Below, piece by piece: positions 1 to 64,000 of a stretch of DNA of 64,000 bases (positions are counted from its first letter, which is position 1; every line of letters begins with the position of its first letter). A model generated the notes under the pieces. The model worked only from the letters and a program-made list of their open reading frames with translations. It did not search any database and was not told the DNA's origin. Origin of the DNA: Tribonema minus (lineage: Eukaryota; Sar; Xanthophyceae; Tribonematales; Tribonemataceae). Both the position numbers and the translations under genes were made by a program. Location: contig JAFCMP010000116.1 in NCBI GenBank assembly GCA_017506865.1, forward strand, positions 62,001-126,000, written 5' to 3'.

Positions 1-287
1 TGCGTACCATGCCCTGAGGCGTGTGACAATGAGCTCATGTGCAACGTAGAGCAGGCAACACTTATGCTCTCAGAGCGTGCAAATGTCGCCACCTATTTAT
101 CTACTTGCCCCGGGTGCTGCATCTGCTTGACGAAGCCGCCGTGTCCAGTTGCTCTGCAGAGTGCCAGTGGCAGCCCCCATCAGCTCATGCACTTGGTCAC
201 AGTACGATGGGACATGCTGCAATGATTCTGCGCACAGCAGAGCTCAGCCCCACACTTGATGCGCTGCAATGTTCCGTATAAGGATCC

Positions 288-480
288 CCTTCCAGTGACT
301 CGATCTGCACGAGAAGCCCCCCCCCCCCATCCCCTCATTCGCTTGCAGCAGCGCTCACCCTACGCCAAACCCTTTGCCCCCTCTTTCAGTGACTCCAGCC
401 CCTAGCGTCCGCTTGCAGCAGCGCTCACCCTAACCCTAACCTAACCCTCTGCCCTCTTCCAGTGGCTCGACCTGCCGGAG
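288..480 (+). repeat. Three tandem copies of the acceptor of the first recognised TMCO4 exon
   Basis: A unit of about 70 bases is repeated at 341-410 and 411-480, with an older relative at 288-340. Each copy carries a pyrimidine tract, a CAG and a start like TGGCTCGAC of the exon that really begins at 463. The last copy is the one joined to open coding sequence; the earlier ones soon hit stops or change frame. The real copy also contains CCCTAA-like repeats just before its acceptor. The rest of 1-287 shows no recognisable exon, and the true N-terminus of the gene was not found. Confidence 0.75.
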
Positions 481-3400
481 AAGGCCGTCGCGTCCGCGCA
501 CTTCACGGAGCGCCAGCAGCACGACCTCCCCCCCCACCAACGCACCCCCTGGTCGCAGCGCGCTGAGACGTGCTGCAACGAGCTGCCGCACGACGCGCAG
601 TGGCGCCTCGACGCAGTGCGCGACCTGCTGGTGCTCGTGGCGCTGCTGCACGGCTACGACGCGCGCTCCCGCGTAACGTTCCGGAGAATGTGCGCCGCGC
701 TGGGCGTCGCGTGGCTGCCCGCGGTGGCGCAGCTGGAGAGCCTGGTGGCGCGCCACGCGCACGACAGGATGGTGCTGGAGCTCGCCAAGCACCGCGCGCA
801 GGTGCGCTGTGTGACGGTGGTGTCTGTTGTATTAGATGCTTGTTGTATGGTTTGGCCGGAAGCGAGGACGGGTACACAGTACCGTGGCTCAGTGCTGCAC
901 TTGATGATCTGCTTGTCAAAGCGAGGATGGAGCTTGCCAAGCACCGCGTGCAGGTGCATCGCGCGGCGATGTCGGTCAACGTGCTCAAGCGTTGTGCAAT
1001 CAGGTGACAGGACAGTGCTCACTCACCACTCGTCTTGTAGCAGCATGATGTTGCTTGCCTGGGCCATTCCGTGCCCGCAGCGGATATCAAGTGCCGTGGC
1101 TCTTGCCAGCGTGAGGTTATGAACACAAACGTGCTTATCATGCTCAAGCTAAGCACTGCCTGCAGTGCGAGGGCGTGTTGCACACAGTGCTGCACCGCTC
1201 AGCGGGCAGAGCTTTCTCATATCCAGAGGCCGTAACATGCGCGCCCCCTTGTGGCCAAATTCTTTGTCTTCGATTGACATCACCTCAAAGCACGTGCACG
1301 TGTACACATACACCCGTCATGCACGCAGGGGACCGCAGACAAGTGGCGGCACTTGAAGATCGGCGCTGCGGCGGTGGGCGGCGGCGCGCTTCTGGCGTTG
1401 ACAGGCGGGCTCGCAGCGCCCGCGGTGGCTGCGGGTATTGCAGCAAGCGGAGCCATAATAGGCACAGGCGCGGCAGCAGCAATTGGAGCTTTTGCTACGG
1501 TGCCCATTTTGGTGTCGCTCTTTGGGGCCACGGGGGCGGGGCTGGTCGGCTCCAAGATGAGCAACCGCACTTCAGGGCTCACTGAGGTATGTATGGATGT
1601 ACGATGCAACTTCACTTCAACTTCACTTGAAGCACACTCTAGAAGTACTAGTACTGCAGTGATTACAACTACCGGGTACTGTACAGCTGAGACACAGGGC
1701 ATTTTAGTACTATGGCATCTGGCATCACGATTGTTGTGAGTCCACACACCTCATATTGAAGTACGCATAGCGTGCATAGCAACTGCAGGCAAATGCGCTG
1801 CAAAGCATTCCTGCATGCCTCAATGTCCGCACTGCTCCCCCCCCCCCCCCCCCCGCTGCCCCCCCTGTTCCAACAGTTCAAGTTTGAAGTGCCAGACCCC
1901 GATGCGCACGGCATGGCCGTGTGCGTGTGCATATCCGGCCTGCTGCGGGACGTCTTTGACTGTGAGCGGACGTGGGGCGTGGACCCCAAGGGGCTGGGTG
2001 CAAAAGAGCGTCTCGAGCGCTACTACAGCGTATTCAATCCGTCCAAGGTGACTCTCCGATGCTCAAACCCTAAACTCTACCCTCAACCCTAACCCTAAAC
2101 TTAGCGCTCACCTGAACCCTTACCCCAACCCTAACTGGTGACTCTCTGTGGTGCTCTCTGTCTATACACAGCAGTTTCATAGCGTATATCAAGTGTGTTT
2201 CCACGAGATGTTTGCTGAATGCTCTCATCCTGCGCCTGCCTGTCACTGTGGTTGGTGCTCTCTGTGTCAGAGTAGTTGCACCCTCATCTTCATCTGGTGT
2301 TTGGGTTCCATCACAGCGGTTTGATGGCACATATCGGGCGTGAGTCCACGAGATGTGCTTTTGATGCGCTCATCCTGTGCTGTAGCCTGAGGATGGGTTT
2401 GTGTCGAGCAGCATCTGGAGTTGTCATACTTCAGAAATAGCATACTCAGTATGCCACGGTGATGTCTGCATTTTAGCTGTATGTGTAGGACAATCTCTAG
2501 CCCTAACCCTGACTGCTGACGCACCACAGCGACCAGAACGATGTGTTTTGTGGTCTGTGGCATGCCCATCAGCACTGTTATCAGTCTGCTATGCCATATA
2601 TATGGCTCCTGTGCGGATCTGTACTTGGCCAAATGCAGCGCCCATGTTGAAGTTCACTGAATCAGAGGGGGCCTGTGCATCTGTGTGTCGTGACCTGTAG
2701 GGCGTGTATGGGGCGGGGGAGAGGGGGAGGGGGGGGGGGGGGGTACGTATCCTATCTACACCACCACGGCACATCACGCCGCTTCCTGTCCGACATGGCG
2801 GGGGTCCAGCCCACGCGCATTAGCCGCGAACATGAGCGCTGCTGCCATGTGGACCAACAAACGTCCACACCAGTAGCCACCAACTCACACCATGCTGGTG
2901 CATGCGCCATTCCCCCCCGCCCCCCCCACCCCCCAATGCTTTTCCAGGTGCCGGAGGTGACGTGCCTGCTGCGCGCGCACGCGGGGCGCGAGGGCGAGCT
3001 CTGCCGCAAGATGCGCGACGCGTACGGGCACGACCCGCGCAGACCCCTCACGCAGGCCGTCGCGAGCGCCGCACGCGCGCGCTCTGGCGCCGCCGCGGTA
3101 GTGCCGCCGTCCGCGCCTCCCGCTGCCGCGCCGCTGCTGGACGTAGAGGCCGCCAGCCAGTTGGTGGATGCGGTTCTGGCGCTGGGGGAGGGGCTGGCTG
3201 CGGGGAGGGGGGGCGGGGGGACATGGGGGCGGTTCAGGCCGCGACGCGATGCCGCAGCGGGAGGGGACGCGGCGGCGGCCGCGAACGCAGTGCTCTCTGA
3301 AGATGATGCGCAGCGGCAACAGCAGCAGCTGTCATCGCCGCAGAAGCGGCGCCTGCGGTGGCGCCGGCAGCAGCAGCTGCCGCCGCAGTCCCCGCCGCAG

Positions 3401-6400
3401 CCGCCGCCAGTGCCATTGCATGCGCAGCAGCAGCAGCAGTCGGTTATGCCCCAAGCGCCGCAACTGGAGCCATCGCTGCAGCCGCCGCCACCGCCACTGC
3501 ATCTGCCGCCACCCCTGCTAGCTCACAACACAGCAGGAACTGCTGCCACTGACTCAGCAATTCGCCTGCCTCGCGACCAGGAGCAGCAGCAGCAGCTATT
3601 GCCTTCGGCAGCACCGCCTCTGCTGCCACCAAGGCAGACGGTAGCGGCATCAGAGAACGGCGGAGGCAGCAGTCTGCTCAGCAGCAACAGCACCATCGAT
3701 GCTCAGGCTGGCAGCTGGCCCGGCGACGGCAGCGGCGGCATCAGCGGCATTGAGGCTGGCAGCGGCGGCGGCGGCAGTGGCAGCGGCAGCGGCGGAACTG
3801 AGGGCGGCAGCGGCAGCAGCGGCGGCAGCGCTGGCAATGGCAGCGGCAGCGGCGGCGGCAACGCCGCGCTTGCTGCCGCAGCCGCTGCCGCAGTAGGCGA
3901 CCCCTCCGCAGCGGCGGCAGCGGACGCGCTGGCAGACGAGACCACGGCGCAGCGCACGCGGGTGTGGTTCTGGAACGAGCTCATGCCGCACTCGGAGCAG
4001 CACCTGCTGGTGTGGGAAAGCAAGCTGCTGGTGGAGCTGGGTGACAGCGTGGTCAAGGCGCTGCAGGACGCGGGGCTGACGGCGCTGCAGCAGGGGCTGC
4101 AGTTCACCGCGCTGGGCGTGCTGGCTGCGGGTACGTATGTATTGTGTAGCTGCTGCGAGTAACTGCAGCGCATACGCGCATGTATGATGCAGCTGATTAT
4201 TTAATATGATGAGGCAGCGTGTAATGATTGATGATGACAGCTGCGGCGCGTCAGAGTGCGTCACTGATTTGCTGATCGCTGCAGAGGACACGCGGTTTAG
4301 GTGTAGCAGCTCGCGCCCCGTCATGCGCACTGGGTGGTGATTGCAGGGCGTGATGTGGATTGTGTCTCAATGCTCATGCTAAGGGTTGGGGTTAGGCTTA
4401 GAGTTACACCATAAGCTTGTGGTTCTGCGCGTGCAGACGACTGCTGGTGTACGGGGCATCACTTTCAAAACTTGAACCGACTTTGAATTGGTCAGACACA
4501 CTTGCTGGCGCAGCTGGGCCTACTTGCTCTGGCATCCATGTGCATCAGTACATTTGCAACGCATTGTTTGCTGCTGCGTGCTCATGGAGCATTCTACCAG
4601 CTTACCACTCCACTCGTAGCAGGCTGGCTCGGGACAAGCGTCAACAGCTCCTGCGCCATCAATTCACTTGTGCCTCACGTTGCTTCATCCTGGCACAAAG
4701 CACCCATTTCTGTTTGTCCCCCTTTCCCTTCCGTTCTCTCGTGCACAGCTGTATCGCTCCCAATCACCCTGGTGGCGCTGGCCGACTACATAGACTCGGA
4801 CTGGGCCATCGGGTGCGAGCGCGCGGACAAGGCCGGGAAAGTTCTCGCCGGCATTCTCCTTTCCCGGGAACAGGGAACGCGCCCCGTGACCCTCATCGGA
4901 ACCTCCATCGGCGCCAGGCTCATGTTCTCGTGCCTCGAGGAGATGGTTCGGCGGCATGAACTCTGGGAGGCCAGTGGTGACCCGGTGTCGCCGCCGCGCA
5001 AGGGCGCCAGGGAACGGTCGCCAGGGAATGGGAGGAACGGCAGTGGCGCCGGGAAAGGGAAACAACGGGCGTCGCCGCCGAGGAGGGGGAGGAAGGGGGG
5101 GGGTATGGGCGGGCCGTGCAATGCAGCTGGCATCATTGAGAACGCCGTCCTGCTGGGGGCGCCCGTCGGTGTGAGGTGAGTCACTGCTGTTGAACATGTC
5201 AAGTTGAATTTGAAGTTAAGGCAAAAAGCATGTATTTGCAGACTGTGAGTGCCGTGCAGATTCGTCACGGCACGCAATTGACGCTCGGGTGAGGGACAGT
5301 GTGAGTGTCCTCCTGCAGTACGTGTCACGCGCAGGAGTGGTGTTGCTGACGTGGCCCTGTCCTTGAATGGCTGAAGTCGGTCGCAACTAGCAGCAATGCA
5401 CTGCGTGGCCGCAGTGTCTTGGCAGCGCCATTTACGCACAACTGCTGACGCAAGACATGTGGAGTGGAAGCTTTTCCCCACTTCAACGCGCGCTCGCCTT
5501 GTCAAGAGCTCGACAAGGCTACACCGGTGGTGTTCTTTGATCACCTGCATGTGCGGTCACCCTGAAGTCTTCTTCCTCTGAACAAAGAAATGTCACTCTG
5601 CGGCGTGGCGTTCTTCATTTCCCTACGTGTGCACACACCCGCCCCCCCCAGTTCTACCTCTGAACAATGGTACAATGACACTCTGCGCTGCGCAGCCCGA
5701 AGTGCTGGCATGTGCACGGTCACCCTCAAGTCTTCTTCCTCTGAACGATGGCATTGTCACTCTGCGGAGTGGCTTTCTTCGTTCCCCTGCATGTGCACGG
5801 GCACGCTCAACTCTTGCTCTGAACAAGGACGATGTCACGCTGCGGAGTGGCGTTCTTCGTTCCCCTGCCTGTGCACCGTAACGGCCACCCCTCAGTCGTC
5901 CTATTCTCAACAATCGCAATGCCACTCTGCGCCGCGCAGCCCGAAGCGGTGGGAGCGCGTCGCGCGCGTCGTCCACGGGCGCCTTATCAACGGCTACTTC
6001 AAGAAGGACGGCATCCTCGGCCTCATCTACCGCATCCGCCGCCTTAGCGTCAGCGTCGCGGGCCTGCAGCCCATTGCGTCGCGCGCCGTAGAGAACGCGG
6101 ACCTCTCGCCTGCGCTGTCGCAGCACATGCAGTACTGCTCGCGCGTGCCCGAGATCATGGCGCTGCTGCAGCTGGACGACTGCAGGAGGTACGCGCGGGG
6201 GGCGCGCGGCGGCGGCGGCGGTACGTCGCCTGAAGCAGCGGATGCCTGCGGCGACGGCAGCAGCGGCGACGATGGCAGCGGCAGCGGCGACAACGGCGAC
6301 GGCGGTAGCAGCGGCGGCGGCAGCGGCGATTGTTGTATAGACGACAGCGACCATTACTCCCCTGAGCTTGGCGGCGGCGGCGGCAGCGGCAGCGGCGGCG

Positions 6401-6447
6401 GCGGCGGCGGCGCCAGCAGCGGTGGCGGCAGCAGTGCTGCCGCATGA
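463..6447 (+). CDS. TMCO4: TMCO4/Mil1-like (DUF726) alpha/beta-hydrolase membrane protein, 5' incomplete
   Basis: Exons 463-801, 1329-1586, 1877-2047, 2948-4130, 4749-5175 and 5940-6447 join with matching phases into about 961 residues, ending at TGA 6445-6447. The order matches the TMCO4 (animals)/Mil1 (yeast) family: a helical N-terminal part containing YDARSRV, a Gly/Ala-rich membrane hairpin after KWRHLKIGAA (exon 2), then the hydrolase domain with GTSIGAR, whose Ser (about residue 703) is the presumed nucleophile. IIENAVLLGAPV, RLINGYFKKDG and VAGLQP are further family signatures. Family members are integral membrane proteins of poorly known lipase-like function. Exon 4 carries a long insertion of Gln/Pro, then Gly/Ser, then Ala repeats (about residues 290-560), and the C-terminus is a Gly/Ser tail; both are absent from typical homologues. 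A donor-like GT at 6188 could instead splice the tail away. All donors are GT. The start codon lies upstream, possibly outside the window. Confidence 0.85.
922..960 (+). repeat. Donor echo of TMCO4 exon 463-801
   Basis: The last ~30 bases of the exon and its donor (about 770-806, encoding ELAKHRAQ then GT) recur within the intron, encoding ELAKHRVQ then GT. The copy has a small deletion and several substitutions. It has no complete exon upstream of it, so it reads as a decayed duplicate of the junction. Confidence 0.7.
2048..2947 (+). repeat. TMCO4 intron 3 with telomere-like and ~145-base tandem repeats
   Basis: The intron starts with CCCTAA/CCCTCAACCC-like repeats (2075-2135). Two diverged copies of a ~70-base block follow, at 2168-2238 and 2312-2385, sharing CACAGC-G-TTT and TCCACGAGATGT. 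A G-homopolymer lies at 2728-2742 and a C-rich pyrimidine tract at 2910-2936 precedes the acceptor. No coding exon was recognised inside. Confidence 0.6.
5567..5950 (+). repeat. Five tandem ~75-base units ending at the acceptor of the last TMCO4 exon
   Basis: Units begin near 5567, 5641, 5717, 5796 and 5877 and share the pattern CTCTGAACAA-G-A--TGTCACTCTGCG. The last unit contains the real acceptor (GCGCAG, exon from 5940) and the first exon bases CCCGAAGCGGTGG. The second unit carries a near-perfect acceptor copy at 5685-5707 followed by CCCGAAGTGCTGG. The other units have lost the AG and exon part. Confidence 0.8.
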
Positions 6448-7592
6448 GTGACTTGAGGCAACCGTCGCATTGTGCGGTGACGTGACGATCCCGGCGAAGA
6501 GGCTGCCCATGTCATGGTGCATGTGCAAGATAATGTTGCACAATGTAGAGTTGGCGCTGCCTCTACTGAAACTGTCAGCAAAGTCTGGCAAGATCAGAAC
6601 GCGCCTGTGTTTGCTTTCTGTTGTTTGCAGCCTTGAGTTATCAGGCGCACAGCTCGAGCACACGTTGTTTCCACTTAGCATAAATACACAACACGCATTG
6701 CTTCGGTTCATGATCCATCCGCCTCCCGCCTGTGACTGAGGCGACTTAAAGGGCCACTCATCAGGTGCTGAAGGTGCTGTGATCAGCCTTGTGCTCTGTG
6801 ACTATGGATGACATGAGCAAGCGAGCGCGCACATAAGCAGAGCTGAGCAGAGCAGCTGCCCATGTTCCAGCAGAAGTTTGTGCTTGTTCTGAGGGCGGCA
6901 TGGGCGCCTAGGGTGTACGCGCGTGTAGGCTTTTTGGTCAACACAGCTGTGGGCACTTTTTTTTTTTTTTTGAAAATAAAAAAAAGTTACTTTTTTACAT
7001 TCTGTCCTTGAACCGCACCGCATGGGCTGAGCACACGATCAAACGGGCTTTGCATTACTATATCTGCGGGGAGGCCGGCAGATCGGCGCTGGCCGGCGAG
7101 GGCCGCGGCACCTGCAACAGTGCGATGCGGCGGTAGGCGCTGACGTCGCCATCGGGGGCCTATGACTGCCTTCCAGTTGTCAACCGCGACGCGTGTGAGC
7201 GCGCGCTGTAGCGCGACGGCGCCAGAAGGCAACAACAGAATAGCTGCCCCTGCAAGCTGTGCTCGGCGCGTGCGCGTAGCAGCGCCTGGGTGTCGCGTGA
7301 CATAACGCAGCAGTGATAAAAGGCTGCGGAAAATATGGTATGTGAAGTGGTCTATCTAATCCTGCAAATCCAAATCATGCACGTGCTGCACATCGCGCGC
7401 GCCCCCCTGAGCCTGACGGAAGCAAGAAGGGCAAGAGCTGTCACGTTTGGTGATGACATCTACGCAACAGGTTACTTCAAAGCCGCCGCGCAGAGTGCTC
7501 CGCCCTGCACCGCGTTCACAGAACTTGAAGTTTAAGTTTTGAGCTTTTTATTCCTGAAGCCAGCATCCACTACTACTTCAGGATAGCAAAAG
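6448..7592. other. Intergenic region after TMCO4
   Basis: Probable 3' flank of TMCO4. A T-rich run (6957-6971) followed by A-rich sequence lies at about 6957-6987. Several short open frames occur on both strands, but none shows recognisable protein character or a coding-like base pattern. I see no RNA gene or mobile element. Confidence 0.4.
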
Positions 7593-7931
7593 ATGCCACT
7601 CTCGGTTGCCGAGGCTATTGTGGTCGGCAGCGTAGTCGGACCGCTCATTCTGGGCGTCATTCTGGGCGGGTGTGTATCCCACGCTGCTGACAGATTAGCT
7701 AGCACTCCTTTGATGAGCCTCAGGCTGCCGGAGGAGGGCATGAGAGTGTCGCGCAGCACGCTGCTCTTGCCAGGGCATGTGCGTTCGGGCGTGGATACCG
7801 CAGAGTTCGTGGAGGTAGAGGATGGCGAGGCGGACAGCGGCAAGAACGAAGAACCTACGGCGAAGCTTGAGCGAAGACTTTCTTACCCTGAGAGGCGCAA
7901 GGCCCTCAAATGCCGGCTCTGCACTGTTTGA
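7593..7931 (+). CDS. Hypothetical small protein with one N-terminal hydrophobic helix
   Basis: An uninterrupted 112-residue frame from ATG 7593 to TGA 7931. Residues about 5-27 form a hydrophobic Val/Ile/Leu/Gly helix with PLILGVILGG. A charged stretch follows (about 75-105) with EFVEVEDGEADSG and LERRLSYPERRKA. I do not recognise a family. The end of the frame lies in a two-copy repeat (7893-7945 and 7981-8030), which resembles the exon-edge duplications of proven genes here, so this could be an exon of a spliced gene. It could also be chance; no neighbour or domain supports it. Confidence 0.3.
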   Translation: MPLSVAEAIVVGSVVGPLILGVILGGCVSHAADRLASTPLMSLRLPEEGMRVSRSTLLLPGHVRSGVDTAEFVEVEDGEADSGKNEEPTAKLERRLSYPERRKALKCRLCTV

Positions 7932-8030
7932 CAGCAGAGCAGCCATCATGCACCGTTACCGCCAACATGACTTCTTCTTGACGCTCACAAGGCCTCAAGT
8001 GCCGGCTGCACAGCTAATAGCAGAGCAGCA
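7893..8030 (+). repeat. Two-copy tandem repeat at the end of the hypothetical ORF
   Basis: Two ~50-base copies, 88 bases apart, share CGCAAGGCC-TCAA-TGCCGGCT and AGCAGAGCAGC. The first copy covers the last codons of the 7593 frame. Neither copy has an obvious splice site at a shared position, so the link with junction echoes is tentative. Confidence 0.5.
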
Positions 8031-9145
8031 GTCACTGACCGCCACCACCAGCAGTAGCAGCCGGTGAGAACTGCTTTACGCTGGAATGTTCTTGTGTCTA
8101 ATGAGTCTTGGCGGTTGCTTCTTGCTTTTGTGCGTGAGGTTGGGCTGCACCTCCGAATCGGTCACTCCAATTTCAACCGTACGTGGTGGCCAGCACTGCG
8201 TGTGTGCTGCAAGTTGTGAGGATGTTTGTCGCTGTGCGCCAGTGTCAAGACTTTGGCAGCAGCTCTGCAATACAGGTTGCTGCATGAGCTCAAGGCGTCT
8301 GCTTCATGCTGCTGCTGCGCGACTTCCCCAAGTTGTATTGCTTGAATGACTCACAAACACAAATGTGCATTAACGTGCATTACCGGCGGCATAATTTGAT
8401 ACGCAGTTTGCTGCGTCAATTGCATGGTGGCTTGCATCGCACTTCTCTCATGCATCACTTCGCTGTGTGCTCACTTGCATTGCGCGTTTTGTTAGATGCA
8501 CTCTAGCACTCATCAGAAAATGTGTTTGCTGTGCTGATCTCGCTGGCTGAAGAAAAGGTAGTGTTAGCATAGGGAGTAGTAGTTGCGAGTATGCCTTCAT
8601 GTGCGATTGAGATTGTGTCACCTGTGGTGCCACTGTGAGGCCGACAACCACTTAATCACTGCCAATGTTTCTTGAAGTGATACATCTACAAAACACTCAT
8701 GTATCAATAGTCAATATTAATTCAGCAACCACTACGCACCGCCACTTGTACATGATCAGTATGCATCCCATGCAGCTCAACGGCGGCCCCTCCTCTATAG
8801 TAAGGAGCGCAGGAAAATCAAGATCAATCGCCCGATTAAGTTATATTCATGAGCATGCCGTGGAGGACAACAGTTCCTTAAATATATAAACACATGCAAA
8901 TCAGGGCGCTTCAAATCACATGCTTATGAACAGGCAAGGGCCAGAGTACTTGGCTCGCATTCAGATGTTCAGATATGAGGCAGCCACCAAAACATAGCAG
9001 CAGCAGCAGCAGCAGCACCCAGGTGTGTAAGATTGGCTTATTGAATATTCACGTTACATGTCAGTGCTCACACACACGCACTGCAACCTGATCAATGCAA
9101 CAGTACTCCGATTGCAGTCCCTGGAGAGGTCCGGATGCTCTGCGC
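7932..9145. other. Intergenic, no gene seen; AGC microsatellite
   Basis: No supported coding sequence apart from the repeat copy just described. A short AGC microsatellite lies at 8997-9016. A ~38-base stretch at 8925-8962 (GAGTACTTGGCTCGCAT core) recurs in diverged form at 13994-14030, indicating a dispersed repeat. A block near 8977 with GGCAGCCACCAA recurs near 17315. Confidence 0.4.
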
Positions 9146-12100
9146 TCACTTCAGGCCAGGAACCAGGTCCTTCGGCACAGCGCGAAACTCTGGCTCCGAC
9201 ACTGGCATACCGGCGCGCTGCTGTAGTGTTCGCGCAAGAGCGCTGAAAACACTCTCGACCAACACCACCTCTCCGGTCTCCTTACTGTCAGGGCAGAATG
9301 CAGCACGCACGCTGCATGCAGCGAAGGCCATGTCTGCTTCCGCCAGCTCAGGACTTGTATAGAGCTCACACAAACTCATCGGCTCAGATGGCAAAGGTGC
9401 CGCAGCATTGCCAATGCCAGCCTCTGTGTCTGCACCCCCCCCCCTTGCACTGCTGTCAGGTGGTGACGCAGGTGCACTGCCACCTGCGCTGCTCGCTTGA
9501 CGACCGTTGTGACAGCTTGCCTCCCCTGTGGGTGCCTCGCCACGGTTAGCCGCCTGTCGAGAGCCAAATGCGGCGGTTGGGCGCTTCGCCCTGTCAAAGA
9601 TGTAGGCGCCGAGCTCGCATGCCATCTCCGCAATTGCGTCGTAAGCGACGGCTTTGTTGGCGTATACGGTCTGGTTCACGACGTTGCTCTCGCCGTTGCA
9701 GGAGAACAGGACAAACCTGCATACGACGAGGCAGCAGCAATGGCGAAGTCTGAGAGCTTTGCGTTGTTAAGAGTGACCAGGCTGTTTGGTGTAGGGGCAC
9801 AATCTTGAGTGTTGCAATATATGATGACAGCAGTTACATTTTTGGTGAGCAGATATGATCGATGACACGATAGATGGGCAAAAACTAGGCTTCAGCCTTA
9901 CTGTCCAAAACTGCAAGTGGGGAAATGCACAGGTGCTTGCTGTTGTGCGCACATCAACATTTGGCGACCATTCATGATGTCACGAATTGCGTAGATTACC
10001 ATGCAGCAAATGCATTGTAATAGATGAGCATCAGCCATCCAATTAGGTCAAGCTGCCACTTGAGACCACCGGCATTGCTGCAGATCGCATTTGTCACCTA
10101 CATGCTATTGCTAGCCTCACATTGTCGACCTACGATTGGGATGTTGGCATTGATGTGAGTGAGCGATGAAGTATGCCACACCTGGCCTTAGGGGCCAAGT
10201 ATCTTGTAACCAACCCCACAGTCACGCTTGAAGAAAAATGGTCTGAAATGCGGCATCGACGACGCACCTCTGGCGACGCTCTGGTCCCACACCGGCGCAT
10301 TGTGCAACTTGAGAAGCTTGGGGAATGTGTGTAGAAGGCCCTGTCATTGCCGCCAGTGACACTTTCAAAGAGCGGCACTTCAACTTCAACCGCAGCTCAC
10401 CTGTTCATATCGGTCAGCAGCACTGGCAAGCCCGCCGGAGGGCGCTGAATGCCCCGCTGCTGCAGCTTGTAGTTGGCAGCCACACACTGCAGCCCAGCTG
10501 ACCCTTGGCTGAGATCCCAGTTCTCCCTGAGGAATTCAACTGTCTTGGTCTCAATAATGAGCACCACATATGGCATGAAGTCTCTTGGAGCAAGCTTCGC
10601 ACACCATGCAGCGTCCTTCAGCACAATGATGTAGTCTGTTTTGCCGTTGATCCTGGTGCGCTTCCCGTCTACCACTGCGTCCACGGCAAATGCCTCCACG
10701 TTGGTGACAGCGATCAACTCCAGAGTGTCCGGCAGATTCAGCTGCTGTCGCAGCTCTTTAAGGACTGCAGCTATGGAGTCTTCGTGATCCTGGTCTTGTG
10801 TCCACTTGAACTCCTCCACCTGACGCGTTGAGGTGACCTACAAGCATGTATTAGGGTTGGTAATAGGGTTAGTTGCGGCAAGAGCAACTGCACCAGGCTC
10901 TCAGAGCGTGCAAATATTGATGTTCATGCGCCAACGTTATCACCTTACACACTGTAATCCTGACAAGGCTGCCTGCTGTTACATTGTCAGAGTGCGCAGT
11001 GAATGTACAGCACGAAGCCGATTTACTGGCATGTGCAAGCCAGTGGTGTCATTGCAAGCCTCCGTTCGCGCAGACAATATCACAATCATAAGCTACGTGT
11101 GCGGGAAGAAGCACAAGAATGATGCAGCGAGATGGATACTGTTGAGAACAGGCATGCGGGGCACTGCTGCAACAAACTTGAAGTGGTCGAGTAGTCACCG
11201 CCAAGAGACAGGCGCACACACAATCTCAAGCGTGTGCTGATGCGCCAGACCACGACGGCTGCTCCGTGCGTTTTTATCGATAGAATTGACGCACCGCCAC
11301 GGCATGACCCACAAAAACTGGCCCTACTGCAAGCTTGCATTTTACGTGAGGTTATTGATACTTCTATATAGAAATGAATCAAAAGATTGTAGAGCTCTAA
11401 GTGACAAGGGATGGTTACCCGCAAGTGCCTTCCACCAGTAACCGTGGTCGACTCTGCTGCAGTCATTGGCCACGAGTCAAATATATAAGAGTTGCACCTC
11501 ACCCCTAGGGGACGCTCAACTTTGCCAAAGCTCCATGCCAGCCGCTGAGCTGCTTCGACGGCTTGCGTGGATGATGCCTGTGATGTGTCGTAAACTTCCA
11601 CGTCATCCTGGGAGCCTGCATAATGCATGTACAAGGTATCAGTAGAGGCGCGCAGCGCTGATGCTTTCCTGAGTCACACACAATCACAACAGTGCGCAGT
11701 GTTCAGTGCGACGGGTTCATGACATGAATGTTGGCAGCAAATGTTGTTGGCAATTGTTGGCGACAGCATCACGCTGAGCAACCCACACGACATGTGGGAG
11801 AATGGGCAGGTATAATGCAGCAGCCATTGACGCCTCACAACGTCTGTGCGCAAGCAAACATGCGTGCAATTGGAGATGGCGCAAGCATGCCCACTCAAGA
11901 ATGAAAACCCTATTGCAGACTACAGTGACAGCAGGCTAGTAGTCGATGGAGGCACTGACCTTGCGAGCCCCGCCTCTTGCGCTTCCCAGTCCCTGTGAGC
12001 AAAAGCGAGTGGCATGCAGCATACATCCGAGCAAGGTGAACAAACTGACTCATGAGGTCGACAAGAGGAAAATGATACCTGGAGTTGTCAGCACGCATCA

Positions 12101-13134
12101 CAAGAAGGCATCACCTGCTGCGCAACGCTGCAAAGGTAGGCGGCTCAACGCCGACAGCGACCAGCACCCGTGCGCAAGCACATAAGCGTGGATATGAACT
12201 GCAGCTTTGTGAGTCTTGCAGTTGCACGTTCGCAAGCTGGTACCATGCTTGACTTACACATACGCAGAGAGATGATCGCGATCATCAAGAGCACCACTGA
12301 AGAACAGGCTGCTGACGCAAGGGTTAGTAGAGGGTTAGGAGTATGTGCCACATGATCTGGCTGTGATAAGCAGTGCCACACTGTGACCCGCACGCCAACG
12401 TGAATGCATGCATGTTGCATGCCCTGCATTAGGTGTTGGCGGACCGTTAGACGAGGTGCTCACACTGCTACGTGCACATCCTGATGATCCTCAGACTGTT
12501 GAGATGGTCAAGGACCTTCCGATTACAAAGTGTCCAGCAATCGCAATTGCGTGCCCCCATCAAGGCCACATTTGGACACAGCTCATTACTCAACAGATCA
12601 ACTACCAGCATTGCGCACACAAGAAGCTGGTGAATTCTCCGCGTGATGTGTCGCGGTGCGCATCAACACGCGCCATATAGCAGCCGTTCGGACCACATGC
12701 CATTAAACAGGGTTTTCGTCCTGAGTGAATGCTTCATTCAGGAACGCGATCAGCTCACCTGGCAAAAGTGGTTGCGACATGGCCTTGATCCTGAGGAGCA
12801 GCTTCTCCTTATTGCGCAGGTGCTTCTTCTCATTGCGCAGCTGCTTTTTCTCCGTGCGCAGCTGCTTCTTCTCATAGATGAGATTGTCCAGATGCACCCT
12901 GAGATGATCCCCGTTGCGGCCGTCAAAGTTATGACCTGCTGCAAGTGCCGTGTTGCCCGCCTCGATCCTCACTTCCAGGGCATCAATTTCCCCGATCACC
13001 TTGTTGATGGCAGCGTCTACTTGGTGCAGCTCCTGCTCTACATTACCAAGACTGCTGCCACCTGTTGCTGCTGATGCTGCTGCTGCTGCTGCTGCTGCTG
13101 CTCCGTCTACTGCCTCCATGTTGCTGCTGGCCAA
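9146..13134 (-). CDS. Crinkler-like protein: coiled coil plus PD-(D/E)XK nuclease-like domain
   Basis: Four exons on the minus strand, 13134-12759, 11615-11503, 10819-10401 and 9716-9146, join in phase (1, 0, 2) into 492 residues with GT-AG introns. After a poly-Ala N-terminus, residues about 30-120 form a coiled coil with repeated KKQLR-EKK units. Residues about 200-300 carry the layout of a PD-(D/E)XK nuclease: Asp about 225 (GKTDYII), the E-x-K triad at about 253-255 (VLIIETK), then Gln about 274 (LQCVAANYKL) and LPVLLTDMNRFVLFS. This resembles the nuclease-type domains of Crinkler (CRN)/RHS-type proteins; catalysis is inferred, not shown. The C-terminal ~150 residues are a low-complexity linker and a tail I do not recognise. 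There is no secretion signal. An alternative acceptor at 10341 would give a different, less convincing continuation. Exon 1 begins 87 bases after the stop of the upstream minus-strand gene. Confidence 0.7.
11371..11480 (-). repeat. Dispersed ~110-base repeat, copy 1
   Basis: Read on the minus strand, this intronic segment matches 39993-40105 from GACTCGTGGCCAATGA through GAGCTCT to TTTTGATT. Differences are scattered. It lies in intron 2 of the Crinkler-like gene. The two copies also share similar translations in one frame (CHLELYNLLIHF against [12 protein letters not shown]), so it may be a relic of coding or SINE-like sequence. Terminal repeats and target duplications were not identified. 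Confidence 0.7.
12600..12702. other. Non-coding tail of intron 1 of the Crinkler-like gene
   Basis: The open frame of exon 1 continues past the chosen donor (12758/12757) to a stop at 12703. The spliced form is preferred because CCA-G|GT joins in phase to 11615 and the protein continues sensibly. Intron 1 (11616-12758) otherwise shows nothing recognisable on either strand. Confidence 0.4.
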
Positions 13135-13220
13135 GATTCACAGCTCTCGCAAGCGCAATCACCTGTGGAAAGACAGGGAGGTTGAAGAGGGGAAGCCAGA
13201 TGCCCCATGTTCATCAGGCT

Positions 13221-13705
13221 TCAAAAAACACGGCCAACGGCGGCCGAGGGCAGAACTAATTTAATAAGCTTCAACAACCGCGTGCAGTCGCTGCTAATAT
13301 GCTTCACTAGCTTTGTCAGCAAACAGCGCGCACCACTCACACCAACACCACAAATCACAAAGCTACCGATTGCTACTACAGCGGGTACCAGCATACGCTT
13401 CTTCACGCCTGGCTTCTTTGCGGGCGCTGCTGTCCGACCTCTCGCTGCCTGCTGATGCTACTATGGTGCTGCTTATGCAGTATCACTGATGATGCTGTGG
13501 CGCTGTGCGTCGGAACAGGAATTGAGAGGCTCACCTGCCTCTGCTGCGACTACCGGGTAGGGGTTTTATTCTCCCGCTACGCACCTGCTTGCTGCTGAGA
13601 CCTGCTTGCAGTCCGTTGCGACGGAGTTGTCTGGCGGACTGCAGTGACCAGCGGGTGTCTCAGCAGCTGCGACAGACCAGACAGCCGCGGGCAACAAAGT
13701 GCCAT
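13221..13705 (-). CDS. Small mitochondrion- or plastid-targeted single-helix protein, unidentified
   Basis: Two exons, 13705-13585 and 13444-13221, join at phase 1 (GCA G|gtgcgt ... cag|CG) into 114 residues. The first ~40 residues, starting MALCCPRLSGLSQLLRH, are rich in Arg, Ser and Gln and lack acids, like an organelle-targeting presequence. A basic stretch (AKKPGVKKR) leads into one hydrophobic helix (about 58-78, MLVPAVVAIGSFVICGVGVS), then a short basic tail. Size and layout resemble small inner-membrane assembly or respiratory subunits, but I do not recognise the family. The gene is on the same strand as, and 86 bases upstream of, the Crinkler-like gene. Targeting is inferred from composition only. 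Confidence 0.5.
13533..13610 (-). repeat. Donor echo in the small presequence gene
   Basis: The exon 1 end, AGCAGCAAGCAG|gtgcgtagcggg on the minus strand, is followed about 45 bases downstream by a similar edge, GCAGCAGAGGCAG|gtgagcc. The second copy lies in the intron and could act as an alternative donor of a micro-exon. The match is short, so this is weaker than the echoes in AP-2 mu or ArgRS. Confidence 0.4.
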
Positions 13706-16700
13706 CAAGCGACTCAGTTTCCACCAAAGTTGAAGTCCAAGTTGAAGCTGCACTTGAGAAACTTCAAGCAGTGGCGGTGTGTGTATGTGTGTGTGTGTGT
13801 AGGGCAAACACAACACATGGCCTGACGTCTGCTGATCAGGAACCGTTTACACAAGGTATTGTGTGATGTGTAGATATGTATGATCACCGTTTTTGTGCAA
13901 CACCACATTACCCTGCTGGTTATTCGTGAGCATGCTGCAGAGGGCAGTTTGAATCTACACACATGTGTATCACGACGTTCCAAGTCAACCGCCTGTGAAC
14001 AAGCAAGGTCAGAGTACTTGGCGCGCATTTTTTGTTTGTCAAGGAGTTGAACTCAAAGTTCAATGCGATGATGAGCAGAAAATGCACACTTCTAGTAGAG
14101 CATGTATACGTATGCCGAACGTGACAACATATCTTCGCCCAAGTGAAGTTTTCAAGCGCACCAGTGTGTACACCTGGACCAGTCAATGAAGCTCCACAGC
14201 AGCAAAAGCCGCACGGCGGCATTACGCACTGTGCACCAGTTCAGCTCCAAATTGCACTCCCCACGTGCAACTTGATCGGCACAAAGACAAGACGATGCAC
14301 ACCTCAGGACACTTGCTGGAGAAATCAATGCTCATTTTTCTGGACACCTGGCAAATTCTGCAAGGAAGTAAAGCGCTTCTGACAGGAGTTTTTGTCAGCT
14401 CGGTTCCTCATAGACTATGCCTTCAGAGGTGCGTGCATGTATGTGCTGACGCCCCCCACTCCAACACTGCGCGCAAACACCACAGCCATTACCTCGCATA
14501 CGCCAATACTGCAGTAGCATTGCGGGCTGTGATGAATATCAGGATCTCCTCCAGTGACAGCGCGCCATGCACGCGTTGCGCGCTTGTGCAATGCCTCCTC
14601 GTGAAGGCAACAACGCTGTAATAGCACCAGCGCCAACACAACCGTTGCGTCAGCTGCTGGCATTTGCTGAGCTGCCGGTGACAGAAGCGCCTGCTGTCAA
14701 CGCGCTGGTGCCATGCCACGATTGGCGGATATCCAGAACTGTCCACCGGTCTGGGGGGGGGCAGTACTGATTAATCATGATTACTGACCCTCCGGGGCAG
14801 GCAGCTTTAATGCCACATTGCCTCAGGGCTCAGTGCGCAGAGTGGCGCTGCGTTGCTTGACCTGACTTCCCACCGCTGAGCCACAGTAGGCGGATCGGCG
14901 CACTCACGTTGCTAGCGAAGCGCCACCGCCGCCACCGCTCTCTTACACGGCAGCAGCGGCGGGCGGCAGCGCCAGCAGCGGCCGAGGCTGCAATGGTGCA
15001 CAGCACCTCGCCTCACAACTTCAAGTTGTGTATGGTAATTTCTGAGGTCACCGTGCCCACAGGATGGCTCCCAGCAATACGGCTGCGCCGACGGCCTCTG
15101 CGGGCGATAGCATCTCCTGCACATTGGTAAAATGGGCGTGATGCGACATCAGTACTTTTATTTATAAATAATGAGTCTATCGTGCCCTCAATTTGTGCCC
15201 GCGGCATGGGCTCAATAAGTAAGTGACCGAGTCGGAACGGCATTGGCTGGCGTCTATCCTCAGCAGACGCGCAGCTGCAGAAATGTTTTGTGCACACAGC
15301 GGGCCATGCCGTTGAAGCAGAGGCTGCGAGGCTTGCGGCGGTGAAATCCAAAAGATTTGGTGATCCGCAACACTTTAAGTGGGGGATGTTGCGTCACACT
15401 TGCCAGACGGCAGTGACACTCAGTGATTGCATGCAAGGTGCTGCGCACAAGTCGTGGGCCCAAGCAGGTACAGCGCCATACAACCATTATTGATGCACAA
15501 CCCAGCTGCCTGCGTGCAGTGCGTGCACACATGATACAATGCAAGGACGGACGTCACAGGTGGGTGAGACTGCGCATTCCAATTACCACTACTGCTACTA
15601 CTACATAGCGACCGCCTGTACTACTGTTCCCAAGATCACGGCCGCTGCAGCAAGCACCACCACTGTGTATTATCTACGTCATTGAAGTATGCGTGTATCG
15701 AACAAACTGCGTCAAAGCCACAATCATCGCGTTGAAACACTGCAAATGCAAATCACGTGCCTTCAAGAAACACGCCAGCTAGTGTGCAGCTATGTGGAAG
15801 CAGATGTACCTAAATGTGATACGGCAATACGAGTATATGTACATACCAAGTGTATACAATAGTGACTGTGAATTTCAGTGAGAATCATAGTTACGGCGTT
15901 TATCCCACCTGCAACAGTGCACGAATACGCACCTTGAGAAAAATAAAGGCAAAAAGCGTGGACCACAGCGGTTGTGACGAGTAAATCAGATTGGCCTGTC
16001 ACATAGAGAGCGCAGCAGACCAGCAGACAGTTCAGCTCGTGGTGATTCTGCAAGACAGGCAGAGCACTGTGTATGATGCGCATTTGATGCCTCAGGCAAA
16101 CAAATGTGCCAAGAGCGATGATGCATGTGCCAGCAGAGGTACAGCTGCTGCAAAAGCAGCCTCATGACGATGCCAAAGCCTCAAAGCACGGTCGCTACTG
16201 CAGCTGCCAAGATGACGGTGCTGCGGCAGACCCTACATTTGAAGTTCCTGAGTTGTGCACTGTACACCTCAAGTCAACACTTGCAGCTGAGGCGAAGACG
16301 CACACTGTGCACCTCGAGTCTGTTCTGCTTCCACAATCAAGCAGTTGATATGAGAGCATTGCGGGTGTGTGCCTGCATGTGACTGGTGCCTATTGCGCAC
16401 TTGCGTAGCATGCAGTCTTTTGTGAGATGAAGGCACATGTCATATGTTGAAGTATTGTAAGGCGTGCCAACTGCTGATCGTCATCACCAGCGCATCAGTG
16501 TGGCACTCGATGGAAACGCCTGAAATGGCAAACGAGCCTGCCAGCAATCTGCAATGTAACGTAACCAAACCAGTGTGGAACCACCAGCAGAGCACAAGTA
16601 CAAACATTCCAGACAACCGGCTTTATGGTGAGCAGAGGTGTTCCCGTGAGCTTTAGAGTCTGCCTTGGCTGCATGGCAGTTTCAAAGTGCTTCAGAGCAT

Positions 16701-16743
16701 ATCAGTAGGACTTGGGGGGGTCAGGTGCACACGGTCATCACGG
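13706..16743. other. Mostly unassigned intergenic region
   Basis: No convincing gene across most of this stretch. A GT microsatellite lies at 13778-13800, and a dispersed repeat copy at 13994-14030 matches 8925-8962. A minus-strand patch at 14489-14746 has an open frame ending LIFITARNATAVLAYAR before a donor-like GT, but nothing joins it to a neighbour. On the minus strand about 16130-16060 encodes a hydrophobic segment (CIIALGTFVCLRHQM) that could be a last helix of the transporter upstream; I could not join it in phase. Confidence 0.35.
14912..15113 (-). CDS. Possible two-exon micro-protein with one helix
   Basis: ATG at 15113 opens MLSPAEAVGAAVLLGAILWA, a neat hydrophobic helix with a flanking Arg, and meets a donor (CG|gtgacc, exon 15113-15052). 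An acceptor at 14988 (ttgcag) continues in phase through 14987-14912, giving a basic tail that ends VAAVALR and a stop. The product would be 45 residues, like a small membrane subunit or one-helix protein. There is no family match or neighbour support, so it may be chance. Confidence 0.25.
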
Positions 16744-19700
16744 CTACAACACACCGCAGCGCAGTTGAAGTTGATTTGGCATGGCCATTGAACTTGCAGC
16801 CACCCCACGCACCTCACTAGGCTTGACAGCTTGCTGCCCGAAGCTCTGGGCGACCAGAGTGTACGCGGTTGTCAGAACTCCATTCCACACAACGACGGCG
16901 CCAATCACGCGTTGCGCGTCAACATTGCCGGCGACTGCTGTAAAAAAACTGCATCAGCGACCAGCAGCATCAACGGACATGCGAGGCAACTTGCGAAATG
17001 AAAACAGAAAACATATATGAGATATGTAGTCGATCAAATGAACACGTAATTGTAAGTGTTGCATTACTGTCGAGGCCCAAGGCAAGAAACAGAAAGACCA
17101 CGCAGCCATGCATACCATGCTCAACCTATCTATGTAGCGATGTCAGCCACCAGGCACTGGACTTTGGCCGTGCATCATGGTCATTGGTGCAGGGGTATGA
17201 TGCTGATGATGATCAATGCTGATGATGATGAACAGATGATAGTGATAATCAACGAGCAATGAGTATTGCCAGAGAGCAATCGAGCCTGCACATTGCCGTG
17301 TTAAGAGAGCGCAATGAGGCAGCCACCAACACAGAGATTGTCAGTTGTCAGCACAAGAGAGGTACATGTTCCAGATTTTGGTGCCTTCAACAGCAATCTG
17401 ATAGCTTTGGGTCTTGTGATCAGCAGCAATTCAGCCCTGCGGCTGGCGGGCGGCAACCATGACCATTGAAATTCACATAGCGATGGTTATTATCGTTGTT
17501 AATGATACAAATATGTATATTCTATGAGTATATGCAAACTATCTGAAAATTGATCAGGGCGTACAAATGCATACAACACGTGTAGGTAAGTCAGTACGCA
17601 ACGTGAATGCATATACACAGATTTACAGATACATGGTGAGCACGCAGAGCACAAGGATCAAAAGAAGTGGTAATAATGTACATGGTGAAGATACTGAAAT
17701 GCCACTCACCTTTGAAATACATGTGCATTGCCAGATGCGATGGTTGCAGCGATTGCCAATGCGGCAAAAACCAGCTCCGCTGCTGCCTTGGATGCTGCCA
17801 GAGCTATGGGCTCCACCCGAGGAGCATAGTGCGCTGCATGCAAGCGGGTCAGTCATACGGGTCACACGTGCAAATTCTATTAGAGTGATATGACCATCAC
17901 CTTCATAAAATACAGAGCAAGTGCCCGGGCCATGGCACCTCCTGTGCAAGATGAACCATGGGTACAGAGTGATTCATGCTCGCGTGGTAGACTTGAAGTC
18001 TACTACCCCAAAAGAATAGTTTGTTAGTTTATACTTCGAAGTACATGGGAGCGCATGTGCATAAGCTGATCCATAGGTACAGAGTGATCCATGGTGGTAG
18101 AACTTGAAGTCTAAGACTCAAATGCGTTCTTCAAAACGCTTGATTGTGTGCATACATGCGAGCGCATGCACATCGCCAGATATTAGATCATACCTCAATG
18201 AGCACAGATTTCAAACCATAAGCACAACTGCTTGTCAAATGCCCCCCTGCTGCTTTGCAGGCAGGCTCTGAATACGATCATGACTGTAGGGATAAGTGCA
18301 GCGAACGCCTCAAGAGAGACGCACGATTCATGGTAAATTAATGGAATAGACACCAAGGAGCATCAGAGGTGACTTGACGTTGCAGGACTTTCACAGACCT
18401 TCCTATGAATGCTTTGACGGCAAATGGCGCACACCTCGTGCAGCATGCTGCGGAGGTCGAGGCGAAACATAGTGACACCGCAACCATCAAGTGCAGCTGA
18501 CCCTCACCCACATCTTACACAGTAGCCCAAGACCCAGACACTAACCTCACGAATGTATATACCAACCTCAACTTCTTACCCAGCCTGATGACGTGCATGG
18601 AGTAGAAGAGGGCGGACGCCCCAACCAGCAGGTCGCCTTGCAAGGACGCGAGAGCCGGCAGCGCGGCGCGCGCGGCGCCGTGAGCGCCGCCCCCCGCCGC
18701 CTCCAGTACAGCTGGCAGTGCATCGCCAAAGCTCATCAGCGCTATGCCCACGGTGGCGGTGAAGCAGGCGACCAGAACCTGCATGCGCAGCATCGGGGAC
18801 GTGTGAAGGGGGGGGGGGGGGGGGGGGGGGCTCACCGTGGCAGAGAGAAGCGCAACTCCACGTGTGAAGTGACTCAGCCCTAACTAACCCTAATCCTAAT
18901 CCTAATTCTAACCGTAACTCTAACTCTAACTCTAACCCTAGCCGCTAGTGGTGTGCATCCATGGAGTTTGTAGCACTAGCGTGTCGGTGGACGCAACCGT
19001 CCACCAACGTGGGACGTTGGTCGTTGCGCTGCATGGCGGCCTGCCACCACCAATACATGCCGTAGTACGTTGGTCAATGTGCGCCCAGATTGTTGAAACA
19101 TAGCTCTACACCCTCCGCTTGTAGACACTTGCGGTACAAACATGCACCTCCCGCATCACTGCACACCGCACGCTAACGGTTGCATACCAAAATTGACAAC
19201 AATACGATGCTCTATGGTCTGTGCCTTGACCCAAGTACCAGAATGAATGATTCAATGCGCAACTGCTGCTTGCCACAGCTGCACTCTCAGCAGACTCGGC
19301 AGTGCTAGCGGGAGCGGCACCTCTCAATGTTGACAGCGTACAACACGTGGGCAGGCACAAGAGCGCTGCATGCGCACAAAGTCTGCTCTATTGCAGACTG
19401 TCAGCAGTATGTCTCAATGAGAAGCGCGTGCACAGTGTCTGTGTTAGATCAGCGCTGTGCGCACAGCTTTGTGCGCACGGCTTAGCGCGCCCAGAACAAA
19501 CAGCATGCAGTGCACAAACGTAAGAACTCTTTGCTGCTCCTAACATTGGTCAAGACAAGGTCCAACACACTAGAGACAATAAGTTCTACTTGAAGTACAC
19601 CATTTTCACTCTCACCTTCGCAGGCACCAGCCTCCGCTGCAGCAAGCTCTCAATCAGCGGCACGATGATGGTTGTCGTCTGAACCAGGAAAGCCGCCCTG

Positions 19701-20341
19701 CTTGCTCCTGTGTACTGCAGCCCATAGATCTGCAGCGTGCTGCCCGCAAACAGCCACCCTCCCAACTCCGCCCCTGCCTGCGCCAGCACACTGCTCCGCA
19801 CAGGTGTGCTCGCTGAGTCTGACTCCAAGTCTGGCTCCGTGAGTTCCGCGATCTGACCGGCGTTATTGAGAGCTTCTGTTTGTACTGCTGAAGCTGCAGG
19901 CGAAGTATTGTTGCTGCTGCGGCTGCGCGAGCGGACCAGCTGCGCAGTCGCTAGCACCGCACCGCTGACCAGGTAGCACGCTGCATTGAAGAACAAGCCC
20001 GGGGGCTGCACCAGAGGCCCCAAGCTCTCCATGAACTTCACACTGGGAGTGTATGTGCCCCAAACACAAGGCACTGTCGCCAGCACGGCCAGCGCAGCAG
20101 CCCTAGAAGGCAGTCCTGGCGCTCCTGTGCGTTGTTGCTGTGCTTCCTCTATTTCAAAACTTGGTGCTGCTTCAACTTCGTCTTCCACCTTAGTGGTCAT
20201 GAGGCGAGGCGTCATGCTGCTGATTCGACTAGTGCTGCAGCAACGGCACACCGAAGCGAGTAATGGAGGCCTCGCGAAAGCCGCTGATTGCAGTACCGAC
20301 AGCGAGCAGACGACCACTCTGGTGAGCAGAGGAAAATACAT
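16744..20341 (-). CDS. EamA/DMT-family membrane transporter, probably plastid-envelope
   Basis: Exons 20341-19616, 18778-18580, 17833-17710 and 16948-16813 join in phase (0, 1, 2). Reading on past the last edge gives a stop at 16744 and about 417 residues. ATG 20341 (MYFPLLTRVVV) is preferred over ATG 20407 because it starts a signal peptide ending SAAFARPP, an ASAFAP-like plastid motif. After a charged linker come EamA-type helices: WGTYTPSVKFME, LQIYGLQYTGASRAAFLVQT and LVPLIESLLQRRL at the end of the first repeat, ATVGIALMSFGD, QGDLLVGASALFYSMHVIRLG, and ELVFAALAIAAT. The second repeat looks incomplete: the usual last two helices were not placed, so more 3' exons are likely. Substrate unknown; relatives carry metabolites, often sugar phosphates or amino acids. 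The acceptor of exon 4 (16950/16949) is weak and was chosen for phase. The start is 342 bases from that of GST1, transcribed away. Confidence 0.7.
17951..18116. repeat. Two-copy tandem repeat in transporter intron 2
   Basis: Two ~50-base copies at 17951-18001 and 18066-18116 share CCAT-GGTACAGAGTGAT and ACTTGAAGTCT. They lie in the intron between exons 18778-18580 and 17833-17710 and do not include a splice site. Both copies contain the recurrent palindrome ACTTGAAGT. Confidence 0.6.
18811..18830 (+). repeat. G homopolymer: C tract of the transporter exon 2 acceptor
   Basis: About 20 consecutive G on the plus strand. Read with the gene on the minus strand this is a pure C run about 30 bases upstream of the exon 2 acceptor, so it serves as the pyrimidine tract. 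Similar C runs precede many acceptors here. Confidence 0.8.
18876..18948 (+). repeat. Interstitial CCCTAA-like repeats
   Basis: A run of hexamers drifting through CCCTAA, TCCTAA, TTCTAA and CTCTAA, i.e. degenerate TTAGGG telomere-type repeats, in intron 1 of the transporter. Their graded variation suggests age rather than recent telomere insertion. Confidence 0.8.
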
Positions 20342-20683
20342 GCCACGAGTGCCACGAGCTGGTTCAGATGAGCTCTCTGAGGACCCAGACCAGGTGCCTG
20401 GCTTCACACACGGAGCGTTAGACCGTCAACTCAGCTAACTTCACCTTCATACTTCATCGAGAACGTGTCAGCGCGCGCCGGCGCTTTGCGAAGCTCGTAG
20501 CCGTAGCTGTGTACAAAATGCGTCTGTAGCTGCTTGCCTGCTTCTTGTCTGGCGCTGGCTGTCGCAGGTCCACGCCACGCCACGTGCAGGTGAAAACCCA
20601 CACATCTGCAACCGCGCCTTTTTTAATCGGGGTCCTTTGCTGAGCTTGCTCACAACAACACACACAACACATCCGCCAAGACG
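20342..20683. promoter_or_regulatory. Shared upstream region of the transporter and GST1
   Basis: These 342 bases separate two divergent start codons and must hold both promoters. GCGCCTTTTTTAATCG at 20615-20630, about 55 bases before the GST1 ATG, has a close counterpart (GCCGCCTTTTTTATCAACG) about 140 bases before the GST2 ATG, the best candidate for a shared control element. No clear TATA box was seen. Confidence 0.35.
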
Positions 20684-22842
20684 ATGTCGGCTTTATCTGG
20701 CGCTACTCCCGCTGCTCCTGACACCGACGAGATGGAGCTGTTCAGTACCTACTTCTCTCGCGCCCCGATGGCAAGTACCTACCCTGATACTGCTCTCTGG
20801 GGCAGTTGTGCTACCTCTCTGCGGTGCTTGCAATTGCTCGGTGTGCCTTGCTTGCACTACGGCAGCTTAGCCCTGCTTGCAGTTGAGCTAGGCGTTCGCG
20901 TCTTCCAATGCAGTCCAACATTAGGTCATGATCCTACCGTGAACATGCGGATTCAGCTCGCGCCGCAAGCATTCTACAGGCTGATCATACGACATCCTGC
21001 TGTTCACGAGTTGTACAACCGCGTGTTTCAGTAGAGGGTTCAAGTCTGATGTATCCATTGCAGCTGGCCTGTACTCGGCAGCAGCTCGCGTCAACGGCAA
21101 TAACAATGTGACAAAACTGACCTTGAGCTGCCCAATTGCCTGCACTACTCACAGCGGCGAATGTGATGTCTTGTGTGCAGATTACTTGGTACCTTCACGA
21201 GCTTGGCGTGAAATGCAAGATCTCAGACGTGAAGGCCGATGCTGATGCCGCCAAAAGGTGAGAAGAGTCGTGCAGTGCCCATTTGAATCAGGCTTGTGTA
21301 TAGTGCAGGCCCATCAGCACTCAGAGCAACAGCATTATGATGTGTTGGAGATGCAGCTGTCACATCGCTTGCTGATCACGTAGCGTCCTGTGCAAACCTG
21401 CTCCTTTCCCAGATCTGTGCATTGTCAGCTGTGCAAAGTGGATGACTGGAAGACTGCAGCACATGTCAGCAACAACATTTTCCAACTCCGCATGCTGACG
21501 TGCATTGACGCACGCGCTCCATACACTAGCGGACATCACACAACATGCACATGTGTTTACAATCTAATGAAGAACACGAAACATGCAATGCCGTCACTGA
21601 ACCCCGTTGTCAATTGTCAATCGCACTGCACCACAGGAACCCTTCCCCCTCAGGCAAGGTGCCCGGATTTCGTGATGTTGTGGACGGCACCCCCATAGAA
21701 CTCTTTGAGAGCGGTGCCATACTCATGTACCTGGCAGGTAAGCCACAGTGCCTGATCACGTATGGCTTCCGATGCAATGGATCATGCATGGCCGGCAGAG
21801 CGTTGTATCGTAGGAAAGGTTTCACTTCAGCTTTGACAGAGACGTCCAGAGCGCTCGCTCCGCAGTATGTGGCGACAACAATTTGCGTGCTGTACACGAT
21901 AAAAAGCAAGATGCGTGGAAAGTTCTTGTGCCGATGCTGCGGCATGCATTTCTTCAGGCAAAATTGAGGCTACGCCATCATGAGCAAGGAATGTAGTACG
22001 GAAGGTAATCCTCATTGACTTTCATCTCCTGTCGCATCACACCGATGAGCCCATTGATTGAAATCTGCAGCTGCGGATTGCTACTGATGTGTGATGGCAT
22101 GAAACGCGATCGCCCTGTTGCCAGTGAATGATGTGTGGAGGTGGAGGGCCTGTCAAGCGCCTGTAGCTGGCCGGCACACCAGAATAGCAACGATGTAGCT
22201 GTACTGTTGATCACCAGGATCATAGCAAATCCGTACCACTGTCATTTATCTGGTGACCCTCACACAGGGTCTTGCCTGCATCATCACGTCGCTGTTCTCC
22301 GGCACAACAACAGCCACTGTGCTCTACCTGTGTTTTGCTGGTCCTCTCCATTATTGTGCATATATTCATAAACACTTCCTCTGGCACGTACTGTACAGGA
22401 TCACTATCATTCCAACACCCCCCCCTTTGTCCCCCCCAACCCCCCCCCCCCCCCCCCACCCGCCCCGCCCGTTGCAGAGAAATACGGCCATCTCGACACC
22501 CCAGCCAAGCGCGCCAACCTCAGCCAGTGGCTCTTCTTCGTCCAGGCCGACCTCTGCCCCCTCATCATGCGCCAAGACCCCAGCGGCAAGGTCACCAGCA
22601 CGGCGCTCGGCGTCAACCCCCCTCCCCGCGAGCTCGCGGCGCTGGAGAAAGTTCTGGGCGAGCGCGCGTGGCTCGCGGGCGACGAGTTGAGCGCCGCCGA
22701 CGTCGCCGCGGGCACGTACCTGCTGTACGGCAAGATGATGTTTGCGGACACGGATATGAGTCACTTGCCCAACACGGCGGCGTACATGGAGCGCTGCCGC
22801 GCGCGCCCCGGCTACGCTGTCGCGTGGCCGACGGAGCCCTAG
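20684..22842 (+). CDS. Glutathione S-transferase, first tandem copy
   Basis: Exons 20684-20770, 21181-21257, 21637-21737 and 22478-22842 join in phase into 209 residues. The N-terminal thioredoxin-like GST domain shows ELFSTYFSRAPM, WYLHELGVKCK, NPSGKVP-like NPSPSGKVPGF and LFESGAILMYLA (the glutathione-binding ES pair). The C-terminal helical domain contains LGERAWLAGDELSAADV, with the N-capping S-x-A-D typical of the fold, and PNTAAYMERCRARPGY. Soluble, presumably cytosolic; it should conjugate glutathione to electrophiles. Intron 1 uses a GC donor (ATG|GCAAGT), as in the second copy. A long C run (22440-22457) forms the tract before exon 4. The catalytic Tyr/Ser/Cys position is probably the Ser of FSRAP. 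The closest relative is the copy at 25198, from which it differs in lacking the last intron. Confidence 0.9.
20771..20772 (+). other. GC splice donor of GST1 intron 1
   Basis: ATG|GCAAGT; only this position gives phase 0 joining to 21181 and an unbroken GST domain. The paralog keeps the same GC donor at the same codon. Confidence 0.85.
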
Positions 22843-25197
22843 GGGGTTGCGGCTCAGCGGGGGGCGGGGCATGCGGTACGCATGTATTCGGCAAGCAGAG
22901 CAGTGCTGTAAGCGTCTTGCTGCGCTCGTGTGGTCGATGGACCCCTAGGCTGGACAATCGGGTGGGGGCGGGTGGGGTGGGGTGGTGGGTTAGTGGAGAC
23001 GTGCAGACAGTCAGGTGTGCGAGTGCTCCGCTGCAGCCAAGCGTCCTGGCTGAGTGAGACTCACAGTCTGTTCCTGCTGGCCGGGGGGGTTCCTGCTTGC
23101 CAAGTAGTGCTGCCATTTGCCCCAATGCTTTCGCAGAGTCACGCATGACACCCCATGCTGAGACCACAGATCATGTGGTCACAATGGGGGGTGGGCAGCC
23201 GCGAGCTACTTGCGACCCAGTTGTGAGTTTACCAGGGAGCCCTGATGTCATAGCCATCTGTTCCTTATCACATAGCAGGATATGCAATATATGTGGCCGC
23301 ACGCGCCAAGATGTACGACATGTAGATGTATGCTACAGCCTGCCTAGAACTGAAACGTGATTCGGGAGTTGGAGCTTCAACATTAGGGCAGAAGTTTAGG
23401 ACACTTCTTGCATCAAGCACGGGCTGTGCTCCAATGTGTTCGTGCTAGCATCTGCATCAGGCTGCGCTCCTGCTTGGCTGCTCTGCAGCCCCAGCTGGTG
23501 CCAGCGCTGTAATGTACATCAGATGGTCATGCGGCCTCTATCCTGTGCCTCAACAACATGCACTGCTTTCATGCTTTTATCACCTTTTAATGCGCTGGTG
23601 AGCTGCCTGTCTTGCTGTGTTGTTATTGTTGTTCCAGGCAAATTTGAATGCCTTGCTTTTCCTGTTAAGTGACACTTCTGCATGCGCCTGTGCAAGCCCG
23701 TTGCCTCAGCAGTCATGGATAGTACTCCCGGCAGAAGCCGTGCGTTGCACTGAGACAATCATCCTCACACTATGAAACTGGCGAGTGCAGTATGAGTGTA
23801 TGTTCAAGTAATAAATTCTGCACAGTGTGAACCGGCTTGCTGATGTGAGCATACATACCATACAGAGCAGAACGCACCGTTTCTGGAGCTCAGAATGTCA
23901 ACTGATTATAATGAATTAAGCTCCCGTATGTCATGGTAGCACACCACTCCCCAACAGCGCACATTGCTGTCACCTGAACGTGTTTCATTCAACGTGCGCA
24001 ACTGACCATGGGAAGCTTCAGGCTGCGCGGTATCATGCAGCTGATTGTGGTGTTTTCTAAAGACTCTTGCTGTAGTCTGGCTGAAGAGTTTGGTTGCCAC
24101 TAGGCACATCTGGAAGACTGCCTTGTCAGCTGCCGCGCCCTTTTGGTTGGCGTACCGCGGTGGACGGTGCCTGCTATAGCGCACGAGCGGTGTGAGTTGC
24201 CTGCTGTTTCCGGTAGCCGCACAGTGAACATATTGACGTCTCTCTGAGGGCGCACCATGGTGTGGTGAGTAACAGGGCAAAGCACACTGTCATTCATCAG
24301 CTGGCAGACCCCCAGAGTCTTGTTGACGTGCGCTTCACCGCGATGCATACCTTTTTTGAGAGCAATACAGATTACGCGACTTGAAACCAGCGCATTACAG
24401 AAGCGGGCATGACAAGGCTGTGCATGCATGCAACCAGTGCGCGGTTGGTATGTAGCATGGCCATTGAACACCTACACAATGTCCAGCAGACAATTGCCTG
24501 GCGCTCAGAGGCGTGTTGTGCTTTGTCCTTTCACACTGCCAGTGCAGCGTTTGTGATGCAAGTCTCGCTGACCTGCATCTGCACCCACATGTTGCAGGTT
24601 CAAGAACCTTCCGGCGCTTGACGAAGCGTTGCTGATTGCCGGTGGCCACTACTTGCATGTGAATTGAAGTCCGCATACGCTGTGTACTCTGCAAGGCGCT
24701 GCTGGTGTCAATACCGGTGCGGCGCTGTGCCGCACATTGCGATGAGTTGCCGGGCATGAGCATATCATAAGGGAAGCGCCCTGTCCCTCGTCTTTTCGTC
24801 TTACATTACCCCCACGGCGCGCTCCGCGAGAGCACTGCCACCAGCAACTGTGGCAACTTGAAGCGCGCCCGCCGCTGCGGCCGTTGTCGGCGGACTGCAC
24901 CTTTGGCAAGACCGCCGCCGCGACAGTGTATCGTACTTGCCACTGTTGTGCACGCACACATGATCACAAAATGGGCGTGCTGCCAGCAGCCCTGTATGAG
25001 CCGCGCACGTTGCCGCCGACTTGTCGCCTTCCTCTTCCTCCCAGAAAGCCGCCTTTTTTATCAACGATAGTTTCTCGGGCGCCAAAAACAGAGACGAGGC
25101 AACTCCAGCGCGCCACTTCCGTCTCTTTCATCGAGCAGCACTTCACTGCCACACTATACACCACCACCTCCTGACCTACATCTGGTGCACTGATACG
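22843..25197. other. Intergenic region between the tandem GSTs
   Basis: No gene recognised. Several open frames on both strands lack coding character. The last ~150 bases must include the GST2 promoter, with the T-rich motif at 25050-25067 matching that upstream of GST1. Confidence 0.4.
25050..25067 (+). promoter_or_regulatory. Candidate shared GST promoter motif
   Basis: GCCGCCTTTTTTATCAACG-like sequence resembling GCGCCTTTTTTAATCG at 20615-20630 upstream of the paralog. Conservation in otherwise diverged upstream DNA suggests function, but a chance T run is possible. Confidence 0.3.
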
Positions 25198-27263
25198 ATG
25201 TCGGCCCTCGCCAATGGGGAGCTGGAGCTGTTCAGCACTTTCTTCTCCCGCGCACCCATGGCAAGTCCAGACAACTTGGCAACACACACTCACACACACA
25301 TGCAGGGGCGCACATGCGTCGATGAGCCATAGAGAATCAGCGCAGTGTTGTACACCTGAAAATAGCTTCGCTGACCAGCTTGCACATGCAGCGCTGGACT
25401 TGCCGCTCCCACCTGCCGCCGCTGCCACTTGCCCATGCGCGCCGGTGCTCGCAACGGAGGTCCGGCCTGGTGCAGCCTGCGGTACTTTGAGCGAGGCTTT
25501 GTTTACCAGCTGCTTTATATTCCTGAGCATGTTTGACCATGCTGTCAGCGTCTGTGCTCCCTGCAGGTGCGCTGGTATCTGCACGAGCTCGGGCTTGGCG
25601 CCAAGTGCAAGATCTCGGATCCCATGGCCGATGCTGAAGCTGCCAAAAGGTGCACCACGATCATGTTACCACTGATCCGCTCATCCTCATTTTGTACAGC
25701 CCGCATGTCAGCTCTTGATGAGAATTTTGCATTTTGTGCAGCTTTTGATGAGAATTTTGCATATGCAGTCAAGCCCGAAGCATTGAACATAATGACTTCA
25801 AAGTTGTTGACTAATGTGGATGTTCCGGTACTCTGCGTTGACGGCGCTTGGTGACGGCATCATGATGACGCATCATACAACGCTCGCTTGCACATTTGCT
25901 GCAGGAACCCTTCTCCCTTTGGCAAGATGCCCTCCCTCTGTGACATAGAGAACGGCAAGCCCGTTGGCATCTTTGAGAGCGGTGCCGTCCTGATGTACCT
26001 TGCAGGTGAGTTGACAATGTGTACTTGCAAACACATGCACTGTAATGTTCTCCCCTCGGATCTTGAGGTCACACAAATGCTGAAGTTAACCACTTCAAAA
26101 AACTCGTATGCTTGAGCACACACAACTTACCAGGATGCGCGCACCAGCCCCTGTGCGAATGGAGTGCTTACAAACATAGCGTTGCTGTCAAGCTGAGTTC
26201 ATCAACTGTCGTCGAGTTTGCTTCACTGAGGTCCAATCCTTCACGATGCTTAAGTGATGCCAGAGCCCAGCCAACTTCGTTGCGAGCTTGCAGAAGACAA
26301 GTTTGAGTCTACTTGATGTGTCAGTCACGTCTTCTTAGTGGCAGCTTCCGCCGCTCCGGCACCGTCATGTTGCGTGGCCACTGGCTGCGTCGCACAAGGA
26401 ACTGAGCGGTTTCAGCTGCAGTGCTCAGCAGCCTCTGTACGCACATTACCACTGGCAAGTGCACATTGGGTGCTGCTGCTGCTGCTCCCATCACCACACG
26501 AGTCTTGGCCAGAAAGCCACAAAATATGACAGACTGACGAGCTCCTTTTGCGTATGCATGCATCTAACCCTACCCTTGCCCCATCGCTTCAAACCCTGAC
26601 CCGACCCCCTGCAGACAAGTACACCAACCTCGACACCCCCGCCAAGCGCGCCAACCTCAATCAGTGGCTCTTCTTCGTGAACGCCAGCCTGTGCCCCCTC
26701 ATCATGCGCCAAGACCCCAGCGGGAAGGTCACGGGCACAGCGCTCAGCCAGGACCCCCTCCCCAAGGACATCGCCGCGCTGGAGAAGATTCTGGGCGAGC
26801 GCGCGTGGCTCGCAGGTAGGGTTGCACAAAAACGTATTTGGCCACACGGATATGGCGTATTTGGGGCGTATTTGGCAACCACGAGTATGTCTTCAGCAAA
26901 CCTCAACATGAAAGTATGCTGCGCGCAGGGCGTATCTGTGGGGCATGCGGTGAGTCTGCTCAATCCCGAGCATACAGTCTGCCACAAAAGGGCCACTTGA
27001 ACTCAGAAATAAACTTCAAAAGACGCTTTTTTGCAACCCTACGAGTCGCAGGCGACGACTTCAGCGCTGCCGACGTCGCTGCGGGCAGCTACCTACTGTA
27101 CGTCAAGGAACTCTTCAAGGATGTGGACATGAGCCGCCTGCCCAATACGGCGGCGTACATGGAGCGCTGCCGCAAGCGCCCTGGCTACGCTGTTGCGTGG
27201 CCGCCCGCCGACGCGCCTGCGTACGGCCACTGCCCCGCCGCCGCCGCCGTGGCTGACAAGTAG
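25198..27263 (+). CDS. Glutathione S-transferase, second tandem copy
   Basis: Exons 25198-25260, 25567-25649, 25905-26005, 26615-26815 and 27052-27263 join in phase into 219 residues. It parallels the copy at 20684 throughout: ELFSTFFSRAPM, WYLHELGLGAKCK, NPSPFGKMPSL, FESGAVLMYLA, LGERAWLAGDDFSAADV and PNTAAYMERCRKRPGY. It has a shorter N-terminus and an extra Ala/Pro-rich C-terminal tail. The first intron again uses a GC donor (ATG|GCAAGT). The decisive oddity is intron 4, between AG and DDFSAAD: the other copy has no intron there, and this one has transposon-like ends (see the mobile element at 26816). Intron positions 1-3 are identical in both genes, so they predate the duplication. Confidence 0.9.
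25261..25262 (+). other. GC splice donor of GST2 intron 1
   Basis: ATG|GCAAGT joining in phase 0 to 25567; same codon and same donor as in the paralog. Confidence 0.85.
26816..27042 (+). mobile_element. Introner: transposon-derived intron in GST2
   Basis: A 227-base insertion whose ends are inverted repeats: 26816-26840 (GTAGGGTTGCACAAAAACGT...) against 27018-27042, 22 of 25 matching. It is flanked by GGCTCGCAG (26807-26815) and GAGTCGCAG (27043-27051), 7 of 9 alike, a plausible decayed target-site duplication. The uninterrupted paralog has GGCTCGCGGGCGACGA at this spot. The first two bases of the element are the splice donor GT, and the second target copy ends in the acceptor AG. The intron (26816-27051) is therefore the element plus one target copy. 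No internal coding sequence, so it would be non-autonomous. Confidence 0.85.
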
Positions 27264-29586
27264 CTGCGCTTGGGCTGAGAGGCAAGTACTCTTTATTGAA
27301 TTCTTGCTCAGGGCGCGAAAAGCCCAGATGGTGCATGTCCATGGACCTGCAACCATAATCTACATGTGTCTTTGCAAGGCAGGTGCTTGAGATACAGATA
27401 TTTCCACTTGTTGTTTGGGGCGTTAAATAGCCCCTCCTGACTGAAGTCAAGCTTGCCAGCAGATTCTAGGTGTACTTTGTGACAGAGTCTCAACTTGCAA
27501 TTGCACAAATGTTCACTCAAAACGACGTCGCCAGCTTGAAGAGTGCCTGTCCCTCACCCAACTAGATCGTGTAGGCAAGTGTCTGCCAGTTGATGGTAGC
27601 ATGGTACCTGTTGTCAATTCTTGCTCAGGGCGCGAAAGGCGCAAAAAAGCCCAGATGGAGGCTATCTAACTTGAGCTTGCTGTACGGAATCTGCATGTCG
27701 TGTGACAGTCTGAAAGTGTCTCAATGACAACCACTCAAACGCCGCCGCCGCCAAATGGCATCTCGAGGTCCCCCCCTCATGGTACTTGCCAGTTGTTGCT
27801 AACATGGCATGTTTACGGAGCATCATCACAGGGCAGGGTTCTCCGCAGCGTGTTCAACTAAAGAGTCACCAGAGCAAAAGTCACAGTGGTCATCATGTTG
27901 GGGAGGTTGGCAATATCCTTGGCACCTATATATTGATGTGTGGAGGCGGTCAACAGCACATGCTGCTGCGTCTCATTCCATCATAAAAAACCTGTGCAGT
28001 GCTGCAATTGCCTGAGAGCACCCGTTTAAGCTTGTCAGCCTGTTGCACATCAAACTGTACCACTCAACAACTTGCTGTCTGATGTGCTGCACTCTTTATG
28101 CAGATGATTGATGGCAAGGCCTGTCAGATGATCAACGGCAAGACCTATCAGCAGGAGCGACCACTCTGCTTTGGGGGTTGCCAAAGCAGGGTATATACAG
28201 TATTACTAGCAGACAACAATGCACACCGGCCTTGGGTGATCTGCCCGTTTTCTTTTTGCAAAAACAGATGTGTAGCGCCATGAGTCCTTCCCCTGGGCCT
28301 GGGGGGGGGGGGGGGGGCTATGTATACCACGCGGTGGCTTGTCGGGGCTAAGTATACCACAAGCCACCGCAACGCATTTGAGGCGCCTAGCGCCGCCTGC
28401 TGCCGCTTTCAGCAAGGGGTACTTCGCTTGCACAGGGTTTCAAAGCTGTACAACTAAACTAGCATTAGCATGGGTGTCCGCTTGGTTTTTTCTGGGGACC
28501 TTCCTAGGGGAGGTGCGTCATGTAGGAGTTGGAAAGGGTGTGGCGCATGGAAGGCGGTATTTGCTGGTCCAATATTTTGAAGTACTCGCATATTCTGTAG
28601 GGAGTCAGGCTAATGCATTTCGACGCTATATCAGCACCATCAGTATTGTGTCATCATTTCTGTGCGTGCTTGTGTGTGTCCACTGTCTTGGATGCCATCT
28701 TTTCTGTGCATGCATGTACGTATGCTGGTGCCATCGACTTTGCTCACAAGGTTGTGGTCATGCATCCACGAGTTGCCTCCTTCAGCGGTTGACTGACCCA
28801 TGCTCGTCCTCATGCATGTGCCATCATGCTCGGCCTCATGCACGTGCATGCTAGGCGACTTTGACTTGGACTTGACTTTGACGACTTCAACTTGACTTTT
28901 TGCTGCCAAATTTTAGTACTTCAAGTAGCAGTTGACAAACCCCAACTGCCTGCCACTGCGTGCTTAATGATATGACCTTATCTGTCATGCAACTGCAGCG
29001 AGCAGCAGCCTTGATGTTCTCTCTCACATGTAGCCCCTTAGTAACAGCTTGCCCACGTTCGCAGGGGCTGCAGACGCGCGAGTATCGTCCACTCCTCAGT
29101 TCCAAAATGCAGTGCGGCTTTCCCATACACTCAAAGAGACATTTTGTTGCATAGTGATCTGGCAAACGCTGTGTGGGTTTGACTGCAGTTGTTGGATGTG
29201 GAGCAACACCTGCCAGTGCTTGCAAACTCCAGGAGCAGCCATCACAACCACGAGCAAGACCAAACTGACTAGCTGCATGGCTCATGTCACGACTCGCAGC
29301 GCCGTGAAACAGATGCAAGCACCACCGTTGCGGCTAACCCCAACCCTAACCCTGACGAGTGCCACACAACACTTCATTATAGGGGGGGCTTGCTGGCAGT
29401 TAAGAACTAGACTGCAAAAAACAACAAGCGAAGCAAAACAACCAGGACAACGGCTGTGTACAGTGCACGACATACACAACGCGTCAAGACACAAGTGCAA
29501 GCCTCGCAGAACTCCATCGTTAACGAAGGTGCAGCAGCAGGGGATGGCAAGTGATGTTAATAAATATTACATTCACAAATTGCACG
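27264..29586. other. Intergenic; 3' flank duplication of GST2, hairpin
   Basis: No gene recognised. About 35 bases beginning ATTCTTGCTCAGGGCGCGAAA at 27299 recur at 27614 with a short internal expansion, a ~315-base duplication of the GST2 3' flank. A G run lies at 28303-28317. It is followed by a perfect 12-base inverted repeat (28331-28342, GCGGTGGCTTGT, against 28359-28370), with two copies of CTA-GTATACCAC around it. CCCTAA-like repeats lie at 29336-29356. Confidence 0.5.
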
Positions 29587-32500
29587 TCAGAGCTTCTCCA
29601 CCACGTCGATCCCCAGCAGCCCGAGGCTCAACTTAATGGTCGCGGCGGTGACGCTGCACAGCGCGACGCGGCTCGCGCGCAGCTCGTCCGTCGCCGCGGC
29701 GTTCACCGGGCACCCCTCGTAGAACTGGTTGAAGCGCTGCGACAGGTCAAACAGGTACTCGCACAGCCTGTTGGGGTAGAGATCGCGCTCGAGTTCGGTC
29801 AGGACCTCGGGCAGGCGCAGCAGCGTGCGCGCAAGCGTGAGCTCCGCGGGGTGCTCCAGGACGATACGCGGAGGGTCACTTGTTGAAATTGGTGTTGAAG
29901 TTGTGGCACGTCGCCGGATGCCCTGCGGGTACACGCGCATGGGGCGATGCACACCAGCGTTCAGCAGCCGTTGAAACGCTATTTCCGTTTTGGATCGTGA
30001 GGTACCGTCCCGGATGAGAACTGGCAGCGCTATCTCGCACACAAGCACTTGACGGCATAGATGGCATGAACTGCAAAGTACACTTCTAAGAATACGCATA
30101 CACTTCATGAAGAAGTGTACTCCAATGTACACACTTCCAAGGGCAGTGCAGGCAGGCGCAGGCGTCCTGCAGCCACAACGACAGCATATGTGCATGCGCA
30201 GAGCTCGCCGCGTCGGCGCACCACGCATCAGCAGCAGCACCAATGTCGCGGCAGTCCAAAGCGGCTAGCGCAACACACAGCTACACTCCGCATGCGGCAC
30301 TGCGATGCCTACCCCAGCGCCCCGCCGCAGCAGTGGCAGCAGCAGCAGCAGCAGCGGCGGCGGCAGCAGCAGCACCATCACCAGCAGCAGCAGCAGCACC
30401 AGCAGCAGCAGCAGCACCACCACCAGCAGCGGCGGCAGCGGCAGCGGCGGCAGCAGCAACGCTCCGCACCCACCTGTATGCGCGCGTACGCGTACATCAT
30501 GTACGGCGCCGTGTTCCCCTGCAGCGACAGCATCTTGGCGTAGCTGAAGCGGTAGTTGCTCTCGCGGTTCATGCTCAAGTCCGCATACTTCACCGCCCCG
30601 AGCCCCACTTTCCGCGCCACCGCGCGCTCCTCCTCCCCCATCCCCCTCCCCTCCTCCGCCAGCCGCTTCTCCATGTCCTCCGCAGCGATGCGCACGGCCT
30701 CGTCTAGGAGGTCCTTGAGCTTGACGGTGTCGCCGCTGCGCGTCTTGAACTTCTTGCCATCCTCGCCCTGGACCAGGCCGAAGGGCACGTGCTGCAGCTG
30801 CAGCGACGGCGGCGCGAGGCCCGAGCGGCGCGCGACCTGGACATGCAAAGGGTCACGGCAGGGTATGTTGGGTATGTCGGCAGGGTATGTTGGGTATGTT
30901 GCTGGTCTGTACGAGAGGAAGCTGGCTGATTTAACAGTCAACATCACACCGTCCTCGCTGTTAAGCCAAACAGTGTTCTCTGCAGCTGCAGCGACGGCGG
31001 CGCGAGGCCCGAGCGGCGCGCGACGCGGGCCAGCGCGCAGGGCCACAGTAGGGTATGTTGGTTATGTTGCTGCCCTGCATCTTGAAGTAGGGATAGGGAC
31101 CCGACTGATTTAGCAGTCAACATCATGCTGCCCTCGCCGTGATACCAAGTAGTGCGGTACTGCAGGTGCGACGACGGCGGCACAAAGCCCAAGAGGCGCG
31201 TCACCTGGATGCGCGGGGTCGGTGGAAGGGTATGTATGAAAGTACTGCATACATTGTCATAGGCATAATCATAGGCGTAGAATATGGGGGTATGGTGGTG
31301 GCTGCCAGAAGGGCCCTCTCTGACCCTACGGCATGCGGCTGACACTTGAAGTCTGCCACTTGAAGTCAGCATCACGACGTCCTCGCCTTGAGGCCAAACT
31401 GTGCTGCAGATGAAGTGCCGATAGCACTAGCCCTAACCCTACGCCCGAGCGGCGCATCCCCTGGACAAGCCAGGGCACTGTCAAAACCTAACTTTGGACA
31501 AAAACAGGGTGCTATCAGCGCTTTAGCTGGACACTGTCAGCCAATCCTAACCCTGGTAGGTAGGCCTCACCTGGAGCACCTGGCCACTGTCGGTCACGTA
31601 CAGCACACGTGCGCCCTTAGGGTACTCAACCAGGGCATTACCGTCGCCTAACCTTAACCCCAAGAAGTGGCACTGTCAGTGTCAGCCAACCGTGACCTGA
31701 ACCCTAACGTGAGGTCTCACCTGGAACACCTGGCGGAAGTGCGACGCCTGGCCGCTGTCGGTCACGTACAGCACGCGCCCTTTGGGTTAACCAGGGCACT
31801 ATCGAAACTTACCCTGTGCCAAAACAGGGTTTGCATCAGCGCTAGGCTAACCAAGGGCTAATCACTGCTAGCCAACGCTAATCGTAGCCCTAACACCGGC
31901 GCCTCACCTGAAACACCTGATCGAAGTGCGACGCCTGCCCGCTGTCGGTCACGTACAGCACGCGGTCCGCGCGCTCCTGCGTGGCGCGCTGCTTCACCGC
32001 GGCGAGGTCCGTGGTGGAGTACATGTAACCGCCATCCGTCTTCTGAACGATCAGAGCCTGAGCACTGTCATCGCGGTTCTGCGGGCCGCAGACCAGCAAC
32101 GGCACGAAAGATGATATCAGGACTGGAGCTGGATGCGTACGATCAAGTCCTCAATGAACAAGACCAAGTCCTCAATACAAAGGCATGGCAGCACACGCGC
32201 CGTGCCTGGCGCGCATCTCGCAGCTTCGAGCGCCACTTGTGAAGTGCGTATGCAATCAGGGTTAAGGCTAGGGTTGGTGGCGGTTGTGACAGTGCTCAGC
32301 AAGTGGCAGCACGATCAGCGTCTGAGCGCTGCCATCGCGGTTCTGCAGTGACGCTCCGCCCGACAGCAACGGCACAAAGCCACACACCAGGGCTGAATGC
32401 GTGCAACCGAACCCTCCATACAAAAGCATGGCGGCGCTCTCTTCCGCCTGGTGCGCATCTCGCAGCTTGAAGCGCCGCCTCTGAGGCGCGTACTTCAATC

Positions 32501-35500
32501 ACGGTTAAGACTAAGGTTGGTGGCAGCTGTGACAGTGCTCAGGATGTGGCAGCACGATCAGCGCCTGAGCGCTGTCATCGCGATGCGGCGGTGACGCTCC
32601 GCCCGACAGCAACACCACAAACTATACTTCTATTTTAGGGCTGGATGCGTGCAACAAAGTCCTCGATTCAAGAGCATGGCAGCGCTCGCGCTCTGCCTTG
32701 TGCGCATCTCGCTTCTTAGAAATCCGCTATTAAAGTGCGTATGCAATCAGGGTTGAGGCTAGCGTTGGTGGGCAGTTGTGACAGTGCTCAGTGAGTGACA
32801 ATCCTCAACGCATGGCAGCGCTCCTGCCCCGCCTTAAGTCCGCACATCTCAACATGAGTTCACCAGCCTGTAATTGAACGACGGACGGACACAGTCCTTG
32901 CATTCACTCTGCTTGCCGAGAGCCTGTAGGGGCGCCCCCATGGTGGTCCTACCTCCAGCGTGAAACCTAACCCTGACCCTAATGCTGAACCAAACCTTAC
33001 CCCGATGCGTCTCAGCATCGGCATGATATGAACACATCATATTGCACACTGCGCTGCCGGAACAGACAACGGCGAGCACCATGACTACCCTGAGACCCAA
33101 GCCTGTTGTGCTGAACGCTCACAAATGACATCGCCGAGACTCGATGGCACGGTGCACAAAAAAAATAAAATCAGCAGGCGTCACCTTGGCATCATGCCAT
33201 CGCTGCACACAGCATCTCCTCGTGCACACTCAGACCTAGAGTCAGACCCAGAGTCGAGACTCGGTGCAAGCAAGCTGCAGGAGTCACCTTGGCCTCTATG
33301 CCATCGCTGCACACGGCACTTGCTCGCTGCTCAGACTCATACCCAGAGTCAAACTCAGAGTCGTGTCTCACCTTGGCATCCTTGATGAACACCACCTGCT
33401 CGCCGTCGCTCTCACTTTGGTCGCTGCACAGACTCATACCCGGAGTCAGACTCAGAGTCGCGGTTAACCTTGGCCCCCTCTATGCACACCACCTGCGCGC
33501 CGTCGCTCTCCGCAGACTCAGACCCAGACCCAGACTCAGACTCCATGACTCACCTTGGCCCCCTCGATGAACACCACCTGCGCGCCTTCGCTCTCCTGGA
33601 GCAGCCCTCCCTCCCTCAGCTCCTCAATTACCCCCCCCAGCATGGAGTTGTAAAAGCTCTCGCCCCGTTCCTCCAGCTTGACGCCCAGGATGTCGTAGAT
33701 GACCTGGAACTCGCGCCGGCTGAGGTCGCACAGCAGCCGCCACGCGCGCAGCACGTCGGGGTCCCCCGCCTGCAGCCTCACCACCTCTGTCAAACTCAAG
33801 CAAGGATGATTGGGTGAGTCAACTTCAACTTCAACGTCGTTGCAAGGGCCTCCACCTCTGTGAACATCGTGTGATTGGGGGGTGAATCAACGTAAACTTC
33901 ATTGCAGTGCAAAGCATGTCCAGGTCCCCTGCCTGCAGCCTCACCACGTTTGTGACTGTCGTGAGCACAAGAAAACGCGCCAGGCAACTACAAGTCAGCC
34001 ACTTCAAGTTCACCAACTTCAAGTTTGTGAACGTTGCAGCGCGAAATTGGAAAGGGACGGATTTGCTGATCTGCACAGGTATCTTGAAACAATGAGTCAA
34101 CCTCAAATGCACTGAAGTGCACCAAGCCAGCGCGATTCGCACAGCAGCTTTGGAGCATGCAGAATGTAGGGTTTGCACTTGCGGCGCGCACCAGAATATG
34201 AGTGCACGGCCGCAAGTGTCCTTGAACTTGAATGTCACAGCCACACAATGCTGGACGAGGACGATATGCTGCTCTGCACAGGAGCTGGCATCATACAGGT
34301 CCATTGCCAACAGTGCTGTTATGCTGAGCTGCTGACACGATTTGAGCATCATCGCCCCAGAATGTTGAAGAATACGGACTGTACCCAGTGACATGAGACC
34401 ACCGCAGCTGCATGGAAGTCGGACGCCACTGAGTCGGAACGTGCTTGTATGAATCATGCAGCATGATGGACCGCATAGCACATGTGACGCACACTTGGCT
34501 ACCTTACAACCGCCGTCCCACTCATGAACCCCAGTAAATCAAGCTGATATACGTTGGATACTGATTTAGAGCAACACATCGTACTGAGCTGTGCCGCCAA
34601 TCTGCTAATGCACAGCTCAAGACTGCGTCTGACGCCTGCGCCTGCGCATTCTGGTTGTAGTGCTGCAGCCAACATCAACATGCTTGGCAGTCTCGCCACG
34701 CCACCTGCAACAGGCCCAGCTATAGCGGCCTCAAAGCGAGCGCAATCCTCTCAGAGCTCACACACTATTAACAACGGAGAGTCACCGCGCTGACCTGCCC
34801 TGGAGCGCTCCTTGAAGCTGGCATCGCCATCAAACCGCTCCTTCGCCTTCTTGTAGAACTCCACGAGGTCCCCGATGTCCACCTCGCCCGCCGTTATGGA
34901 TCCCTCGCCACCGTCGCCGTCCGCCAGCGCCTGCGGCACCTCCTCCTTGAGATAGGTAATGAGCATGCCAAACTGCGTCCCCCAATCCCCCACGTGGTTG
35001 AGCCGCAGCACGTCGTGCCCCTGGAACTCGAGGACGCGGCACAGCGTGTCGCCGATGATGGTGCTGCGCAGGTGCCCCACGTGCATCTCCTTGGCGATGT
35101 TGGGGCTGCTGAAGTCGACCACGATGCGCTGCGGCGCTGTCGTCTTGGCGATGGCCAGCCGGCTCTCGTCCTCGAGCATGGCCGTGATGCGAGATTGGAT
35201 GTACTCCGGCTTCAGCCGCAGGTTGATGAAGCCCGGCCCGGCTATGTCTGGCGGATCACACAGATCTGCCACCTCCAGGGCGTCTATCAGCTGCTGTGCA
35301 ATGTCACGGGGCTTGGCGTTGAGTGGCTTCGCCAGTGCCATCGCAGCGTTGCATTGATAATCACCAAACTCCGGCTTCGTAGCTGCTGTCACCATGGGTG
35401 CAGCAGCTGCCCCTGCCTCGCCGAAAGCTTTTACAAGCGCTTGTCGCACAGCTGCCTCAATGTAATCCTTGGGCCTGCCGCCATCGTCACCCTGCGTTGG

Positions 35501-35764
35501 CCGCGCTGTATCGGGCGGGCTGGACGTGGCAGCTGACGCCAGCGAAGTAGTTGCGCTGCGTCGCTGCTGCGACAGTCGATGAACGGTACGACGCAACGGC
35601 ATATAGCCAGCGCTGCTGCGAGGCAAAGCGCCTGACAGGCATGAACGCCGCAGCAGCAGCGCACGTCCGCCGCTCGTCAGCATGTTGAAGGACAGCACCT
35701 GCTCAGGCACCAGCAGCAGCAGCAGGGACACCACCGCTGCCGTCGCAACGTGTGGCTGCCCCAT
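29587..35764 (-). CDS. Arginyl-tRNA synthetase, organelle-targeted
   Basis: Exons 35764-34795, 33786-33554, 32078-31908, 30836-30474 and 29922-29587 join in phase (1, 0, 0, 0) into 690 residues. The enzyme charges tRNA-Arg with arginine using ATP. Visible parts: an N-terminal add-1 domain with [16 protein letters not shown]; class I core with the HIGH motif as HVGH (about 228-231) in [41 protein letters not shown]; the KMSKS-like GKKFKTRSG (about 485-493); and the C-terminal anticodon-binding DALR domain with [11 protein letters not shown], ending GIDVVEKL. The first ~27 residues are a hydrophobic signal ending VLSFNML, like a plastid ASAFAP site, followed by an Arg/Ser-rich transit stretch, so plastid (perhaps also mitochondrial) import is inferred. 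Introns 1-3 are full of duplicated exon edges. Its start is 291 bases from that of AP-2 mu, transcribed away. Confidence 0.92.
30310..30470 (+). repeat. CAG/CGG triplet-repeat tract at the ArgRS intron 4 donor
   Basis: Interrupted CAG, CGG and CAC triplets lie immediately inside intron 4, starting about 5 bases from the donor of exon 30836-30474. On the gene strand they read CTG/CCG. They are open in several frames and generate long false poly-Gln, poly-Ala and poly-Leu frames. Confidence 0.8.
30792..31460 (-). repeat. Acceptor echoes of ArgRS exon 4
   Basis: The real exon start (about 30840-30792, minus strand) is copied at 31035-30980 and 31215-31155, with a trace near 31410. Copies keep the CGACGGCGGCGC block and the surrounding CCTCGCC...GCCAAA segment and are spaced about 180 bases, with GGGTATGTTG-like spacers. 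The copy nearest the exon body is the functional one. Confidence 0.8.
31560..31975 (-). repeat. Donor echoes of ArgRS exon 3
   Basis: The last ~70 bases of exon 3 and its donor (31975-31900) recur at 31787-31711 and 31617-31560. Shared features are CACCTG next to the donor and GCCGCTGTCGGTCACGTACAG from the exon. The copies lie downstream in intron 3; the farthest is shortened. CCCTAA-like repeats are interspersed. Confidence 0.85.
32058..32830 (-). repeat. ~250-base tandem repeats carrying acceptor echoes of ArgRS exon 3
   Basis: Three to four units of about 245-250 bases. Each has a GTGACAGTGCTCAG block, a GCGCATCTCGC block and, in two intronic units (about 32322-32374 and 32566-32615), a copy of the exon 3 start, GAGCGCTG-CATCGCG, with CCCGACAGCAAC. 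The real start lies in 32058-32105. Confidence 0.85.
33180..33600 (-). repeat. Five tandem copies of the ArgRS exon 2 donor edge
   Basis: CACCTTGGC (minus strand GCCAAG|GTG) recurs near 33551, 33468, 33369, 33283 and 33181. Each is followed on the plus strand by part of ATGAACACCACCTG...CGCTCTC from the exon, then AGACTCA. The first, in exon 33786-33554, is functional. The copies decay with distance: the outer two have lost the middle of the exon part. Unit spacing is 83-102 bases. Confidence 0.88.
33846..33960 (-). repeat. Acceptor echoes of ArgRS exon 2
   Basis: The real exon start (33796-33757) encodes [13 protein letters not shown] copy at 33960-33928 encodes [11 protein letters not shown] in the same frame, and a shorter one at 33875-33846 keeps only the splice-proximal part. 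Both lie upstream of the real acceptor in intron 1. Confidence 0.85.
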
Positions 35765-36055
35765 GTCCTGCGGGCCAAATGCTCTGCCTCAGCACGGCAG
35801 CGCGTCGCTGAGCGCGAGCGGCAGCAACGCCCAACAAGTTCAACTTGAAGTACTTCGATGATGCTCGACAGAAGAAACAGCCGCGGTGCGCCCTCACAAC
35901 AAGTCCTGGACTGAGGCTGCTCATTGGGCCGCGGTGTGAGGTTAACCAGGAGGGTGTGGAGCATTCAATTTTCTGCGCTGCGCTGGAGGACAGGGGAGGC
36001 TGGGAGCCAGCCGAAGAGAGCGCGTTGCCTCTGTTGAGGCCTTTGCAGCAGCACC
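35765..36055. promoter_or_regulatory. Bidirectional promoter region of ArgRS and AP-2 mu
   Basis: Only 291 bases separate the two divergent ATGs, so both 5' UTRs and promoters must fit here. It contains ACTTGAAGT (35841-35849), the recurrent palindrome. No TATA-like element is obvious. Confidence 0.5.
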
Positions 36056-39000
36056 ATGATCTCGGCGTTGCTGATCATAAATCAGGCGAGTGACGCGATC
36101 GTTTTGTGATTGGCAGCATACTTTAAAGTTCTGGCTGTAGAACTGGTCTGGCTACTGCTTGTGCATCGTGGAGGAAGGATCAGACTCGAAAAAACGGCGC
36201 TCTGTTTTAACTGTGGGTATTTTTAGGCCCTGCACCAGTGTACAAATGTCAGGACTCCAGCAGGGCGATTCAGGAGTACACGCATTTGACTAGTGTGGGG
36301 TTTAATCTGCAAGCGCTAGTGCGCTCTGCCGCACACTTTCACCTGTCGTGATGAAGTCATACTGGCGCAAGTGAACACTTGAGTGTTGCACATGTAGGTC
36401 AGAAGCTGCTCCAGAACACTTGCTGGCGAGCTGCCGAATCATTGCTCATGGGACTGTGCCACAGTCATGAAAGTCATGTAATAGTAGACATGCCACATTC
36501 AAGTTCCGCAGGCAGTGTGAAGAGCGATTCCCTCATCTCTCAGCCGAACGCAGCCCCTTTGTTTCATGGCGGCTGCTGCACAGCTCCAAATGATGTGGTG
36601 CTAGTGCCCCATTACCAGAGTGCACCTGTCTGTCTATGCCGAAAGTGCCAGCCCTCGGGGACAGCTGATCCAGCGTCTGCTAGCCACGACGGCCCTTCTA
36701 CTTGTACGACCTAAATTATAGCGACTGTCGCCTGTATCCGTGGCATCTCTGCGAGTTGCCCTTCGTAAACACCATACGGCAAATGCAACAAATCTGATGT
36801 TGGGTCCTAGTCTATACCAACCATGCCCTTTGTAAACATCATTTGCCAACCATGCCCTTTGTGAACATCATATGGCAAATGCAACAAATCTGAAGTTGGG
36901 TCCTGGTCTACGCCAGTCACCTGACTTCACATGTGCCGCGGACACAGCTAGCGCACCTTGCTGTAGCAGAGGTCTGTAGACGTGCTGCAGTCAGCTGAGC
37001 TACTGCAACAGAGCAGCCCTCTCGGTCAGCAATCCAACTCGAGGCTGTCTGCTAATGCTGCCCTGGTCGGTTGTGCTTGCATACAGATGCTGTTTTGGTC
37101 ACAGCAGCATTGGTGTCTCTGGCTGAGAAACGGTCGCAGATGGCCAACACTCAAGTATTGAAGTGCATGCTACTGCTCATTATATGTCAGCGCCCACTAG
37201 CATACCATGCAAAGTCGACAAATGCATATCTGTTGAGTGGTCAGCCGTACTGCGCAGGCGTCTCTGGCTAAGGTTTAGGGTTAGGGTTGGGGTTAGGTCT
37301 GACGTGTTAGTTGCTCAAGTGTCGTGGTGCACTCAACTGCTCACACCTTGTGGTGATGCTCAATTGCACACACAAACAAAAATAGCTGCGTGTGCTCACA
37401 TCCTATTTCAGTGCCCAGTAGCATACACAGAGTCAACAGCTACATGCCCGTTGCATGATAGAGAAAATGACGAGAACTACGATTACAATGAGGTTTGAGA
37501 GGCCGGGATTTCAGACATGGCAATGGTCCAGCTGTAATGATAACACCTGTGCTGCCAGTGCACCTCGTGAGAAACAGCGCTGCCTCAATGCGTGGTACAC
37601 TCTTCAATCGTCTGTACTTGTGCACCTTCAGATTCGTGTGTTCATGTACTTCTACAATCTGAAGTGTTTCACACGCAACCTTTATGGCGGTTTGGAATGA
37701 TGCCACAAAAGCTCAGTGACGTAACTCCCATTCGAGTGTTACTTGCACCAGCCATACACTTTGCGAAGGTGCGCTCAGAACCGCCTTTGCAGCGTCGACA
37801 CTCACCATATGTTGCAACTGTGTGTCAGGTTCAGTTGCACTAAACATCAGTGAGCTTTTGTTGATGCGAATGTTGAACATACATTCAACGTTTATGATTC
37901 CGGAATGCGGTGACTCCCTACCTGAAAGCGACTCGTTGTGACTCATGCCTGTGCACCTCATGCACCCGTCGCAGGAAGGGGAGATAGTAATAAGCAGGCT
38001 CTACAGAGATGACGTCACGCGCTCAGCTAGGATGACCCCTTGTCTCACAGTGACTCGTTGTCACGTGATGACTCATGCCTGTGCCCCTCACAGAAAGGGG
38101 AGATAGTGATCAGCAGGTTTTACAGGGAAGACATCACGCGCTCAGCTAGGATGAGTCCCTGACTCACAGTGACTCGCTGACTGACGATGACTCATGCCTG
38201 TGCCCCTCACAGAAAGGGGAGATAGTGATCAGCAGGTTCTACAGAGATGACGTCACGCGCTCAGCCGCGGACCAGTTTCTCAAGCAGGTCATCGCCAGCA
38301 AGGAGACGGGCTCGCAGCCTCCTGTCAAGCTCATTGATGGCAATACCTTCATGTACACACGACACAGGTGGGTTGGCGGGCGTTGCATACCGCGCATAGA
38401 TATCAATTGGAGTATGTCTGTCAACCTCATCGACGGGAACACCTTCATGTACAAACGACACAGGTGGGCGGCGGCCGTTGCATACCGGCATACAGAGTAC
38501 AGTGTTTGGGAGTATGTCTATCAAGTGCTTTGATTGCAATACCTTCACGTACACACGGCATAGGTGTGCGGCGGCAGTTGCGTTTCACATACGTCATATG
38601 CCCATCATGCTTCATCTATGGGACACCCTCTTGCACACACGACGCAGGTGCGCAGCGGCTGTTGCTTAGCGCATATATGCACACAGAAAGCCAGCCCGCA
38701 CAGGTGCTGCTAGACGCTGGGCCAGCGCATGTTGGGAGTCGGGTTGGAGGCAGTGTTTGCCAGGCTAGGTTTGGTCAAGGTGGTTTGATCATCAGGAGAT
38801 TCTGCTAGCCTTGACCTCACTGCCCTTGCGCGCGCCCGCCTGCGTGCCGCTGCCGCAGCAGCATCTACTTTGTGGCGGTGACGCGCTGCAACGTCAACCC
38901 CGCCATGGTCTTTGAGTTAGCGTTGGCACCGAGCGCTGGTGTGATGATGATCATCAGAAGACTGTCCTAACTCTACGCCGGCGCGCATATCAATCCGCGG

Positions 39001-42000
39001 ACGACCGCATACTACCATACCTACACGAAAGTGAATCAACAGATCGTAGAGCTCTAGGTGACAATCCCCAACTTCACTTCCCTTGCGTGCTTCCGCCTGT
39101 GACGCTCCCGCAGCAACATCTACTTTGTTGCGGTGACGCGCTGCAACGTCAACCCCGCCATGGTGTTTGAGTTCCTGTACCAGACCATCAAGATCTACAA
39201 GGCGTACTTCAACACGCACAAGACGTTCGAGGAGAAGCACGTGCGCAAGAACATGACGCTCATCTACGAGCTGCTGGACGAGACCATGGACTACGGGTGA
39301 GTCAAGAGTCATTGACTCTGAGTCGCCACTCATTTGCGTGCAAGTGTTGGTGACTCGTGACACCGACACTCAAGTGCGATGAGTGGCGACTCAAAGTCTA
39401 CACTGGTCGAATCTGAGCCTCTTGTGGTTCAGCAGTTAATGAGATCGTGAATTATGGGTGTGGCATGACTCATCGATTCAACTCTGACTCACCACTCTCA
39501 CTATTCATCACTGTCAAGTGCATTCTTTTACGGGACTCGTGACTCAATGACTCTGGTTCACCACTCTCAGGAGTCAGTGTGTCGCGACTTCTGCATTGCT
39601 GGAGTGTTGCGTGAGGGTTCATATGGGGTAGAGCAAAATGGTAACAGAACACCTTTCAGGGTCATGAGGTCAAGCTAAGCTCCACCCGTAATTGCTCCAC
39701 ATGTACAGAGAGCTCTGCGCACTGTACGCCAGCCATAACCCTAATCCAAACCCTACCCAAATTAGAAGTGATGCTTGTCAACAGAATCCCTCCATTGTGG
39801 GCAGTGGGCTCTTTGCCCAGAAGGTTCGGTGAGTATGTAGTGACCAAGAGGTGGGCACCGAAAACACGATCAATACCCCCATGATACCCATGTCGCCCAC
39901 AGAGTCTGGCCTCTCACTTGTGCACCATGCGCGGCTGCTGTCTAACCCTAAGCCTAACATCAACTTGACTACTGTGGATCCGATGGCACTGTTTGACTCG
40001 TGGCCAATGATGGCAACAGCGGCGACCACGGTTATTGGTGGAAGGCACTCACAGCTAACCACCCCTTGTCACCTAGAGCTCTGCGATCTTTTGATTTGTT
40101 TCCATCAATCCTCACAGCTATCCCCAGATCACCTAACCCTAACCCTAACCCCAACCCTAACCCTAATTCTAACCCTCACAGCTATCCCCAGATCACTGCC
40201 ATCGACGTGCTGCGGAGCTACATCAACCTGGGCTCCATCAGCACCCTGGACGGTGACCCCAACGAAACAGGTCAGCTCACGTCTCAGATCACGGGCGCCA
40301 TCGACTGGCGCCGCGAGGGCATCCGGCACCGCAAGAACGAGGTCTACATCGACGTGCACGAGTCCGTCAACCTGCTCATGTCGAGCACTGGCGCGGTGAG
40401 TTCACATGTGCAGTACAGCGCACTCGCGTGTACTGTTTGTGTACTGTTCGTGCACGAGTCCGACAACCTGCTCATGGCAGGCACTGGCGCGGTGAGTTCA
40501 CGAGTGCAGTACAGCACACTCGAGTGTACTGTTTGCAGGGGTTATCACGACTCTACCACCGGAGTCGGCCGACGACTCCGCTCCGACTCCGCTCCGGCCG
40601 GGGAGTCGTTCGGCTTATCTCATTGCTCCGTGGAGTCGGAGTCGGAGTCGTTCACCGAGCAAGTTGTTCCGGCTGGAGTCGGAGCGGAGTCGAACAGTCG
40701 CCCCGGAGCGGAAGGCCCCGACTCGTCACATCTCCGCGGAGCGGAGACGGAGTCGTACAGATATTGTGGAGTCGTGATAACCCCTGACTGTTTGTGTACT
40801 GTTCGTTCACGAGTCCGAGCACTGGCGCGGCGAGTTCACAAGTGCAGTACAGGCGCGCTTGCGTGCACTGTTTGTGTACTGTTTGTGCATCCTTGTGGGC
40901 CGCACAAATAGTGGTGGTCTACTTTGCATTGTCACGCATAAATTTCTGGGTTTGTTTGCTCAAACTGTACTGCAATGTGGCAGAGAGCAGCTCTGACAGG
41001 TAAGGTCTCTATGACACAGAGTAACACACCAGCGCAGGCGCCACTGCGGTTGCAGAGCGACTGAGTACTGACTCAATGACTCGCGAGTCACTCCCCCCTC
41101 CCCCTTCCCATGTCGCCACCCACAGGTGCTGTGCTATGACGTCACCGGCAAAGTGATGATGTGCCCATTCCTGAACATACAAGCACCCGACTCCCGATTC
41201 TGACTCGTGACTTGACTCACGAGCCATTGCACCCCCTTCTCCAAGTGCTGCACAATGATGTCACCGGCAAGGGGGCATGATGCGCACATTCCTACTGCAT
41301 GCCGAGTCTGACTCATGACTCACGAGTCATGGCGCCCCCTTACCCCCCCACCCACCTCCCCAGGTGCTGCGCAACGACGTCACCGGCAAGGTCATGATGC
41401 GCACATTCCTGAGCATGACATCTGAGTCTAACTCATGACTCACGAGTAACCGCGCGCCCCCATCCCCCCCCCCACAGGTGCTGCGCAACGACGTCACCGG
41501 CAAGGTCATGATGCGCACGTTCCTCAGCGGCATGCCGGAGTGCAAGTTTGGCCTCAACGACAAGCTGATAATGGAGAAGGAGGCGCTGGAGCGCGCGGGG
41601 GGGCGCACCGCCGCCACCGCGCACGGCAAGCGCAGCGTGGAGCTGGACGACTGCACGTTCCACAGATGCGTGCGCCTGGGCAAGTTTGACGCGGACCGCA
41701 CCATCACATTCATACCCCCCGACGGGGAGTTTGAACTGATGCGCTACAGGTACGTGGCTCATCAGAAATATGTTGTCAATAATGCTTTGAACACTGAAGC
41801 ACATCTGATCCAATGCTTTGTGCACCAAAGTAAACCTCTGCTTGGAAAGCAGCATTGTCGAGTAAGCATATACATATGTGTTCGACACGGACCGCACCAT
41901 CACATTCATACCCCCCGACGGGGAGTTTGAACTGATGCGCTACAGGTACGTGGGTCATGGGTTTTACGCAAGGCGCAAGGTTATGTGCACCGATGTATCG

Positions 42001-43928
42001 TACTCGTACATACTAAGTACCATTGGTTAACAAGGAGCCTGTGTGTTGTTGAATGTGGGCCGCACCATCACGTTCATACCGCCCGACGGGGAGTTTGAGC
42101 TCATGCGCTACAGGTGGGTTGCTGATGGGAGATGCTGGCCCAATGCTCTGTACACCAAGGTAAAACAGCTGACCCAATGCTCTATACACCCAAGTAAACC
42201 TCCACTCAATGATGAGAAAAGAAGCATCGCCGAGTAATGACCCCTCGGCTAACACGATAAGCATTTCGAGTTGCTCCAGGCCTCTCAGCACTTTCATCAA
42301 CCACGCACGTCTCATCGCCATCATCTCACCCCTTACCCTACCGCCGTCGCGCGCAGGGTGTCGGACAACGTCAACCTGCCCTTCAGGATCGTGCCAGCCG
42401 TCCAGGAGGAGGGCCGCACGCGCGTGACCATCAACCTTAAGTGCTCCGCGCAGTTCTCGTACAAGCTGTTTGCGGAGAACGTGGTCATCAAGGTGCCCGT
42501 GCCCAACAACACGGCGCGGTGCCGCGTCAAGGCAAGTCACCACTCCTTCACTTCAACTATAATCTGAAAGTATGATTTGAAGTACCTGTGAGCTCCTTAG
42601 GCAATGGCATCAGTGCCGTTGGCGCACTGTGCAGTGCACTGAAGGGGTGTAGCACGGGCCACTGCAGGGAGTCCTCACCATGTCTTCTTTAAGTATACAC
42701 TTCATATGTACATACAGGCGCACTTTCACCGTATCACTTTGTCATTGCCACCCTCTGCAGCAGACATGCATGCTCAACCCCACTATGTACCAGTGCAGGG
42801 AAATGCAGGGGAATGCTGCCCCCCCCCCCCCCCCGCCCCTGCTTACCTATTGCCCATTGCACCCCCCCCCCCTCCCCCTCCAGGTCACATCCGGCCGCGC
42901 CAAGTACGAGCCTGAGCAGAGGGCCATTGTATGGCGCATCAAGAGGTTCGCGGGGATGACGGAGTGCACTTTCAGCGCCGACGTGGAGCTGACGCCCAGC
43001 ATACGCGAGAAGGCGTGGTCGCGCCCCCCCATACAGGTATACATACCGTTGCAGTCTGCATCTGTTGAAGTACATACCGTTGCAGTCTGCATCTGTTGAA
43101 GTACGCCCAGCATATGCGAGAAGGCGTGGTCGCGCCCCCCCATACAGGTATACCCCCCCCCCCCCCTTCCCCCTTGTTGAAGTCTGCGTTTTATCCTGTT
43201 GAAGTACGCACACCCATCGAGATGAGTTGATCAAAGGCTGGCCTCTCATGTTGCGCGCGCAACTTGCACGCTGATTGTTGAAATATGCGCTTGTAATGGC
43301 GATGGCGTTGTAAGTCAGCCCGCAAAGGGGATGATCAACGAGGGACCACTGTACCAGCAGGGCTCAGCGCTCTAAACCCTGGTTGTGCTCAGAGTTAAGT
43401 ATGTGCTCGAGTCTCCTCAGCGCACCAAGCCCTAGTTGTACTCAGAGTTAAGTGTTGCTCACCCTTGACAACTGAATGACTGCAACTGTTTGATGTTAGA
43501 CAAATAATGTCCATTCGTTTGCAACAACCGTTTCAAGCTGGCAACACCTCCGTTCTGCTCGCTCGCTCACTCGCGTCGCGCTCGTCAATGCCACCGCCGC
43601 TATCAGGCGGAGTTTGTGGTGAACATGGTCACGGCAAGCTTGGTTTCAGATGAACAACGTCAATTTGTATGCCACAATCGCCTCGCACTGATGTGCCCCA
43701 AATCATCTCCCGCTGGCAATACATGCCCCCGGCCTGCTTGCTCACTCACTCTCGCCGCGCCCGTCAACGCAACCAAACTGCCCCAATCAGGCGGAGTTTG
43801 TGGTGAACATGTTCACGGCGAGCGGCGTGCACGTGCGCTTCCTGCGCGTCTACGACAAGTCGGGCTACACCACCAACCGCTGGGTGCGCTACATGACGCG
43901 CGCGGGGCACTACCAAGTCAGAATCTGA
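36056..43928 (+). CDS. AP2M1: AP-2 clathrin adaptor complex, mu subunit
   Basis: Eight exons, 36056-36085, 38213-38367, 39114-39296, 40182-40395, 41478-41749, 42357-42531, 42884-43036 and 43791-43928, join in phase into 439 residues, the usual size. The tiny first exon encodes [10 protein letters not shown], matching the family start, and is followed by [14 protein letters not shown]. The longin-like half contains [24 protein letters not shown]. After the linker, [13 protein letters not shown] starts the mu homology domain, with [58 protein letters not shown] and the end [16 protein letters not shown]. In animals this subunit binds Y-x-x-phi cargo signals and PIP2 at the plasma membrane during clathrin endocytosis. 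Introns 1 and 6 use GC donors. Six of the seven introns contain duplicated exon edges, and intron 4 holds a [17 protein letters not shown] favours AP-2 over AP-1. Confidence 0.95.
36086..36087 (+). other. GC splice donor of AP-2 mu intron 1
   Basis: CAG|GCGAGT after [10 protein letters not shown]; joins phase 0 to AAAGGGGAG at 38213, reproducing the conserved family N-terminus. Confidence 0.8.
37941..38280 (+). repeat. Acceptor echoes of AP-2 mu exon 2
   Basis: Three units of about 120-130 bases begin ACTCATGCCTGTGC at 37941, 38071 and 38190. Each holds the acceptor and about 60 bases of exon start (GGGGAGATAGT-AT-AGCAGG). Only the third continues into the complete exon; the first two turn from ...CGCTCAGC into AGGATGA and end. 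Confidence 0.92.
38335..38665 (+). repeat. Donor echoes of AP-2 mu exon 2
   Basis: The exon end with donor (GG-AATACCTTCATGTACAC-CGACACAG|GTG) at 38335-38380 is followed by copies at 38425-38475, 38525-38580 and 38625-38665. Each is followed by a GCGGC-GTTGC intron segment. Identity falls with distance. Confidence 0.9.
38820..39180 (+). repeat. Acceptor echo of AP-2 mu exon 3
   Basis: About 110 bases including acceptor and 64 bases of exon ([18 protein letters not shown]) occur at about 38820-38925 and again at 39073-39175. The first copy diverges right after TTTGAGTT; the second continues as the real exon from 39114. Confidence 0.93.
39027..39070 (-). repeat. Dispersed repeat, copy 3 (fragment)
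   Basis: GTGAATCAACAGATCGTAGA followed by GCTCTAGGTGACAA matches the end of the ~110-base repeat at 11371-11480. It sits between the two copies of the exon 3 edge. Confidence 0.65.
39283..39500 (+). repeat. Donor echo of AP-2 mu exon 3 and GACTC-rich repeats
   Basis: GAGACCATGGACTACGGGTG at the exon end is echoed by GAGATCGTGAATTATGGGTG at 39441-39460. Both are followed by GACTC- and CACCACTC-rich intron sequence. The copy is clearly decayed. Confidence 0.65.
39993..40105 (+). repeat. Dispersed ~110-base repeat, copy 2
   Basis: Matches copy 1 (11371-11480, opposite strand) over the whole length, in intron 3 of AP-2 mu. The core includes ACCACGGTTA-TGGTGGAAGGCACT and CTTGTCAC-TAGAGCTCT. Ends are undefined. 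Confidence 0.7.
40113..40197 (+). repeat. Acceptor echo of AP-2 mu exon 4 around CCCTAA repeats
   Basis: CACAGCTATCCCCAGATCAC occurs at about 40115-40134 and again at 40177-40196, separated only by CCCTAA-type telomere-like repeats (40133-40176). The second copy starts the real exon at 40182; the first runs straight into the repeats. Confidence 0.9.
40359..40860 (+). repeat. Donor echoes of AP-2 mu exon 4, split by a MITE
   Basis: The exon end with donor (CACGAGTCCG-CAACCTGCTC, GCACTGGCGCG|GTGAGTTCAC) at 40359-40404 recurs at 40451-40504 and, shortened, at 40804-40836. Each copy is followed by a GTGCAGTACAG block. The MITE at 40536-40786 separates the second and third copies, so it inserted after the array formed. 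Confidence 0.9.
40536..40786 (+). mobile_element. hAT-like MITE, 251 bases
   Basis: Perfect 18-base terminal inverted repeats (CAGGGGTTATCACGACTC at 40536-40553 and its complement at 40769-40786) are flanked by perfect 8-base direct repeats ACTGTTTG (40528-40535 and 40787-40794). An 8-base target duplication and ends starting CAGGG fit the hAT superfamily. The inside is GC-rich with repeated GGAGTCGGAGTC, has no transposase, and would be mobilised in trans. Perfect ends and duplications indicate a recent insertion. Confidence 0.92.
41090..41530 (+). repeat. Acceptor echoes of AP-2 mu exon 5
   Basis: Four copies of the acceptor plus about 50 exon bases (GTGCTGCGCAACGACGTCAC...) start at about 41127, 41247, 41365 and 41478. 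Only the last continues as exon. Between copies lies intron sequence with ACTCATGACTCACGAGT. Divergence rises with distance from the exon, from almost none at 41365 to many changes at 41127. Confidence 0.93.
41690..42125 (+). repeat. Donor echoes of AP-2 mu exon 5
   Basis: The exon end encoding [19 protein letters not shown] with its donor (41690-41760) recurs at 41880-41952 and 42056-42120. The copies keep the reading frame, CTACAG|GT and several intron bases. The 42056 copy has diverged more. Confidence 0.93.
42532..42533 (+). other. GC splice donor of AP-2 mu intron 6
   Basis: AAG|GCAAGT after NNTARCRVK; joins phase 0 to GTCACATCC at 42884. This intron shows no junction echo; a C run (42815-42834) and a C-rich tract precede the acceptor. 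Confidence 0.85.
43000..43150 (+). repeat. Donor echo of AP-2 mu exon 7
   Basis: CGCCCAGCATA-GCGAGAAGG...CATACAG|GTATAC at 42993-43042 is repeated at 43104-43152, nearly identical. The spacer itself contains a duplicated CATACCGTTGCAGTCTGCAT block. Confidence 0.93.
43560..43830 (+). repeat. Acceptor echo of AP-2 mu exon 8
   Basis: About 85 bases ending GCGGAGTTTGTGGTGAACATG-TCACGGC-AGC occur at 43565-43650 and 43740-43830. The first copy's exon part then diverges; the second is the real exon from 43791. Confidence 0.92.
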
Positions 43929-45062
43929 GTCGGCCGCGGCCGCGGGGTGTGTGTGCAGGGGCAAGGACGGCAGCAGCAGCAGCAGTAAAATCTGGTGCGG
44001 CACTGCAGTCGTGTTGCAGTCGGGCATAGATGTGTGTGCAGAGTGGGCAGGTGGGGGCTTTTGGGGGGTGGGGGAAGGGGGGGGTGCGTGGAGCGTCACT
44101 GTGAGTTTGTGCACGTCAGCTTTTGACGGCGGCACCACATTGAGCTCGCTGCCCGCAGGTGTTTGTTGACCTTGGCTGAAGCGGCTTCAAGAGGGGCGGC
44201 ACAGCACCCGTACTCACTGTGCCTGCTGCCCCCTTGGTTTGTGTAATGCGACGCTTGGTCTGTCCGTGGGGTCCACTGCTGTTTGTTGAGTTTACCGCTT
44301 CACTGTCTGCTTCACAGAACACGCACCACGTGCCTGTTGGACACTGTTTGCACAGTACATGAGGCGTGAGGGATGCTACAGAAGTTGAGCTATCGTTTTG
44401 ACAAACTTCTTGGGTGCGGGTGCATGGCCAATGCATCACACGGTGATCATGAAAACTGGATGCGATCATTCGATGACCTTGTGCACGACTGCTTGCAAAG
44501 CCCAGGATCACAAAGTCGCAAACCCAACTGTCGAGACTTTTCAGTCCGCACAGCCTATTCAGGAAGATCACTACCCCTCTTCAGCTGTTGCTGCGTGCAG
44601 CGGGGGCAGCTGCTCGCAGAGCACTCAAAATACCATATTGTTGTAAGTACACTGCGTTTTTTTGTAAACAGTCTGAATCCGCTGGGAAGGAGAGAGCAGG
44701 CTGCCCCTTCCCCCTAGGGCTGCACTCATGCATGTGCATGTCAGAGGGAGTTAAATCAACTCAGTTAATGACCCCTGACCGATGCGATTCAGATATTGTG
44801 TGACATCAGACGCGGCTGTGCCCACAACACAACACTTTGAGTACATTACATCATCATCGCATATATCCATCCTATCTCTATCTATTCTGTCCCATCTATG
44901 TATACATGTCATCTTTCGCAGTATCTCTTTCTTTCTTCGAGAAGCCCTTTCTTAAGCGAACTTGAACAGTGATCCTGCTCGAATGAAGGCAGCGCTGCTC
45001 TATTGCAGCTCCAGAGGCGACATAGCGGTTGCGTGCAGTTTTTTGTCTCCATATCTGCAGCC
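43929..45062. other. Intergenic region between AP-2 mu and RedCAP
   Basis: Holds the AP-2 mu 3' flank and the RedCAP promoter. A pyrimidine-rich CTATCT/CTTTCTTTC stretch lies at 44868-44945, just before the RedCAP start region. No other gene recognised. Confidence 0.45.
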
Positions 45063-48000
45063 ATGAAGGTGTTCGCCCTGTTCGCTCTGCTGCTGGCCAG
45101 CGTGAGCGCCTTCATGCCCGCCACGCCCGCCAGCTCCTTCGTCGCGAAGGCTGGCGCAGCAGTAAAGCCCTCGGCGTCCTCCATGCAGATGTCTGTGTTC
45201 ACTGACGCCACGGAGGCCTTCAGCAAGGACTACCCTGACTTCTACAAGGTGAGCTGTCCTGATTGCGCGGCAGGCGGACGCTGAGCACCTGAAGGTTGCG
45301 TCTGCGCATGTGGGCTCAGTTCTGAACGATCATTTGCGCCATCGCTGACCTGCTGCTGGTGATGGTAATGCTGCTGCTGTTGTAATGTGCGCAGGCGGGA
45401 TGGGGACCCACCACTAAGGCAGAAAGGTGACCGCTTGCGTGGCCACGTACACAGCCTGGCGCGCTGGGCACGCGATTTGCTGAGATGGCTGTGAAAAGTT
45501 CTGATGCAGTGCGGATATGTTGTCAACGAGCTCAGCGCAGTCTGCCTGCTGGCCCGCATGCGAGCGCGGTGCGCGAGGTCACGTGCTGTGATTGCGCGTC
45601 CAGGCACTCTCACGGTGTACCCGTCCAGGCGGGTGCCTTGTCGTCCGCCAAACCCACATGTCAGAGCAGCTGACCTGCTTGTCCTTGGCGATGCAGGTGG
45701 AACGGACGCCACGCCATGTTTGGGTGGGTGCTCATTGTCGCCACCGGATACGCCAAGGCACACGGTCTGATCCCTGACCCGGAGGTGGCGCTTAACCTGA
45801 AGGAGTGGGGTACGCTGTCTATCCTGGCTGGGCCCCAGACTATCTCCAATGAGGTAAGATGCACTCCGTTGCAGGTGGATTGATGGCGTTTCTGGAGATA
45901 CCCGACGATGTATCGAAGTGATGCAGTCACTCAGGCAAATGCATTGAGCAGAAGTTGACACTAGCCGCTTGCTGCCCATGAGCAACTACATCAACAGCTG
46001 CTACTGACAACGACCTCCAGGTAGCTGCGATACAGTTTTATTTGCCAGGCTTGTTCTGCGCTGGAAATTGGCGGTTCTGTCAGAGATGCGCTATTGCCCA
46101 TCTGTATGCCCTGGCAAGCGCAGCTGTCGGTCATGCTGCTGCTCCATACAATCCGAATGAAATGAGGGCCAGCTGTAGGCACATGCCTATAAAAGAGAAG
46201 AGCACATATGGACACTGTCTTTGTACAGAACTACAACAAAGCGAACATATGGGTGCCGTCTATGCGAACGGAGGGGGCAAGCGATGACCATACATGTGTC
46301 CAAGCACACCAGGCAAACGCAGGATTGCCACACACATGGCGTGTGCTCACACTCTCATCGTGCATGGACCGGCCAGTGCGCAGTCACAGTTGCTGTTGGG
46401 TGCCGTACGCTACCTTTAAGTGGCCTTGTGGCTACCATCATTGGACCGCTCTGACACCAGCTTGCTGCTGCCTTATTGTGTTTGTCTCCGCTCCACAGCG
46501 CGCTGTCGTTCTGATCGCCAACGTACACGCGGTGAGTCCATGCAACTGCCACAACTATGTGCAATATGATTTGTTTAGTCCATTGTGGGAGGTATGCTGA
46601 GAGCTTTGGTACTCGTTGCAAAAGCCATGTTTCATGAGCCGTGATGTGATTAGCGAGACTACGCAACAGCATTGTCGACAGTGCACGTGCCCTGGGCTCA
46701 TTAGCCCAAACATCCAATACAGATGTGTCAAAGATCGCGTTGTGCACCAAGCGTGCTTCGTCATCGTCCATTTTGCGCCACGTGGCAAATGCACTGCTGT
46801 TATGATGGCGTGTTCTGCGTGAGGCTAGTGCATACTGCTCCACTTCGTTCTGGATGCTCTAAGTACCCTGCATACATACCCTGAACCGCTGAGCAATGCT
46901 GACTGACCCCCTTCCCCCCTTGTGCCCCCCCTCGCGCTCTGCAGCTCTTCATGAGCCTGTGCGCAGCGTTTGCCCCCCTCAGCTTCCAGGACCCCCTGCT
47001 GATCCCCAAGGGGCAGAAGGACGAGCCCGCAGCTGGTCTGATCCCCGCTATCGTGCCCGGCCTCACCAAGGAGGCGGAGCTCCTCAACGGCCGCCTTGCC
47101 ATGCTCGGTAAGCGCAAGCGCAGTAGCACAGTTCTCGTAGGCCGCCTTGCCATGCTCGGTAAGCGCACTAGCAAAACTCATGGAGCAGTACTTCAAAGTA
47201 GTAAGCAGATTTGGCCGCCTTGCCATGCTCGGTAGGCGCAAGCGCTGTAGCGAAGCTCACAGAGCTGTGCTTCAAATGATGCGGTAGAGGTTGCCAGCTA
47301 CATTGAGGCCGCGGCGCCAGCGGACATGGCTGGTGTCATTGTGTAAGTGAGGCAAGGGCCATGCCTGGTCAGGGCACCATCAGGATTCAGCAGGCAACAG
47401 GCGTTGGCAGTCGAGCGCTAGCAGACATGCCCAGGTGTGTGACTGCATGAGGCATCGCAGAGCATCAGTACGTGCTGCTGATGCTATGTAGGCAGGTGCC
47501 TGCTTAGTTGGCGACCTAAAAAGATGTGCTGCCGACGCAATCTGCGGCCAGGGCAAGCATTTGAGCACTTGAAGTTGTTGAAGTTGTATCATGTTGATCG
47601 CAGGCCTCTGAGCCACGGGCATGTTGCGGCTTGTTGCCTTTGCACAAGGAAAATGTTGATGCAGTACCATGGCTGGAACACCTCCCCAAATTCTGCCTTG
47701 CGATGTCGTTTGTTTTTCATCTTTACTCTTAAAACAGCCGTGACACTCTTGTGATGAACTCAATTTGTGGCACTCACAACAGGTTTTTGTTGAGATGCCT
47801 ATCACACTGACCCACCATGCATAATTATGCATAGCCTTGGGTTGAAGCTCTCTAATCATCCATGGTTGGCCAGATACGGGGGGTCATCTCCTGAGGGGTG
47901 CGGGGTTGGGGAAGAGGATGCTATAACTGGAAGGAAGCACTGGTGTCTCAACACCGCAGTGCAGACGGCAAGCAGCTGGAATGAAAGCTGATGGCGCACA

Positions 48001-48765
48001 TGCCGAGGGGACGGGCAGGGGGTGCTGTGGATTTGCTGGCAACATGTGCTGGCCACAAGGCTTGCCAGGCGCTGCAGAGTGGACGACGTTGCATATCGTG
48101 CATGCATGACGAAGTGCAGCTCTTATGCTAACTGCGTGATGCGCAGTGATGCGCAGCAGCGGGCACGTGCAGTGACTTGAACGTGTGCCCAGCCAACGGC
48201 TGGCAGTACTGATCACTTCCGCACATTGGACGCGCTGTCCGCGACAGCAGTACAGTACAGCTCCTGGTGTCACATTGACAGAATGAGGGTTGGCCTGATG
48301 ACATGAAGCTCGTGTCCAACTGGTTGATGTCAAAACCCTAAACCATCCCATTTGCCAGTTCAACTCTCGCCTTGTCTTACAATCCAGTCGCATGGCCGAT
48401 TCCTCTGAGGTCAATTCCGGAACGGCCGCTTCCCGCTAGCATTGCACTACACATGTCCGTTGTCTGATCGTCGCCACCCCCCTGCGCTCTAGCATTACAT
48501 TGTATACGGCCGTTGTCTGACCATCACCCCGCTCACCCCCTACCCACTAGCATTACAAGACGCATCTCACCCCCCGCTCGCTGGCATTACATTACACATG
48601 GCCGTTGTCTGACCATTACACATTATCGTTGTCTGACCATCACCCCCCCCCCACCCCTGCGTGCTGCTTTCAGGCCTGGTCCTGGTCATGGGCCACTCCC
48701 TCGCGACGGGCACCCCTTTCCTCAACTCCGTGGACCTGTTCCTGGGCAACAGGCTGGGCCTGTAG
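45063..48765 (+). CDS. RedCAP: red-lineage chlorophyll a/b-binding-like protein
   Basis: Exons 45063-45248, 45395-45426, 45697-45853, 46499-46531, 46945-47107 and 48674-48765 join in phase into 220 residues. The N-terminus, [20 protein letters not shown], is a signal peptide plus ASAFAP-like site, followed by a Ser/Ala/Lys transit stretch, so import into a complex plastid is expected. Two LHC-type chlorophyll-binding helices carry [12 protein letters not shown] (about 72-83) and [13 protein letters not shown] (about 179-191). [22 protein letters not shown] and [11 protein letters not shown] between them match RedCAP rather than FCP antennae. RedCAPs are thylakoid proteins of red-lineage algae thought to act in light harvesting or photoprotection. 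Introns are all GT-AG. Intron 5 contains two copies of the exon 5 donor edge and a minisatellite before the acceptor. Confidence 0.85.
47080..47245 (+). repeat. Donor echoes of RedCAP exon 5
   Basis: GGCCGCCTTGCCATGCTCG|GTAAGCGCA at the exon end (47089-47117) recurs at 47141-47167 and 47213-47243. The copies stay nearly identical for about 30 bases, including the NGRLAML chlorophyll-binding codons and the donor. Confidence 0.92.
48440..48655 (+). repeat. Minisatellite before the RedCAP exon 6 acceptor
   Basis: Four to five copies of a 50-70-base unit with GCCGTTGTCTGACCATCACC and CTAGCATTACA, ending in a C run directly upstream of the acceptor at 48673. The units do not visibly include exon 6 sequence. 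Confidence 0.8.
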
Positions 48766-49907
48766 AGACGCGACCCCCCACCCAATTTATTACTACTATC
48801 ACGCACCTGATACATTTGGCCGTACACTGGAGCAGAGCACTGCCACAAGGGGACGCAAGCCGCCACACAAGCCCCCCAATGTACCTATACCTGCCCTTTA
48901 AAGAATGAAAAAACCTTGACAAATCACTACAGCTCATACACTCCTTTCACAAACCCCGGTGGTGAGGTCTGTACTGTGTGTGTACTGTTTCTGCCTTGCA
49001 AATATGAGAGCTTAGATCTCGCTGCGCGGCTCGACTTTTCCACTGGTGCATGATTTGTGAGCACCTCTGCTGTGTAGATACGATGCTGGCGGCTTGTGTG
49101 TTTGGTGATGTGGCATCTTCTCTAAGTTTGCGCTGTCGTGGCAGGTGGCAGTACCCAGGGTGCATGGTTTGCCTATGTGCGCATGCTTTTCAATACCGCC
49201 ATGCACAAATAAAACAAGCAAGTCAATAGTGTTAGGCAGCCATCATCCACAAGGGCAGCGGGCTTCCACTACTGTGCAGATATGCCAACTCGCATCGACA
49301 TTCATGCAGCCATTTTGCTTGCGCAGTGTGGGCATGATGTGAAACCTGACACACGATCAGAAATGAGAACAGCTGCGAGTCGCGTACTCCAATTGCATGA
49401 GGCTGAATGATTCAGGGGTCAGCCTGCACAGTACCGCTGACTCTTATCTTATGTCACAGCCTCGTCACAGCTGTGCATCATGTCTTAAAAGGGGCCCTCA
49501 ATGCTTTAACCCTGAGATTATGTCCCACAAAGTTGTCAGCACACACATAAGTATGTTCCGGATTCAGCTCGGCGGTACGTGCTGTACTCCTGCTGCCCTC
49601 CAGGCAATGACGACATGGAATGGCACATTGGGCATGTGTCATCAGTTCAGAGGCGCGTAGCAATGCTGAATGCAGGTGATTGTCATTGACGTGCTGCCAT
49701 GATGCCCAACATTCAAGATGTCCCAGGCCAAGCAGCTTAAGTGAGCTGATCTGTGCCAACGTCAAGGTGATAAAGCCACAGGTGCTTGCGCGCACATGCT
49801 CTATGTGTGTGATCAAATGTGATTTATTCCCGCAGCGGCGCCCATGTCTATGCCGACAGATTCGCGGCAGCGCCCCCTACTGCAGAAGCCCCTGCTCTAC
49901 TAGTGCT
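48766..49907. other. Convergent intergenic region between RedCAP and Z-ISO
   Basis: 3' flanks of two convergent genes. No open frame with coding character, RNA gene or mobile element seen. Confidence 0.45.
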
Positions 49908-52749
49908 CTACCAGTGCAGTGTCCAGCTGCCCGCCTGCATGAACGGGTGCAGGTAGTAGGCGCCAACGGTGCCAGCAGCGATGATGGCGTAAGGGCCGCG
50001 CGCCCACTCTTTCCAGTAGTCCGCTGGCAGTTTCTGGCGACCCTCAATGACTGCTTGGAACGGCATCACGCTGCGCGCAGTCACGGCGGCGGAGGGCGCA
50101 AACGGAGCGGACGAGGAGGTGTTTGTGAGCCTGTTGAGCATCAGCGATGCAGCACGATTTTCCCATTTTTGGCGACCTTCAATGACAGCCTTCGACGGCA
50201 TCACGCTGCGCAGTCGCGGCGGCAGTTGGTACAGGAGGAGGTCGCTGTCAGCCTGCTGAGCATCAGCGATGCAGCACGGTTTCAGCACCCCCACAGATGT
50301 TGCCCCAGACCAATGACCCCTAGACCGATGACCCAGTCTGGACACTTCAAGTGTGTCAGTCAGTCACCATTCAAGCATCACATTGTGAGGTACACCAGTC
50401 ATCCATTCACTATGGAGTTTCGCCAACAAGTGACAACAAAGCTGGCACAGTCCTTATCTGTCCCCTATACAATCGCTGCCTGTGAATAATGTGCAGTGGA
50501 TGCTCCCCTCCTGACCCGAACCCCAACCCCCAAACTAGTATCCCGCCATCGCTCACGCTCCCTGACTCGATAAAACACTGTCGGTTTCCTGCATTTGTTT
50601 TGCATACTCATGACTGTACAGCAGTTGCCTGTTGCACTGTCCAATCACGACAGCACGCCAAATCCACAGAAAAGCATCGGCAGCCAACTTCAACCCATAC
50701 TTCAACAACCCACCTCGTCCTGGCCTTGACCTTCTCGAACGCCTCCCCGTACTTGTCCGCGAGCCTCCGGTCGCCGTTCCACACGGCAAAGAGGTGGTGG
50801 CCCATGAGCATGGCGCTGGTGAGCAGCGTGAAGGACGTACCTACCCACAGCGCGTGCGCGAGGCACCAGATGCCCTGGCCGACAAACTGCGGGTGGCGCG
50901 TGATGCGCATCACGCCCGTCTCCCACATGTGCAGCTGGCGACGGCGGCGGCGGCGATACGGTAGGCATGGGCGCACAACGGCACACGACGTGGGAAGCGG
51001 TGCTGTCAGCGTCACTGGTGTAAAGCGTATCGCATCAATCCGTGCGACCGTATGCTACACTGTCAACAGTGGGAACAAGGCAGTGCGATCAAGCGGCAGC
51101 CTTGCAGCGGCAATCACTTGCGTCTCGACGCACATGGCGCTGGAAGTTGAAGTTGGGTGGTCCTGCACAAGGAGGCGCATCTGCCTACTGCACAGCTTGG
51201 TGCGGTGCCTGTTTCAGCACCAGCTGTACGCATTCAGGGCTTAACTACCTCTAGAGCACACCAGTGATGATGGTCACGCTCTGTATGTTGGGTCTTAGAA
51301 GCATGGGCCATGCACAAGAGCTCACCGTTAGAAGGAATTGGGACAGGAACACCACGCAATGCACACCAGCACAACGTACCGCTACAGCAGCAGCGTGTCT
51401 CACACGCACCTGCGGTTTGTCAACGGCAGCAACCTCCAGCAGGTTGAAGGTGCTCGGGTACAGGAAGAAGAAGGATATGAAGCTGCTGATCCAGCAGAAG
51501 TCGTGCACCCCCGGCACGCCCTTCAAGTTCCACAGCGCCACGCCGTCGTAGCGGTGGTTGATAAAGTACACGAGGCACGACAGCGCTAGCGGCAGCGACA
51601 CCACGCCAAATAGCACGCGCCACGCGCGTGCGCCTATGATCTCCTCTCCCTTGGGGCGCAGCGACGCCAGACCGCTGTGCGCCACCGCGAATATCCCCAG
51701 CAGCAGCACGATGGTCACCGAGCTGAGTGGGGGGGGGGGGCAGTGCGGCAGTACTTTGAGTTGGCCGTTGTTGCAGTGACGATAATGGGCACTGCAGTGG
51801 ATTAGGTAGGAGAGCACTGCTTTGAGCACAGCAGGCGTTATTTGGTCAGATTGCCGCAAGCATTCGTGATGAGTTTGAACATGATAAGTTCAGCAAGCAG
51901 CAAGCGCATGCACAACGTGCATAGTGTCATCGTCAAGAACTGGATGTACCTCCAACTGTCAATTAAGGGACTTGTTCGACAGTTCTGTTCCTTGCGCCAG
52001 AGCCAGCGTTAGACACAGAGTGAGTCCCTAGAGTGAAGGCTCTATTCAAATCTGGCAATTTCTCCTGGCCGCACTGCAACTGCAGCAGCAGCATATGTAC
52101 AATCCCATACGTATTTGCCTACAGCAACAGGCACACCATCGCTACACGAACAGCACGAACAGCAATCCTGGACAAAGTGTAGATTTTCGTTGTTCCAAGC
52201 GCCGAGAACACCAGATTGAAATAATGCACTTGTGTGTACGTATTGTTGCAGTGGCCTCTCTTCGAGCCGTGGGGATAGGTCACCGCAACCTTGTTCGAGT
52301 ACACCCCGTGCAAAACCTAACAGCAGAAAGCTGGCAGCTTGAGCGCACCTGTTGCCGCCGCTCACACTCTCCAGCGCCCGGATGAAGTCATCACCGTAGC
52401 CTGTACTCTCGTTGATCCACAAGTACCAGAGTGCAGCCATGACGACAGTGAACACGCCACCAAAGCTGATCCAGCTGGCCAGCTTCTGCTCCTGCAGGCT
52501 GAAGGCTGCTGCGTCCTCTCCGATCAGCCCTGACGCATCCTGCAGCTCCTCGATGTCACGTGTGGAGAGTTGCAACGCGCTGCTGGTGCTGCGCCTGATG
52601 TCACTGCTGTGCATGAATGCTGACTTGGCACCGGCATGCCGCTGTACCAGACTGCCGTACCTGGTGCCAGCGGGTGCTGCTGGCAGCGTCCACCCCCAAA
52701 CATGCTGACCGGCCAGGCATGTGACCGCTGCGACGCCAGCCAGCCTCAT
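49908..52749 (-). CDS. Z-ISO: 15-cis-zeta-carotene isomerase
   Basis: Exons 52749-52349, 51722-51410, 50934-50714 and 50070-49908 join in phase (2, 0, 2) into 365 residues. The enzyme, an NnrU-related heme-dependent membrane protein, isomerises the 15-cis bond of zeta-carotene in plastid carotenoid synthesis, between phytoene and lycopene. Signatures: [21 protein letters not shown] and [12 protein letters not shown] in exon 1; [47 protein letters not shown] in exon 2; [20 protein letters not shown] and [18 protein letters not shown] in exon 3; [20 protein letters not shown] in exon 4. The conserved His residues of HSG and RHPQ are present. The N-terminus has a hydrophobic signal ending [11 protein letters not shown], where a Trp may stand for the usual Phe at the cleavage site, then a transit-like stretch. 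Converges with RedCAP, another plastid gene. Confidence 0.93.
50035..50280 (-). repeat. Acceptor echo of Z-ISO exon 4
   Basis: Two units of about 130 bases, 50035-50160 and 50168-50279, share GGCGACC-TCAATGAC, GACGGCATCACGCTGCGC (minus strand GCGCAGCGTGATGCCGTC) and GAGCATCAGCGATGCAGCACG. The unit at lower coordinates holds the functional acceptor (50072/50071). The other lies in intron 3, with its acceptor still recognisable. Confidence 0.88.
51728..51740 (+). repeat. C tract of the Z-ISO exon 2 acceptor
   Basis: A G run on the plus strand is a pure C run on the gene strand, ending three bases before ACTCAG at the exon 2 acceptor. Confidence 0.7.
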
Positions 52750-53272
52750 CCTGCTCTCCAGATTTGGTTTGAACTTTCACTTCAACACTGAGGTGAAGTT
52801 CGTTCGGCTAGATGTCAACGGCTTCTCAGCATAACTTTAACCCCCTAACCCTCAAAGACTTCTTCATGAACTCATGAGCAGGTACTGCATGAAAAGCAGT
52901 GCAAAGCATGCTTTGAAGCACAGATCCCAATGGCGTCACAGTTGTTTACTTACAAGCAGCTGCACTTCAACGAAATACAGTTTTGCAACAAGTATATGAT
53001 GTAATCGTCACATCAAGGGGCCCTGCTTCCAAGATGACTAATGAAAAAAGGAAAACAGCGGAGCAAAAAGCATGCAGCACTTTTCTAGAGTCACACTGCA
53101 TGCATGGGCTTCAAGAGCGAATGTGTACATTTGTTGAATGATGTGTCCAGGCTGCAGTGCTACTGCAAGCGCGCGCGCAGGCTGCACCTATAGTACGCGC
53201 GTACACTGTGAACTACAGCAAACCACACTGCAGATGTATACACTCTGTACCACAATGCCAGTTCACTACGCT
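52750..53272. other. Intergenic region upstream of Z-ISO
   Basis: Z-ISO promoter region and 3' flank of the nitroreductase gene. A CG dinucleotide-rich stretch lies at 53169-53178. Nothing else supported. Confidence 0.4.
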
Positions 53273-54420
53273 CTAGAAGGCCATACCCTGACCCCACTGA
53301 TTGTCGTAGAATACTTGTTCCGGTGGAAACCGCCTCGACTGTTTCAACGGCCGGTCGCTGGGCTTTGGATAGCCAATGGAGACTACAACAGGTACGGAGT
53401 AACGCCGCGGAATGTGGAACTGTTTTCGCAACTGTCTGGGATCAAACCCTTCCATTGGGCACGTTGCTAGTCCGTTCGCTGCAGCGGCAAGCATGAAGGC
53501 TTCAACCGCGAGCATGGTGTTCTTGAACGCCCAGGCCTCGGCGCTGTTGACAGGTGGCAGCTCAAGCCCAAGTCTCCTGGCGATGCTGAACACCACCTGC
53601 TTGATGAAGGTCATTATCGGGCGCAGGACGCGGTTGTGGCCGCTGCTGAACACAGCCACATATAGGGGTATTTTTCTGACGAACGCCGCGTTGCTGCCAC
53701 CTTCCTGCAGGCGCAATACGAAGGCGGTACTTGAGGTTTAGTGACGGCACTGGGATTTGAATGCGTATGGCCTGGTGTACTTGACGCATGTGGATGTCCC
53801 TGCCTGATGCGAATGCGACACAAGCTGCGCTGCACCGTGTGATGCATGCAGAAACGTGCACCACTGACATCGTCCACGAAGAATGGAATCGCCAGTGCCC
53901 AGATGTAGCACAACATAATGGCCATCAAACCACAGCTCACAGCAGCAGCAGCAGCCGCGTGACACAACATCCCTTTCCTCACCTTGAACATGTCGACCAC
54001 CTTGCCGATGTCTTTCATGCAGTTTTTGTCGGCAGCGAAGACGACCGTTGCGCCAGCATCCAGCACACGCTTTTTGTTGGTGGACAGCATGGCCTTGCTC
54101 AGCAGCTGTTTGCTCTGCGGGCTGTTAATGACCAAAGCTTTATACGGCTGCACATTGAAGGCGCTGGGCGCCCTCAGGGTGACTTGCAGTAAGTCTTGCA
54201 GGACTTCCGCTGGCACTGGCTCCGGCGAAAACTCCTTGTTGGCGTAGCGAGCATCGCTGATCGCCTTAAATGCCTGGCTTAGGTCCTGCGCAGTTGCTGC
54301 TGCGGACGCCATGGCGGTCACTCGCAGCGAGGCACCAGAACTGCTCGTGTACACAAACGATATGCCAGGTGGCAGCAGCAGCAGCAGCAGTGCAAGCGTA
54401 CGACCGCTGCCGAGCCGCAT
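53273..54420 (-). CDS. Nitroreductase-family flavoprotein, plastid-targeted
   Basis: Exons 54420-53983 and 53704-53273 join in phase 0 into 289 residues. An upstream ATG at 54477 would add 19 residues, but ATG 54420 directly starts a signal peptide (MRLGSGRTLALLLLLLPPG) ending ISFVYTSS, an ASAFAP-like site. The mature part shows the nitroreductase fold: AISDARYANKEFSPEPVP, VTLRAPSAFNVQPYKALV (the N-terminal Arg/Ser FMN-binding segment), AGATVVFAADK, a dimer-spanning helix WAFKNTMLAVEAFMLAAAANG, and CPMEGFDP ending with VVVSIGYP. Such enzymes use FMN and NAD(P)H to reduce nitro compounds, quinones or other small substrates; the substrate is not predictable here. The last residues, FYDNQWGQGMAF, look intact. 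Confidence 0.85.
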
Positions 54421-54477
54421 GACTGCACTTGCAGCACGGCTCTTCCCTCTGCTACTGCAATCCTCCTTCCGCGGCAC

Positions 54478-54823
54478 GAGTTGACAAAGTGTGATCTCTT
54501 TTCAGGCCAGAAAACCTCAACTTGAGGATCAAGTTGAAGAGAGAGAGGTGAAACCCTTCAGTTCAGTTCAGTGAAAAAAGGAAAGCTATGGCTGGTGCGT
54601 GGGACGACAGCACGTACAGCATGTCAAGCAAGAGTCTTCATTAAATATGGAGGTGGCATGAACACGCACAAGAAATGTACACACCCCAGTTCAAACGTCG
54701 TGCAAGCGAAGTGTAATTCACATGAAGCTAGAGCATCACAACGACAAAGAGTGCAGACCAGAATTCGTGTCATATACACAATCCATTTCATTACCAAGAC
54801 AGTATGTTTCCTGCTGCACAGAG
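54478..54823. other. Short intergenic region, nitroreductase upstream
   Basis: Contains the nitroreductase promoter and the BOLA3 3' flank. A TCAGTTCAGTTCAGTG repeat (54559-54572) is the only structure noted. Confidence 0.35.
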
Positions 54824-56294
54824 TCATTGTCCCGGAGACACTTTTGTCTGCAGCGTCAAGCCGTGCATTGCTGCAATCTCTTTCTTGAGTGTACTCTTGA
54901 CCAGCTGATGTTGCTTCACCAGGCTCAGTCCTTTGAACAGGGGACTCTCAATGGCAATGCTGTACATGGAGCCGCATCCTCCGCTGATGTCCTCCACTGT
55001 CACCTGCCATGCACGGCATAACAACGTGTCATGAGGAGTGGTTGCGAGCAGAGTGACGCTAATAGCAGGTGCCGAATGGAACGAGCATGTCAAAGATATG
55101 GTGCGCCATAGTGCATACATTGTTGGGTGGTTCCTCACACTGCCACAATATTGTTGGCTAGGGTCAGAAGCATGGACGACGTGACGTACACTGCGTGGCA
55201 TAGTGGCGATGACCGGCGATGACCCCAAGACTTCATTTGACCGCACGTGGTGCCCGTGCCAGGTCGAGGTCAATGGTGACGCTCTGCCAAGTATTAAGTG
55301 ATGACACAAATCTGCTGCCTTTGCCTCGAGCTGCTTCACCCCTGAATCAACGTCAATGAACGTTTCAACGTCACAAGTCAATGACAGAGAAACGAAGAAG
55401 GGCATGGCACAAAACACTTGAAGTGGGGACAAGCTTAGTGAAGTGTTGAGAGCTTGAAGGTAATTACGCTCGAAAGCAGCTCACTGTACTGCAGATGGGC
55501 TTGCACTGTATAAGACTTTGCATCATTGACTGTGACTGACTGAGCAGTGCACACAATGCCTTCTACCTTGACACGACTTACATGAAGCTAGCCTTGACCT
55601 TCACTGTCCTGCAGATACCGCTATCGGATGCATCCAGTCAGTCAGGCGCCACAACGCAACATACTTCAAAGAAGTAGTATGGATCCATGCCTCGCATAGA
55701 TTCTTCAGCTACTTTCAGGCAAAATGTTGCTACTTGATCTGATAAGAGAACGCTGGCACAAGTCTGGAGGACAGCATCAATTCTGCGCAGACCTGCTAGA
55801 GTATGACTAAGTCCCTTGCGAGGTGCTGCCCGACACAAGCAAGCAAGCACGATTTGATGTCTGACCTTGGTGGCTTTGAGCTCTTTTCCTAGCAGCTTCT
55901 CCATGGCCTTCTCTTGAGAGCCAGCCGCCTCCGTGCCTTGCCATCTTGCCGGCGTCTGTGTCAGCCTGCAATGCGTGGCCATATCAATGATTGTGTGCTT
56001 TCTTGAACAAACAAGTTGTGTGCGGGCAAGTGCTTTGTCAGGCCGAGTTCGTGGAAGCGCTCTCACATGCATGGCTGACTGATTGTTGCAAAATTGTGAC
56101 GCCATAATTTTCGGCGTTGCCCACGATCCATGTTCTACATGAAAGCAATATTGCATTTGAATGAACCAGCTGTCTGGAGTGATGAAAAGCAAAACACAGC
56201 GCTGAGTGCGCTGTGTGCGCACTTGCCTGAAAAATGGATATGTAGAATTCTGCCTTGACGCCCTGAGTGCCAGCGATGACGCTTGTCGCAACAT
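54824..56294 (-). CDS. BOLA3: BolA-like protein 3, mitochondrial
   Basis: Exons 56294-56227, 55965-55866 and 55003-54824 join in phase (2, 0) into 115 residues, close to the family size. The N-terminus MLRQASSLALRASRQNSTY is a typical Arg/Ser-rich mitochondrial presequence. After a short helix (KAMEKLLGKELKATK) the BolA core reads VTVEDISGGCGSMYSIAIES, QHQLVKSTLKKEIAAMHGL, strongly like animal BOLA3. The Cys of GGCG and the His of MHGL are the presumed cluster ligands shared with a glutaredoxin. In known organisms BOLA3 acts with GLRX5 and NFU1 in delivering Fe-S clusters to lipoate synthase and similar mitochondrial enzymes. Intron 1 uses a GC donor (CAG|GCAAGT). Its start is 164 bases from the divergent SPT3-like gene. 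Confidence 0.92.
56225..56226 (-). other. GC splice donor of BOLA3 intron 1
   Basis: CAG|GCAAGT on the minus strand after STYPFF; joins in phase 2 to 55965. Reading on with the next GT (GTGCGC) would break the frame into the BolA domain. Confidence 0.8.
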
Positions 56295-56458
56295 GCTTGT
56301 GCTTGACTGCCTGGCTTGCTGCTTGGCTTGCTTGACAAGTTGTTCAATGACAACAGGCCTGCACTTCCAAGTGCCTGTTGAAGTTGCAGATTTGATGCGG
56401 GGACTCACCATTGGCCAGGCGCCTACCACTGCGTTGGCTGCAGCTCTATAGATCTAGC
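56295..56458. promoter_or_regulatory. Bidirectional promoter region of BOLA3 and the SPT3-like gene
   Basis: 164 bases between divergent ATGs must hold both promoters and 5' UTRs. No specific element was recognised. Confidence 0.45.
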
Positions 56459-59400
56459 ATGGCGCAGGCTGCAGCTGCAGTCGATCCAGACGGCCCGTTG
56501 GAAACTCTGCTGGCACGCATCACAGAGCTGCAGAGCAGAGGCGAGGATGTCTTTCAGATCCTCGACATCCTGTCTGAGGAGCGGCGCCAGGAGCTCTATT
56601 TGCTACTGGACCAAAGCACAAAGAGCGTGCTGCCTCCAGATGTGGCAGCAGCGGCCAAGGAACACAATCTGGATGTGTCAGTGGACGCAGGTCCTCCGAT
56701 CGACTCCGGACCGCCGCCAAAACAAAATGAGGATGGCACTAAGCGGCAGCGGCCATGCCAGTTCTCAGATGCAGCTATGAAGGCTTTGCCACCCTTCACC
56801 AAGGAGATCTGTGACATGATCGTTGCATTTGGTGAGTGCAGCGCAAGCACAATGAGGTCGCCCGTGATCCGTGTGATCACACAGTAACACCTACAGTGAA
56901 GTGTGAGCAGATGGCCAAGTGAATTGTTGAGAAGGCCGTGCGATATCACTGTCTGCGCAGGGCTGCTCAGTACTTAATCAGCAGACTTGTACCTTGTACG
57001 ACTTTCCTGCAGCAATGCAGTCACCACCAATAGACTGGTAACGCACAGGTCGATTGCAGTGCATGTCACGCACACCTATTTGGCAGTCAAACACACAGAA
57101 GCCAGCGTATTCAGCAGCTACCAATCTCGCTCCCACTTGTCAAGCCGGCGTTTCAGGTCCATCACCTGCATAATTCACCACCGCTGCTGAGTAAACCGCA
57201 GAGCAGACGAAACATGCGCACTAGTGCTGCGAAGTACTACAGTATTCTAATCATCGGATCACCTTTGGGTTCCTGCCACAGGCGGTGACACAGCGGGAAT
57301 GGATGCCCTGGTGTGTACGTGCGTCGCACGCGGCTCAAGCGCGACATGTCAGTGCCTGACCAGGGTGGCATGGCTGCAGCAAGCGGCAAAGGTCAGCCCG
57401 TGAGCACTGCTGCAGATGCACAGCAGCAGAGTTGCGCCCGCCCGCTCAAACCCTGGACCTTTGCCGACACTTCCTGGCTATGCACATTGTAAACTGTGAA
57501 GGACTGTTTTTTTTGTATATATGAACTTATGGACCTGACCATGTGTACAGCACGTTGTGATCATGTTATGTTGCGCTACCATTATCCCACGATTTTGGCT
57601 ATATACTAGAATGATAAGGGTTGTTTGCCTCATTACCGGCGCACCACTGCATGTGCAACCCTCTCTCGTCAGCTCATGAGTGCTGCCTGCGTGTGCGCGC
57701 GCAGGAGTATGGAAGGCAGATAGTGGAGGCTGTGAATCGCGGCACCGGGCAGGCTTTCTTCACCATTGACGACTTGAAAGAGGTAAGAGCTTGAGGCTGA
57801 GTTGCTGACAGTTCATCACATTAACATATGTGTTGCGGCGCCGCCATCACCAATTGTATCCTTGGGCCCTTTGTCGCACCATGCAATTTCTGAGATATGG
57901 TGCAGATTAGCTATTGATCGCTGTGACGAACAAACAGAAATCCCACCTGCATGTCAGACAGCATGGTACTACTTGAAGTATGATGATAGCTATGGAAACG
58001 AATCAAAAGATCGTAGAGCAATCTTGTTATCATTGCTTTGGGTGAATGCTGTCATCGCCAGAACGGTCTGCATACACACTCCATAGCTCACTTGGACAGT
58101 CAGCACTTGCCGTCCCCGACATGCCATCAGCACACCATGCCGCGCGCGCCCATGCCTCAACAATTCATGCGCACAACCATCGTCTCACCCCTAACTCTAA
58201 CCCTGCCTGTGCGCGTTTGCCGCAGCTCCTGCCGTGCGAGATGCACGAGTACACGGTGTGGATGGAAGCGAGACGGCGCGCGCACGTCAAGGAAAAAGGC
58301 GCAAGCGATGACACCAAAGTCAACAACAACAAGGGCAGCGGCGCCGCCAGCGAGGCGTCCATCTCGGACGACTCGGACGACTCAGACTTGGGGGGCGGCG
58401 ACGCATCTGAGTCAGCCTCGGAGGCCGGGAGCGTCGCCAGTGTCAGATCCGAGGGTGGGGGGCATTCTGGAGGAGGGGCACATGGCAGTAAACAGGGGAA
58501 AAGGGGGCACCCGCAGGCGGGGGCAGGGGAACCCCCACGGAAGCTGATGCGGGGGGATCCCGGGTACTCTTCGGATGCGGATTTGGATGAGTACGTGGTG
58601 GAGGGGGGTACGGGCATGCACAGGTCGGCCGTGCGGGGCAGGGTGGAGCAGCGGATGGTGAGTGACGCGCAGATGGTTACACTTCGCTTGGTGACGTGCC
58701 TGACACTTACACTTCGCTTGATGACGCGCCTGTGGCAGTAACACTTGCTGGCGACATGCCTGGCAGTTGCACTTCACTTGGTGACGCGACAGGCAGTTAC
58801 ACTTCGCTTGGTGACGTGCCTGTGGCAGTTACACTCTGCTTGGTGACGCCCCTGACAGCCACACGCTTGGTGACGTGTCCAACAGTTACACTTCGCTTGG
58901 TGACGTGCCTGACACTTTTACACTTCAGTCGGTGACACGCCTGACAGTTGCACTTTGCTTGGTGACATGCGCCTGACGGACGGTTACTCTTTGCTTGGTG
59001 ACATGCCTGATGATTAGCTACGCTGCAGTTGGTGACGTCCTGTCACATTTCACTTGGCGACGCGCCTGTGGCGGTTACACTTCACTTGGTGACGTGCCTG
59101 TGGCAGTTACACTTCACTTGGCGATGCGCCTGACAGCTGGTTGCGCTTCAGTTGGTCATGTCCTGACAGTGACCTATTCTTTGAGACCTGGCGCTATTGA
59201 CCAGTGGCACTACTGGGTTTTCCCTGTTTCTCGCTGGACAGGACAGCCCCCCGCATGTTGGAGTAGAGTGGACACCGATGCGTTTCACACAGCCATTTTG
59301 CGGTTGCCTGCATGTCAATGCGCATGCTGCGCCTCGTTCACGGGGCTTGGATCAGCTCAATTGGATCTCTGTCAATCCCTGAAGTGTGCTTGTAGCGACT

Positions 59401-61269
59401 CGCATTCTGTGTTTCCTGAGAGCCGCACAGACTGTGTCTACTTACCCGGAAGTTAGTGCTCATGGATTCCAAACACCCTACACTGCATTTGCTGATGATT
59501 GCTGATGATTGTGCTTTACCAAACACTCCCCCGCACACGCAGGCGTTTGCGGACACGCGCACGGTGCAGATGAGCGGTGCTGCCTACGACACATTTGCCA
59601 AGCAGCGCCACGCCTTCTTTGTCACATACAAGCACGTCGCCAAAGACAGGGAGGGAAAGGCTAAGCCAATCGGCTACGGCTCGGACGCCTACTTTCTACG
59701 GTGGCTCGGCTTCCCCAGCACGCGCGTGCGCCGCGCCGCAATTAAGGTGAGCATATGCACAGATTTGTCATCATCGATGATGGTTTTCAAGTAGTGGTAT
59801 TGGGCATGCAAATGCGGTCACTCCGCCACTGTATCCACTTTTTTTTCTGTCAAGTTAAGTTGCCGCACAAGGACTACGGTATTAGCCTACTTCAGAAGTA
59901 TGCACCTAGAAGTCATGAGCAACGCACTTGCGGTTCTTGTCGCATGGTGAGGGTCTCCACTCGAAGTGCACTATGCATCGCACCGCTCAACACACACACA
60001 CTTGAAGTTGACGCCCTGCCGTTGGCCTAAATGCGGTACAGCAACATAGTGTATCAGTAGCACCAAAAGTGAGAGCGTATGGCATTCCGTGTGGTTTCGG
60101 CCAAAGACGCATTCTGACAGCAGTGTGCTGGTGCGCCATTGATTGTGCATTGCTTGACGCACGCGCTTGAAGTGTACCACACAGTTGAGGTTTACACGCA
60201 GCTCTGGCTCTGCACGTGCTGATCAGTGCTGCCTGTTCTACACCTATATGCATGCATATTATTCGAAGTACACAGTATCATGAGCCCCACATGGCATGGT
60301 CGCTCTTCACTCAGTCTCAGCTGCGCAGGCCTGCTATTCATACAGTTCATCCACAGCCCTTCAATTCACCTGCTCACCTTGATGGCCATAGCTGGTATCC
60401 ATGAACGGCGCATGACATCACACGTCCAATACACGTATGCGCACACAGCACCCCTTGACCGCCCCCGCCGATCGCTGTGACGCTCTCGCCCAATGGCCAT
60501 AGCTGGTACACATGAACAGACGGCGCGTGAACACACGTCACAAGCACAGTATGTGCACATGATAGCCCTCCGGGCGCGGGAAAAGTCCTAGGGACGCGTG
60601 CAGGTACAGAGCACCATGATAACACATACTCTGTCAACACCTGTCACAGGCACAGTATGTGCACACAACACCCCCTGAGCTCCTCCTGCCGATCGCTCTC
60701 ACTCCCCCCAGGCGCTGGCCTACCTGGTATACAACCATGAGGCGTTGTGCTGGACTGCGGCCATTCATGGTAATTCACGTTCATGAACGGCGCATCAGTA
60801 CGTGTCGAATGCATGCACGTCGCACATACAGTACGTGCACAACGCCCCTTGATCTCCCCACGCCGATCGCTACGACGTCCCCCCCCAGGCGCTGGCCTAC
60901 CTGGTATACGACCACATAGGCGTTATCATCGAGGAGGCCATCAGGCGCCGCGCCAACGCCCCCGGCGACGCCCTGCGCTCCCTCCCCTCCGACCGCCCGC
61001 TGCGCACGCCCGAACTTCAACAAGCGCAGTCGCAAATTCCGCGCCTCGTCCTGCCCCCGCACCACGACGGCCTGCGTGGCATCGCGCTGCCGAAGCTGCC
61101 CACTGGCATACGGTATGTAGGCGATCCGCGCGCATGGCCGCTTTCTGCGGACACGGACGCTGCAGTGAGCGTGTGGCGCGGCGGCGGCGCGGCGGCGCTG
61201 CAGTTTGACTACAGGGAGCTGGGCGCGCAGGCGAACGAGATGCTGCGCCTGTACCAGGGGGAGGGTTAG
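56459..61269 (+). CDS. SPT3-like subunit of the SAGA co-activator complex
   Basis: Exons 56459-56831, 57282-57391, 57705-57782, 58226-58657, 59543-59746 and 60889-61269 join in phase (1 then 0) into about 525 residues. The identification rests mainly on the C-terminal half: ADTRTVQMSGAAYDTFAKQR (about 334-353), a WLGF segment, and ALAYLVYDHIGVIIEEAIRR (about 400-419), which match the SPT3/SUPT3H tail. The N-terminal FTKEICDMIVAFGG and RQIVEAVNRGTGQAFFTIDDLK fit a histone fold of SPT3/TAF13 type. SPT3 helps SAGA deliver TBP to promoters; nuclear. Exon 4 has a long Asp/Ser/Gly-rich insertion. Exon 2 could end at 57310 (CTG|GTGTGT) instead of 57391, also in phase. The stop TAG at 61267 lies inside TTAGGG-like repeats. 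An alternative donor at 61265 would splice to 61584. Confidence 0.65.
57991..58022 (-). repeat. Dispersed repeat, copy 4 (fragment)
   Basis: GGAAACGAATCAAAAGATCG followed by TAGAGC matches the end of the repeat at 11371-11480. It lies in intron 3 of the SPT3-like gene. Confidence 0.6.
58658..59170 (+). repeat. Minisatellite filling the start of SPT3 intron 4
   Basis: About 15 degenerate copies of a 30-36-base unit around GTTACACTTCGCTTGGTGACGTGCCTGACA begin directly at the donor (GTGAGTGACGCG...GTTACACTTCGC). The donor-proximal bases look like the founder of the unit. The array ends near 59170. Confidence 0.85.
60365..60925 (+). repeat. Acceptor echoes of SPT3 exon 6
   Basis: The acceptor with exon start GCGCTGGCCTACCTGGTATAC (real one at 60889) is copied almost exactly at 60711, with CCCCCCAG before it. 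Weaker relatives, ATGGCCATAGCTGGTA, lie near 60381 and 60493. Units also share CACAGTATGTGCACA and GCCGATCGCT upstream. Confidence 0.85.
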
Positions 61270-61310
61270 GGGTAGGGGGTCAGGGTTAGGGTTAGGATTG
61301 ATGAGGGCTT
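61264..61310 (+). repeat. Interstitial TTAGGG-like repeats at the SPT3 stop
   Basis: GGGTTAGGGGTAGGGGGTCAGG and further TTAGGG variants begin at the last codons of the SPT3-like frame and provide its stop codon. Confidence 0.8.
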
Positions 61311-62607
61311 GATACTGTTGCTGAGGTTTAGGGGTGTGCTTGCCTCGTAGCAGAGCGCGGCTGCTATGCGGCGCGACAACGGAGGCTCTGGCGCTGGTCA
61401 ATATCAGCGGGCTGCTCAGTTCTCGCCCAGAGCTCACCAGAACCTGAGACCGTTGTGTCAGCTGAGACCATGTGCCAGCTAGCCCTGATCAGCTTGCAGA
61501 GGCAAATTCCACAGTATGACTCAATGTTGACTTGCAGTATGACTCAATGTTGACTTGCAGTATGACTCAATGTTGACTTGCAGGTGGTGCTGATGCCGTT
61601 TTCATGGCACAGCCCAGCAAAGACCGCAACATTGATATTTGGTGATGGTGAAGCTCGTGTGCAGTGGAGCTTTGCCGTTTTACTTCAAGTCCATGGCGTC
61701 CTTTTGTGTACACCTCTGTACAAATGGCACGGTCACATGCGGACGTGGCAGTGCGGTCTGCAACCATGCGCACTTCACATTGACTACAGGATGCCACAAA
61801 CGAACACTCCACCACAAGTCAATACACGGTGTGTTGCACACAGCTGCACAGCCGGAATATCATCATGTTGCTGCTCACATTGCTGCTTACATGACATTGT
61901 TGAATGGGCCTCAGCTCGTCCCCAGATGGCAGTCAAAACTGTTGATGAATGTCTTGACAGAGTAGTGGATGAGCTGTGTAGATTTGGCGAATGCGGACCT
62001 CAAGCATTGTGGCACCAGATTTGCGTTTGTACGACAGCAGCTGCATCGGACATGCAAGGCCTAAACCACACTTTGCTGAGTTTTTGCCACATGCAGTGCA
62101 GCAAGCCTTCGAATATCTGGTGAATGCTAAGAAGCTGTGGTGTTGTGTGCCTGGTGGAGTGGGCTGGTGCTGCCGGACTGCAAGCGTTTATCGTTGTTGT
62201 TATAATAAGCAATGGACTCAACAAGCAAGGTTTGTTCTGCATTCTATCCCTGACGCTGACCCTGACCCTGCCCCTGACCCCTGTTACCCCAACTGAGCGT
62301 TGCACAGCCGCAATGGCCTGAGGACCATGCAGTGTGCGCTGGAGTTCTATTCCTATACTTGGAAAATATGTACATGCAGTAAGGTAGGCATGCGTAGCAA
62401 AACCCTGAAGTCCTCTCAGAGCGAGACCAGAGATGCGGAGGTTGCCGACACACAGGCACATTTTTCACACATACCACGCTCCGTGTGGCTGAGTCGCACA
62501 TGTACGAGATCACGCAAGGCATCCATGCCGGCAACTGTGAAAGAGTCCCTGGTCTTGAATCACCAGTACCGTGTGTATGTACGTTTCGGGTTAGGGTCAG
62601 GGTTAGG
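61270..62607. other. Region downstream of the SPT3-like stop
   Basis: Apart from telomere-like repeats and the 23-base triplication at 61515-61583, this stretch holds a 181-residue plus-strand frame (61578-62123) with abundant Cys and His and no recognisable domain, judged non-coding. Directly after the triplication, a different frame reads GADAVFMAQPSKDRNIDIW then stop, a plausible alternative C-terminus for the SPT3-like gene. GACCCTG-rich repeats lie at 62250-62280 and TTAGGG-like repeats at 62588-62607. Confidence 0.4.
61515..61583 (+). repeat. Perfect 3 x 23-base repeat of an acceptor-like site
   Basis: Three identical 23-base units (61515-61537, 61538-61560, 61561-61583), each TATGACTCAATG and ending TTGACTTGCAG, i.e. 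each ends in a perfect acceptor-like CAG. The sequence after the last unit may be an exon. Confidence 0.9.
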
Positions 62608-63741
62608 TCATTTGCGCGACGGCGGCGGCTGCCCTGCGCCCATGAGGAACGCGTTGGCGGCGCGCTGCTTCTGACTGGCGGTCATGGCGTGCAGCACCGC
62701 CCGCTGCACCTCCGCCCTGAACCTCTGCCCCGCGCCCCCCGCATACAGCGCCATGAGCGGCGGCGGCGTGCTCCTCACGCTCGAGCTCTCGAGCCCCCCC
62801 ATCACCTCCTCATTAGTCGCCTGCAGAAGTTGCAGTGCGTGCGCCACGGTGTGCTTGGAGGTCTTGTTGCGCCCGCCGCCGCTTGCGGTTTCGCTGGATG
62901 CTGCGCTGCTGCCGCCGCCGCCGCCGCCGCCCGAGCGCACGTGCGCGTGCCGCATGTCCTTGAGGAACGCCTCACACGCGCGGATGCGCGCCAGCGGCGG
63001 CACCGCGCACTCCGGCTGCTCGCGGCACAGCTCTAGCAGCCACCGATCGAACGCGTTGCCGCTGCCGCCACCGCCGCCGCCATCGCTGCCGCCGCTGCCG
63101 CCGCCGCCGCAGCTGTCGTCGCCGCAGCCGCGCGACGCCACGAGCTGCACTTTGGGCGCAGTGACGTCCGTCGCCAGCGACGAGACCATGCGCTGCAGCT
63201 TGGGGTGGCGGGCGGCGGCGCTGGGCGCGGCCAGGGAGTTCGGCATGGTGATGCTTAGGCCACTGCTGAGCGCCACTGCACTGCCGCCGCCGCCGCCGCC
63301 GCTGCCGCCGCTGGCGTCGCTGCGCGCCCTGCTGTGCTGCCGCGCGTCGCGCACCAGCCCCGCAGCGCCGTCGTAGCTGCCGCCGCTGCCGCCGCTGGCA
63401 GAGTACAGTGACAGCGCGTCGCCGCCGCCGCTGCCCTCGCCGCCGCCGCCGTCGGGCCAGCGGCTGCGCAGCTCGCGGCACTTGTCGGAGCAGTGCTGCA
63501 GCTTCTTGACGGTAATGAGGTGCTTGAACTGGAGGTGCTGCGCCAGCACACGTATCATGACGACCTCTGCAGGCAGCTCTTCGTGCTGCGCGGCGGCGGC
63601 GGCGGCGTCCTGCTTGGCCTTGAGAGCGCGGGAGGAGGGGCCGAGTGCGCCGGCGCGCGCCCTGTCGCTGCTGCTGATGCGACTCTTGGCTTCCTGCGGC
63701 AGGGACACGCGCACGGGTCCGAAACAGGTGTCAGTGAACAT
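62608..63741 (-). CDS. Unidentified low-complexity protein
   Basis: An open frame of 377 residues from ATG 63741 to the stop at 62608. Runs of Gly, Ser and Ala encoded by CCG/GCC-type triplets break up conserved-looking islands: LPAEVVMIRVLAQHLQFKHL, KLQHCSDKCRELRSRW, FDRWLLELCREQPECAVPPL, RIRACEAFLKDMRHAHV and AVLHAMTASQKQRAANAFLM. High G/C at third positions and the islands suggest real coding sequence, like the low-complexity exon of TMCO4. I recognise no family. An acceptor-like TTACAAG at about 63761 could make this the last exon of a longer gene extending beyond the window. Antisense frames over the same triplets are artefacts. Confidence 0.5.
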   Translation of the reverse strand: MFTDTCFGPVRVSLPQEAKSRISSSDRARAGALGPSSRALKAKQDAAAAAAQHEELPAEVVMIRVLAQHLQFKHLITVKKLQHCSDKCRELRSRWPDGGGGEGSGGGDALSLYSASGGSGGSYDGAAGLVRDARQHSRARSDASGGSGGGGGGSAVALSSGLSITMPNSLAAPSAAARHPKLQRMVSSLATDVTAPKVQLVASRGCGDDSCGGGGSGGSDGGGGGGSGNAFDRWLLELCREQPECAVPPLARIRACEAFLKDMRHAHVRSGGGGGGGSSAASSETASGGGRNKTSKHTVAHALQLLQATNEEVMGGLESSSVRSTPPPLMALYAGGAGQRFRAEVQRAVLHAMTASQKQRAANAFLMGAGQPPPSRK

Positions 63742-64000
63742 GTCAGCGGGATTGCTTGTAAAGAAAGTCAGCTTTTGTTATGCTTTTCAAAGGTTATCGT
63801 GGTGATGCAGCGTTCGGCCGGCGGGATGCAGACGACCACACCCTCCCGATGCGTGCGTGCTCGGACCAGAATGTCCCGAAATGACGATCGTCTTTGCCAT
63901 GAAAACCTCAACCATGACGCTCACGTTTCGGAACTCCAATTTCAACCAACACCTTTCTTTGATTTTCACCACAACCGTCCCCGCCATCAACGCTCTTACA
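63742..64000. other. Upstream edge of the unidentified minus-strand gene
   Basis: No stop-free minus-strand exon could be tied to the downstream frame. A 67-codon open frame (63990-63787, starting AGTVVVKIKERCWLKLEF after its first residues) has no recognisable features. Confidence 0.3.

Follow-up and report, generated by a model that had tools for sequence, protein, structure and literature searches.

Why should introns of a yellow-green alga, Tribonema minus, carry tandem copies of their own exon edges? The question is raised by a 64,000-nt window (the whole stretch of DNA analysed), in which an earlier note had described such copies, here called junction echoes, in at least 16 introns of seven genes. 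We examined the window together with loci outside it.

Junction echoes in genes with defined exon borders

In AP-2 mu, arginyl-tRNA synthetase (ArgRS) and part of CCT5, which are not a random choice of genes, exon borders were fixed by transcript or annotation and not by a gene finder. The AP-2 mu splice model matches transcript protein P0001 with 100% identity across the 429-residue query, and an intronic copy is present at 9 of its 14 junctions. The best matches of the AP-2 mu protein are in stramenopiles, and ArgRS matches a record of Tribonema minus; a haptophyte origin, at first suggested by gene labels and composition, was rejected on these grounds. Fractions in the lists are identical positions in an alignment.

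36056..43928, + strand: AP-2 mu gene, eight exons, by spliced mapping of transcript protein P0001
36056-36085, 38213-38367, 39114-39296, 40182-40395, + strand: AP-2 mu exons 1-4
41478-41749, 42357-42531, 42884-43036, 43791-43928, + strand: AP-2 mu exons 5-8, with the stop in the last
37939..38265, + strand: acceptor array, exon at 38213; three copies, spacing about 120-130 (174/208, 73/89)
38322..38675, + strand: donor array, exon ending 38367; copies 38418-38581 and 38518-38675 (130/166, 122/172)
38814..39173, + strand: acceptor echo, exon at 39114; 38814-38918 matches 39071-39173 (93/105)
40107..40196, + strand: short acceptor echo, exon at 40182; 40107-40132 matches 40171-40196 (25/26)
40353..40889, + strand: donor array, exon ending 40395; copies 40449-40535 and 40816-40889 (79/87, 67/74)
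41061..41537, + strand: acceptor array, exon at 41478; three echoes upstream (229/314, 182/252, 86/112)
41684..42202, + strand: donor array, exon ending 41749; copies 41880-41958 and 42057-42202 (76/79, 115/149)
42992..43153, + strand: donor echo, exon ending 43036; 42992-43042 matches 43103-43153 (50/51)
43537..43823, + strand: acceptor echo, exon at 43791; 43537-43639 matches 43712-43823 (89/112)

A telomere-like repeat sits between the copies 40107-40132 and 40171-40196. ArgRS, scored with a minimum alignment score of 40, carries echoes at 5 of 8 junctions.

29590..35602, - strand: ArgRS gene, annotated, by mapping of NCBI protein P0121
34795-35602, 33554-33786, 31908-32078, 30474-30836, 29590-29922, - strand: ArgRS exons
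33750..33953, - strand: acceptor echo, exon starting 33786 (35/41)
33174..33596, - strand: donor array, exon ending 33554 (254/343, 70/83)
32047..32800, - strand: acceptor echoes, exon starting 32078 (53/68, 33/38), overlapping a 243-bp intron array with internal identity 300/382
31716..31964, - strand: donor echo, exon ending 31908 (57/62)
30789..31235, - strand: acceptor array, exon starting 30836 (172/234, 61/81)

In the part of CCT5 covered, 11 of 20 junctions have echoes, and one array holds five copies at a spacing of about 139 bp, with the intron part alignable as well. Pooled over the three genes, echoes occur at 25 of 42 junctions. Elsewhere in the window, borders come from the gene finder unless stated.

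776..957, + strand: donor echo, putative TMCO4 gene; 776-805 matches 928-957, exon ends 801
5527..5952, + strand: acceptor-side array, exon at 5940
47089..47251, + strand: donor echo; 47089-47127 matches 47213-47251, exon ends 47107
50031..50282, - strand: acceptor echo, putative Z-ISO gene; offset 135, acceptor identified by eye
60652..60924, + strand: acceptor echo, putative SPT3-like gene, exon at 60889
61512..61583, + strand: three exact 23-bp copies in tandem, with a putative CAG acceptor at the end

The last of these was dismissed as a strict echo because its copies contain no exon bases. Self-alignment of the window recovers the tandem arrays, and the arrays of the earlier note are real; the recount is slightly lower, at about 14 introns of six genes (AP-2 mu, 6; ArgRS, 3; putative TMCO4, 2; putative RedCAP, SPT3-like and Z-ISO, 1 each), with one extra short acceptor case at 463 in the putative TMCO4 gene. 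That the arrays are an assembly artefact is extremely improbable: the copies differ by single substitutions and indels, many contigs carry them, and the transcript proteins are compatible with the arrays. Rfam at gathering thresholds gave no match within the window.

Echoes are widespread but do not mark most junctions

A gene-finder sample of 105 introns at 19 loci (210 junctions) had a junction echo in 42 introns, as 30 donor and 20 acceptor arrays, so that 50 of 210 junctions carry an array; the count of junction arrays varies with the gene-finder settings (29, 41 or 50). A stricter pass found echoes in 31 of 100 introns, and a loose setting, which produced hundreds of tiny exons, was discarded. 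The gene finder misread some echoes as exons, and some give rise to overlapping domain hits.

Real introns contained 64 arrays (50 at junctions, 14 internal only) versus none in shuffled introns, with a single shuffle per intron, and shuffled probes gave 0 matches in 210. Introns with echoes have a median length of 807 bp (n=42), as against 506 bp for introns without any array (n=55). Because echoes also occur outside the window, in 32 of 83 gene-finder introns, we conclude that the feature is genome-wide in Tribonema minus. It falls short of the amplification of most junctions that the earlier note had envisaged, which describes the three well-defined genes (25/42) but not the gene-finder sample (50/210).

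Echoes have the form of short tandem duplications

All 50 junction arrays consist of direct, same-orientation copies near their source, at offsets of 64-302 bp, and internal arrays have similar offsets (68-293 bp among those printed). Donor copies do lie downstream of their exon and acceptor copies upstream, as previously remarked; this is a logical consequence of tandem duplication across a border, which reads out with the exon whole, and not a separate finding. Decay tends to grow with distance from the exon: of 19 multi-copy arrays, 14 have a higher score for the nearest echo than for the farthest, and 5 show the reverse. Only 1 of 50 arrays has an exon part longer than 80 nt, whereas 16.5 would be expected and none of 5000 draws gave fewer than 6. 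In 34 of the 50 arrays the exon parts reach 90% identity or more.

The same mutational class is known from classical intron gain, in which introns are born by tandem duplication of an AGGT-bearing exon segment, as described in the part of PMC4974935 available to us. Such an origin would make the upstream exon end resemble the intron end, and the downstream exon start the intron start; each was seen in 0 of 104 introns, although decayed old gains would escape this comparison. Between the outermost echoes and the far splice site there is a median of 651 bp, and never less than 65 bp. We therefore regard intron birth as a very improbable source of the echoes.

We also considered the copying of patches alone, an exon edge with a few donor bases, a candidate prompted by young echoes with unrelated flanks. 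In its wider form, by gene conversion or templated patch copying, exon edges would be re-copied into the intron or would overwrite older echoes. Some echoes are indeed 97-98% identical in their exon part while their flanks show no clear homology (41684-41762 and 41880-41958, 76/79; 42992-43042 and 43103-43153, 50/51). Yet of 27 donor echoes 18 still have a homologous flank beyond the donor (p <= 0.05), as in plain tandem duplication, while 9 do not reach this threshold. In echo-to-echo comparisons the exon-derived part scores 48.6 and the intron-derived part 24.6; the exon-derived part leads in 30 of the 34 pairs and in all 13 locus-by-type groups. The gap is wider than the 0.5-5.6 simulated under a simple neutral model, which counts against plain duplication followed by neutral decay. 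This asymmetry may be partly attributable to exon constraint, faster intron indels and intron sub-repeats; the exon acting as template and faster intron indels explain only part of the better preservation. Patch copying is retained as a rival, and we judge it improbable.

Microhomology was not visible where donor echoes break off on the exon side: across 30 donor echoes, 1.30 matches were counted in the 6 nt past the edge, compared with 1.50 at random, the edges being blurred by decay.

Echo splice sites decay as expected under neutrality

Selection for spare splice sites had been offered as an explanation. GT is retained in 23 of 28 donor echoes (neutral expectation 23.9) and AG in 14 of 17 acceptor echoes (14.6), counts that leave out two donor and three acceptor pairs below 80% gapless identity. 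Because the echo GT and AG decay at the neutral rate, the proposal is unsupported; echo offsets modulo 3 are distributed 19/15/11, and the outer splice sites fit two transcript proteins (P0001 and P0241) and one annotated protein. A broader form, in which echoes are kept as spare splice sites, splicing enhancers or decoys, could draw on the slow change of their exon-derived part and on the share of synonymous exon-echo differences, 76 of 138 (0.55 versus 0.27 if only the echo had changed; 42 of 50 pairs), to which the exon's own synonymous changes contribute. Given the neutral retention of GT and AG and the match of the transcript proteins to the outer sites, we hold such selection to be quite improbable. 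Protein-level constraint on the echoes was set aside, since the third-position excess (81 versus 33 and 24) may also come from synonymous changes in the exon and from differing mutability among codon positions.

Duplications are in excess across exon-intron borders

The exon keeps one copy legible, and a border-spanning duplication may simply be recognized for longer. If duplications arose evenly over introns, this visibility might suffice: in simulations without a hotspot the junction share reaches 0.53-0.71 at high divergence (observed 0.78), and duplicated 40-nt intronic probes are slightly more frequent next to borders (20/134) than in mid-intron (9/92), as compared with 32/134 for exon-edge probes. 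These counts exclude 74 border probes of low complexity, and the mid-intron probes come from longer introns only. Within 360 bp of the nearest border, repeat coverage is 0.14-0.19; farther away it is 0.10, and there is no border peak. Masking the exons removes the advantage, however, and 29 of 48 intron arrays still derive from border-spanning duplications (locus bootstrap 0.47-0.75), versus the 25-36% predicted by simulated uniform placement; outside the window the figure is 23 of 38 (p = 0.0018 against 0.36). Moreover, up to the divergence of the 34 arrays that are at least 90% identical in their exon parts, the simulation finds at least 84% of internal duplications. Intergenic DNA is poor in arrays (2 in 25.6 kb). 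The proposed excess of tandem duplications at exon-intron borders is thus borne out relative to uniform placement. Visibility, with one copy staying legible in the exon, accounts for some of this excess but not for the whole, and we consider even origin with visibility alone unlikely.

Discussion

We believe that the echoes probably reflect border-biased tandem duplication that lengthens introns, which is the best reading of these results. Tribonema minus genes would repeatedly gain tandem duplications, offset by about 65-300 bp, some of which cover 10-80 nt at the end or start of an exon together with adjoining intron sequence. The outermost copy would keep the whole exon on a working splice site, leaving the mRNA unchanged, while the inner copies become intron; repeated events at one border would then build arrays and a longer intron. 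The border excess may reflect a higher duplication rate there or better survival. The event itself may be end-joining at a staggered or filled-in break, given that microhomology was not seen at the exon-side breakpoints, and copies with more than about 80 nt of exon would presumably be eliminated for acting as competing splice sites. As the exon is a legible template, border events look more dominant than they are.

A stronger version has an appreciable but clearly smaller chance of being correct. Duplication aimed at borders, perhaps linked with transcription or with splicing, would be a main source of intron growth in this lineage, with the exon repeatedly serving as template (by conversion or re-copying), so that exon-derived echoes remain young, intron flanks drift, and only exon copies below about 80 nt survive splice competition.

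Intron minisatellites and other intronic tandem repeats also form arrays in introns that grow in a slippage-like manner. The units in Tribonema minus differ in that they include the exon edge and splice site, and in that border-spanning arrays are in excess. As far as the accessible part of PMC4974935 goes, border-biased duplication shares with the intron gains by tandem duplication in ATP2A1 and in a potato RdRp gene a short intragenic duplication, an (almost) intact mRNA and copied splice signals; in Tribonema minus, however, existing introns are lengthened from the border, in many genes, and none is newly formed. In their abstract, Schimmel et al. (2021; PMC8355091) attribute small tandem duplications to NHEJ of 3' overhangs that have been filled in. 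The joining of near-blunt ends would suit echoes without visible microhomology, judged here from sequence alone, although that abstract is silent on exon-intron borders. In Ectocarpus, a related stramenopile, introns are likewise long (autosomal median 524 bp) and splicing signals lie within exons, work on exonic splice enhancers being cited (PMC12477816); the portion of that paper to hand gives tandem repeats by site class, with junction echoes unmentioned. Among the titles and abstract openings listed by our search, to which most subscription journals were external, no report of junction echoes was found.

For annotators the echoes carry a warning, as they can pass for exons or give overlapping domain hits. 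The arrays are also natural experiments in splice-site competition, a subject on which Reed and Maniatis reportedly worked: they set near-identical donors or acceptors side by side in graded exon context, with contexts above about 80 nt nearly absent, and the exon length needed by a winning splice site, an old question, is therefore testable from genome data. For Tribonema minus itself, they show that an intron can gain length at its own borders by simple means, and the trace of this is present in about 40% of the introns sampled.

Junction echoes at borders fixed by proteins

The earlier note had reported introns that carry tandem copies of their own exon edges, which we call junction echoes (donor or acceptor, according to the splice junction copied). 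Self-alignment of the window recovered these arrays. Borders were then set, independently of the repeats, by proteins in three genes of the 158 Mb assembly: AP-2 mu by its EukProt transcript protein P0001, ArgRS by the NCBI protein, and the part of CCT5 (residues 78–411 of 537) on stretch L035, outside the window, by transcript protein P0241. The hand-spliced AP-2 mu model was 100% identical to P0001 over the 429/429 residues queried, the next best matches being Chrysoparadoxa (80%) and then Ectocarpus (78%); the ArgRS query matched the Tribonema minus NCBI protein, which aligned to the window in protein mapping. Echoes were present at 9/14 junctions of AP-2 mu, 5/8 of ArgRS and, by a probe criterion, 11/20 of the CCT5 part, and thus the observation stands. 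These are not random genes, because the first two come from the window of the earlier note and CCT5 was chosen after overlapping family-search matches had been seen there. One CCT5 donor is followed by four echoes spaced at ∼139 bp, with scores dropping from 91 through 85 and 79 to 74. A chaperonin profile search, which is blind to repeats, also gave partial duplicate matches adjoining exons, for example to profile positions 52–88, 53–81 and 51–147, all inside 700 bp.

An AP-2 mu intron has a GC donor (GCAAGT) at window position 42532, supported by P0001. The NCBI ArgRS model has 23 extra residues at 29854–29922 that are absent from our own, possibly through a misplaced acceptor.

Frequency of echoes in a genome sample

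Training data for a simple gene finder were the window plus 15 stretches of 10 kb each: ten surrounded CCT genes, and the other five came from content-blind coordinates (one adjoining the window). The finder was later also run on four kinesin regions. On its own training seeds it placed 5/7 AP-2 mu exons without error and took in 92% of the exon sequence that profiles support. Among 105 introns of 120–1800 bp, each flanking exon being at least 60 bp, 42 carried a junction echo: 10/22 in the window, 18/53 in the CCT stretches, 8/17 in the arbitrary stretches and 6/13 in the kinesin regions. Echoes lay at 50/210 junctions (30 donor and 20 acceptor arrays), and 14 arrays were purely internal to the intron. 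Shuffled introns gave 0 arrays and intergenic DNA gave 2 in a total of 25.6 kb. Under tighter rules for borders, an earlier pass found echoes in 31/100 introns, and looser gene-finder settings in 26/107 and 35/108. Because some in-frame echoes were called as exons, these counts are probably lowered. Two such calls, at L035 5630–5716 and 9421–9507, are skipped by the transcript protein, and automatic annotation of the T. minus genome may contain the same error.

In a sliding test of 60-bp windows, with a threshold passed by ∼1% of shuffled windows, a nearby copy was found for 49% of donor-centred (n = 115) and 41% of acceptor-centred (n = 119) windows, for 24–42% inside introns, 18–24% at 80–120 bp into exons and 9% of intergenic windows (n = 373).

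Border bias or longer visibility

Where one copy lies in a conserved exon it remains legible, and duplications at borders therefore stay visible longer. In simulations of uniform placement, which assumed substitution and indel rates and used 48 array-free introns (median 525 bp versus 645 bp in the full set), junctions made up 0.24–0.38 of detected arrays up to moderate divergence and 0.53–0.71 at high divergence; the observed share was 0.78. Calling arrays on intron sequence alone cancels the exon's legibility advantage. Uniform placement then predicted a border-spanning share of 0.25–0.36, whereas 33/48 arrays spanned a border by overlap and 29/48 when a register match was required (bootstrap over loci 0.47–0.75); outside the window the count was 23/38 (P = 0.0018 for a test against a share of 0.36). 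The odds of border-spanning were ∼2.7 to 4.6 times those under uniform placement. Against this, purely intronic probes adjoining the border were duplicated only a little more often (20/134) than mid-intron ones (9/92; exon edge 32/134, with 74 low-complexity border probes dropped), and repeat coverage had no peak at the border, being 0.14–0.19 within 360 bp and 0.10 farther away. Taken together, these results make it likely, rather than proven, that tandem duplications favour exon–intron borders, as the earlier note had proposed; the exon-masked excess supports that proposal, and the intronic probes and coverage count against it.

Divergence of echoes and their splice sites

Between echoes of the same intron, exon-derived parts had a mean score of 48.6 versus 24.6 for intron-derived parts, and scored higher in 30/34 pairs and in 13/13 locus-by-type groups; the simulated difference was 0.5–5.6. 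By our reasoning, echoes copied from a conserved exon at different times would differ up to about twofold in divergence, and faster indels and sub-repeats in the intron parts add to the gap. Conversion from the exon, or constraint, may also contribute to the likeness. Exon–echo differences were synonymous in 76/138 cases (0.55, versus 0.27 expected for echo-only changes; 42/50 pairs), an excess that may be due to the exon's own synonymous changes.

The earlier note had also suggested selection for spare splice sites. Excluding two donor and three acceptor pairs with gapless identity below 80%, GT was retained in 23/28 donor echoes and AG in 14/17 acceptor echoes; if the sites decayed neutrally, as fast as the exon parts, 23.9 and 14.6 would be expected. 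Offsets modulo 3 numbered 19, 15 and 11, and P0001 and P0241 fit the outer sites. Neither GT/AG decay, offset phase nor the transcript proteins gave any sign of maintained spare sites, and this suggestion is not supported.

Anatomy and origin

Junction echoes were offset by 64–302 bp, similar to the internal arrays printed (68–293 bp). The median exon part was 46 nt at donors and 38 nt at acceptors. Exon parts of 40–60 nt were in excess (22/50 versus 9.8 predicted by uniform placement), those above 80 nt were rare (1/50 versus 16.5), and 22/23 were at most 70 nt where exon and offset permit longer. We infer that the ∼80-nt limit agrees with the view, drawn from classical splice-site competition experiments, that an inner donor would prevail once it carries sufficient exon sequence. 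Echo-bearing introns had a median length of 807 bp versus 506 bp, although long introns also give more room.

Other repeats and elements were noted in the window. At ∼40537–40788, one echo copy of an AP-2 mu intron contains an element whose terminal inverted repeats match, by eye, over 18 bp; the element looks like a small DNA transposon. Telomere-like CTAACC repeats lie at 18884–18940 and at 40132–40176; in a short acceptor echo, the latter stand between the two copies. A 32/62-bp minisatellite of ∼15 copies occupies 58662–59170, with no definable junction there. Two similar open reading frames, at 22372–22839 and 26530–26997, appear by eye to form a glutathione S-transferase-like gene pair.

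No description of junction echoes was found in the literature searched, a library with few subscription journals. The nearest named process is classical intron gain by tandem duplication (PMC4974935); its predicted signature was absent from the 104 introns compared, and it is not supported. No microhomology was visible at the breakpoints of the 30 donor echoes, whose edges are blurred by decay. The most likely route to the echoes would be tandem duplication in which staggered ends are filled in and then joined; a process of that type has been described for induced breaks (PMC8355091).
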